Assembly: GCF_041381155.1 (NCBI RefSeq)
Contig: NC_091139.1
Location: forward strand, 9,238,383-9,302,382
Reading direction: 5' to 3'
Source: Argopecten irradians
Lineage: Eukaryota; Mollusca; Bivalvia; Pectinida; Pectinidae
Length of the DNA stretch: 64,000 bases
Below the pieces are notes generated by a model that saw only the letters and a list, made by a program, of their open reading frames with translations, made no database searches and had not been told where the DNA came from. A program made the translations under genes and the position numbers. Numbering within the stretch: the first letter of the stretch is position 1; every line of letters starts with the position of its first letter. This document shows positions 1-64,000 of this stretch, in pieces.

Positions 1-1840
1 CAAATAATAAACTATAAGTTATTATTTTGGCATGTCTGTGCAGGTAGTTTAGACAAAAATGAACACAAAGATTTCAGACCCTTTGATCGTTTTGAAAATC
101 AAAAAAAAAAAAAAAAAAAGTGGTTTTTTTTAGACAAAGACATAACAGTATTTTCCATGTGCAAAGTTTATTACGGGATTTTTAACATTAGCGTGAACAC
201 CACTTTCATATTATTCATATTTTGTCGATAAAATGTGCATTACAATGAATAGAGTTTTCAAACAGAACCCTAAAATATTTGCTTTCTGTACTCTGTGGAT
301 AGTACACCGAAGGTCAGTGTTATGGCGGTGTATGTACGTGCCTTAATACTAATTATTTAGAATTGATTGCATAGCTAATGGAAACAGTCAGCTTACACTA
401 CTACAAGGTCACAGACGTAACAGCTATATATCCATAAAACTGGACCAATTGGTCCAGGCATTTAAAGTGGCTACAAAGCGTCTTTGTTCTATGTCTTGTT
501 ATTCTTATATACATTCACACTTTGTATAGTAAGAATCAATGCAGAAATTCGCGATGAAAAATGAGAAAGATCAACGGCACATTATTTTTATCCTTAAACA
601 AGGACAACACACAAACATATCTTCTTTTTTAACTAATGCTCCTGAAAACGTAAAATGATCAAGGAGCTGGCTTTTTAGAACAATTTGATGCACTATCTGG
701 CATTGAAATTCACATCAATCCTTTTCAAATCAAACTATATAAACGAAAACGGAAGCACTGCATGAACAGCACCTCAAAAATAAAGCCTTATGTAGCAAGT
801 GAATGATGGTAAATTTTGTATTTATCCGATAAAACATGATCTCAACTCTTAGTTTTAATCTTTGGTGATTCCAAATGTGTATAAATAAATATGCTTAAGG
901 GAAGATTAAAGGGAAGTCCACCAACATGGCATTTTAAACAGAACTGCAATATCGTTTAAACAAAATGCCAAACGAGTTTTATGGGCTTATCAGTATTACT
1001 TGTTTTCTGACATTGTGCCTTTTACTTATGTAATTATCTATAATATATTTATTTATGGTCTAGACTCAATTTAAAAAATATCGTATATTGTATGTAAACT
1101 TACCAAAAAGTGATACGAGTTTTATATTTTTTTCGTTATAAAGTTAAAATAAAGACCAGTGTTGTTATTATTTCATTATAATGGGGCACTATCTAGGTAA
1201 CTGTGGGAACATCGGAGGCTGTGTATACAAGGGTGTTGCTATCCAGAAATCGAAAGTAGTATGATTAGAACAGACAATGTTGCAATGGCGTTCATAGTGT
1301 GTCTTATTAGCAAGTATCATGCACGTGTAATGCATTTTGGCATTTTAAGATCAAACGTTGCGCACTTTGTTGAGTGATACAGCCTCGATATTTTTACTAT
1401 TATTGTCGTATTATCCATCTCTGGACTATGTCATACTAAAGCAGAAAACATTTCAGAAGAAAAAACTTACTTATCGCCAACCTACAAAGTCTTCCATCAG
1501 ATTTATATAGACCGACGCCTAACTTCAAAGCCATACAGTCAACCACCAGAGTACCGTTATTCAAGTCTTTAGATGAATATCAAAGGACCAATACCGTCAA
1601 CAACTTTTAAGTGTCTCATTTGTTGTCGCACACACAGCCTTCGTCCAGATATTGATAGTTACCCCTGTAATATCGAGGGTGTATTGCTAGTAACAAGGGT
1701 TAATATAACCATATAGTCATCGTGCATTCATTACAGAGAATTAACAGTTTATTTTAGTGGATAAACATAAAAATAGAATAAACTTTTAAAATGTTTAGTA
1801 ATTTAGGCAGTATCAATAAAATTTGCGGTTATCTTTTCAG
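1..1840. other. Non-coding stretch upstream of the first recognised lectin exon
   Basis: No exon could be supported here. The stretch is AT-rich with a poly-A run near 101-118. A degenerate inverted-repeat element lies at about 1384-1678. The 5' end of lectin gene A (start codon, signal peptide) was not found, so it either lies left of the window or is in a short exon I could not recognise. Confidence 0.5.
1384..1678. mobile_element. Degenerate MITE-like element with CCTCGATATT ends
   Basis: The left end CCTCGATATT is matched by the inverted right end AATATCGAGG. Inside, the segment near 1421-1437 (ctggactatgtcata) resembles the element at 58419-58630, and the segment near 1523-1555 resembles sequence near 22035-22060. 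It is non-coding. It lies just upstream of the first lectin exon and is probably an old non-autonomous DNA transposon. Confidence 0.4.
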
Positions 1841-4800
1841 ATGTGGGTTGGAGTTCGCCCTGCCCTATAGATTCTACCATTCTACAAAGGTCTAACACGT
1901 TTTGGTGTGTTTGGATTATCGATACCAGATCCACAATTAGTGGAATGGTCAGAGGATGTCGTGAATCTGATGGATTTGTCTTGGTTGTGAAAGACGATAT
2001 TGTTTACGACTTTCTTCAGGAAACACTTGGGCCTATCTTGTTGTGAGTTTTTAGGTTTCACGCTTTATATCGCATATTTCGCCCGATTTCCGGTGACTTT
2101 GACTTTGTGAACAGTCGAGCAAGGAAAGTTAAAGTTGGTAAATATGGTGTGAATGTATCCGGTATAATTTCTTCTTGAATAGAAAAATAAAATCTCCCGT
2201 CAAAACCTCTCTGCATGAGAAGAAATTAATTCATAGATTAGGAATCCTAAAACGTCCTCCCGACTGACTATGTCCGTGGTTACAATTCAACGCAGCCTCG
2301 CTTTCAAAGAGTTATTTCAATGGTCAGAACTGGGCAACGTAAGCAGAACTTGACCGTCGTTCTAATATGTGAGAACATTTGGAAGGCCAATGAACGCATT
2401 AAGACTGGTTTTCCTTCCCCGACTATTCACTTTAACATGTTTGCATATGTCACTTGTGTGATATAACCTGAAGCGATTTTTTATCGGCTGGAAATTCATT
2501 GTGACAATGATGTAACACTAGGATTTGAAAACTTCATGATAAAATAGCTCGCAAAAATAGAGCTTAGACATGTTTTAAAATTCTTGCATGAATGAAATAA
2601 GATCCCATATATATCATTTTATATGTTTGTCAAGTATTACACCAGACATATCGTTTTCTATTGTTTACAAAGTGTAGGGATACAACTAGATATAACGATA
2701 CTCATATCATACCAGCTGTTCACTGAATACTCTTCTAGTATTATATCATATCTTATGTCTGTACATGACATCTTGGTATAGGGACAAGGGAATAGCAGAG
2801 GAAATTTGGATCAACTACAACACAACGTCAGACGAATCCTTGGAAGGTGACACTCTATCTAATACGTACTGGAGGACGGACAATCATACAATCGAATGGC
2901 CGTGTGTGAACGCCAGGTATCCCGATTTTGAATGGAACAACGTGGAGTGTGAGGCCGCGGGATTCTACGGTATCTGTTACAAAGAAATCAGTAAGTTCAC
3001 CACTATCGTCCTACAGAACAGATTCAATCAACGTCTCAGGTGGGTTCAACTTCCCACAAAGTTTACTACGGTCTCCTGATCTCACCTCTATTACCGCCCC
3101 GTGGAAAGGAGGAGTGTCAATTTAGGTCCTCTTGAGGCCATGACCCATAAGCATTATTTTTACTTAAAACATATTTGTAATGTCATCTATTGTTGTTTCT
3201 GTACTTTAACTCCCGGATTATCGGACCATTATAATTACCTGTAACTGTCCTATATGTTACCTTTTACTGTCTTATATATGTGACTCTAATATAAGACAGT
3301 CACTTATAAGATAGTAAAATGTAGCATATGGGAGAGTTACACAATACGGGTGAGTACATGTCTCCAGGCATAACTATGTTAACACACAACACACAACCTG
3401 CCGGAATATTCCATTTTTTAAAATCCAAATTAAGAAAAAATCCCACACGATGAATATGAAGAGAATTTAATCCTATATTGATGCGGAATTAAACACATCC
3501 ACAGAATTTCTGTATACATGTATCATGAATCACCAGTTAACAATTATCTACAACATTAACTACAATTTCCACATTCTGAAACCATGTTGTTTTTGTACAC
3601 CCCTTTTGATTTTAAATATCAAAATCATCTACACTGTAGTTTTACACTTATTTTGATATTATTTCAACAATATTTCAGAAATCCATCTAAATCCCATTGG
3701 CTTGTTGAATGAAATTGCACATAGTATAAATAAATCCAAAACTGTCCCTAGAGAGGTCGAAATGCCATGAATTCAATGAAAGTTCTGAGGGCACCGACTG
3801 TTTTGAACTGGCCTGGGAATAAGATACTTTCAAACAAACGCCTCAATTGCAAGTCTAGTTTCATATGTCACATCAGACATTGGAAAGAAATAACCTTTTA
3901 GTAAAAGCCACCTTAATATATCGCTTAAATTGAGAAATAATATCCATCCATCACTGTCGGTGGAAAGATGAAAATGAATTTATAGATAGTTGTCCATCCC
4001 AAAAGCATGCTTCATGCATTCCGTGCATGAATGCTTTTTATCACATATAACACAGGCAAAGGTAATTCTATGTTGCAATTGTATATATCGGATTTGTCAT
4101 GGTTGAATGCACATTGGTAGAGTTACCTTAGCACATACACAAGGGCAAAAAACTGGCTTATATTAGAAAAAAAAGTGTACTTTATTAACACAAATGCTTG
4201 CTATGTTTGAAGTTAGATATAAGCCTCAAACTGTACAATATGAGGGATAGAGAACAGATCTCGGCCCTGACGGGCCTCGATACAGTTCTCTATCCCACAT
4301 ATTGTACACAGTTTTCGGCTTATCTTCATAACAGATACCCAGGGGTTAGAGCATCATGATATGGCATATGATTAATAATCCCTTGTGAGTTATGGGGGAG
4401 GTCAACAGAAGAGACAATTTTCTTTTTGTGGTCCAACTTTTCTGGGACCAAATTATATTATTGAAGGATTTTTCATGAATTATTATTCATTGATATGTTG
4501 AAAACAAAACAAATTGGAAATTGGAAAATATGACTTACTGTCATAAGTTGAAGGCATGATATTGATACCCGTTGCTTTATTTTACTGTAATGTATCATTG
4601 ATATCATTATTTTAAGATTGTAAAGTGGACGGAACATATTACATCCTGTCACATGACATATGCTACTGGTTTGATGGTGGTGAGTATAATGCCGATAACA
4701 GTGAGGCGGTCTGTAACACGGGCGGGGCTACATTAGCGGTAATACCTGATCAGGAGACCATGGAAACCATCGTTAGCAATTCAGAGATACAGTAAGTACA

Positions 4801-7800
4801 GCTTTGTTACCTCCTTCTGTAACGTATCATTACGGAAATATACGAGCGTAGCGTGAAGCGTAATCATAACGTATTACTACCATCATCAACATTGGTTGAT
4901 AACAACAAACCCGTGATAATGACGTGTACATTAACTGCAGCTATCGTCTAGTTATGAGGTAAACAATTATATATTGATTTCCCAGATTGATAAGAACATA
5001 ATTTAACTCCCCATGAGATTTGACTGTACAACACTCAGCAGGCCGGAAAAACCAAACCGTCATTTATCTAATCTTCTAAATATTAGTTGTTAAAACGGTG
5101 ATTAGGCAATCACTGTGTAACAGCAATTTTGAAATCAAGATTAAATCATTTTTGAAGCTAACTTGACAAAATTTTACTTATAATATGAAGTACTCGATCC
5201 GTTACGTTCTCGCCAACTTTATGGAACTTGTAATCACAGGTTTTGCAGAAAACCAGAAAAGATAATTTCACTTATCATATATACGATTAAGCTAACCACC
5301 GTTTGAAGCTTGGTGTCTTCGGCGTCATGCTTCAGTGATATAGCACTATAAAAAGGGCAAAAGTTCCACTATATAAGAAGACACAACATGAATATACCGC
5401 AGTCTCCCAAAACACGCATCTCGCACAACATACAAGCAACACACCACATACATGGGAGGCGGTCCTTACATGACCATAGCTGTTAATAGGACGTTCATTA
5501 ATCAAACAAACAAACAAACAAGAGGTCCTTCTGGGTCCGGATTTTAAGTAAGTTAATTAGCTGAATCACATGACTAGTGACATTTTCATTTCTAATTTGC
5601 TGAAAAAACTTGTGATTATATCTCTAAAGTGGGCAGATTGATAAAGAATATAATACTTGTAATGTCTGTAAAATTTTGTTCAAGTTAGTTTTACAAAAAA
5701 ATCATTTTATCTTGATTTTGAAATTCGTATTGAACTGTGAATAGTCTAATCAGCTTTTGAACAACTGGGTCATGATTTTTAGTTCTTTTATGAATTAGAT
5801 TGAGATGAGATGAGAATGAGATTAATAGAAATGTTCACCCCTTTGGGGTGAGACAGGAGAATATCAAATAGAGGGGTAAGATTCTTAGTTGTCAAAGACG
5901 GTTAATTATTCTGTTTTCTCTTTAAAACCCTATGTCAGCACTTGCAAAGATCTAGTGTATTTGTCTTTACCCTACCGGTAAGATTGCGGATATCCCTGTC
6001 AGGGAAAGAGAAGATAAATACTCACATAATGTTAATTATTAGATGGTAGGTAAACGTTCACTCTTCTACAGAGAACATTATATAACCGCAGTGTAGCACC
6101 TTCTACATCATAGAATATTGTTCTCCTTTAAGATCGACGTTAACTACAAAACGATTGTGGATAGGATTGACTGACTCCGCAACAGAAGACCTATTCCTCA
6201 CTATCACGGGCGATCCAGCGCCTTACTTCTGCTGGCACAACAACCAGCCCGACAACTACCTCGGCGAAGACTGTACTGTTCTCGAAGAAAAGAATTCAAT
6301 CATCGCCATGAATGACTTCGCCTGTTACTCTAACGCGATCCCTCTCTGCTTCAAGTGGAATGCAACCGGTGAGTTGTGTGGATGGAGGTCATGCTAATCT
6401 GTCACTATACAACTTATTTATTGCGGGTTAAATGTCTAATTAAATTTAAAATAGCTAGGTTTCATTTAAAATATAAAACATTTTAAAGATTAAAATAAGT
6501 CATGACTTGCATACCTCTGTACGAGTTTTCAAGAAATTCAATTTTTATTATAAAGTCAAATGAACACTGCGTTCGTATGACTGTACAGGAACATATGTAA
6601 CTGTAAAAATTGCAATATTTTGGAAGAGAACAATTTTCACTATCAAATCATTTAATGTATTTGACAGTATATACGATACTAATGGGAAGAGACTTCCCAT
6701 GAACAGGTTATATTAATACTGTTCATTATGGTATAACGGACAATTAATCCAGAGCGTCAATCTGATGATAATGCATTTGCATCGTGATATTCCTTTTAAA
6801 TGACCTTTACAATATAATTAATGTGAAAGTTGAAGTTTACGCAAGGATGAAAATTACACATACCATTAAAAACTTACCCAAGGCATAATATTTTGTGTAT
6901 AGACATGTATAAAACTACGTATATTGCAAAATATCCGAGGGAGTGGATGACGGGAAAATAACAACAAGGCGATATGTCCACCTGTCCAAATCGCGAAAAA
7001 ATACATTGAACATTTACAGTTGACCCGCGATAATCCGGACGCCGATAGTCCAGAAACTCACAATCCGGATGGAAATGTCAGGGAAAGGATTTCCATAACG
7101 TTATTTATACTCACTAATCCGGAAATTCGGATTCCGAATCCGGAACTCCATTTTGGGAACGGAATGTACTGGTACGGATTGATTAAAACTCCATACAGTT
7201 CGTTCATTTATGTATGTGATGTCTTATCCATTTACAGTTGTTATTGAAATGCCGACCACTAGTACAAGTAAGTATAATTTAATTCAGTAAGGAAGTCTCA
7301 TAAGCATTTATACTCCCTATTAAACAGACTTAACTGTCAAAACAGAATCCCATGTGACAAAGAAAGAAATGATAAGAGATTTAGAAGTATAAATTTTAAA
7401 TATTGGTCTTTATGACCACGCCATTTTTATCCCGTCTTTGAATATTACAGAGTTATCTTACTTGTGGGGCCATATACACAATCGGAACTCCGGGGATGTA
7501 TAACATAACCTCGGATGAGATGGGTATAAGAATATGTATGAAAATCAAATACTGTCTTCGCTAAAAAAACCTAATCACATAAGAAAATTAATAGTTGAAA
7601 TTATGAACATCTATAGTCGTATTTTAAGAAATTGAATGCAACAATATCACTATAATTAATTTCTATTTGTTTTCATACTAAATCCGACTTTCTGATTGGC
7701 AAATGGGTTTTTTTTCATATACTATGAAGAAAAAAACCGAGAATGACGCGAAACTTCGATGTTTCTGAGCTAATATATTACATAGAAAAACATTCTCTAA

Positions 7801-10800
7801 TTTCTAGAAAACACTGTTACTATGACAACAACTAAACCAGCTATCGTCAACACAACTCGTCCTGGACCATCTCATACAGGTTTGTAGAAAACTTTTTACT
7901 TCTATGTAACTCTAAAAATTATAGCAGCAAATGGTATGATTATATGCTATTTAACCTCTAATATATTGTCACAAAAATGATTATAAAATTCTATTTTTAT
8001 AAAACAAAGGTCCCACGGCGGCAATTGTCCCTGTGATAACAACTGACTCTGTCATCACAACTCCTCCATCAAATACAGGTTTGTACAAATCAATTTACTT
8101 TAATGTGACCATACAAAACACAGCGATGGTATAGTTACATGCATATGTATCTGAGGAAATAACATACACGGAACAAATTAATTAAATTCTATTTTTTTAA
8201 ATAAAGGAACCACGGGGGAAACTGGTACTATGACAACGACTGACTCTGTCATCACAACTCCTCCATCAAATACAGGTTTGTACAAATCAATTCACTGTAA
8301 TGTGACCATACAAAACACAGCAATGGTATTAGTACACGTATCTGAGGAAATAACAACCACGGAACAAATTAATTAAATTATATTTTAAAACAAAGGTACC
8401 ACGGTGGGAACTGGTACTATGACAACGACTGACTCTGTCATCACAACTCCTCCATCAAATACAGGTTTGTACAAATCAATTCACTGTAATGTGACCATAC
8501 AAAACACAGCGAAGGTATAATTACATGTATCTGAGGCAATAACATACACGGAACAAATTAATCAAATTCTACTTTTTTTAAATAAAGGAACCACGGGGGA
8601 AACTGGTACTATGACAACGACTGACTCTGTCATCACAACTCCGCCATCAAATACAGGTTTGTACAAATCAATTTACTGTAATGTGACCATACGAAACACA
8701 GTAATGGTATAATGACATGTATCTGAGGAAATAACAACCACGGAACAAATTAATAAAATTCTATTTTCGTAAACAAAGGTACCACGGGGGAAACTGGTAC
8801 TATGACAACGACTGACTCTGTCATCACAACTCCTCCATCAAATACAGGTTTGTACAAATCAATTCACTGTAATGTGACCATACAAAACACAGCGAAGGTA
8901 TAATTACATGTATCTGAGGAAATAACAACCATGGAACAAATTAATTAAATTATATTTTTAAAACAAAGGTACCACGGTGTGGTACTATGACAACGACTGA
9001 CTCTGTCATCACAACTCCTCCATCAAATACAGGTTTGTACAAATCAATTCACTGTAATGTGACCATACAAAACACAGCGATGGTATAATTACATGTATCT
9101 GAGGAAATAACATACACGGAACAAATTAATTAAATTCTACTTTTTTTAAATAAAGGAACCACGGGGGAAACTGGTACTATGACAACGACTGACTCTGTCA
9201 TCACAACTCCTCCATCAAATACAGGTTTGTACAAATCAATTTACTTTAATGTGACCATACAAAACACAATAATGGTATAATGACATGTATCTGCGGAAAT
9301 AACAACCACGGAACAAATTAATTAAATTCTATTTTTTTAAACAAAGGTACCACGGTGGGAACTGGTACTATGACAACGACTGACTCTGTCATCACAACTC
9401 CTCCATCAAATACAGGTTTGTACAAATCAATTTACTGTAATGTGACCATACAAAACACAGCGATGGTATAATTACATGTATCTGAGGAAATAACAACCAC
9501 GGATCAAATTAATTAAATTCAATTTTTTTAAACAAAGGTACCACGGTGGGAACTGTTACTATGACAACGACTGACACTGTCAACACAACTCCTTCATCTA
9601 ATACAGGTTTGTACAAATCTAATTCAAAGTGGTTCTACCTATCTTTTCACAAATTGTATACAGTGTACAATGCATTGCATCGCAGTGGAAACAAAGGCTT
9701 CGTCAAAGTTAACGTTACTGATGGAATTACACGGCGTTTAAGTTAACATTCATTAAGTTTCGGTGATGTGCTATTCAATACATATAAAATACATGAAAGA
9801 ATTTAATATATATAATTTGTATATATATAATTGTGTATCATAATTCTATCCGGGATCGTGTTTATATAATATCATGAAACTAAGCTAACCAGATATCATA
9901 TAATATATTTTATCATGTTACCGATGTAAAAAGAGGTGTAATTATAGGATAATTCCTTTTTTTTTTAATGAATAACAGTTATATATTTCATATATATTAT
10001 ATATAACACAGGCACCACGGCGGGAACTGTTCCCATGACAACGACTGACTCGGTAATCGTCACCACAACTCCCCCACCCGCTACAGGTTTGTACAAATCT
10101 ACATGTAGGCACTTTGAAGTGACCCCGATTGTCACGCATACAAATGTGTAAATCTTCATTAGTGTTATGAATGTTTTCCGAGTTTGTAAAATACACATAA
10201 AATTTAATCAAAACATAAAACATGAAATTGGATCTTGTTATATATTTTTGTTACTCATCATTTCATCCACCATATACGAAAAAAAAATTTATGACAACAT
10301 CCATTTTCATGGAGTTGGCCCCCTGTGCTACTAACCCATTCATCTTGCACACAATTCCTGCAGTCGTTACAGGTTAGTAAACATATCCGTACAACCAAAC
10401 CTGTATATAAATACCACCCAAGGGGCAAGGACAAGATGGCCTTTATAGCCAAGTGTTCTTTATATACAGATCAAATTGTCACAGCGGTGAAATCGGCCTT
10501 TTGGAGCCCTTCGAAATTTGTCTTATTTAGCAGTTTGTTTTTATGGAAATGTAGTCGCTAGGGAGGTTTGACTGCATTTTATATGAGATTAATATTCATA
10601 TATTTACATTTACACCGCAACTCCACCTTATAACCTTACCAAATTAAATTTGCTTTATTCAGCGCATTTTACTTATTCTGCCATTTACTTATTGTGATGT
10701 CATTTCATTGTGACGTCACAATTATATCGTTCCAACGATCACAGAAAATGGCTGTTGAAATGGTTGTTCCGTCCTAGATGATAATGATTTGTATTTTTCA

Positions 10801-13800
10801 TGACGGATGCCAAATATCTCGAGAATTAAAACAAAATTAGTTAACGTGAACTTTCTTTATTTAATTTCTTCATACAACAATATAATATATACAAGCGATA
10901 TAAAGGAACATAGAAACAAGTGTCTAAGACACTTATGTTAATCTATGACCTTGATATTAATTTGCTTATACATTCTTTATCGGACAGCGTATAGAAAGTT
11001 TACTTATTCAAAGTTTGCAATATTGAAATTTAATAAATTGAAAAGAGTTTTCTAGGGAAACAAGGGTAGGAATAGTAAAATAAATAGGAATTAATGATGG
11101 AAAATGTAGAAATGGGAATTTTAGTGAAAAAAGGGGGGAGGGGTTGTAAGGTTTTGGTTAAAATATCATACATAGACAAATTTAAATTAAACAATAGTTG
11201 AAAATCTACCGGATTTAAGTATGTAATTGTGAACAGCTAAGCAGATTACCTTATTTTCGTGTACAGATAGTGTTTCGTTCCCAAAGAGAAGAAGGTCTAC
11301 AGTAATAGTATATGGTAATGAACGTATAAATCATGTTCGAACTTCGTCATACCTAGTACATTCTAATAGGAAGTGAGAATTGTTTTCAATTAGACCACAA
11401 ACACATCTTGGAGACTGCACGATATTTTTGTTAAAAAGGTGTTCATTGAGGGAACTGCATTCCATGCGTAAACGGGCCTGATAAATTTGTCCCTTAGGAG
11501 TTCCAAAGTTAAAATAAACAGGTATGTTTCTTGTCAAGTTTCTATCAAGAAATGATTTTAATACTGAAGTAGTTGGGTTAGATCTAATATTAGAAGGCAG
11601 TATGTTCCAGTGGTCTATTGTGGATGGTAAAAATGATTGTTTATAAGAGGTAGATTTACATAGAATTGTTGTAATGAATGTATGATCAGAGTTCCGAGTT
11701 TCATATCTATGCACATCTGAGACGGTGGAAGAAATTAGGTTGGATAGGTACATAGGTGTATGGTGGTAAAACATTTTGTGGAAGTGGATGATATTTCTGT
11801 TTTGTCTTCGATCATATAAACTTGTCCATCCTACTTCATGAAATAAATTTTCAATCAATACTAGTTAATTTAGTTGCTCCAGATACTATGCGAGCGGCTT
11901 CAATGTTAATATTTTTTAGTTTTTTCTCTAATTCTTTAGGTATGTTTCCCCATACAACCGTCACCGCCATGTTCATTTGCTCTTCGGAACGCTTCTCGAG
12001 TTTACACACAAGCACAATATAACATAATTTGCATAAGGTAGTCAAGGTATGTAAAGTCGAGAAGCGTTCCGAGAGAAAAATGAACATGGCGGTGACGGTT
12101 AAAGTAAGTGAGCTACACGATGTTTAAATGGAGTTTCTACAAAGTACGGGTCATGACACCTCCATAGGAGATTGTGGATGAACAAAGTTCTGGGTACTGT
12201 TTACCACCAAAAGCGTAGATTTTGTGATTTTGGCTTGGTTTTTGAGGTACCCATTACAGCCGAGACGACATTTCGACCGGACAGGGAAATGTCTACCTAG
12301 CATTTTTTCGTATATTTCCCGATTCATCAAGCCATAACTTCGTCAATACTTGGCCAATTTTGTTCATCAAGCACTCAATGGAAAGATAAATTATTTCTCT
12401 TTACGGTAAGATATCTGTCAATGTTGTATAGAACCCATTTATTAAAATAATCACGGTTTTAAAAAAAATAGGTCCGTTTTTCTCGACCGCCGAGTTCATA
12501 CCCTTGATACTATGATATATATATGTATACTATTTGTTAAAAATTTTCGTGCCAGGTCCCTGTGCTACTATATATAGGGACGTGTCATCTGCAAAAAGTT
12601 TGATTATAGAATTAATTTCAAAAACAATATCATTGATATACTAGAAATAGTAGGGGGCCTAGGATTGATCCCTGGGGTACACCGGCTTTAATAAATCCCC
12701 AGTTTGAATTACAATTATCTAAAATTACTCGCTGTTTTCTATCATTCAAATAATTTTTAAACCAGTTCAGTAATTTCCCTTTGATGCCTAATTTAGATAG
12801 TTTGAAAAGAATACCTTTGTGCCAGACTCGATCGAAGGCCTTACCAACTTCACAGAATACAACACGGATTTCTTTTCCTGAATTTAGTGCTTTACCAAAA
12901 TCATCAGATATATTTAGTAGTTGATTAACAGCTGAATCGCCTGGTGTGAAACCTTATTGATGGCTAGTTATGAGACAATTATCGCGCAAAAAAATATGGA
13001 AGTATTTAAAAACGCAACGCTTAAAGACTTTCCCGATGATACTAAGTAAAGATATTGGTCAATAGTTTTTCACATCTTCCTTATTTCCTTTTTTGTGGAT
13101 TGGTGTTACATTCGCTTGTTTCCATATGGACGGTACTTAGCAAGGCTAGAGGGACATATAGGACTGACGCTGTTTCTTTAATATGCGAGGACTTATCAGA
13201 TCAGGACCAGCGGCCTTGGAAGAATCTACGTTTATTAGTACATCTTTTACATCGTTGCTTGTTAAATTTATTTCACTCAGAGAGTTATGCGTAATAAAAG
13301 TGTTGTCTTTTGGAAGCAACGTTTTGGAGTCGTTCAATGAAGCTTGGCTAGCAAAGTAAGTGTTAAAGATATTGGTTTTATCAGTTTCATCATCGCCATA
13401 AGTGCCGTTATTTAGCAAGGCAGGAATTTGGTGACTACTTTTATCCAATTTAATAAAGTTATGTACAATTTTCCACCATGATTTATTTCGGTTAGAACCT
13501 GTTAATTTAAGAGAGAGTTTATTTAGATAATTTTCTTTTGTTTAAATTGTGTTTACGCATTTATTGCGGATACTTTTAAAGGTGGTGTTCAAGCTAATGT
13601 TAAAAATCCCATAGAAACTGCCCACAGCCCAATTTTCTTGAAACTTTGCATATTGAAAGTACTACTAGTTGTCCCTTTAAAATGACAATTCTTTTTCCTT
13701 TTGTGATTTGAAAAAAGACCAAAGGGCCTGCATTCTTTGTAGTCATTTTCATTAAAACTACCTGCACAAACATGCCAAAAAAGGTTAGCCTTTGTTAAAT

Positions 13801-16800
13801 ATTTGAGTAGATCGTATACTTTATATCTAAGTCATTTCTTTTAGATTTTTAACGTAAAATTTTGTTTGAAAAAATATTTTGTACGAAAAAGTAACACTTT
13901 TTGGAAAAAAATGAAAACGAAACATTGCTCTTTGTCATCTCATTTCACCCTGTTACTGGTTTTGTCCACAATTTTACCCCCATTTAAAAATACTCCCATG
14001 ACATTTTCTGTGTATGTGTAAATTAAGTTCAAAATTAAAATCCGGGAAAAAACTGTTTTTGAGTGATTTCAAAATAGTGAGTGCATGTAGCAACGGACCA
14101 CTTCTATTTATACCTAGTTATACATTTCCAGTTTATGATTCCAGAGTCCGATATAAGTGAAAATCAGTGTACAGTAATAATTTTAGATGCTAAATATCAT
14201 GGTAACACCTTTTAAAATATTGGTTGCCATGGTAACAAAACGGAGGCCTCTGATTGGCTGAAATTTAAATGATGTCAGAATTAAGTGAAAATTGGTATAT
14301 AGAGGTTACGAGGTATGCTGAATAACATGGTAACACTTTCAAAAAGATTGGTTGCCATGGAAACAAAATGGAGGCCTCTGATTGGTTGAAATTTAGATAT
14401 TGTCAGATTTAAGTGAAAATTGGTACATATGGGATATAAAATATGCTGAATAACATGGAATCCTTTTTTAAAAGATTGGTTGCCTTGGAAACAAAATGGT
14501 TGAAATTTAGATATTATTAGATATTAATGAAAGTTGGTACATATGGGTTATGGGGTATGCCGATTGAGATAGTAACAGTTTTAAATACATTGTTGCCCTT
14601 GTGTCGAAATAAAAGCCGTCTGATTACTCAAAATTAAGATTGTAGCCTTTGTGGTGCTGGTATTATATTTAAATTATACATTATTTGAAAATCAAATGTA
14701 ACTCTGTTTCCCTCTTTAATCATTTTTAATTCAATTTAAAAGAGTTTTTATCTACATAAGAGAGATGGATAATCTTTATTTGTATCTTTTGCGTTTAAGT
14801 TGCTGACGAAAATATATTTCTTTCCAATAATTATTTGATTTTTGATATGAAAAGAGAAACTATTTGTTTTGGTCAAGAGCATATCTAGTTGTTAGGCTTT
14901 TTGTACTGTTAGGGAAGATGCATGAATAGAAATGCAATAATGTTAGAGTGCATATGTTAGTTAACAAAAAATTCTATCACTAACTGTTGTTTTATCAACT
15001 TTAAACTTATGGTCAACTAGGGCAAATATTGATTTTTTAGAAAATTCCCCTTGCTACATTTCAGCCTATAAAATGCTATTTTCCCGGATTTCAATTTTTT
15101 TGAAAAAGTATATTTTATAAGATTTTACCTATAGCGTGTTTTTAAAATGGTTTAAAAGTGTGGACAAAATCGATAGCATGCCAAATATTTCGAGCAAACC
15201 TAATATCCTCAATTTTTATCTTGACAAAAAATTGAGGTCTTTTTGCTTCAAAATCAATTTGTCGTAAAAAATAATTCGTAAATATCATTATAAATGGATA
15301 TGAAATAAAGAATGAAGTATCTTTTATTAACAAAAATAATTAAAAAATTAAAATTATGTTCAAAAGATGGACACAAGGGGTCCCCTTGCCATATACCCAA
15401 AGTAATTTTAGAAAACATCATTTCAGGCCCTTTATGCCTTTTTAAAACATACAAAATGAATAAAAAGCACATAAAAAGTAGTTTTGTACCTAGACCTTTA
15501 AAACTGCAAAATGTGAAAAATTCGGCACGTGGGCGGATTTTGCAACCCAACCTTTAGTCCAATTTTTTTGGTTATAAGACAGTTTCGTTTTTTATGCAAT
15601 TTCTTACGTTTCGTAAGTAATTTTTTGATATCAAGACAAAATGAATCCCTACTTTTTACTGTGATCATTTTATTTGGAATACACATCTTTGCGAACTCGT
15701 CAATTGTATTAGTTAGTAAATTACATGATACGTCTATATCAAGTAAATCGATAAATGACCAGTCAGTTTCTCTAAGCATAATTCTTAACTGCTCAAAATC
15801 AGCATACTTAAACATCCATATATTACGAGTGAATGGTTTAGATGTGACTTTATTTACATTTAATATTCCAAAAATAGTACAGTAGTATCTTAAGGGTTGA
15901 TCGAGGAAAGATTCGCCAATAAACGTAGGATAATATCGTAGGATTACTGACAAGGATTATATCCAACAACTAAGAATTACTTTCAGTGTAATGTGTACAT
16001 TTACTCACTAATTGCATCAGATTGTATGTGTTTATGATATTTGCTAAGTGGCTTCGATGTGGATGATTACTTGTTAAGTCCATATTAAAATCTCCTGTTA
16101 TAATTATATCTCTGATACCTGTATCAAATGCACGGTCAATTGATTCGATTCTATTCCAGAGTTGAACGCTAGAGTTTGGAGGTCTATAAAATGTACCGAA
16201 TAGAAATTTCTTATGTTTGGACATAATTTCAGCCCACACACATTCAACGTTTTCAATTTCGAGGTCAATTCTTCAGTTGCAATTATTTTGTCAGATACAT
16301 ATGTTGAAATCCCGCCCCCAATTTGACCATCAAAAAAAACAAAAAGGGCTTTGAAATTCAGGGAGTTTAAGGGAATCATTATTATCAGACTCGTGGAGCA
16401 ACTCTGAATGTGATATGTCTAGTTTAGGTTTAAGACTTTGGACATTCATGTGAACAAATGAAGGTCCTAGAAAAACTCTCATAAGAAAAAGAAGAGAAAG
16501 ATGAAGAGGAAGTGGCTGATGATGAAGATGATGATGAAGATAAAGGTCCAGGATTCGTCTCGATATCGCCACATTTATAAAGAAGACATAGTAGCAGTAA
16601 GCAACAAAACTAATATATATATAACATATTTACAAAGTAATTGAAAGCCATACTTATTTTCCTTTATGCTATGCTTGATTTTGAACGTTAAACTATTGTA
16701 CACGAACATAAGGTATATAACAATGGGAAGGAGATAATTTCCATAGCACATGTACTACAATTGGTTGATAGTGAATTTAAATATAGGCATTTAGACACTT

Positions 16801-18631
16801 TTTGGTTGACGATTATTAAATTATTATTATTTATTATGCCAACTGGACAACGACAAGTTCAACATGAAGCGCAAGCGCGCTTCATTAGATTCGACGTCGT
16901 CCAGTTTTCATTCATACTTTCATAATTGGTAATGAACGTACAATATAGTTCAATGATTAAATGACCATACAAATTTAGCACCAACTTATGAATCATTTTA
17001 GAATATTTGGATGCAACAAACTAAATAAAAAGAATGAAATTTACTCAGAATCAACAGGACATCCAAACTCTTGTGCATTTGCACGATGAGTTGCATTCTA
17101 TTTTATGTAAGTTTTTGGTTGACACTTTTCAAATAAGCAAAACAGATATGTGCACTCATCGTTGGATATCTTCATCAGCTGAAGGAGCAAACAAATAATG
17201 TCTCCTTTCTGAATCGTAAAACTGCATACAATTCTCTTATGTTTTTCACGCTTTTTATCAGTACAATGTGACAGGTTGTAGTGTGCTTGTTTGGTGCCTT
17301 AGGTTGCATGCTTCAGTGAGAGAGCAAGAATGTCCACTATCGCAAAGAGACACAAAAGCAATATACCGCAACCTCTAATTTATGCAGGAGACCCTCGTTA
17401 AATGACCTTATTCGTCAATGATATGTATTTATGTATGATGGCGTAAATTTACTGTAAGTAAAGTACTCTACACCAACGTATTTCCGCTGCATTTCCATGC
17501 TTATTATATATATATATTATATGCTAGGTGTAATTGAACCCGAAAGTCAGTTGGTTGACAGTATTAAATTGTCTTTGTTTTTTTAAGTGTACCGTGATAT
17601 TTCAAAACGCTTGCCAGGTGCATTTTTGTCATTTCTTTCAGGTTAGAAAGTGTGACGTCGTACTAATCATCGAAACGCTACATACCATACATACGCAATG
17701 CGTTATTGCATCATCAATCTATGTACCCAGGTTTTATAATCACGATTTATTATTTATCATGATTTATTATTTATCTAGGTATCCAGGTGTTATGTCCATG
17801 TTTTATCCTTTATCCAGGTGTTATGTCCATATTTTATCATTTATATATTTTATCATTTATCCAGGTATCCAGGTGTTATGTCCATATTTTATCATTTATC
17901 CAGGTGTTATGTCCATGTTTTATCATTTATCCAGGTGTTACGTCCATATTTTATCATTTATCCGGTGTTCTTTTATCATTTAGTGTCCATATTTTATCAT
18001 TTATCCAGGTGTTACGTCCATATTTTATCATTTATCCGGGTGTTATGTCCATGTTTTATCCTTTATCCAGGTGTTAGTATATATTTTATCATTTATCCAG
18101 GTGTCCAGGTGTTATGTATATATCTTATCATTTATCCAGATATCCAGGTGTTATGTATATATCTTATCATTTATCCAGATATCCCTATTTTATGTTGTCC
18201 CTGTCCGAAGAAAACCTACAACACAGAGTATGTCAATAACACAGCAGCACTGACTCAACAACTGATGAAGCTGAAAAAGGAAACACTGGTACAGTCAAAG
18301 AATACATCAGGTAAATATAAACTCGAAAACAATTAAATCACAGGTAATGTATCCATATTGATGTAATAATTTCAGTATTCCAATTTACCTCTACAATAGC
18401 ATCACCATGGATACCTTTTACTGTAACAGATATGACTAAAATATTTGATTATTCTGTTGAACAGCATACCGGAATTCGTTGATGTGTGCCAAGGATGACA
18501 GGCCCTCAGCAGTCCACTTAGGTATCACAGCTTCTGTGATTGTCTTCTCTGTACTCGGGGCAATTCTCCTCATGGACGTCGCTACCATGACGCAATCTTT
18601 AGCTCGTCCAATGCACTCAAAGATACGTTAG
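1841..18631 (+). CDS. C-type lectin / mucin-like type I membrane protein (lectin gene A), 5' partial
   Basis: Spliced gene; exons read from GT-AG borders and continuous frame: 1841-2042, 2782-2990, 4617-4791, 6133-6368, 7238-7267, eleven mucin-like exons (7808-10086), 18179-18310, 18465-18631 (stop TAG). The first two exons form one C-type-lectin-like domain (FWCVWI, GFVLVVKDD, then WINYN and WNNVEC...CY). The next two form a second (CKVDGTYYI, ICYWFDGG, LWIGLTD, a QPD motif and MNDFAC...PLC). QPD is the galactose-type sugar-binding triplet in this family. Thr/Ser-rich repeats follow, then a CCPCP juxtamembrane segment with an amphipathic KLKKETL stretch, then a hydrophobic helix (ITASVIVFSVLGAILLM). 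It is probably a cell-surface glycan-binding receptor, about 616 residues without the frameshifted exon at 8969. The start codon and signal peptide were not found. The architecture is matched exon for exon by gene B on the - strand. Confidence 0.8.
2101..2434. mobile_element. MITE family with TTAAAGTGAACAGTCG ends, degenerate copy
   Basis: About 334 bp in the intron after the first lectin exon. It is clearly related along its length to 39088-39434: both carry gaacagtcg near the left end and cgactattcactttaa at the right end. The left end of this copy has decayed (gactttgtgaacag). It is non-coding, consistent with a non-autonomous inverted-repeat transposon. Confidence 0.7.
3234..3345. repeat. 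Imperfect inverted repeat in lectin gene A intron
   Basis: The left arm around 3234-3290 (gtaactgtcctatatgtta, ttttactgtctta) pairs with the right arm around 3293-3345 (taagatagtaaaatgtagca, tatgggagagttac). It may be a small hairpin transposon remnant. Confidence 0.5.
4217..4325. repeat. Near-palindromic hairpin element
   Basis: The left arm ataagcctcaaactgtacaa... and gatagagaac are mirrored by gttctctatc and ttgtacacagttttcggcttat on the right, with a GC-richer loop (cggccctgacgggcc). It is a compact foldback element in the intron before exon 4617. Confidence 0.65.
5310..5521. repeat. Dispersed repeat with (AAAC)n tail
   Basis: The segment around gcatgcttcagtga... and caatataccgcaacct-like sequence recurs in diverged form at 17290-17430. 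It ends here in caaacaaacaaacaaaca (5503-5521). A short tail repeat at one end is typical of a retroposed element; no coding potential is seen. Confidence 0.5.
7014..7165. mobile_element. DNA-transposon end fragment rich in ATCCGGA motifs
   Basis: Begins cagttgacccgcgataatcc and repeats the core aatccgga several times in both spellings. A similar cccggattatcgg string occurs at about 3212-3225. It looks like a terminal fragment of a Tc/mariner- or pogo-like DNA transposon. The superfamily is a guess; the repeated core is seen directly. Confidence 0.35.
7690..7760. repeat. Short dispersed repeat (shared with 19160-19235)
   Basis: The string aatccgactttctgattgg, followed by ttcat...actatgaagaaaaa and ccgagaatg, occurs here and again at 19160-19235. 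It is non-coding and contains a small inverted repeat (ttcatatactatgaa). Confidence 0.5.
7808..10086 (+). repeat. Tandem array of mucin-like mini-exons with their introns
   Basis: Eleven exons, each in phase 1-1: 7808-7879, 8010-8078, 8207-8275, 8396-8464, 8588-8656, 8779-8847, 8969-9032, 9156-9224, 9347-9415, 9538-9606 and 10012-10086. From 8010 to 9606 the exon-plus-intron unit repeats about every 190 bp with high identity in both exon and intron. Each exon encodes about 23 residues of the type TGTMTTTDSVITTPPSNT, suited to O-glycosylation. Each is preceded by aaag/G and followed by a gtttgtac donor. Because every exon is symmetric, copies can be gained or lost without breaking the frame. 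The exception is 8969-9032, which is 64 nt long. Confidence 0.85.
11957..12104. repeat. Hairpin inserted in the retrotransposon C-terminal domain
   Basis: The left arm ccgtcaccgccatgttcatt...cggaacgcttctcga (about 11958-12000) is mirrored by tcgagaagcgttccgagag...aatgaacatggcggtgacgg (about 12057-12099). The loop is about 55 bp. The arms are nearly perfect, so the insertion is younger than the host retrotransposon copy. Confidence 0.7.
12105..12540. other. Unrecognised insert between reverse transcriptase and C-terminal domain
   Basis: The - strand translation after FADDTSLY loses all resemblance to a reverse transcriptase until the VWGNIP block at about 11950. This segment therefore looks inserted or substituted. 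No ORF, end repeats or family could be recognised. Confidence 0.4.
13575..15557. mobile_element. About 2-kb non-autonomous element inserted in the retrotransposon
   Basis: Retrotransposon coding sequence stops at about 15558 and resumes at about 13574. The insert ends are imperfect inverted repeats: the left is ttttaaaggtggtgttcaa and the right reads inward as ctaaaggttgggttgcaa. No transposase was recognised inside. The middle holds the 128-bp tandem repeat at 14150-14640. Confidence 0.6.
14150..14640. repeat. Tandem repeat, about 128-bp unit x about 4
   Basis: The markers ttaagtgaaaattggta, aacatggtaaca, ttggttgccatgg and ggaggcctctgattgg recur at about 14153, 14281, 14409 and 14524, giving steps near 128, 128 and 115 bp. 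Later copies are more decayed. It lies inside the 2-kb insert at 13575-15557, a common arrangement in non-autonomous transposons. Confidence 0.75.
16838..16930. repeat. Foldback element
   Basis: The arms are aactggacaacgac / gtcgtccagttt, with an inner gaagcgc...gcgcttc. A similar inner gaagcgc motif occurs in the palindrome at 50714-50815. Confidence 0.55.
17290..17440. repeat. Second, diverged copy of the 5310-5521 repeat
   Basis: Shares ttgcatgcttcagtgagag, tccactat, gacacaaa and caatataccgcaacct with 5310-5521. Non-coding, in the last large intron of lectin gene A. Confidence 0.45.
17765..18190 (+). repeat. Minisatellite spanning the acceptor of the gene A juxtamembrane exon
   Basis: About 13-14 irregular units of about 31 bp built from tttatcatttatccag followed by gtgttatgtccatat. 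The last two or three units instead continue with atatcc, exactly as the true exon does. The real acceptor is the final tttatccag, at 18171-18178, with the exon beginning at 18179. Each unit thus carries a full copy of the 3' splice site, and many have AG directly followed by GT. Confidence 0.8.
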
Positions 18632-18690
18632 CTCGTTCTATGCGCCAAAAAAGACGTTAGTTCGTTCAAGGCGCCCAAAGATACGGTAGC
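18598..18690 (+). repeat. Short degenerate tandem repeat over the gene A stop codon
   Basis: Three to four units of about 30 bp share ttagctcgt, caatgc/gcgcc and aaagatacg. The first unit encodes the last residues of the lectin A tail (LARPMHSKIR), and the stop TAG at 18629-18631 is the start of the second unit. Confidence 0.55.
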
Positions 18691-21600
18691 TCAACGACGA
18701 TCAAGTTCGGAGATACGTTTGAAATTTGTGAAATAACACTTAAAGCGTCACAATGATAGGACATTTAGGACGCATTTGACATTGCGTTGAACATGTAGAT
18801 ATTCCATCCTAGACATTACCAATTTAGGTGAACTGTATGTAATTCTTGAAGGGAAATCAAGCAGTGCTGATTTCAAGTTATTTAGATACAAGCGGGGTAT
18901 GTGTATGTGTTAGATTATGAATAGTACTTTTAACAAAAAGTGTTTTCTTACGTTATCATTGTAGTATAGTATAACAAGAACCTCGCTGTCAATCGGATTT
19001 TCTTCTAACGTATATATATTCCATTTCCCCATATTGTCGATCAGATTATGCATAATTGACGAAACCAAAGCCGGAATAAATCGGTAAGGAATGAAGAATC
19101 TGAACAATATATATAGCTATCATTTCACAATAATTTTATTTTTATTAGATTTCGCACTCAATCCGACTTTCTGATTGGTAGATACTTTTTCTTCATAATA
19201 CTATGAAGAAAAATTCCGAGAATGGCGTGAAAACTCGACGTTATCATGAAATCACAATAATGACGTCGACATTGCGTATTGATTTCGAAAATTAATCCAT
19301 TGGAAAATCAATGTAATAATACGTTAAAACGTATATTATGTTATCTGGGAAAAAAACAATTTTAAGCATTGATGTCACTATTTTTTTAACTTCATCGAGT
19401 TATGAAATAAAGTTTGTTTGCAAACTCTTGTGAAATTCCGCCAAGCGGATTCACAGTTTGCAAACAATATACAACCATTTTTATATTTTTACCGCATTAC
19501 ATTTTGTAAAGTATTTTTCCATCGCTCAATTAAGTTATAAAATGTAAATACTTTATTTTTATTTTTGGTAGAATTATTTATTCTTAATAGTAAGTATTAA
19601 AATTGTACACCATATATAACTGGATGTTGCTAGTAGTGTTTATGTCATTGTATTTACATGTGGAACTTAAATAAAACATTGATTGATTGACATTTTGTAA
19701 AAAGAGTATTATTTCTTCATTTTCTTTCAAATTGACATATACATAATAATGAGTTGCATTTAAATAGCAAACTACAAGAACAATTAGCATATAATTACAT
19801 GATGATAACATACATTTATCGTCAGTTAATAAGATAATAAAGTTAAATAAACTCGTGAATCCAGAATAAAGATGTGTGTTAATTGTGATATAACACATAC
19901 GAATTCTAGAATCGCAAATTCTGAGGAAACAATAGGTCGAGATGAGCACAACCGGCAAAGTTTACTCGGGTATACATGGATGCATGAATTTTTGATAATC
20001 TTAGAGAAACCTCTGTTCAAAAGTGCCAACATAATCACATAATCAAAGAAATGTGGTTATTATATAATAGTATAGTAATTATATATTATCAGATAACAAT
20101 ATTTTGTTTATGAAATATGACTGAGGAATTAAAAGGAATTTTATTCGATCAGTGTAAAATGAAGGATTCCTCAGTACATAAGGATATAATCTGACAGAGA
20201 TTGGAATAAAGTGTTCAGTTCTGTTTCAGTTCAGTTCAAAATCCGTGCAAAACCACAACATAAATCGTTTATAAGACTTTTATTATTAATCTTACATGTC
20301 TTAAATCAAAAACCACAAAAATGACACAACTCATCAATATTTTTCTTCAGTTTACACACAAACCATGTTGTTCATTATTTTAAGATCTTCATAATTTTTC
20401 AGAGCAATTGATCATAACTTATATGGAGTCATTACATTATGAGAAAACAGAAATCTTGTAAAATATTCACCGTTTTGCATTCTGTTACAAATTTCATTTC
20501 CTCCAATTAAAGATGCTCCACCGCCGACAAAGCATAAATGATATTCTTCATATGAACAATAATTGGTGTTTAATCGTGTATATATATGCCTAATTAAAAC
20601 AAAAATAATATAAAATAATTTATTTCGCCTTTGGTGCATGCGCAATCATTACTTCATTCCATATAGGATATAGTGTCACGGAATTTTTTCGGGATGCAAT
20701 TAATTATTTTTCATATTTTGAATTTTAATTAAAATTAGAAGCTCAAACTTTTTAACGGTAGTAATGGTGTAAAGTAAGTAACTTTTGTAACTGAAGAAAA
20801 ATACTAAAACGTCTGCTCCTGTTTTTGATAGTGAAAAAATACCATTTGTCAGCGGTGGAGCCTCTTTAAGTTAAAGGCAGCTATATATAGACGATTGAAT
20901 TCTGGACATTGTAAACGATTTGGATAATTAGAATAAAAATTAAACTACAATAGATAATTCAACAAACCATATTTACGAAATACAGTATTATTGGTTGATC
21001 GATATTGCGCGTTAACATATATATTGTAGTTTGTCATTTCAAGTACAATATTTAGTCGACCAAAATCAACCAGAAAGAAAGCATGTACATGTAGCAATAT
21101 TTGACAAAAATGCTTAATTACTAGACACGAATTCACTAGAATATCCTCCGATAAATGAATTATCAAAAAAAAAATGTAAAAATCTAAATTATGGAGTTAA
21201 TAGTGAAAAGTAGCTGTTGCCTCAATAACATTGCACTTGTAGGGCAACAATTATCTGTTGCGCAATTGATTTACTCGTCATGATAATAACAAATAAATAA
21301 GTGCATGTTTACTTGCTGTCCTCATAGTAGCACAAACAATTTTCAAGGTTAATTCCCATTCAATACTTGTTTAAAAATGTCTGGATAAGGGAACTTTACA
21401 GCTAGCCTACTCTAATGCCTTATGAATCCGAAGTGACACATTTTTATGCATTATACTTCCATTTATAGCACCATTTTGATTGTATGGACTGAAACTGAAA
21501 AGTACTCAATAATGACTCGAAATAAAGGACAATCTTCAGACTTATTTGTCTTTCAATTATTGGGTACCTCTTTCAGTTCATAATCGATCCGATATTTCAT

Positions 21601-22707
21601 TACAGCTTTTTAAACTTTCTGGTATAGTTTGTTGTAATCCGGAAGTCTGTGGAATAATACATGCCATGTGGTGAGTTATTTACTGTTGACAAGTAACATT
21701 CATACTCAACTTCTGTATAGGATCGGTGTCCTTTTGATACCATGTACTGAGTTTGGTGTACGGAACACTCCGAATATTTATGAAATCTTTAAAGTGTAAA
21801 ATATGTATCAATAACAAAATCGTTTTAGTTAGTGAACCACTATTCCTAGTCCGCTAAACCTGCCTATATTATTAGGTTCTTTTATCTATTTTTTAACCCC
21901 CCCCCCTCCCCTCCCACCCTCTTTAATATACATGTAAAGGCAAAATTAAAATTAAAAAGCCTAATGACTACACCATGCATTCCCACTTACTGAATGTCTT
22001 TTTTAATCTAGATTTAAAGATTACAAAGAAAGCGACGCCCAACTTCAAAGTAACACAGTCACCACAGTGTAACGCTATGCAATATTCCTTTGGTGTATAT
22101 CAACTTTAGGACAAAATTACCTTTTTTTCTGTAGCCTCCCGTTTTACTATGAGATGTCCAAATGTAGTCCAGGGGTGGGTAGAATGTCACTGAAATCAAC
22201 CCCTGGAGTATCGAGGATGCCAGTTCCCCAGAAACTGACCAAGGACAAACAATGCAAATAATTGCTGAGTTAGGCCTAGTGCTCATGAGAAAAACTGTTG
22301 GTCGTTTTTTTGTAAGCTACATGTACTTCAGGAACATAAATTGCTTTTCGCAATAACGAAGTTAGGGACTCTTCACTCGGTAAGATACCAAAACCAGTCG
22401 TCTTTTACATGCAGATGCTACATGAATAAATGGAAGTTTTTTTATGAATGAAGACTTGATATCCTTATAAACGCACATAATGTCGACTTGGAGTTTCAAT
22501 TTTTGGCGGGAAAATATTTTGGAAGACCAGTGCGCTTAGTTTACATAATTTTTATTTTTCGGTTTAAAGTCTGTTTAAATATACATATTTCCAAACAATA
22601 ACGCAAACAAACACTTTCGTTAAATTTATATTATCTAAAAGCTTTATATTATTTTTAACCAATCAACGCTATTTCCGGTCTAATCCCCAGCCAGCAACAC
22701 AACAAAA
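18632..22707. other. Spacer between lectin gene A and PLAA
   Basis: No supported exon. It contains the 19160-19235 dispersed repeat, a 363-bp MITE at 20507-20869, a C-rich run at 21897-21921, and at about 22035-22210 sequence related to the element at 1384-1678. Since PLAA starts at 22708 on the + strand, its promoter should lie in the last few hundred bases. No TATA box was convincing. Confidence 0.5.
20507..20869. mobile_element. MITE family 2 (AGATGCTCCACCGCC ends), copy 1
   Basis: Begins ttaaagatgctccaccgccg and ends agcggtggagcctctttaa, with TTAA at both outer edges, consistent with a TTAA target site (piggyBac-like behaviour). Length is 363 bp, non-coding. Other copies are at 42390-42684, 43641-43890 (truncated), 48647-48992, 59322-59679 and 59728-60069. 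Confidence 0.85.
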
Positions 22708-25700
22708 ATGGCTGCGCGCTATAAACTTCGCTGCAGTTTGGCGGGTCATCAAAAAGACGTTCGTGCTGTGGCTTCAGGCTTGTTACCAGAAGGATCGATA
22801 CTTTCAGGGTCAAGAGATGTCACGGCAAGAGTCTGGGTCCCAAATGAGTATGTAACCATTGATTTGTCCTGTTTTTTTACTGGATATTTCATTCGCCCTG
22901 ATCCTGACGTTACAACTTGTTCACTTTCGCTTTGTCATGTTTGTCTTGATACGGCATATGTAGAATACAGCGGCTCTGGGACGAAATATCAATCGGTCGT
23001 GTTTCTTTACAAATGTTTCTGCATGGGGATATATATGTTGATCGTTGGGTATTCTGTTTTAGTCTCAGTGTTTCTAATATAGCGAGGCTTTTTTCCGGAT
23101 CTTCTGACACTCACATCGACAGTAGCCTGGGTAGGCCTACTACTACTAGGCTAGTAGTACTACCAAGTACCAATCGTTCAATCAATGTCAGTAGGCCTAT
23201 CGATCTGTACCTTCAACTCATTCAAATCACTCTGTATCAGATAGAGAGGACTATGTAGTCAGAACAATACGAACGACAGTGAATGTATCTGATATCGTTT
23301 CAGATACACCAAAGGGGTATCAAAACATGCAGACTAATAGGATTGAGTTTGGTTAATGTTCAGTGAATACGGTGACGGGGTAAGCTTAGCTCATGATCTG
23401 TCGGTAAAGTGTTTGGCTATAGTATTTGAGCTCGAATCCCGGTCTGGCGGCTACATGTTCACCTCTCCTAGCTAAATAAAAAATGTTAGAACAATGTACG
23501 TTCCGATTTTATTTTTTATTTCCCCTTTTCAAAGAAAGGTTATGGTATTTAGTTTACAGATTTCGTTGTCCCCTAACGACTAATTATATTATAACATGCA
23601 AATCATATTTACCACTAGAATGAATATACGTACCCGGCCTACTATACCTTTCTGCCGGGTACGAATTGGTCCCTATTTGTCGTAGTGGAGCACTGCCTCC
23701 AAAAATCACTCGGGCATGGTTTTCTATACTTTTTTGTAGGTTTCCAATTATTTTATGCGTATATACATGCATTTACATATTATTTTTGGGGCTCCAAAGA
23801 CAACACCATTTTCTGTCTAAAAGTCTTTTGAGCTACAATATTGCAGCTAATTTACCACCTAATCATTTTTGATAAGAAATTACCTGAAGATGAGTTGAGT
23901 CCAGATAAATGCTTTAGATTAAACGCTCCTATATTTGATCCTTTTATGAAAAAGTTCTCATTCCAAAATGCTGTAAAGTGAATCGATCACCAGTGTCACC
24001 AACTATTTTGGGAATATATCAAAGATCAATTTAATAGGGAAAATTTTTACAGGAATTCTTCCTTTTGAAGAAAAATGAATTAACACAAACATTGTCTTTC
24101 TTTATTTAAAAGATCAAATGTGTTCCAACTTAAATTCTTTTTTATCTCCGCATAATTTTACACATTTTTAAAACCCATTGATTAGTAGCATTTCATAAGG
24201 AATCCAAATTGATCAGAGCTCAAATTAGATTTGATCATATATCAATTTGGAAATTTTATGTAGAAATTTTGAACAAAGTGAAGGTACCGTATTTGCCATT
24301 GGAAATGAAGGTAGACATTCTGACCAATCAATGTTGCTATTTTATTGTCAGGACTGACGAAGGATTTCAAGAAGGCCTTGTGATGAGTGGACATACCAAT
24401 TTTATTTCGGCCATTTGTTACATGCCACCAGATGGAACATACTCTCACGGTTTGATACTAACAGGAAGTAACGATTCAACTATACTAGCATATACCCTGG
24501 ATTCACCAGAACCCATATACAAACTCTCTGGACACTCCAACACAGGTAAATATAATTAATGTAGCGTCAGTCTTAGTATAACCTACTCTATAATCTAGCT
24601 GTCCTTAATATAATTCCATTAATTTAGCACAACCAGAGGTTGCAAGCAAATCATTGCTTGTCTTTGACACTGATTAGTGCTGAAGGCTTTAGATTTCAAT
24701 AAGACGTTTTAAAAATATTCTAAGTTAAAGGTCATTCAGAAATTTTTGACAAAACTTTATTCTTCATGTTTTGAAATGAAAACACATTTATACACAATCT
24801 AGGACCATTTTGAATTCAATAATGTCTTTAAGAACACTTTTGTTGATACAAAAAAAAGTTCAGGAAATATATGTTTGGTGAGGACTGTTAAAAGATTATA
24901 CCTATTATTTACCCATTGTTTGTTTTTCCAGTTTGTTCCTTGGCATCAGGCAAGTTTGGAACCTTACTGAGTGGTTCATGGGATAAAACAGCCAAGGTCT
25001 GGCTCAACAAGAAATGTGTAATGACTTTAGAAGGTAAAAAAAGAAATATTAAAATAAATTTTCAAAGTTAGAGCTAAATTTAATTGTGTTTTAATTATTT
25101 ACACTGAAGACACCACTTTTTTTCCCACAATATAAAAATAATTAATTTCAAGATTGAAGTTTATTTCTTAATTATACAAGTTACCAGGTATTTATAGAAC
25201 AAACAAAGAGTTCTTTGATGAATTTATTCAGTAATTTTCCTTACAATCAATTGTATGACTAATTGGATAATCCAATATCTCTTTTCAGACACTAAATCGA
25301 TGAATTTGTCTTCAGTACATATTTAGATTTAATGTAGATTCATCGTAGCCTTATCTTCATGATTTGTGATGATTCAGAAATTTCCAAATTTCATTCATAT
25401 AAGGTCATGAGTCAGCGGTGTGGGCAGTGGCTATACTACCAGAACAGGGATACATGTTAACCGGGTCGGCTGATAAAACCATCAAAGTATGGAAGGCTGG
25501 CAAGTGTGAGAAGACTCTCAGAGGTTTGGGCATTCAGTCATTCATTTAAATGTTTAGAGTCACTGTAGTTCAGTTTTAAATATCTAACAAATATTTACAA
25601 AGAGGTAGGATGAATTATGATACTAATGATGAACATTTATGAGTTAAATTTCATATTACTAAACATTCAATCAAGAAAACTTTTTCTCTATTTAATTACT

Positions 25701-28700
25701 TGCAATAAAATGTATGAATATGTTAGGATTATAGCCCCACACCAGTACTCTGGGCCCATAGATAGTTCAGTCTAGTGTTGTTATTACATAGATTATGAAG
25801 TGAAGCAAGGAGAGGGCATGTATAGGCATGTTGCCTGTTGCCCAATTCCGATTGTCTTTAACATCTGACAATGAAATATTCTGAAATGAAAAGTGGAGCA
25901 AGTCTGTTGATCCTGTTGGTATTACATTCTCCTTCACACAACACCAGCTGCTAGTGTCTATATCACTGAGCTTCAACTGCTTCATCTTACACTGATAACT
26001 TATATAAATCTTTCATTGATATAAAAGTACTTTCTCGTAAATGTTTTTAAAAAAATCCTTTCCAGGACACGAAGACTGTGTCAGAGGGTTAGCTGTTCTA
26101 AAGAAGCCCGAGTTCTTGTCATGTTCTAACGATGCCACAATTCGTCATTGGTCCATAACTGGTGACTGTATTGGAGTGTATTATGGCCATGAGAACTTCG
26201 TCTATAGTATCAGTGTTCTGCCAAATGGTGAGGACTTTGTAAGCAGTGGTGAAGATCGTACAGTCCGTGTGTGGCAGGGAGGAAAGGTCACCCAGACCAT
26301 CGCTCACCCCAGCATGTCCGTCTGGTCCGTATGTGTTCTCCCGAATGGTGACATAGCATCAGGTTCAAGGTAGGTGCTGTATAATCTTGATGAAACCATT
26401 TTTACCAGACGCAAAGTTTTACATGTGGTTAGGATGGTTGGTCATTTAGGTATGCTCAATCATCTGAAATTATTTTGAAGGAGATAACTGAACAGAAACT
26501 GTATTGATATTCTTTGTGATGTGTATTTCTTTGTTTATCGATGTAAGAAAAAGAAGAAGAAGAATCTCATAGAAAACAATAACAATGCAGCTTTAGCATT
26601 TCTGAATTATAAAACAACTTTAGGTTTTTACTTTTTGTTGCTCTGGACTAGTTCTAAAAAATCAAAGAGATTTCTAAATTATTTGTTAATGGTAACAAAA
26701 GGTATTCATGCCTTTCATGTTCTCGGGTACAATTGCTCTGCATGGTATGTTTATGATATATGTAATGTTGGTGTAATATAATGTTGCATTCTTCATACAT
26801 TATCTAAGATTTTTTAATAAACTGTAATGATTAGAAAATCATTGACTTTACCAACAGAGCCAAAAAAGCATGCTTCATCAGCTGAGTGACAGAGACTGTA
26901 TTTAACACTCTGTACAAACCACACATGACCTGCTCTGCCAGCTGAGTGACAGCAGTGTTTTTCCTGGGTATTTTGGGAAATTGCCACCGGGTGAAAATTG
27001 GGAAATTTTGTGCGATAAAAGTAGGAAATGAAAAAATTTAAACGGTGTTTATGGAAATTTTGGAAAAGGTAGAAATAGAAAATTATGCTTCTCTAAGAAT
27101 CAAGTGTAAGAATAGATATTAAAATACAACGTTCAGACTTGGGATTTCCGAATGTTTTAGTTTTGTTGCACAAAATACGCATCAACTGACTGATTTGGGA
27201 AATTTAGACATAGATTTGGGGAAAAAATAACAAGAAATACAATTGGGAATGGGGCCTTATTTCGGCCCCAAGTATATAGGCAGGACAGACTGTATTTAAC
27301 ACTATGTACAAACCACACATGACTTGCTCTGTCAGCTGAGTGACAGAGACTGTATTTAACACTATGTACAAACCTCACCGACCTGCTCATTTTACAGAAT
27401 AGACCCTATTTCATTTTCAGCGATGGCATCATACGTGTGTTCACAACACATTCAGAGAAAGTTGCCTCCCCTGATCAGCTGACTGCATTTGAGGCCGAGG
27501 TGGCATCTGCTGAGGTCCCTACACAGATTGGGGAGATACAGAAACGAGATTTACCTGGACCGGAAGCTCTCCTCAACCCAGGTGAGCTGAAATAGATGTA
27601 GGCACTGGGGTTACCCATCAATGGCCCCATATGAAAATATTATGAATTAATAAAAATATGACAGCATAAATAAACCTAAATTCCAGTTGAATATTCTGTT
27701 AAATGTTTTAAACTTTATTATGGATATATGCTTCATATTAAACATGCAAATAAGAATCTAGATGATAAGAATATAGTCTACACACAAATTTTAAACTTAG
27801 TCATTGTCTACGGTAAATCTCAAAATGTTTAATTAGTAACCAAAGAAACAAAGATGGCCATAAAATTTTAATAACCAGAATATAGACTTTATAATTTTAA
27901 CCTATTATCTATATTAAATACCTAAACTTTTCTTTGATAATAAGGAAACAAAGATGGCCAGACCAAAATGGTAAAAACTGGGGATAAAGTAGAGATCTAC
28001 CATTGGGAGGCTGCACAAACAAAATGGACAAAAATCGGTGACGTCGTGGGATCTAGTGGAGGCAGCCAGAAATCCTCCGGCAAAACACTGTACGAGGGCA
28101 AGGTAACTGTTAGTAAGATAGTGTATGTGTGAAGTTTACTATTTACAGGAGTATGACTTGTAGAATTTTTCCCTAATCTTTCCTCGGGTAATTCATGAAC
28201 GTCCCATTCGAGGCTTAGGGAATGATTCTTTTTCTCCCATACACAAAAGAAAAAGATGAGATAATAGCCAAAAAACGAGAACTTTCACTATGACATAATC
28301 ATGGTTCTGTCAACTGCACGTCAATATTGATGATGTCATTAACGATGCAAGCCATGTTTACCCCACATGAAGTCATAGGAGTATGACTGTATATTACTGT
28401 GTTTTGTAAGAGTATGACTGTATATTACTGTGTTTTGTAGGAGTATGACTGTATATTACTGTGTTTTGTAGGAGTATGACTGTATATTACTGTGTTTTGT
28501 AGGAGTATGACTGTATATTACTGTGTTTTGTAGGAGTATGACTGTATATTACTGTGTTTTGTAGGAGTATGACTGTATATTACTGTGTTTTGTAGGAGTA
28601 TGACTGTATATTACTGTGTTTTGTAGGAGTATGACTGTATATTACTGTGTTTTGTAGGAGTATGACTGTATATTACTGTGTTTTGTAGGAGTATGACTGT

Positions 28701-31700
28701 ATATTTATTACTGTGTTTTGTAGGAGTATGATGGTATATTACTGTGTTTTGTAGGAGTATGACTGTATATTACTGTGTTTTGTAGGAGTATGACTGTATA
28801 TTACTGTGTTTTGTAGAGTATGATATATACTGTATTTACTGTGTTTTGTGTATGATGTATACTGAGTATGATGTATGATTATATTACTGTGTTTTGTAGG
28901 AGTATGACTGTATATTACTGTGTTTTGTAGGAGTATGACTGTATATTACTGTGTTTTGTAGGAGTATGATGACTGTATATTACTGTGTTTTGTAGGAGTA
29001 TGACTGTATATTACTGTGTTTTGTAGGAGTATGACTGTATATTACTGTGTTTTGTAGGAGTATGACTGTATATTACTGTGTTTTGTAGGAGTATGACTGT
29101 ATATTACTGTGTTTTGTAGGAGTATGACTGTATATTACTGTGTTTTGTAGGAGTATGACTGTATATTACTGTGTTTTGTAGGAGTATGACTGTATATTAC
29201 TGTGTTTTGTAGGAGTATGATATATTGCTGTGTTTTGTAGGAGTATGACTGTATATTACTGGGTTTTGTAGGAGTATGACTGTATATTACTGTGTTTTGT
29301 AGGAGTATGACTGTATATTACTGTATGACTGTATATTACTGTGTTTTGTAGGAGTATGACTGTATATTACTGTGTTTTGTAGGAGTATGACTGTATATTA
29401 CTGTGTTTTGTAGGAGTATGACTGTATATTACTGTGTTTTGTAGGAGTATGACTGTATATTACTGTGTTTTGTAGGAGTATGACTGTGTTTTGTATGACT
29501 ATATATTACTGTGTTTTGTAGGAGTATGACTGTATATGACTGTGTTTTGTAGGAGTATGATTGTATATTACTGTGTTTTGTAGGAGTATGACTATGTGTT
29601 CAGTGTTGACATTGAGGAGGGTAAGCCACCCCTCAAACTGCCTTACAACAAGTCAGAAGACCCCTGGTTTGCAGCCCAGCGCTTCCTAGAGAAAAATAAC
29701 CTCAGTCAGCTGTTCCTTGACCAAGTGGCAAACTTTATCACAGAGAATTCAGGAGGATCAGGAATGACAATAGATCAGACTGCACCTCAGGTCTCTGATC
29801 CATTCACAGGTAAATTGACATTTTAGTCCTGACTTTGGGAAGTTAGCTGTAATAGTATGCATTTTAGCCTTAAAATTTTCATTGTACTCCAGTTCACTGA
29901 CAAGAAATGTTGTCATGTTTGTAAAGATGATGATGAAAATTTTTTATGTTCAACTTGATAGAATAAAATCTAGAGTATTTAAAGAAAAAAAACAGCAACC
30001 TACGTACAGTCACTGTCTTGTAGCAACCCCACTGTGAGTCTCAAACTTGTGTCCCACAGATTTGGTTCAGTTATAGATATGAAATTGTTCTTTTTTGCAT
30101 GAAAACCAAAATTTTGGTATGTTTTAATGATTATTTATCTCTTTCTTATTTATAAATTATGGTTCAAAGATGTAATATTAAGAATATGTTCTTGGTAACA
30201 CAAGATCCATACAAATACATGTAACTTTGTAGGATACAAAATACTTCACATTATAGATAGTAAATATACATTATGTATTCATTACCTGTGCTCAGGTGGA
30301 GGGCGCTATATACCTGGAGCACCGACCATAGGAGGTAAACAGAACAGCCAACAGTCGCAGCCAGTGTCGTATGGAGCTGATCCATTTACTGGTGAGTCTG
30401 GATCAAACATGTTCATAACATTAGAATAGAAGATAGATTACATTTCGATTAAAGAATTATTGATTAATCAGAAGGTAACACTTAAGGATAAAATTGAAGG
30501 ATAAAATTTAAGGATAAAATTGAATTTTCATATATGTGGTCTATTTCTTTAAATATACTGTCAGATAGTCCGATTGTGATTGGATTGCAAACATCATTCA
30601 ATAACAATTCATATAATAATTTGAGATTGATCACCACTTTTGCCAACTTTATTTGACAGAGTTATGGAAGTTCCTTGATTAATAAAGACAGAAAAAAAGT
30701 GTGCCATCTCACACAACTATCATATGTCAATTTCATTTCAAGTTCTGATGTTGATTTCACTTTATTTGGTAAAGGACAATTATGTTAGCTCATATATTAT
30801 TAAACTAAAGAAAATGTTATAATTCATGATGTTTTTCTCTTAGACCTTTAAAGAAATTCCTCATGTTTCCACAATACATGAATCTTTGTTAATTTTTTAT
30901 CTATAATATGTCACTCAAGTAAGCTATCAATTCTATGAACTTTTGTTACAAGGTTCAGGGAGTTACCAGCCAGCCTCAGCTACACAGTCATCAGGAGTCA
31001 CCAACCAATACTTCCCTCAGAAATCCTACGTCACATTTGATGCCTCCAATTCAGCAGCAATTATAGGTAAGAAGATCAATCATCCATAGATAGAAGAATA
31101 TTTCTCTTCATTGCATTTTGATTGATTGAAGGTATTACCAGTTAAATCAAAGGTTTTAGATAATAAATAATTTTGAAGATCTTACCATAGCTTTATAATC
31201 CAAATCTTATACCAGTATTTAAAGATAAAGAAGTTACATAGCAACATGACTTAGGACCCTAGCCGACTCACATCGGAGATGGTTGCATTCAATTTTTTAA
31301 GCAAATATCTATCAGGCATGGTCTTATAAAATGTTCTGTTGTCTAGGTAAACTGAAGGAGCTGAATTCTACAAAGGTAGAGAAGGGCTGTCAGGTAGAGG
31401 TAGAAAAACTAGAGGCATTGTCGGACCTCATACAGGGAAAACCAGCCAACGCTGACCAACTCACCACCATGATGAAGATCCTTTCCTGGCCACATGGTAC
31501 GTAGCTTTCACATTAATCGACAATAACAGAATCCTCTGCCTCTTAACAAGTGGGACAGGAATCTCAACCTGGGTGATAAGATTATTTAGTTATCAAGTTG
31601 CGAGGTTTTGCTGAGTTTTTGACAGCATACGAATCTTACCCTGATGATAGAAGTTCACCCGATCTCCACGAGTGTTTGACAGCATAATAATCTTACTCTG

Positions 31701-32649
31701 ATGATTGAAATTCACCCGGTCTCCCTCCCAAAGGGATGAACGATTATTTTTGCTGTTGCCATGTAGACTTATTGGTGTATAATACATTTACATGGTAACG
31801 TTGATGTAATGCATTGGAATACTATTTTCGTCACATCGACACAGTTGTTGTTATGTCATAGTGTTGTCATGACGTTATATATTTGTTCTGTGTGTCCAGA
31901 CTGTCTTTGTCATGGGTAAGATGTGGATGTCTCTGTCAAGGGCAAGAGAAAAAATTATCTGATGCATGCGTCAAGAATCACTAGTATAAGTTTACATGTA
32001 ATATATTATTGTGCTATTCAAAAACACATTTTGAATTTTAAATGAAGAGTATATTTCGTTTTTAATCATATTTTTTTCATTATTTTTTACAGAGGCTGTG
32101 TTTCCAGGTTTGGATGTACTAAGAATCGCCATCAAGGATCCTTTCATGAGTGAACGACTCTGTACAAGTGTCCATTTTGTTGACAGCCGTCTAATGTACT
32201 TAACAAAAACCAACACGCCTAATAACCAGATGTTGACTCTGAGGACCCTATGTAACATGTTTAAACAACACTTTGGTGAAACGCTAGCAATGCAAAATAG
32301 AGACAAGATCATTACCGCGGCGTTGGAGTGTAGACTCTCGCCCAACAAAAACGTCCAGATCGCTCTGGCGACCCTACTTCTTAACTACTCTGTGTTCCTT
32401 CAGGATAAGCTGGATGAGGAGGCCAAGTCCCAGTGTTTACTCGCCATGGCTAGTGTGTTAGAAAACGATATTGATTCAGAGGCTATGTTCCGACTTCTAG
32501 TTTGTTTAGGTACTCTCATTAAGACAGATGAAACAGCACAAGCTCTCGCTAGATCCATTGATATCAGGAACTTGGTTGAACCTCTTCTGGCCAAACTCGA
32601 ACCTGCTAAAGTGCCTGGTTGTGCCGCATTTATCTTAGAGCTTTTATAA
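22708..32649 (+). CDS. PLAA: Phospholipase A2-activating protein (PLAA / Ufd3 / Doa1 family)
   Basis: Twelve exons with GT-AG borders and unbroken frame: 22708-22847, 24352-24545, 24932-25033, 25404-25523, 26066-26369, 27421-27581, 27945-28102, 29584-29809, 30296-30391, 30953-31066, 31347-31496 and 32093-32649. They give 773 residues; the human protein is about 795. The ATG at 22708 sits in acaaaaATGG. Exons 1-6 encode WD40 repeats ([60 protein letters not shown]). Exons 7-8 encode the ubiquitin-binding PFU domain ([30 protein letters not shown]). Exons 11-12 encode the PUL domain, which binds the p97/VCP tail. The family acts in ubiquitin homeostasis and clearance of damaged organelles. Intron 7 contains a 31-bp minisatellite that copies the exon 8 acceptor. 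Confidence 0.97.
23374..23500 (+). mobile_element. Possible tRNA-derived SINE in PLAA intron 1
   Basis: Contains an A-box-like tagctcatgatctgtcggt and, about 40 bases on, a B-box-like gagctcgaatcccgg. That is the spacing of an internal RNA polymerase III promoter. The sequence does not fold into a clean tRNA and is followed by AT-rich sequence, so a SINE fits better than a functional tRNA gene. Confidence 0.45.
28136..28378. mobile_element. MITE-like insertion next to the PLAA minisatellite
   Basis: Starting at about 28166, the sequence (gaatttttccctaa..., ggtaattcatgaacgtcc, ttagggaatgattctttttctc, gcacgtcaatattgatg, atgaagtcat) matches the larger copy at 33350-33665. A stranded minisatellite-like unit (caggagtatgacttgtag, about 28146-28163) lies on its left and the main array on its right. 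The element therefore appears to have landed in the edge of the array. Confidence 0.6.
28379..29590 (+). repeat. 31-bp minisatellite (about 39 units) copying the PLAA exon 8 acceptor
   Basis: Units start gagtatgactgtatatt and end ctgtgttttgtag; the spacing of successive gagtatgac strings is 31 bp. Most units are identical. Irregular ones lie near 28700-28870, 29220, 29310 and 29480-29520. The final gttttgtag is the true acceptor, and the true exon 8 begins GAGTATGACTATGTGTTC at 29584. Each unit therefore contains a copy of the 3' splice site plus the first 10 exon bases. The unit length is not a multiple of three, and use of the next acceptor upstream would give a stop (GTA TGA) at the real exon. 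Confidence 0.95.
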
Positions 32650-33349
32650 TGAAGATCATTGTGATTCTGTAACCATGATTCTGGTGTAAATGGATTTGAA
32701 ATGCATCTAACTACAAATATCAGCTAAGTAATTGAAAATTGAGAAATTGTTGCTCATTTAAAAGTCAGCACCCATGTCACTGCTTTAGATATTCTCACTC
32801 AAATATTTAGTGATTATTTACTATTAGTGTTTCATGTACATTATGAACATGTACCCCCTTCCCCCCTCGAAAAAGATAGCCCAGATTGATAATGGATGTT
32901 AAAATATTGGTTGGAACTTTAAATGAGTCATCAAACTGATTGGGATGTGAATGAAAATGTTGGATGTAGTTAATTATAAATTATTGAATGAGTATAGAAA
33001 GAAATTAAAGTTGCACATATTTAAAGAGAATTATATTCTTCGTGTTAACCCTTTCACAACTGTAGGCCATAATGGTCTCGTCCACATCAATGTTTGGTAG
33101 AGTTTACAAATGTTACATAGATGCAAAAGAGTTCATTTCAAAGTTTACGCAAGATGTAAATTTTTGCGTTCTACAGATAATTCTATTGCACATTCAAAAT
33201 GTTTCATGAATTAATCTATAAAAGCACACTGTATACAAAAAGTTGCAATTGTCAGTAATATTGACATAAAAATTATTCTCTTTCAGGGAGTTGAAAATAT
33301 TTGGCTTTCAGACCTGTTTTAATTCCTACGTTTGTTTCTAATGTTGACT

Positions 33350-33665
33350 TATAGAATCTTTCCCTACTTAGAGGGTGTGGCAACAAAATCACAACCCAAG
33401 GGGTAATTCATGAACGTCCAACCCGAGGCTTGCTAAGGGTTGGACATGAGGAATTCGCGCGAGGGTTGTGATTTTGTTGTCACACCCTCATAGGTAGGGA
33501 ATGATTCTTTTTTCACCCATATACAGAAGAAAAAGAAGAGATAATAGCTTTAAAAGAAGCATTTTCACCGCCAATTGCAAATGAACATGATTCCATCGTC
33601 TGCACGTCAATATTGATGCCGTCATCGATAATGCACGCCACAGTCGCACCGCATGAAGTCATGAC
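33350..33665. mobile_element. Inverted-repeat element with long hairpin end
   Basis: The arm ctttccctacttagagggtg...caacaaaatcacaaccc is mirrored by gggttgtgattttgttgtca...caccctcataggtagggaat within about 150 bp. The tail (aagaaaaagaagagataatagc, gcacgtcaatattgatgccg, cgcatgaagtcatgacg) is shared with 28166-28378. Non-coding. Confidence 0.65.
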
Positions 33666-34668
33666 GTCACGTAATTGTCTTCAGGTTCAAAAGGTTAGCG
33701 CGCGCAATCTGTCATACACTGGGGTTGACAGAGAAATCTTCCACGGCTAAAACCAGTGACAAATCAGTGAATGGTGGAAGAAAAATAAATCTAAACTCTG
33801 TAATGATCTCCAATTAAAAAAAATGGATAAGTCTTTTTGAATGATAGGATACGTTCCTTACCAAATGTTATTTTCCTTGTCACTCAAAACTCCTGAAATT
33901 TGGCAGCAGTTTATAGAAAGGGCAACCATAAAGTGTGATTTTTGACCCGGACAAAATGGTTACCCTGAGAACTGCTTTGGCCATTTTGTAAATTAAATGT
34001 GCGATCACTAGACTTACATTTGTATTTCAAACTTCTCAAGATCCACCAATGGGATAGAGCTGAACTACCACTGAAGTGTGACAAAGTCACAGTGACGGTC
34101 TTGGAAAAATATATAAAACTCTTTTCCATGCCAAGATTGCCCCTGCCCAGTCAATGTTAAGGTAACTTCAGGATGGCAGCCTCTTCGTGCTATTGGTTAC
34201 GTGTGACTAGGTTCCTTATTTAGGGGACTGTAGTACGTTTGTATTGTATCTCAATGAAAACCTGACCTTTTCGACCCCGTATCAGTGAACCGTACAATGG
34301 AAAATACTAAACAGCCCGCCCGGTCCGGTCAGGTTACATACGATAGGCCTTACACTCCTTTATGTTGAGCGCTTAACAGCAGCAATGACTTCCATTTTCT
34401 AGAGTAGTGTGCCTCGTTCAGGGAATTCGAATAGAACCCATAACCTTCACCACAGAGCTCGAGACAAACTCCTAACTCAGGCCGCAATGAGGCGATATCA
34501 ATGGAGAAGCTAAAAAGAAGAACGATATTTGCATCAACAGTTCGAAGATGTTATTTCAAAACTTTTACACGGTATTTGCACCACTTTCAACAAGTTAACG
34601 CTTACTAAAATATTAAAAGATGCTTTATTATCCACGATTCCAAAATAGAAATACAGTCCCGTAAAGGT

Positions 34669-34856
34669 ATTCCGAATATGCATATTACAGAGCTATCTTC
34701 ACTTGCGGGAAGGTATTGATTATGACGTCATGTGTTTTGGAGCGTAACGTCATACGTTTCGGAGAAAACGACGTGAATTGCGCTTACGAAATAATGACGT
34801 AACAATAGTTACCTACCCGCAAGGGAGCTAACTCTGTAATATGCAAAGACGGAATA
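34669..34856. mobile_element. MITE family 3 (TATTACAGAGTTA palindrome), copy 1
   Basis: About 188 bp and nearly palindromic. The left end attccgaatatgcatattac and acttgcgggaaggtattg pair with ttacctacccgcaagggagc and gtaatatgcaaagacggaat. The centre is rich in tgacgtca-type motifs. Sister copies are at 39984-40170 and 46021-46206; one-ended pieces occur near 7432, 53180 and 53863. Confidence 0.8.
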
Positions 34857-36192
34857 GCACGACGAGACACTTTTGATCATTACGTCACGTCAGAAGTTTA
34901 ATGTAATATTATTGGAGTAGACAATTGTCTTCACGGATTAAGAATTAATCAGAATTATCCTCTGCTTGTAAATTAAATCCAATTAGTTTGAGATCTCCCA
35001 ATTATAGGTACAGCAGTATAGGTTGACTTGGCTTCAATACTGAGATTTATCTGCTTTGTCTCATTACAAAATATATCATATAGATAAATGGTGCAAGTGA
35101 AAACACAATGAAAAAATGAAAAACAAAATTTGCTTCTGAAAGATTTTTATTGAACAAATGTTTATGGTTGGTCTTGAAATGCGGATTTGTTAATGCTTAT
35201 CAAAATTTTAAGATTCAAGTGTTATGTAATGTGCGTTTTTAATCTTTTTTGTATTTTGTAACTAATAATAAATATGATTTTGAGTTGCAAGAAGTCTATG
35301 GAATTCTAGGTTAACGTAGATAAATCAAATTATATGTGGATAATGCAAATAGAAGGGTATGTTTTTGATGTAAAGTTACCTGTGGATATTCAAAGGTAAG
35401 TGTTATCACTTTGTTAGGATGTATCATCTTTACATATCTTAGTAACGTAACAGAATAGACGAATGAAAAATGCATTTTTTAACTTATTCACGCCGAATAT
35501 TAGTAATGAATACTTTCAGCCTTGGATTGGAAGAGTTCAGGAGTGAATGAGTTAAATGAAACGATAGTTTAAATATGTAAAACGGAAGATTATGAATTGA
35601 GTTTAATCCCTTTGTTTTAATGCTTATTTAAAACGAGAATCCTATATCTCGTTGTGTGTTATTATGGTTTGATTTGTTTTAAATGCACCAAACATATCAT
35701 TCACAATTGTTTATCCTTGATAAAAAGTGTTATCGAAAGATTTATAAAGGATAAAATCATGAAGATTTAATCAGCCTTTCTGTGTACCCCTTCACATTTT
35801 GTTGTATAAAATCAGTTTATCTTCCTCAACCATGAGGAAGGAAAACCAACTTTTTCGTCCTCTGCCCCTGACGATCGATGTACAGTGTTGCTTTGGTCCC
35901 TTTGACGACAAGTAAAGGCTAGGTTATTGTTAATGACGTCATACAGATTCCCGCTAGACGTCATCTGGATTGCTAAGCCGGGACAGATATATCAAATCTG
36001 CTTAGTGGCTTCAGTACGAAATAAAGCATCACTGATAACCTGCTGCTAAATCCGGTTTAAACAGCTTTCTTATGAAATATGTTTGATCCTACTTAAGTGT
36101 TCTGGCATTACAGGACCGTTCCAGCTGATTGTCGTGCACGTGCTTCATTCATTATCACAGTCAAAGCTAGATCTGAATGGTATGAACGTAAT

Positions 36193-39100
36193 TCACACAC
36201 TTACGGATTCTCTCGGCACGAATGAAAGCTTTAGAGGTCTGTCCGGGGTCATCACTGTGTTTAAAACTGGCTCGATGTCTTCGTGGTGATATTCTATCTT
36301 GAAATTCTGTACCATCTGATAAAAACAAAATGAAAGGCGACACTTTTTTAATGATATGTTTATATGGCGTATTAACATGGACATTTAACATAAAAAGAAA
36401 ATAAACATTCTGACTTATATTCGCACAAACTTTATTTCGTGTTTTTTATGTCCATCATCATTTTTTACGGCGACTTTTATTCCCGATTTGGAGGTAAAAA
36501 GCTCCAATTGTACTTGTAGTTGAATTCTTTTCGCGACGATTCATTTTCATAAATTTTGATCAAATACGAATCAGGCGAAAATAAATTTCACCCAAAAAGA
36601 AGTTTGTGAAAAGTAAAAAGTGATAGCAGTAGTGAAACGAAAACTATTAATCGAAGTGCAACTATTTTGATAAGTTGGCTTATGATTTGTGCTCAGACGT
36701 ACAAAGATAATGCTTAAAGCAATTATGAAATCATAAACATATAATTTATTTGAAGCTATAATGAACTTCATACTGACCTTTGACAACATTATATGCATCT
36801 CTTGTTCAGCAAACCGACGACCTTTAATGTAAAAAACACGAGGATGAAAAAAACTTTTACATATTGCCGTTATATGTATTAAAACATAATAATATGATTA
36901 CTTTGGCAATTTCTATTTCTATGACAATACCAATTATATTTAATCTTCAATAATATTTTGTAAAATAGCACTTGTCTGAACGTTTGAAGTATACGTAATA
37001 ATAAACGCTACTCTAAACGGTTAAATTGACTCAATTGTCCACAAATAAACAGCTATTAAGAAAATCCACTAAGGACTGACTATTAGAAGTGTTTCAATTA
37101 ACCTACCGATGCACATTCGTGCCCCATGTCCCCATACAAGGTTTGATAGAGCTTTGATAGTCGAGTCCATATTGGCCTCTCTTAGCCACCGTTCAGGACG
37201 AAACTCCTCTGGCTCGGGGAAATACTGTGGGTCCCGGAACATTCCGTATAAATTGGCCTGCACGTGTGTCTAAAATAAAGATTAACTCATGAGAGAAACC
37301 TGCATGTATTACAATATAGTTTAACACATTATATTATCTAGTTGTTTAAAAAGTTTTGCTAGAAGATATGATACACATTGATCTAATTACAATGTACTTT
37401 CTTTAAATACCCTATTTGTAACCTGTAAATGTCATTCTAATGAAGAAAAAAACGCGATATACGGTACGGTATCTCGGCACGAATGAAAGCTTTAGAGGTC
37501 TGTCCGGGGTCATCACTGTGTTTAAAACTGGCTCGATGTCTTCGTGGTGATATTCTATCTTGAAATTCTGTACCATCTGATAAAAACAAAATGAAAGGCG
37601 ACACTTTTTTAATGATATGTTTATATGGCGTATTAACATGGACATTTAACATAAAAAGAAAATAAACATTCTGACTTATATTCGCACAAACTTTATTTCG
37701 TGTTTTTATGTCCATCATCATTTTTTACGGCGACTTTTATTCCCGATTTGGAGGTAAAAAGCTCCAATTGTACTTGTAGTTGAATTCTTTTCGCGACGAT
37801 TCATTTTCATAAATTTTGATCAAATACGAATCAGGCGAAAATAATTTTCACCCAAAAAGAAGTTTGTGAAAAGTAAAAAGTGATAGCAGTAGTGAAACGA
37901 AAACTATTAATCGAAGTGCAACTATTTTGATAAGTTGGCTTATGATTTGTGCTCAGACGTACAAAGATAATGCTTAAAGCAATTATGAAATCATAAACAT
38001 ATAATTTATTTGAAGCTATAATGAACTTCATACTGACCTTTGACAACATTATATGCATCTCTTGTTCAGCAAACCGACGACCTTTAATGTAAAAAAACAC
38101 GAGGATGAAAAAAACTTTTACATATTGCCGTTATATGTATTAAAACATAATAATATGATTACTTTGGCAATTTCTATTTCTATGACAATACCAATTATAT
38201 TTAATCTTCAATAATATTTTGTAAAATAGCACTTGTCTGAACGTTTGAAGTATACGTAATAATAAACGCTACTCTAAACGGTTAAATTGACTCAATTGTC
38301 CACAAATAAACAGCTATTAAGAAAATCCACTAAGGACTGACTATTAGAAGTGTTTCAATTAACCTACCGATGCACATTCGTGCCCCATGTCCCCATACAA
38401 GGTTTTGGATAGAGCTTTGATAGTCGAGTCCATATTGGCCTCTCTTAGCCACCGTTCAGGACGAAACTCCTCTGGCTCGGGGAAATACTGTGGGTCCCCG
38501 GAACATTCCGTTTTTAATTATAATAAATTGGCCTGCACGTGTGTCTAAAATAAAGATTAACTCATGGAGAAACCTGCATGTATTACAATATAGTTTAACA
38601 CATTATATTATCTAGTTGTTTAAAAAGTTTTGCTAGAAGATATGATACACATTGATCTAATTACAATGTACTTTCTTTATAATACCCCTATTTGTAACCT
38701 GTAAATGTCATTCTAATGAAGAAAAAAACGCGATATACTGGGTACATTTATATATAATTTCTCTCGTGATGTAAAAACGTGTGAATTATCTTGTCAATAA
38801 TCAAACCAAATTATGATAAAAAACGCATCACAACTGGACACTTACGCCTGCCGGGAGATTATAACCTCCGACTTCCATGTCCTTTTGTACAAATCTGCTC
38901 GTGGCGAATGTTATTGGATATAATCTGGAGAAAAGACATAGAATATTGATTTTATTCTGCTTTGTCAATTTTGAATTTCTTTCTATTATTTTTCACAAAT
39001 CTTCAACCAACCAGTGAACGTAATACATGCAATATCATACTGTGTGAATACCTGCACATTTAAGCCGAAGTCGCTGTATGAAAGACATTAAAGTGAACAG

Positions 39101-42100
39101 TCGGGCAAGGAGGGCTAAAGTCGGTAAAAATGATGTGAGTGTATCCGGTAGAATTTCTTATGAAATAGAAAAATAAAATATCTCGTCAGAATCTGTCTGC
39201 GTACGAAGAAATTAATTTAAAGTACAGGAATCCTAAAACGTCCTCCCGGCTGACTATGTCCGTGGTTACATTTCCACGCAGCCTCGCTTTCAATGCTTTC
39301 AACTTTTCTTTATTTCAATGGTCAGAACTGGGAAACGTAAGCAGAACTTGACCGTCGTCAATAATATGTGAGAACTTTTGGAAAGCCAATGAACGCATTT
39401 AGACTGAATTTCTTTGCCCGACTATTCACTTTAAAGATAAATTTGTCATGACGAACATAGAATTGAAGCTTTGAATATATTTCAATACAGTATTACCTGA
39501 AAGTTTCCTTGATGACAGCTTTGATGTAGGGCAGTTTGTTGAGAGTGTCAGGTGTAATGGCTTCCTTGTTTGGGAGGACTGTCTGGATTTCTTGGAATAG
39601 TTTTTCCTGCACCTCTGGGTTCTTTGCAAGGCAGTACATCACCCATAGGGAGCCGTTTGAGGTCTGGTTTAATGGGAAACGATATGTCAATACATTTAAG
39701 TTTAAATGATACATGTTGAAGCGGTTACATATTCTTAACCAAACACAAAACAATTAATAGACTCCAGAGAGCAGAAATTAAGGAGGAAATTTTCAGCTAA
39801 GAAGACGCTATTGATATTCTCAATGCTTTCCTATGGACACAGGTTCTTATAAATGTGTTGATAAATAAAAGAAGATAAAAGAAGGCCCCTGGGATTCAGA
39901 AAAAATGAGCCAATCACTTCTTTTGTGAATCACCATCAGCTTAATTTATCATGTTCTTCTTAAGAATTGTTCCTAATATCTTATATTCCGTCTTTGTATA
40001 TAACAGAGTTAGCTCCCATGCGGGTAGGTATCTATTGTTACGTCATTATTTTGTGAGCGCAATTCACGTCATTTTCTCCGAAAATATGACGTTACGCTCG
40101 CAAAAACATGACGTCACAATCAATATCTACCCGCAAGTGCAGATAACTCTGTAATATGCAAACCCGGAATTGTAACTGCATGGATCTAACGACAGGTTCC
40201 TTCTCGATGTTTCAATATACAATTGGATTATAAATAAAGATGGCATTATTGATTTATATGCGGATTACTTCATTGTCATTTTATCTCATTGATAGACCTC
40301 ACCGTTTCCGTGGCCCCTACAAGCAGGTCGACCGCTGTGGAGAGGGCGTCCTCCGGGGTCAGGGACTCTTGGGACATCAGGTAGGTCAGAAAAGAAACCT
40401 TTTCGTTCTCTTTGGGGACAATACCTTCAAGGGCCTTCGCTTTCTGTATACGAACAAAATATAATCCCATTACTGCATTAATTATTATGTAGGCCAGAAA
40501 AAGTGTACCTTCAACGGCCTACGCTTTATACCAAAACATATATGAGAGCATCCACTGAAAACGAGATGTATTATGTGCAAATATTGGACATATTGGCATT
40601 TTAGAATGAGTAAAAAAGGGAAATAAATCTGTGTCAAACTATACGTAGATACAAATATAAGCCAGTAACACATGGTTTATTTCCCCTTAAAGGTAATTTC
40701 TTTGGTAAATAAAGAGCATTAGTGTTGCTGTGTATTGAATAGAGGAAGAAGCATATGAAGAAAATCCCTAAACGCATTCTATTGCGGCATTATTCAAATT
40801 CTATAATTAAAATCTTTTAACATTTTTTTTTCATTTTGAACATTTTTTTTTTAATTTGGTATTAAATACGAATTGCTATCTTACTTTATCAACAAATGAC
40901 CGGCCGATTTTCATCACGTTGTCTGCGTACTTTTCATATTGGTTCCACATTTTCGTCGGTAAGATTTTATAAATTGGAACGTTGTACATGAGCGGTTGCA
41001 TGAGTTTGAAGAAACCCTGAAGGTTGTCAATGAAGTCTCGTGCCTGTAGTGAAGATTGGCTGCCAAAGCATCCGATTCTCTCTTCGAACAGGAAAGTGCC
41101 AATGGCTGTAAGTAAACAATAAATATCATCTAACAATGGGAATAAACAATTAATATCAAGCAATGGGATAAAATCAAACAATATAATATCAAACAATGGG
41201 AATAAACAATTAATATCAAACAATGGAATAAACAATTAAATATCATCCAACAATAGGAATAAACAATAATATCAAACAATGGAATAACAATTAAATAAAC
41301 AATGGAAAAAAATATAAAAAAACAATATATCAAACAATGGGAATAAACAATAGATATAATCAACAAACAATAGGATATAAACATATAAATATCAATCAAC
41401 AAACAATGGGAATAAATAATAGCTATCATCAAACATTTCATTGCCATTAAGCATTCTTCACAATAGGACCTAAGTGACAAAAATGGCTTGAATTAGCATT
41501 TAATGATGGTCAAACTGAAGCTTCATATACATGTATATACATTTGAGAAGTTACAGCATATTACGCAACCATTAAACATATTGAGAATTGATGCAAACAT
41601 ATCATAGTAGTTTAAAAGGAAAAGTGCAATATATTAAAAGTCTTCATTGTATTCAAGTGTTGACAATCAAAACATTTAAGATTAACTTTGCATTTAAAAA
41701 AAAAAAATTATTCATTTATATATTTTTTTTTATTTATTTATTTTCGTATTTTTTATTTGATGTTTTGTTAATTAATTTATTCATTTATTTATTGGAGAAA
41801 ATGATGACGTTTGATATAGTCTGCTTAACAGTGTTGTTTACAGGAAGCTGAATCTGCTTGAGTTAGCTTGTTTTAACTTACATTCCATGGCCCATTTGAA
41901 AATTTCCTTCTCAAGGACTGGGACCTCGTGATTTTCTGTGCTACTTTCCTTGAGATGACTGACGAAATCTTCAGCCACTGTATCCATACTGCCACAGTAA
42001 TCCAGTACTTCCTTCATCTTTAACATCTTCTTACTCACTACTGTGCGGTACTTGTGCCACTCCTCTCCTTGACTAAACAGCAATGTTATATGGAGGCTTT

Positions 42101-44530
42101 GAGGAAAGTGTTTCCGTTGACATCGCATCAGATTAATTTCGCTTGCGAAATTCGTGGGTTTTAGAAATCGGGATTTACCGCGAAAAGGTTTAAAACCGAT
42201 ATAACAGAAACTTAAAAGTTGATGGTTTTTCTATTTGCTTATATTTCACTGAGTTGTTTTCTTTGTTATCTTCTTAATTCCCAATAATCATTTATTTACT
42301 TGGGCTTGGGCTATCATTTTATTAGGTCGAAGCCATGTAGTATATGTTTTATGTTTCTACAGGATAAATCGAAGGTTCTGTATTGATATTTAAAGATGCT
42401 CCACCGCCAACAGAGCATAAACGATACTCATCATTTTAACAATTATTGGTGTTTAATCGTGTATATGTATGTCTAGTTAACAAAAAAAATAACATAAAAT
42501 AATCAATTTTGCTTTTGGTGCATAAACGACATAGTGCCACGGATTTTTTCGGGATGCAATCAATCATTTTAAATATTTTCATCTGGAAGTAAAGTAACTT
42601 TTATAACTAAAAAAAAATACTAATTCGTCTGCTCCTGTTTTTGATAGAGAAAAATACCATTTATCAGCGGTGGAGCATCTTTAAGGAATAACATGTTATA
42701 TGTTATGGCGATATAACACAAAAATCAGTCGAAATAAACTGCGAAGCAAACAATTAATGGCGAGATCTATAAAAACCAGCGGAGTGTACTATAAATAAAC
42801 CGCAATACTTTTATAGTTCCATAACATACAATTAAATTAATTGAATTAAAGGACGAATATAAAGAATATTTTTTTATAACTTACGCATTAACTAGCCCGA
42901 GTCCGATACCGTTCTTCGTCCTGTAGTAAGCCATAGGTTCCATCTCGCGTCTAACTGGGTGTTTTCCCTCGTCTCTGATTACTTTGTTGTATTCTGTAGG
43001 ATCGCTGATAATAACGGTTGAAATTGTTGCTATTTTCTCCTTGTAGATTGGTCCGAATTCCAGAGCTCGTATTCTGTAGGCCTAGCAAAATTAAAATCAG
43101 CATGAAAAGAGAAGATTGCTTTTGTATCTCCATGATTTTTTAAATGAAATTGGCATTTTTTCATATCACGTTTACTTTCATTAAAAGTATTATTCCATAG
43201 TTTGTGAGTGTAAAAAAGTCATGTTGTCTATTATTTGTAAATTAAATTCGTCATTGCTTTTTTTCATATCGAATTTACTTACGATCAAAGTACGATGTAC
43301 ATGTATGTCATCTTTTAAGTCACAAACTAATTTTCAGAAATCTTATCGTAAAAATATTTAAAGCAAACAAACCTCAAACATTTTGTTGAATCTGAGTCCG
43401 TCTTTCTTGAAGTAATCGAATAGTGAACCAACGAGAGGTAGCCCTTTTGGTCCGGGAATAGCGTCGTAGGTCTGTACTTTGTTAGCGGTTACGGGGGTTT
43501 CAACTTTGATGGCAGGGGCTTGTTGTGGTCTGTTTATTATGTTGTCAATTGTTTCAAAAGTGCTTCTAAATGGACACTGAAACATAGACATACCGATGAC
43601 GTGAGGGAACTAGAATTGATTGTGCACATCTGTTTAGCATCTTGAAAGATGCCCCACCGCCGACAGAGCTTAAACGATACTCATTATTTGAAAAATGATT
43701 GGTGTTTAATCTTGTAAAATATGTCTAATTGACACAAAAAAAATATTATAAATCTAATTATTTTGCTTTTGATGCGGTAATTCATTTCATATAGGATACC
43801 GTAATACGGATTTTTTTTTTCGGGACGCAATTAACTATTTGCAACATTTTTCATCTTGAAATAAAATTAGAAAAAAGTTTTGTAATTAGCTGGTACATTA
43901 GAGGTAACAGTGTACTGGAAATCGGGTCAAGATATTTAATTGAACAATGTTTATCAACGGTTTTAATTTTCTTCTTTTTATCGCTGAAATAATTTTAATA
44001 TTTCAATTTTTAGTATTTTGTTATACTTATCGTTTTTACTTCTTTTTCGTTGTTATTATTTACATTTTGTCTGAATTTGAAGCTTAATTATGGGCTAAAG
44101 GCCCAATACACAGTAGTCAAACTCGATTTACATGCTATATAAATAAGTACCTTTAATAGCCATAATAACAAACCAATTAACACAGTTCTTTTTCGATACA
44201 ATATATGTATTTTCTTAGATACATCAAAATATTGTATTTTAAATTCTGTTAATTTCCAGTTGGGATAAAAGTATATATAGATGTATTTTCCTCACTATAG
44301 ATTAATAGAGGTGTATATTCAAAAACTTTAAAAACAAAATAATAAAAACATATACCGTATATGTTATAGTGTCTCGAATATTATGGTAAGATACTACTCA
44401 CCGCTCCTGCAATTTCTGCTCCTACTGCCAGCGCCCCCTGGTGACTGGGTGTAGACGTTGAAACGACTCTTTTGATTGGAGTGTTGATTTTTACGAATTT
44501 CGTAAGAGCTTTTGTTCTTGTAGATGCCAT
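36193..44530 (-). CDS. Mitochondrial-clan cytochrome P450 (CYP10/24/27-like)
   Basis: Eleven exons on the - strand, in reading order: 44530-44402, 43576-43373, 43081-42885, 42072-41882, 41105-40885, 40443-40303, 39663-39497, 38924-38846, 37269-37107, 36821-36778 and 36315-36193 (stop). All borders are GT-AG and the frame is continuous, giving 552 residues. The N-terminus is basic and Ser/Thr-rich without a membrane anchor (MASTRTKALTKF), as in a mitochondrial presequence, followed by PGPKGLPLVGSL. Hallmarks are the I-helix VGATETTS, K-helix ETFR, PERF region FRPERW and haem loop WGHGARMCIG with the Cys ligand. Mitochondrial P450s take electrons from ferredoxin and usually hydroxylate sterol-like substrates; the substrate here is unknown. 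Exons 9-11 are present twice because of a 1.26-kb duplication. The intact set is the distal copy, used above. Confidence 0.93.
36211..37461 (-). repeat. Direct duplication, copy A (intact P450 exons 9-11)
   Basis: This 1.25-kb segment is repeated almost base for base at 37472-38736. It holds exon 9 (37269-37107), exon 10 (36821-36778) and most of exon 11 (36315-36193, continuing past the left edge). All three keep frame and splice sites. Confidence 0.95.
37472..38736 (-). pseudogene. Direct duplication, copy B (damaged P450 exons 9-11)
   Basis: Follows copy A after a filler of about 10 bp (cggtacggta). Exon 9B (38544-38368) has an extra C in a C run and an 11-bp AT insertion near 38505-38520, which give a TAA stop. 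A 2-bp insertion in aaggttttggatag (near 38401) frameshifts the haem loop. Exon 10B (38081-38038) is unchanged. Exon 11B (37576-37472) lacks the last five codons and its stop because the breakpoint falls inside it, so it would read on for another 19 codons. Copy B lies between exon 8 and the good copy, so the spliceosome has to skip it. Apart from indels it is nearly identical to copy A, so it is very young or an assembly artefact. Confidence 0.85.
39088..39434. mobile_element. MITE family 4 (TTAAAGTGAACAGTCGGGC ends), intact copy
   Basis: 347 bp in P450 intron 7. The left end ttaaagtgaacagtcgggca and right end gcccgactattcactttaa are inverted repeats with TTAA at the edges. It matches 2101-2434. 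Confidence 0.85.
39984..40170. mobile_element. MITE family 3, copy 2
   Basis: 187-bp palindrome in P450 intron 6. Ends are attccgtctttgtatataac / gtaatatgcaaacccggaat. The inner arms gcgggtaggtatctattg / caatatctacccgc flank tgacgtca-like centres. Confidence 0.8.
41110..41425 (-). repeat. Irregular minisatellite abutting the acceptor of P450 exon 5
   Basis: Units of about 20-30 bp mix aacaatgggaataaac, aattaatatcaa and atatcatc. The array starts within about 5 bp of the exon 5 acceptor (exon starts at 41105). On the - strand the unit reads attgtttattcccattg, close to the real junction attgtttacttacag/CCATTG. The array therefore probably grew from the intron end and the first exon bases. Confidence 0.6.
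42390..42684. mobile_element. MITE family 2, copy 2
   Basis: TTAA-edged ends tttaaagatgctccaccgcc and agcggtggagcatctttaa; about 295 bp with some internal loss. In P450 intron 3. Confidence 0.85.
43641..43890. mobile_element. MITE family 2, copy 3 (one end lost)
   Basis: The left end cttgaaagatgccccaccgc and following body match the family. The homology fades near 43885 without the right terminal repeat. In P450 intron 1. Confidence 0.7.
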
Positions 44531-44824
44531 ATCTGGTATAAATCATTCAAAACTCAAAATGCAAGATTATTTTTCATTACTTAATGTTTAAGAAAATCAT
44601 GAATGTAAATTAAGTTGAAACTAAATAAGGTTCCAGATTATCTGCCTGGGCCCCATTTATGCCTGGGTTTTTTTTCTTTAATACATTTTCAAGAGTTTAC
44701 TAAGGAATTACATATATATAAATCAAAACATCTGTCGCCATTTAATGTACATCGATAAAGCTTCACAATATACCCAAACTATATTATTAATAATAAAAGA
44801 ATTACAAATCCTTTGAATACTATT

Positions 44825-44995
44825 CTGGCTGAATAATCAACTATTACAACATTTATGTAGCATATCTTTGCTTTTTGACTTAATTATCAACTATTTTTAC
44901 ATTTATGTAACATACCTTTGATTTTTGGCTTAAATATCAACTATTACAACTTTTATGTCACATACCTTTGATTTTTTGATGTTCTAAAGTTCCGA
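44825..44995. repeat. Tandem repeat, about 60 bp x 3, upstream of the P450
   Basis: Three similar blocks carry caactatta/tttacaa, catttatgta, catacctttg and tttttggctta. They lie 300-470 bp upstream of the predicted P450 start codon. Confidence 0.6.
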
Positions 44996-46020
44996 AAATA
45001 TGGCAGACCTGTTTGGTCTCCTGGTAAGTTCACGTCGCTTGGGCACTTGTGCACAGATTAGAATGCGCAATTGCCTTTTATACCCCGACACGCCATGTTT
45101 TGGTGTTGTCGCTGCGGGATGTCTACTGAACGGTTTGAACTTCCATTGATGGAAACAAATGATTCAGATTTTCTAACGAGATGGTATCCCAACAAAGAAA
45201 TTTTTGAATTGAAGAGTAGTTCTAATATACAGAATATTTTAGTTACTGTTAGTTGGAGGGTTATAGTTCAAGTCAAACGCGCTTCGTACATGTAAGCAAT
45301 AATTTTGCAAAATTAAGTCAGAAAAAAGAAAAGAGGAAAAACGTAAAACAAGTCCTGTGTGATTCAGTTATTCCCGTCTAAATTACATTATACATGTGGT
45401 GTTATTGGTTAAGCCTACTCTTTCGTAACGCATGGCTCTGAATTTATACGTGTTATTTAATAGAAATGTAACAAAGTATCGATTTGTACTGAATGAAGAA
45501 TATAATTGGGGTAAATACTTATTTTTATAAAGTTCCAAATAAAATGTCAAGGGATACATTTGTTGTCACGTACGTTTGTTGCCAATGTCTTCTCAGTGAG
45601 ATGAGTGTCCTTTTCAATCTATAGATTGGTACCTATCTTTATTTTATTACATGTTTTTGGCTAGGAGGAGGTTAAAACAAACAAAACATGTTTAATAACA
45701 ACATTTTCGATTGTTTTATAGTAAACTGTATATGACTCTATTGGGAAGGCCAATTAACATTTTAAAACCTGAAATATGAGCATGTATGCTTGTTTTTGCT
45801 ATTTGACAATCTATAACGATGAATTTCTATTCTAGCCATAGAACCATGAGTTACAGAATACAGTCCCTTTAAAAAAATAACATTGTTATTTGTATATACT
45901 GTGAATCTACTTATTTTCGTGGTAAATTATTTTCCCGTCTTTATTGCCAAACGTCATTTTAATTTCGCAATTCGGGTTCTGATGGTACTATTTTACCTGT
46001 ACTCAGAACAATTTTGCTGC

Positions 46021-46206
46021 TATTCTGTATTTGGATATTACAGGAGTTATCTGCCCTTGTGTGTAGGTATTAATTGTTACGTCATGTGTTTTGGGAGCGT
46101 AACGTCATACTTTTCAGAGAAATGACATGAATTTCGCTAAAAAATTAAGACGTCACAGTCGATACCTACCCACAACGAGCTTACTCTGTAATAAGTAAAG
46201 AAGGGC
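46021..46206. mobile_element. MITE family 3, copy 3
   Basis: Palindrome like 34669-34856, more decayed: tattctgtatttggatatta and gtaggtattaattg at left, gatacctacccacaacgagc and ttactctgtaataagtaaag at right. Confidence 0.7.
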
Positions 46207-47801
46207 TTAGTTTAAAGGTGAAACGCGCGAAGTTTAGTTGCACGCCAAAAATGGAGTACAGTATCTTTCGCGATGCCTTACCATACAGTGACGAATATTT
46301 TTAATACTGTTCAGCTTGAAACCCACTAATCAGAATATGACGTAGAAGGACTCATTAACGAGAGAGACAAACGATCCCCTATAAGTCCCTTCGTCCATTG
46401 TGTTTTCCCTACCCACCGGTCTAGTGATTCATATATGTGTTATAACAGAGATACATCCTAACATCTCAACTTGTATTTTTGTAGGTCAGTAATATTTTGT
46501 AACTGTTAAGCGGCTAACAGCGGGACCAGGTGATACATAAACACCCACGGTTCTATTTGCGTCTTTCATTCACTTTATTGTGTAAGACAAACGATTTGAT
46601 TTCGAAACAGAAACAATGTTAATCATTCATTAAAAGAATATATTTCATAAACCAGTTTTCCGATTAATAGACTAAGACTTTCATACATGTATGTTACCTA
46701 ACCCTAACCTAAACACTAAGTGAACAAGTAGGAATGGCGTTAAATACATAAATACATTATACAGTACAAAATTATATAATTTCGATCTCAAGCAAGTACA
46801 CATTACCTTTTTATTTTTTATAAACACACTATATCTTTCATCAGTCAGCATTTAAAGTTATATTTTGTATGTTTTGTAAATAAAAACCAAGAAATTAGAG
46901 TGAAATATGTTATGAAGATTTTATGTATGCATTGTATTTGTTACTTTTTTATAACTATATTACATTTTCTTGGGTTTTTAAGGACAATTAAGGTGCAGGC
47001 ATTCAGATCTGAAATTCAAATCGATTTTAGATTGATTTTGTTATGACTTTGGGGCTACTGTAAACAAGCTTTCTTTCGCCTATGATTTCAGTTTTGCGAT
47101 CCTAGTACTAAATTCATTTCGAGAAAGTTTATCTCATCGAATAAGTATAAATATTCACATAGATAGAAATTTCGATTTCTATTTTAATTTACGAATGCTA
47201 ACCTTCGCGAAGTTGTTTTGAAATTTAAATCATGAAATTTAGTAGCCGCAAATGAACGTTGGTTACAGTACTTAAATCAAAACTAGAGGGAATTTATAAT
47301 ATATATCCCTGACAACAATATTTTACTAACGCAAAGAATAAAACAGATTATGTACACCAATATGTATATGGTGATTCTATTTAATTTTGCGTTAAAATAA
47401 ACTGCTCAACGATTTACATTAGTGTCTAATCAAGCTTCCAATAGTCCATAAAGCTTGTAAATTAGCGCCGCATGACCTCTGTGATACAAGGTCGAGGATT
47501 ACCAAGTGTCAGACTAAGGTCACGTACTGCCCTGCAACATTGTATGAGCACGTGCAAAAGTTATGATACTAAGTAATAATGGGGTATTCAAATCTTCATA
47601 AGAAATTAATAAACCATCTTCCTTTCTGTCATGTAAGCATATTAATAAGCAATTTATGAAAGGATTTTAAACCTTTATAGTTGGTAATGTGTCTTCCTAT
47701 TTGTAATAAAACTATTTGGAAAATGAGGCTAATCAGGTCAAGGCTAGTCAGAGTTATTTCTATAATCCCAAAGTAGATTATAAAATCAAAAACAAACCAT
47801 G

Positions 47802-48375
47802 TTTAAAGGGACATTTCAGTCTAAGAGAACTTTAAAATATGTTCATATATCAGAAAAAAAACCCAGTTCTAATGGAAATAAGATCAGTCGGTTTTACTTT
47901 GATATGCCTGAAAAGCCCATGGTTGTGATATATGTGTGTAAATGTTCAAACTCGCTCGCTGTCCGCTATTACACATTGTGGTCGAACTTCTTGTTTGCCG
48001 AACCCCGTCCCTTGCTCGTAGAGTAATACATTTTTGTCTAGAACTGCTCAAATCGCTCTGACAGTAGTGTGTTTACCTTAATAAGTGAATTGTCTTGCCT
48101 AAAAATCATTTTATCACCTTCTCAGTGGTTAAGTAGTTTATTTGTTTAACGTACATGACTTTGTCTCGGGTATGGTTACAGCGTCCATATTGTACCTGCT
48201 TAAGCGTATTGATCAACGATTTGCTATTTCAACAATATTAATTAAAATACTAAACAATGACGTGGAATTTGTCAATGTTATATGTTTTATAAGAAATGTA
48301 GAACAATACATTTTTGCCATTTTTGCTTCTTGGTTATGTAAAAGAATTAGCCTCCTGAGTGAATTGTCCCTTTAA
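47802..48375. mobile_element. MITE family 1 (TTTAAAGGGACA ends), copy 1
   Basis: 574 bp, with ends tttaaagggacatttcag and gaattgtccctttaa as inverted repeats and TTAA at the outer edges. It is nearly identical along its length to 52567-53138. Its short ORFs are unlike any known protein and are not conserved between copies. Confidence 0.85.
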
Positions 48376-48646
48376 CGTATGTGTCTGCTACATTTTGAGT
48401 ATAAAAGTAACACACTGCATCGGCCGTCATTAATCCCTGTAAATATTTTATTCCCTTTCCTCTGAAGAATTCATTGAAATTCTGCCGAAACCTTCCATAG
48501 TCAAAACATATTCAAAATTATTAATTAGACAGTCTTCGCCCTCAAAGCCAGTGGACAGGGCTAAGAGAGAACAACTTAAAGATAAAACTCTTCAAATTAA
48601 AGAAATTGTTAATTTTATTTTAAAGATAAATTAATTACAAAAATCA

Positions 48647-48992
48647 TTAAAAATGCTCCACCGCCGACAGAGCATAAACAAAATTTATCATTTGAACCAT
48701 AATTGATAATATTTCGTGTATATATATGATAATTTGTTTTGCTTTCGTTGTCTGCGAAATCGGTACTTCATTCCATATAGGGAATAGTGTCATGGATATT
48801 TTTGGGATGCAAATACTTATTTTTATTACTTTTTTATCGAAGTAAAATATTTTTTTAAAAACTCAGACTTTTGAATGATGGTAATAGCTGTAAACTAAGT
48901 AACATTTTGCTACTGTAGAAAAACACTTATTCATCTGCTCCTGTTTTTTAATAGATAAAGACTACCATTCGTCGGCTGTGTAACATCTTTAA
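48647..48992. mobile_element. MITE family 2, copy 4
   Basis: Left end attaaaaatgctccaccgcc; right end gtcggctgtgtaacatcttt, decayed. 346 bp. Confidence 0.75.
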
Positions 48993-50437
48993 AAACATAT
49001 TCTACTTCATACAAACAATCACGAAGATAGACAGTTACGCCTGTCACTTAACTTCTAGTGGAGAGACGCTTAATCATTACCCTCTGATAATTAATTTGGG
49101 GATAAATAAAATCAATGACCAATAAAAGAAATAAAATTTTAAACGTCAATTGATATTTCCCTTTGATATATCGATATATATTTACAAGTCTAATTTGTAT
49201 TACTTTTGTATTGTGTAATGTGAATTCTTTCGATATTATATAAAACAACTGTTTGTTTATCCTCTACTCAGTACGCGCCTTCTGTTATACAAGTAAACAT
49301 CAATGCCAGACAATGATTAAACAGTGAATACTATTGTCCTAAAGAAACTACTTTCAAACATTCAAACAAACAATTACATTTGTTCTTAAAATTTGTGAGA
49401 TAGTAGGGTCTATATTAGTCGCTATTGTGTGTCCCAGTGGCTGTTTCAGAGATATCGCTATAGGTGGAAATCCTTATTGTTGATAATGTGATTCATACGT
49501 TGTGTTTCTCTTTACTTTGTTTCGGTAGATCAAACACTTACACCAAGGTCAAGTATTATACCAATGTAAAGGCTTTTTGTAATATAAAATTACGATTTAT
49601 TACAAATCAATAACTAAAACAAGTTCTGTATAAAGTATATAAACCTGTTGTTCTATTTCTACTGATATACAGGTAAAAAGGACGGTTATACGTTAGGACA
49701 ACGCAACGAGGATGTGCCTACATATGATTATGAATGTTTTGTAGGCACAATTCACTACAATTCACTACAAATCATATCAATAAAATCAATAATCGTACAT
49801 AACACAAGAAAACAATCTACTTTTAATATTATGTCTTTATGGAAGAAACGCTCAAACACATCCATAGTTATTGTTTCAAAGCTAATGGTAACACAAAGTG
49901 GTTATTTTTCCTTTTTTCATAATTTTTTCAATTTTCAAGGTAATAGGGATACTTACAATAAACGGTATACATATACGCATATTTCATCTTTTGAGGCTAA
50001 TTTTTGATACGGTGTTGCAAAAGAGCCAAAGGCCTGTTGAGCGATCGAAAATCACGCATTTGATTTGAAACATTTGATACTTTTATACACGCATTTACTT
50101 TTATTCACACATGTACAAATGCGATGTTTTGACCCAAGTTGCTATCTTGATGTTGATTTAATTTCGAAATATTGAAAGGAAAAGATTTTATAGAATTGAT
50201 GGTAAATATTACATATAATGATCGATCCCAGTCAAAGACGTCTCCGTATCCGTATGTGTATACGTGTTCCGTTTATTGTACGTACCCCTATTAATAAGTA
50301 AACGTATTTTAGAGACAAAAATAAAGATTTCATTAAAAAAATAACATAAGAAAACAATATATTGATGCTCTAAGATGTTTTTAGTCAGCGTGATTTCAGC
50401 GTAATAGAAAAACGACAAATCTTACAGCAGAGATATT

Positions 50438-53400
50438 TCAACATCGATTTGCTGGTCGACACAGCATTGAAGTCGACTTGACGGTAGTGAGAAAATCTGG
50501 TAATATAATGACGCATCCTATCAGTGTCATCATTGTCGCGGCTACAGCGCCAATGTACGCTGCCGAGGGTCTCGGGTCTTCTGCACAGGTCAAAGATCGT
50601 CTGAAAGCTAAAATATCATTAATAATAAAAAGGTGGTTACGTTATTTGATGTTATATAAATCGTAATAAACATGCACATTCATTTAAGAATTGAACTGCT
50701 TTCATTTGGAAGTTATGGGAGTATGAATGCCAACTCTACAGCGGCAAATTTAATGAAGCGCGTTAGAGCTTCATATGAAATTTGCCGCGGTCCTGTTTGC
50801 ATTCATACTCCCATAATTAATAAATGAATACAGTTCAAAGATATTTTGCATTTTGATCAACAACGTCAATGACAGAACAGCCATTTGAACAGCTATTTGC
50901 CGCGATCACTAACACGAAAATATGACGTTACAATGATAATGACGTCACAGAAAGCGCATGGCAATTCATGCATTGGTGAAAACCAATGGCATTTGGTAAT
51001 ATTCCATGTACATAGTAGGGTTGCAATACAAATGTAGGTTAGTTACCGTATAGTCGGTTATTATGCATCGATTGTTTGCCTGGAATTTCAGGAATTTCAG
51101 TTCAAAGCTGGAAACCTAACAGGAATGGATACAAACCCGATGTGTTTTTCGTATCGATCAGCATCTCCTTCTTGATCTGCTCTGTTAGTTTATCAATTGT
51201 GACTGTGTCGTTTGGGGCGATGTACACGGGGCACAGGCAAACACCTATAAAAGAATAGAGAACAATAATTAAGCAGCTGAAGTTCAAAACATTCGTGTTG
51301 AAATGTAAAAACTTTTCAAATGGTTTACAGATTACCCATGTATAGAGTTTTACGGCCTTTTAATCATTGGCTTTCACAATTGTGTGTAACATACATTGGG
51401 TTTCTAGCATGTCTATATATGGTAGATATACTAGAACACCCAATGTATGTTACACGCCAGTGCATGTCAAAAATATGACAACCATTGCTTATCTTTTCTT
51501 TTATCTAGTCATTCCAGTTATAAAACGAAAAAAAAAATTAAAAAATAGTAAAACAAATTGTATGAAAATAAAACGTGTGCGTCTGCATACAACAGTATCA
51601 TGTGATGAAAAAACTGATGTAACTATTTTTATTTTAAGGCACCTAGTAATCTGTAATATTTACATTGTAATTGCACTGTACCTATCTGTTGCTACTAAAC
51701 CTTATGTATGCTAATTTCCAACAATAACATTTTCAGCTAGGCGCACTAATACCATCATCAAAGCTAAAGAGAAAAAGAATGGGTTCAAACCTGCGTGATA
51801 ATTCACTGAGAGAATAAATATTCTTTAAAATGATCAATATGAATGTATATCCTATTTGAATATCTTTAACAATAGTTTTTCCTTCATACCACAACAGTTT
51901 ATCCATCAAACGACAACAGTTAACCCATCCAACGACAACAGTTTACCTATCTAACAACAACATATTACTCATCTAATGACAACAGTTTACCAATCTAACG
52001 ACAACAGTTTACCCATCTAACGACAACAGTTTACCCATCTAACGACAACAGTTTACCCATCTAACGACAACAGTTTACCCATCTAACGACAACAGTTTAC
52101 CCATCTAACGACAACAGTTTACCCATCTAACGAAACAGTTTACATCTACGACAACAGTTTTACCCATCTAACGACAACAGTTTACCCATCTAATCGACAA
52201 CAGTTTACCCATCTAACGACAACAGTTTACCCACTAACGAAAACAGTTTACCACTTGACAACAGTTTACCCATCTAACGAAAACAGTTTACCCATCTAAC
52301 GACAACAGTTTACCCATCTAACGACAACAGTTTACCCATCTAACGACAACAGTTTACCCATCTAACGACAACAGTTTACATATCTAACAGTTTAAACACT
52401 CTGTACCTTGTTGTGTTGTTGTAGGAGCCGTAGTAGTGGTCATAAAGGACACGTCCATAGTGGTAGATTGGGTTTCATCTGTTCAACAAAATGATAACTT
52501 AATGGTAATCATCTCATGAACAAATCATATGAAGTACATGTATAAAGAGTATTTTATAACGTCGTAATAAAGGGGCAATTCAGTCTAAGAGAGCATTAAA
52601 ATTTGTAAATATATCGGAAAAAACCAGTTCTAATGGAAATTAGATCAGTCGGTTTTACTGTGATATGCCTGAAAAGCCCATGGCTGTGACATGTGTGTAG
52701 ATGTTCAAACTCGCTCGCTGTCCGCCATTACACATTGTGGTCGAACTTCTTGTATGCCGAACCCTGTCCCTTGCTCGTAGAGTAACGCACCTTTTGTCTA
52801 GAACTGCTCAAATCGCTCTGACAGTAGTGTGTTTACTTTATTAGGTGAATTGTCTTGCCTAAAAATCATTTTATCACCTTCTCAGTGGTTATGTAGTTTA
52901 TTTGTTTAGCATGCTTTACTTTGGCTCTGGTATGGTTACAGCGTCCATATTGTACCTGCTTAAGCGTATTGATCAATGATTTGATATTTCAACGATATTA
53001 ATTAAAATACTAAACAATGACGTGGAATTTGTCAATATTTTATGTCATATGTTTCATAAGAAATGTAGAACAATACATTTAAGTCATATTTTGCTTCTTG
53101 GTTATGTAAAAGAATTAGCCTGAGTGAATTGTCCCTTAAAAACAATCCAGAAGAAAGCAAGATTTCCTAAATAGGTTTCTGTCTTTTCATATTACAGATA
53201 TTTGTGCTCTAGTGTGTAAGTATTGATATAAAAGATGATGCATGTATCGTAAACCATAATGATATCACAAAATGTAAGCACATCTAAAACGCAAAATGTA
53301 AAACCATGGACATTTATTTATCCTTATTATAAGTAGATCTTCTCCTATGTAAGCACATATCTACCACCAGAATGGTTCAATGTTTTTGGACAACAGTTAA

Positions 53401-56400
53401 CCCATCCAATGACAACTTATTACCTATCTAACAACAGTTTACTTATCTAACGACAACAGTTTACCCATCTAACAAAAACAGTTAACCCATCTAACAAAAA
53501 CCATAGTTTACCCATCTAACAAAAACAGTTAACCCATCTAACAAAAACCATAGTTTACCCATCTAACAAAAACAGTTAACCCATCTAACAAAAACCATAG
53601 TTTACCCATCTAACAAAAACAGTTAACCCATCTTACAAAAACAGTTTACATATCTAACAGATTAAACACTCTGTACCTTGTTGTGTTGTTGTAGGAGCCG
53701 TAGTAGTGGTCATAAAGGACACGTCCATAGTCGTAGATTGGGTTTCATATTGTCAACAAAATGATCAGTGATGACCAAATCATAAGGAGTACATGTATAA
53801 AGATGACTTTGTAACGTCGTACTAAAAAACCTATCAATGCAAGATCTTCTTATTTAGAATTCCGTCTTTGCATATTACAGAGTTATCTCCCCAAGCGCTT
53901 AGGTATTGAAATACAAGATGGCGCTTCTATCGTAAACAATAAGGATATCCCGAAATTTAACACCCATGATTACTTATTTATCCTTAAGAAGATCTTTTCT
54001 GTATGTAAGTACAGATCTACCACCAGGATGGTTCAGTGACATAGAGAATACATGGTTAGTATCTTACAATACAAGGTTTATTCTGGTGCGAGACTTAGGA
54101 AAGCCGAGATGACGAGGCTTTGCCGAGACATCTCGGCTTTGCGTGTCGAGCATCAAAATAAAACTTGTATTGTAAAATACTAACCGTGTATTCTGTTTAT
54201 CCTGCAACCATTCGTTTTGCTCGCAGCGACACGCTTCTTTGATGCGGAGGTAAAGATTTATTCCGTAAACCGAATGAGAGTGTACTCCTTTTTTACTGCC
54301 GTTGGAAATAAATAAGTGCATTTACAACCAGTATCCGTAATTCTATTCAGTGTGATATATCACTGAAACAAAATGAAAATACTCAAAAACAATAAATACC
54401 CATTAAAGAATTACTTTACAATACATAACTTTACCATGAGCCAAGAAATAGACGACACTGCCATAGGATATTTTCGACATCGTAAAAATGACGTCATTCC
54501 GGTGAATGTGACGTCAGGTTTTAGCGGGATTGAATGACGTTTCATTCACCGGAAGGTTCAAGTTCTGGGTCAACTTAGAAAAAGGTTCCGTCAGATATGA
54601 AACAAGCTCAGGTGATTGTATTGACGGATAAAGCATTTCGTATTGACAGATAAAGCACAAGTTTATCCGGCAGTAGTTATCCGTCAGTACTATGTGGGAC
54701 AGTTGAAAGATAAAACAGTCTAACCATATAACGACAACAGTTTACCCATATAACGATAACAGTTTACACATATAACAAATTACATACACCTACCCTGCTG
54801 TGTTGTCGTAGGAGCCATTGTAGTGGTCACACAGGACAAGCTCATTGCCGTAGATTGAGTTTCATCTGTACAACAAAATGATCAACATGTGAGTGTTGCC
54901 CTAATGATTCTGTCTATGAACAATACATCTCCAATTGGTACGTCATAATAACATGAATTGTATCTAAGATAATGCTAATTTACAATAAATATACAATAAT
55001 TACAGAGTGACCTAGAGCACAATGAGACCCTTTGTTGTTTACTTACTGAGTGACTTAGAACACAGTGAGATCATATGTTGTTTACTTTGACTTACTTACA
55101 AGTGAGATCTTTTTTACTTAAGTAGAACACAGTGCGAGATCCTTTGTTGTTTACTTACTGAGTGACTTAGAACACAGTGAGATCATTTGTTGTTTACTTA
55201 CTGAGTGACTTAGAACACAGTGAGATCCTTTGTTGTTTACTTACTGAGTGACTTTGAACACAGTGAGATCCTTTGTTGTTTACTTACTGAGTAACTTAGA
55301 ACACAGTGAGATCATATGTTGTTTACTTACTGAGTGACTTACAACACAGTGAGATCCTTTGCTCTTTACTTACTGAGTGACTTTGAACACAAAGAGGTCC
55401 TTTGTTGTTTACTTACTGAGTGACTTAGAACACAGTGGGATCATATGTTGTTTACTTACTGAGTGACTTACAACACAGTGAGATCCTTTGTTGTTTACTT
55501 ACTGAGTGACTTAGAACACAGTGAGATCTTATGTTTTTTACTTATGAGTGACTTAGAACACAGTGAGATCTTTGTTTTACTTACTAGGACTAATTGTCCT
55601 TTTTACTATGAGTTAAACACAGTGAGATTTGTTTTTACTTATGACCTACACAGCGAGATCCTTTGTTGTTTACTTACTGAGTGACTAAGAACACAGTGAG
55701 ATCATATGTTGTTTACTTACTGAGAGACCTAGAACACAGCGAGATCCTTTGTTGTTTACTTACTGAGTGACTTAGAACACAGTGAGATCCTTTGTTGTTT
55801 ACTTACTGAGTGACTTAGAACACAGTGAGATCCTTTGTTGTTTACTTACTGAGTGACTTTGAACACAGCGAGGTCCTTTGTTGTTTACTTACTGAGTGAC
55901 TTAGAACACAGTGGGATCATATGTTGTTTACTTAATGAGTGAGTGACTTAGAACACAGTGAGATCCTTTGTTGTTTACTTACTGAGTGACTTAGAACACA
56001 GTGAGATCCTTTGTTGTTTACTTACTGAGTGACTTAGAACACAGTGAGATCATATGTTGTTTACTTACTGAGTGACTTAGAACACAGTGAGATCCTTTGT
56101 TGTTTACTTACTGAGTGACTTAGAACACAGTGAGATCCTTTGTTGTTTACTTACTGAGTGACTTAGAACACAGTGAGATCCTTTGTTGTTTACTTACTGA
56201 GTGACTTAGAACACAGTGAGATCCTTTGTTGTTTACTTACTGAGTGACTAAGAACACAGTGATATCCTTTGTGGTTTACTTACTGAGTGACTTTGAACAC
56301 AGCGAGGTCCTTTGTTGTTTACTTACTGAGTGACTTAGAACACAATGAGGTCCTTTGTTGTTTACTTGCGCAGTGACTTAGAACACAGTGAGATCATTTG

Positions 56401-59400
56401 TTGTTTTACTTACTGAGTGACTTTGAACACAAAGAGGTCCTTTGTTGTTTACTTACTGAGTGACTTAGAACACAGTGGGATCATATGTTGTTTACTTAAT
56501 GAGTGACTTAGAACACAGTGAGATCCTTTGTTGTTTACTTACTGAGAGACCTAGAACACAGCGAGATCCTTTGTTGTTTACTTACTGAGTGACTTAGAAC
56601 ACAGTGAGATCCTTTGTTGTTTACTTACTGAGTGACTTAAAACACAGAGGGATCATATGTTGTTTACTTATTGAGTGACATAGAACACAGTGAGATCCTT
56701 TGTTGTTTACTTACTGAGTGACCTAGAACACAGTGAGATCCTTTGCTGTTTACTTACAGAGTGACTTAGAACACAATGAGGTTCTTTGTTGTTACTACTG
56801 AGTGACTTAGAACACAGTGGGATCTTTGTTGTTTACTTGCGAAGTGACTTTGAACACAGTGAGTCCTTTGTTGTTTACTTACTGAGTGACTTAGAACACA
56901 GTGAGATCCTTTGTTGTTTACTTCGAGTACTTGAACACAGTGAGATCCTTTGTTGTTTACTTACGAGTGACTTAGAACACAGTGAGATCATTTGTTGTTT
57001 ACTTGCTGGGTGACTAAGAACACAGTGAGATATATGTTGTTTACTTACTGAGTGACTTAGAACACAGTGAGATCATATGTTGTTTAATTAACGAGAGACT
57101 TACAACACAGTGATATCATATGTTGTTTACTTACTGAGTGACTTAGAACACAGTGAGGTCCTTTGTCGTTAACTTACTGAGTAACTTAGAACACAGTGAG
57201 ATCATATGTTGTTTACTTACTGAGTAACTTAGAACACAGTGAGATCATATGTTGTTTACTTACTGAGTGACTTAGAACACAGTGAGGTCCTTTGTTGTTT
57301 ACTTACTGAGTGACTTAGAACACAGTGAGGTCCTTTGTCGTTAACTTACTGAGTGACTTAGAACACAGTGAGATCCTTAGTTCGTCACAGTTTTTGTCAT
57401 GCCAATCTAGGTTATCTGAGATCCGCATTATTACACAGTCCTGTGGGGGGTTGGAATCGTCATTAGGCTGCTCGGACTCCCAGGCTAGGTATGGAGCTAT
57501 GTCACCTTGGAATGTTACATAGGTACCCTCGGAACACATGTCAGTCACTCCGACCCAAAGGTTCGAGTTTTGTCCTTCGCTTTGATGTGCCTTTCTGGTA
57601 TCGAAATAAATGCGTGACATGTTGCATGGGATTTTTTATGTCATATTTAATTAACAACCAAGTTATTTCAGGACATGTTGTATTTAGGAAAAGGAAGCCA
57701 GTGTCCCGGAGAAAAAAATATCGACATATGGTCAGTCCATTGCCCTCACGCTGGATTCGACTTTCGAACCTTTGGGTAAAAATGATATTGGTGATATGTA
57801 GAACATATTTTTTCAATGATAAAACTTAAAATAATATTGTGAATGATAGTACAACTTAAACTTCTAGGCCACCGCAGCTTTTGATTTGGTACAGGTATAT
57901 GCATATATTGAAGGAAGCACACTCAAGCACAATGTATAAAACGCACTCATTCACTCTTCAGTAGTTGCTGACACAAATGTATCCACAAGATATATACATG
58001 TATAACAACATGACAAAAGTATGCGCTATTTTCCAAGATGGCGGATGTCATTTTAGAAAGCTGGTGTAAAACGTTATTTAAACATCAATACAATAATTGC
58101 TCATTCCTAGTATTTTGTGGCGTGACCTTTGGACTTCACATATGTCGTTAGTAACGCCATCAGCAACGTCATGTAAAAGTTCAACCTTTAATCGCACGGA
58201 GCGCACAGTCACCATTTTGATTAATCGCGAATACTTTTGCTATGGCGCTGTACATATGAAACAGGGATGATACAGAAATGGCATGTTCCAAATTGTTACA
58301 ATAAGTATAAGTATACTTTAACATTTGGTTTCCTTCCTATTTTTAAGATGACATGTAATTCAATTCAAAAGATAATTCATCAATTTGTTCTTAATCATTT
58401 AAGTAACTTAATCCTCGAGGGGTTACTATTACTGTTGCTATATCGACCCCTGGACTATCTCATAGTAAGACTGAAAGCAAAGGAATAGATCATGTAACTT
58501 AGTCCTTTGCAGTCTTCAAAGCAAGTCTTTGTAGGCCTGTGATTGGTCAAATTTCTTTTAAACTGCCTTCAGATTTACAATGAGATAGTCCTTTGGGTGA
58601 ATATAACGACATTGATAGTAACCCCTAAAGTTTAGAGAATTTATTAACTTATGGTTAGGAAATTAATAAAACACTTCAACGTCAACTCTATCGGTTTTAT
58701 CTCCAATGGTAATTGCCTGAATGTTTGGGGGTTTTAGGGTAGATATGTTCGTAATGTAATATGTTAGACTAAAGCCACCCCGCATGGTCTTCGTCATGAC
58801 ATTGTGCTATCATAAAGTCATATTGGTGGAAATTTAAGTAGACATACAAATTTATAATATACTTACTTCAGCATTAAAACTTACTGAATTTTAGGCAGAT
58901 TCGTGTAGGCAATAAATCAGTCAATAAGGAACTTACAGGATTCTGCTATGAAATGTTGTCCTCAGTTCATTATCGACGTCGGCGTTGGGTATCACAGCCA
59001 AGCTACCTCCGTCTGCCACGCAGTCGGCATGACCCTCCACAGCTGTCTTACGTGTCGTAGTGGTCCAGAAACATAGGTTATACGGCAGTACAAACATCGA
59101 CTCTGGAGGGCAGTCTATATCATGGTTAAAGAGACGTTATACGACAGTACAAACATCGACTCTGGAGGGCAGTCTATATCATGGTTAAAGAGACGTTGTA
59201 CGACAGTATAACAGAATAGAATAGAATCCATAACCATCCATTATGGAGGATAATGTTGTTACATGGTACATTTTGGTACTAATTAGGATTTCAGAAAAGT
59301 GTTTAATGGATCAGAGAGTTTTTAAAGATGCTCCACCGCTGACAAATTGTATTTTTTCACTATCAAAAACAGGAGGAGACGATTTAGTATTTTTCTTCAG

Positions 59401-62400
59401 TTACAAAAGTTACTTACTTTACACCATTACCACAGTTAAAAAGTTTAAGCTTCTAATTTTAATTCAAGTTAGAAATATGAAAAATAATTAATTGCATCCC
59501 GAAAAAATTCCGTGGCACTATATCCTATATGGAATGAAGTACTGATTGCGCATGCACCAAAGGCGAAATAAATTATTTTATATTTTTTTTAATTAGGCAT
59601 ATATATACACGATTTAACACCAATTATTGTTCAAATGAAGAATATCATTTATGCTCTGTCGGCGGTGGAGCATCTTTAAAGTGTATGAAGCAAAGGAAAC
59701 AAACGATTCTACCAATTAATTCAATCATTAAAGATGCTCCACCGCTTACAAATAGTACTTTTTCTAAATAAAAACAAGAGCAGACAAATTTGTATTTTTC
59801 CAGTTACAAAAGTTACTTGCTTTACACCATTACCACCATTGAAAAGTGTGAGCTTCTAATTTCACTTCAAGATAAGAATATTGATAATAATTAATTGCGT
59901 CCAAAACAAATATCCGTGGCAATATGTCCCTTATGGAAAAAAGCACTGATTTTGCATGCGCCAAAAGCAAAATAAATTGTTTTATATTATTTTTTGTGTA
60001 AATTAGACATATATACACATATACATGATTAAACATCAATTATGCCTGTCGGCGGTGGAGCATCTTTAAAGTTCCGTTGAACTTAGTTTGTCTTGCTTCA
60101 TGTAAAACTTACGGTAACTATCGCAGTAACGAAAAATGATGAGCATGTAAGGATTTACTTGAGCATATTTCTGTTACAGTTTTGTGTATGTAGATAACAC
60201 TTAAGTCAAATCGTGATCTTAATACACCACTATCGGTTTATTGCGAGAATACACTCTGGATTTAATGTAATGGCTCACGGCAACATGAAAAAGTGTCCAA
60301 GTTAGTCCTTACTATCTAATCTTATCCTAGACATTGCTTATTTCTTAATGGACACCTTTGTTTACGGAATCATAACGGCTTTATCACCACCCAATCAGTG
60401 AATTCGTTATAAACAGGGTCATCATCTACGTTACGAAAGGATAACACACCTGTTTAGCCAATGGAAATGCTCGTTATAAGCATTGTTTAATTATATAGAC
60501 ATTACTATCAAAATTACTGGTCAATCGCTATGTGTTGTTGCATTATTTCTAACAGAATGTTCTGAATACGGTACATTAGTACATAACAAATTACAATTAT
60601 TTCGAAATAAATAAATCATAACAAAGATGTGATGTACATTGCAAAATCGAAACAGAAAAATGAATAGATCATAATTTCATATTCTATTATGAAACAAATT
60701 CAATTCTAAATAATTATTTTATATGATTGATTACAATTTAGCAATTAATAAATTGCTAATTATAGATATCGTAATAGATAATGACGAATTTACACTACAG
60801 TGTTGCATCCTCCTTACCGAGTGACATGTAACACAGCGCATGCGCTATGTTTGTACAGTCTACGTTTCGCCAGAAAAAGACCCCATTTGGGAAAGGTATG
60901 GCGGTACAGTCCCAGTCATGTATGGAATTTTGTTGTAATGAGTTGGTGTAATTCTGCTGTACCCCCTCGAATGTGCTGCCACTTGTAACGTTGTAGTTTA
61001 TCCACAAATATTGTACTCCTAAATCACTGAAATTCAATTTTTGATAGATATTATTTCAAATGAAGATAAAAATAGTTTTAAATAATATTTACGTACGAAC
61101 GCTTATTTTCTTAGAATTGTGTTGTCAGTATTCGGTCGAAATAATCTTTAATGGAAGTTAATCAAGCCTGACAGAATTATACCTTCGTCTCAACATGCTG
61201 CAGGTCTAAAATCAGTTATCTTGACCTTTCGTTGCGTGACAAGAAATATTTTAAAGATTTGCGATTACCTAGCCCTTGTGACCTTGATTGCAGGTAAAGC
61301 TCACTCATATTAATAAACTAAGTACCTATTGTATCAGCATGCATGCTACAAGCCCAATGTCAGATCTCTAGACCTTCCAGAATTTGACAAGAAAATATAT
61401 AAAGATATAATGTAATTTTGACCCCTGTGATCGTGAATGTAGGTCAAGGTCATTCATATTAATAAACGTGAAAGCCATCCACGTCAGCATTTTGCATGCC
61501 CAATAACAGGTCTTTAGGTCTTCTAGAACTTGATAAGAAGGTTGGGGTGTTTTCTCGAAAAATTGCACTTTCGAACTTTGACCCTTATTTCCAACAGGAA
61601 GTTAACGGTTTACAGAAAAGTGTTACATGGTTATTTGTTCCATTTTAATTCTACATAACATATCCAAAAATGATAGAAATTCGCCAAGCACTTAACGGAA
61701 TATGTACATAACTTTAAAACCGGAAGTAAGGTCATGGCGACCATAATTGGATGTTTGACCTTCTGCTATTTGTTCATATCACACTTTCAGACCCTACCAT
61801 TTAACCTACTAAAATACTTTAAACCTTTCTTTATTAACTGACAGAAACCACACAACAAAACGAAGAAAAATAAGAGCAATAAGAAGAAACTTAACAAAAA
61901 AATAGGTCTTTTAAGTCCTTATAGGAAACTTAAAAACAAAAACAATAGGTCTTTTAAGCCCTTATAGGAAACTTAAAAACAAAAACAATAGGTCTTTTAA
62001 GCCCTTATAGGAAACTTAAAAACAAAAACAATAGGTCTTTTAAGCCCTTATAGGAAACTTAAAAACAAAAACAATAGGTCTTTTAAGCCCTTATAGGAAA
62101 CTTAAAAACAAAAACAATAGGTCTTTTAAGCCCTTAAAAGGAAACTTAAAAACAAAAACAATAGGTCTTTTAAGCCCTTATAGGAAACTTAAAAACAAAA
62201 ACAATAGGTCTTTTAAGCCCTTATAGGAAACTTAAAAACAAAAACAATAGGTCTTTTAAGCCCTTATAGGAAACTTAAAAACAAAAACAATAGGTCTTTT
62301 AAGCCCTTAAAAGGAAACTTAAAAACAAAAACAATAGGTCTTTTAAGCCCTTATAGGAAACTTAAAAACAAAAACAATAGGTCTTTTAAGCCCTTATAGG

Positions 62401-64000
62401 AAACTTAAAAACAAAAACAATAGGTCTTTTAAGCCCTTATAGGAAACTTAAAAACAAAAACAATAGGTCTTTTAAGCCCTTATAGGAAACTTAAAAACAA
62501 AAACAATAGGTCTTTTAAGCCCTTATAGGAAACTTAAAAACAAAAACAATAGGTCTTTTAAGCCCTTATAGGAAACTTAAAAACAAAAACAATAGGTCTT
62601 TTAAGCCCTTATAGGAAACTTAAAAACAAAAACAATAGGTCTTTTAAGCCCTTATAGGAAACTTAAAAACAAAAACAATAGGTCTTTTAAGCCCTTATAG
62701 GAAACTTAAAAACAAAAACAATAGGTCTTTTAAGCCCTTATAGGAAACTTAAAAACAAAAACAATAGGTCTTTTAAGCCCTTATTGGAAAGCCTTAAAAA
62801 TTAATGTGTTGAAAAGCCTTAACTAGAATTGTAAATCAATGCCCAGCTGATCATGACAACCAAATGGCATTCATAATTATGTTAACCGTGGTAGCCAAAT
62901 GACATCTGATGTATTCCGAATTATAAGCATTTGTCTCCATTTATATATATGTAGCAATGGTCAGTTTAATCAGACAGATCAATCCATTATCTTTCTATGG
63001 TAGCCGTTATTAAACCATGTGGTGAGTGGAATGGTATGCAGCCATATATTAACTGACCACCTTTAAACTAAATGTTTCCAAAGACTAATTTGTTAATTTA
63101 CAACAGATTTGCTACCTGGTTACTATGGTGAACAGACTCTCAGACAGGAGGACACAATATAATAATAAAAAAAGTTATTTTTGTAATTAAAAGTATGTGT
63201 GATATTACTTAATTAATGAATCTTGAAATGAGATGTAACATAACAAAATGGTTACTTACAAACTGTAAAATCACACGATTTAGCGTTATGTGAATTAAGG
63301 TTTCACATAGTCTATTTTCTTATTTGCTTCATTAAAGGGAAACACAACCAAAACATTCTTGAGATGATAATACATAACGGAAATACAAGCATAATCCTAT
63401 CTTATTATATGGACTTGTTTATCATTTGTATTCAATAAGATAAAGAAAATTAATTGTATAAAGATGGGGATAAAAAATGTTTATATAATAATATTATCTT
63501 AATACTTAGTCAGAAATCGATATAGCAATTTATCGATTTAAAATTAAGTAATATCAAACATGCCCTATTATTCACATAAAGTGATTACATAAATTAATTT
63601 TATAAAATTAATTTAACAATTTTTAAAGCGACATCGTAAAAATATGAAAAGTTATTGCTTTAATGAAACAAATATCGACGTTGTGTTTTTTTTATCTCCG
63701 GCAAACCCACAAGTAATTAAAAGGTTAAATCTGAGGAAAAAAAACCACAGGATTCCATATTTAATAAAGTTACGAGTTTCGCATACAAAGTAATGGCATC
63801 ACAAGGGCAAATGACGTAACTACTTACGACATATTTGCTGAAAGCGTGTTTTCAACGTAATTCTGAATGATTGCATCCTCGATAGGAAACAATAGACCGC
63901 CATCTAATGCACATTTCCCTTGTGCTCCTGCGAGAGTTTTAGCTCCTTCAAGAAACCAGATGCACCAGTTCCGTTTCCTATCCTGCATGAACGCAGATCC
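50438..64000 (-). CDS. C-type lectin / mucin-like type I membrane protein (lectin gene B), 5' partial
   Basis: Spliced, - strand, in reading order: 64000-63828 (runs off the window), 61026-60818, 59114-58937, 57594-57350, 54865-54794, 52478-52407, 51244-51137 and 50607-50438 (stop TGA). Phases match gene A throughout. The first two exons form lectin domain 1 (NWCIWFLEGAKT, WINYNVTSGS, WRNVDC...LCY). The next two form domain 2 (LCFWTTTTRKTAVEG, LAVIPNADV, LWVGVTD, WESEQPND, LDWHDKNC...ISLC). This domain has EQPN where gene A has NQPDN, so sugar preference may differ. There are two mucin-like exons (a third has lost its acceptor), then a VCLCP juxtamembrane exon with KLTEQIKKEML, then a transmembrane helix (YIGAVAATMMTLIGCVIIL). 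It is probably a cell-surface lectin. Confidence 0.8.
50714..50815. repeat. Foldback element next to the gene B last exons
   Basis: The arms tatgggagtatgaatgc / gcattcatactcccata and cggcaaattt / aaatttgccg flank a gaagcgcgtt...agcttc centre. It lies in the last intron of lectin gene B. Confidence 0.7.
51895..52390. repeat. 22-bp minisatellite in lectin gene B intron
   Basis: About 22 units of acccatctaacgacaacagt plus tt, with decayed units at both edges and near 52135-52260. On the gene strand it begins about 15-25 bases after the donor of the mucin exon 52478-52407. A related array lies at 53395-53660 beside the duplicated exon. Confidence 0.9.
52567..53138. mobile_element. MITE family 1, copy 2
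   Basis: About 572 bp, highly similar to 47802-48375. Ends are ataaaggggcaattcag and gtgaattgtcccttaaa. It sits between the two copies of the mucin exon and its array. Confidence 0.85.
53395..53660. repeat. Second minisatellite of the 22-bp family
   Basis: Units of acccatctaacaaaaacagt alternate with longer aaccatagttt units, giving a higher-order repeat of about 53 bp over 53470-53620. It flanks the damaged mucin exon 53748-53677 just as 51895-52390 flanks the intact one. Confidence 0.85.
53677..53748 (-). pseudogene. Duplicated mucin exon of lectin gene B with lost acceptor
   Basis: 72 nt, almost identical to exon 52478-52407 and with an intact donor (CAAG/gtacag). The acceptor AG is changed to AT (gacaat/ATGAAACC against gaacag/ATGAAACC), so it should be skipped. 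The exon itself is still open, so the loss is recent. Confidence 0.75.
54047..54193. repeat. Foldback element
   Basis: The outer arms gaatacatggttagtat...acaatacaag pair with cttgtattgta...atactaaccgtgtattc. Inside, gccgagatg and gagacatctcggc form a second hairpin. In lectin gene B intron. Confidence 0.75.
55006..57378 (-). repeat. 43-bp minisatellite (about 55 units) copying the lectin gene B splice donor
   Basis: Units on the + strand read acttactgagtgacttagaa, then cacagtgagatcctttgttg, then ttt, with a period of 43 bp. On the gene strand each unit is the last 27 bases of exon 57594-57350 (coding RISLCSKSLS) followed by gtaagt and 10 intron bases. The first unit on the gene strand is the true exon end; the rest fill almost the whole intron up to about 55006. 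Typical variants are gatcatatg for gatcctttg and tttgaacac for ttagaacac. Confidence 0.95.
58419..58630. mobile_element. MITE-like element with GGGGTTACTAT ends
   Basis: The left end ggggttactattactgttgc and cctggactatctcat are mirrored by atgagatagtcctttggg and cattgatagtaacccc. About 212 bp. Traces of the family occur at 1384-1678 and near 22170-22210. Confidence 0.7.
59077..59195 (-). repeat. 59-bp tandem duplication over the acceptor of a gene B lectin exon
   Basis: The block gacagtacaaacatcgactc...ctatatcatggttaaagagacg is present twice, 59 bp apart. It contains the acceptor tcatgatatag and the first exon bases (coding DCPPESMFVLPYN) of exon 59114-58937. Use of the outer acceptor would run into an in-frame stop, so the inner one (exon start 59114) is predicted. 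Confidence 0.8.
59322..59679. mobile_element. MITE family 2, copy 5 (opposite orientation)
   Basis: TTAA-edged, 358 bp. Ends are ttaaagatgctccaccgctg and ctgtcggcggtggagcatct. The body is the reverse complement of the 20507 copy. Confidence 0.9.
59728..60069. mobile_element. MITE family 2, copy 6
   Basis: 342 bp, same orientation as copy 5 and only about 48 bp from it. Ends are ttaaagatgctccaccgctt and ctgtcggcggtggagcatct. Confidence 0.9.
61904..62790. repeat. 43-bp homogeneous minisatellite (about 20 units) in lectin gene B intron 1
   Basis: Units read ggtcttttaagcccttatag, then gaaacttaaaaacaaaaaca, then ata. The measured step is 43 bp (61991 to 62034). Nearly all units are identical; the exceptions are two ttaaaagg variants and edge units. 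It is not at a recognised splice site and differs in sequence from the other 43-bp array. Confidence 0.95.

Follow-up and report, generated by a model that had tools for sequence, protein, structure and literature searches.

Do minisatellites in genes of the bay scallop sit preferentially on splice junctions? This question is raised by a window of 64,000 nucleotides, the whole stretch of DNA that we analysed, at C6:9238383-9302382 of the 846-Mb Argopecten irradians assembly. A first-pass annotation had placed five tandem arrays at exon borders in four unrelated genes there, each with an exon border inside the repeat unit. The four genes are a lectin-like receptor gene that we call gene A (1.8-18.6 kb, + strand; tblastn matches to Mizuhopecten proteins), PLAA (22.7-32.6 kb, +; Pfam and spliced alignment to the A. 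irradians record P0001), a CYP10-like P450 gene (44.5-36.2 kb, -; spliced alignment to Mizuhopecten P0123), and a second lectin-like receptor gene, gene E (from beyond 64 kb to 50.4 kb, -; spliced alignment to Mizuhopecten P0121).

Exon borders of PLAA, the P450 gene, and gene E were taken from these spliced alignments, which yielded 12, 11, and 7 exons. The translated PLAA model is the same as P0001, residue for residue, over all 773 residues. The first aligned P450 exon was wrong and was replaced by an exon set by hand from the translation (44530-44404). Borders of gene A were set by hand from tblastn matches, GT/AG, and phase, which is a weaker basis than the alignments of the other genes. 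In these hand-set models the donor of P450 exon 1 and three gene A donors are 1-2 bases off the GT; no array that we counted as spanning a border lies there. A single pair of Mizuhopecten proteins matches both gene A and gene E, which we therefore call paralogues, so that the four genes named in the annotation represent three families.

Arrays at exon borders in the window

The tandem-repeat finder TRF detected 15 tandem arrays in the window, and the five arrays in question were found where the annotation had put them. In four of them, one in gene A, one in PLAA, and two in gene E, there is an exon border inside the unit; the fifth, in the P450 gene, merely adjoins one. The four confirmed arrays are thus in three genes.

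The best supported of the borders is the junction of PLAA exons 7 and 8. A 31-bp minisatellite (28376-29597, +), identified by TRF, exon-edge score, and comparison of copies, has a length of approximately 39 units (35.5 copies according to TRF) and occupies most of intron 7. Its unit, TGTATATTACTGTGTTTTGTAG|GAGTATGAC, includes the acceptor together with the opening bases of the exon, and the array reaches 14 nt into the exon. In the spliced alignment, exon 8 (29584-29809, +) has the last copy of the array as its acceptor. A regular exon 7-8 junction is present in the PLAA protein record P0001, and it splits the Pfam PFU domain so that positions 3-53 end exon 7 and positions 54-111 start exon 8. 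The exon part is conserved as EYD in PLAA of the scallop Ylistrum (P0002). The anchored score of this exon edge against its own array was 11, which was matched by none of 64 other edges and none of 200 shuffles. When we tested 35 acceptor copies (34 with the exact motif and a lone copy at 28147), the frame was kept by the last copy only and the other 34 truncated the protein. Within the array, the AG that the protein requires is preceded by 33 other AG copies with the exact motif, so that choice of the first AG would not suffice for PLAA.

The lone copy is an isolated fragment of the unit, AGGAGTATGACT (28147-28158, +), for which 0.03 matches are expected across the whole window. It comes after CTATTTAC, about 45 nt past the exon-7 donor and 217 bp before the array, and may possibly be an older copy or position of the acceptor. 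Places elsewhere that resemble the PLAA array are 64-78% identical to it. We inspected three of them, L002 and a pair from a single C15 array (L003 and L008). Their units differ from that of PLAA, and as far as these three loci, representing two arrays, go, a dispersed family appears unlikely.

Gene E carries two of the arrays. At its donor there is a 43-bp minisatellite with 52-56 copies (55000-57382, -; two TRF rows, exon-edge score, and comparison of copies). The donor of model exon 4 lies within the unit, ..CTCACTGTGTTCTAAGTCACTCA|GTAAGTAAACAAC.., and the array extends 33 nt into the exon. This lectin-domain exon (57350-57594, -; alignment to Mizuhopecten P0121 and Pfam Lectin_C) has the first copy of the array as its donor, where the border reads ..TCACTCA|GTAAGTAAAC... 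Only this first copy among 39 donor copies tested kept the frame; the other 38 gave a stop. At an acceptor of the same gene there is a 59-bp tandem duplication of 2.2 copies (59077-59208, -; TRF and exon-edge score). It takes in the acceptor, ccatgatatag|ACTGCC, together with 38 nt of a lectin-domain exon (DCPPESMFVLPYN..; 58937-59114, -; spliced alignment and tblastn) that is downstream of the duplicated acceptor. Both edges had an anchored score of 29 against their own arrays, and in each case no other edge (0/64) and no shuffle (0/200) equalled it. The exon parts RISLCSKSL and DCPPxSMFVLPY of gene E are conserved in Mizuhopecten P0121. A SINE-like dispersed repeat with a phrase like CTTTAAAGATGCTCCACCGCCGACAG occurs twice at 59340-60070 (-), and similar pieces seem to be present in L029, one of the myosin stretches described below.

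The array in gene A is the weakest of the four. It is a degenerate 31/39-bp array (17746-18184, +; TRF and exon-edge score) with TTTATCCAG in the unit, and the tail exon (..CCPCPKKTYNTEYVNNTAALTQQLMKLKKETLVQSKNTS; 18179-18310, +; tblastn and phase, exon-finder score 18.7) has its acceptor in the last copy. According to TRF it reaches 6 nt into this exon. The anchored edge score was 9, matched by 0/64 other edges and 1/200 shuffles. The same gene has a 191-bp unit in 8.6 copies (7986-9626, +; TRF) made up of a whole 69-nt Thr-rich exon and intron; this is a tandem exon duplication with both borders in the unit. A 29-bp array starts within the last coding codons and extends past the stop (18599-18692, +). 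One gene A intron contains broken open frames (11331-16629, -) that we take to resemble LINE-type reverse transcriptase.

The P450 array, of the 27-bp class (41113-41432, -), adjoins the acceptor of CYP10 exon 5 and stops 7 nt before it. The exon-edge score was only 6, which 6/64 other edges and 11/200 shuffles also reached. Because the score is so readily matched, spanning of the border is unsupported and we rejected this array as a border-spanning one. Elsewhere in this gene, the last exons are present twice, approximately 1.2 kb apart (36196-38517, -), and upstream of exon 1 there is a 50-bp array with ATCAAAG|GTATGT in the unit (44832-44976, -), a candidate donor for an untranslated exon at the 5' end.

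Border arrays outside the window

The same pattern occurs in independent genes, where we found six more border arrays. Five were in nine myosin stretches (65.4 kb), which were chosen from Pfam Myosin_head matches, blind to arrays, and are partly paralogous; one was among 20 fixed-coordinate 10-kb stretches (L009-L028). For the exons in these stretches we relied on an exon finder of our own, for which the window served as training set first and the stretches themselves afterwards; the calls were checked by eye as myosin. Stretch L029 has an acceptor array (2825-3083) with an exon part of 8 nt and a donor array (4611-4761). The other myosin cases are donor arrays of 37 bp x 10.7 in L032, 63 bp x 4 in L033, and 54 bp x 4.8 in L034 (reverse complement 5045-5301). 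In L034 the frame is open through all copies seen. The other donors could be used there because the 54-nt unit stays in frame, and use of inner donors could give longer proteins with 18 residues added per copy. The sixth case, in an M13 peptidase gene in the fixed-coordinate stretch L010, is a 45-bp donor array of approximately 34 copies, ..GGACTGAAGGAAGCATACCGG|GTAAGTAATG, and the Pfam M13 peptidase match continues across the junction (E=5e-40). No counted border array was found in the myosin stretches L030, L035, and L036, and L031 had no array of any kind. The ten border arrays thus comprise one donor and three acceptors in the window, and five donors and one acceptor outside it. The border that is used reads AG|GT in two of the ten, the L029 donor array and L033.

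Some arrays were left uncounted. In L037, a 34-bp array (4600-4818) that starts 17 nt past a myosin donor has GAAAA(A)GTRAGTAGATT as its repeated motif; it is a possible further border array. There is a two-copy, 99% identical 118-bp duplication within a myosin exon of L032 (reverse complement 3557-3799). Because 118 cannot be divided evenly by three, the copies are not both readable in one frame, and the second starts with a possible acceptor, ccccag|ACGATG. Overlaps flagged by the exon finder in L012 and L016 and its exon calls in L023 are inside long arrays and were judged false. A second flag in L010 (8133-8409) was unconfirmed.

A possible preference for borders and its explanations

We compared the number of arrays at borders with a chance model in which one unit per array falls uniformly in the array-collapsed intron, with up to 45 nt of exon allowed. 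The final set comprised 18 gene pieces with 121 introns, 242 borders, and 36 intronic arrays, and spanning was defined as at least 6 nt. L010, L017, L024, and L028 of the fixed-coordinate sample were counted as gene pieces, with two arrays added. The count omits the 191-bp exon array, the array at 18599-18692, the exonic duplication in L032, and the L034 border array, the last because the stretch ends within its intron. It also omits arrays beyond the modelled gene spans, for example that at 44832-44976, the other L010 arrays, the last L030 array, and arrays of L024 and L028.

In the window, 4/11 intronic arrays spanned a border with 0.75 expected (P=0.002), a P value that is not independent of selection as the window had been singled out for its border pattern. 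The independent genes gave 5/25 with 2.87 expected (P=0.15), and all arrays together 9/36 with 3.62 expected (P=0.006). For the gap to the nearest border, 5/25 independent arrays were within 10 nt (4.37 expected, P=0.45) and 12/25 within 40 nt (7.19 expected, P=0.02). Splitting the independent arrays post hoc by copy number, we found that half of those with at least three copies spanned a border (5/10, 1.39 expected, P=0.006) and that 9/10 were within 40 nt of one (3.49 expected, P=0.0003). Arrays with fewer than three copies spanned borders in 0/15 independent cases (1.48 expected) and in 1/18 of all cases (1.67 expected). The three-copy split and the cut-offs of 6, 10, 20, 40, and 80 nt were set after the data had been seen, and several cut-offs were tried. 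The preference that the annotation described is therefore only partly supported: it is present in the window and among independent arrays of at least three copies, it is not significant in the independent arrays as a whole, and the loci are few and partly paralogous.

How might such arrays arise? A short local duplication of approximately 30-60 bp would straddle the border between exon and intron. Slippage or unequal exchange would then multiply the unit, so that each copy would have a bit of exon, a splice site, and a bit of intron. The copy used would be the outermost one, joined to the body of the exon: the last copy where the border is an acceptor, the first where it is a donor. Frame and homology point to this copy. 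The remaining copies would be spliced out, and growth of the array would be cheap because they become intron. The exon part is taken as the source of the repeat, as the exon edge is conserved in Mizuhopecten and Ylistrum. The sequences show units that contain exon edges, conservation of the exon side in relatives, loss of frame with the other copies tested in PLAA and gene E, and recurrence of the pattern in other genes; we infer duplication by slippage or unequal exchange, the actual use of the splice sites, the shielding by splicing, and the anchoring by the exon. Events that straddle a border would be many because minisatellites abound in this genome and the sampled genes have short introns.

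The last point bears on whether any preference is needed. Chance by itself, that is, many border-straddling duplications in a repeat-rich genome with short introns and no preference for borders, is a serious contender, though we would not call it probable; it competes with our reading on the preference only. In 200 kb of fixed-coordinate sequence there were 46 arrays of period at least 12, covering 25% of the bases. This corresponds to 14.7 per 64 kb versus 15 in the window, and is uninformative as a test of enrichment because there are few genes there. The median intron was 486 nt in the genes counted; A. i. irradians is reported to have 26,777 genes with 7.1 exons per gene (PMC7090048). The counts for all independent arrays and for those with fewer than three copies agree with chance, whereas the excesses among arrays of at least three copies, both spanning borders and within 40 nt of them, argue against it, with cut-offs that were chosen post hoc. 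We tentatively propose that purifying selection on the exon edge would keep one copy pristine and let border arrays grow or persist. The counts are suggestive of seeds that land by chance and of growth or persistence that is favoured at borders.

A mutational preference, in which the splice border itself seeds duplications through AGGT-like sequence or breaks linked to transcription or the spliceosome, would also explain the excess of multi-copy arrays and the involvement of both donors and acceptors, and tandem genomic duplication is described as a genuine route of intron gain (PMC3443670). We consider it unlikely: the used border reads AG|GT in just two of ten cases, so that the seeding at AG/GT proposed in the annotation does not hold as a general account, and the arrays with fewer than three copies, which are nearest to fresh seeds, showed no excess. 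It is more improbable still that the arrays are functional, with extra splice sites that regulate splicing or expression. Dozens of sites look intact (GTAAGT in 42/56 gene E copies and AG in 35/40 PLAA copies), but the motifs are not clearly better conserved than the remaining unit, and the protein was broken by nearly all copies tested (38/39 in gene E and 34/35 in PLAA). Divergence was 0.051 in GTAAGT versus 0.079 elsewhere in the gene E unit, and 0.100 in AG versus 0.044 elsewhere in the PLAA unit. On these figures we discarded the idea that selection acts on the splice motifs of the copies; in PLAA the AG diverges more than the rest of the unit.

Returning to anchoring by the conserved exon edge, multi-copy genic minisatellites of the bay scallop may, tentatively, be anchored on exon borders genome-wide, because splicing would hide the border copy while selection on the exon would keep it pristine. 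If so, thousands of genes would have arrays of decoy splice sites, from which new exons and introns could be drawn at any time. Such arrays would also test, in nature, how the spliceosome chooses among dozens of identical sites. The border arrays identified here offer natural material for studying how introns are gained and how splice sites are chosen.

Relation to amphioxus mirages and other known systems

The border arrays of the scallop are very probably mirages, with local duplication and splicing at the outermost copy as the accompanying reading. They are tandem, minisatellite-like arrays within genes, exon and intron are both present in the unit in four of the five arrays examined in the window, and both types of border are involved. 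The original paper on the mirage in amphioxus Adh is reportedly Canestro et al. 2002. The class, for which the annotation knew no name, is described from the amphioxus genes Adh3, the globins BflGb6 and BflGb9 (PMC3087553), TnC, and PGBD5 (PMC3902484). As in the scallop, the amphioxus unit spans an exon-intron border, donors and acceptors occur in several genes, and the other copies are described as apparently ignored (PMC3087553, PMC3902484). The hosts differ, a lancelet versus a mollusc, and the scallop arrays are known here from the sequence of one assembly. Copy number differs as well, with up to 52-56 in the scallop versus 6 and 3 units in two BflGb6 haplotypes (PMC3087553). We recognised no mollusc mirage in narrow word searches of open papers, judged by titles and the openings of abstracts. 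In the accounts cited here, arrays under this name come from lancelets only, and ten scallop mirages, six of them outside the window, suggest that they are a general outcome of repeat-rich genomes.

Two other systems are related. Internal tandem repeats in human segmental duplications are reported as minisatellites at exon-intron boundaries that change gene structure, with units of 30 bp on average (PMC2812944). These alter or create introns in recent paralogs, whereas the protein inferred for the scallop genes stays the same. Intron gain by tandem genomic duplication (PMC3443670) likewise involves a local tandem duplication that meets splice sites. With AG|GT at two of the ten used borders, an AGGT in the unit that supplies both splice sites is not general among the scallop arrays. 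There, duplication of an exonic AGGT is described as producing a new intron; in the scallop, by contrast, the border that is multiplied and the intron that is lengthened were both already there.
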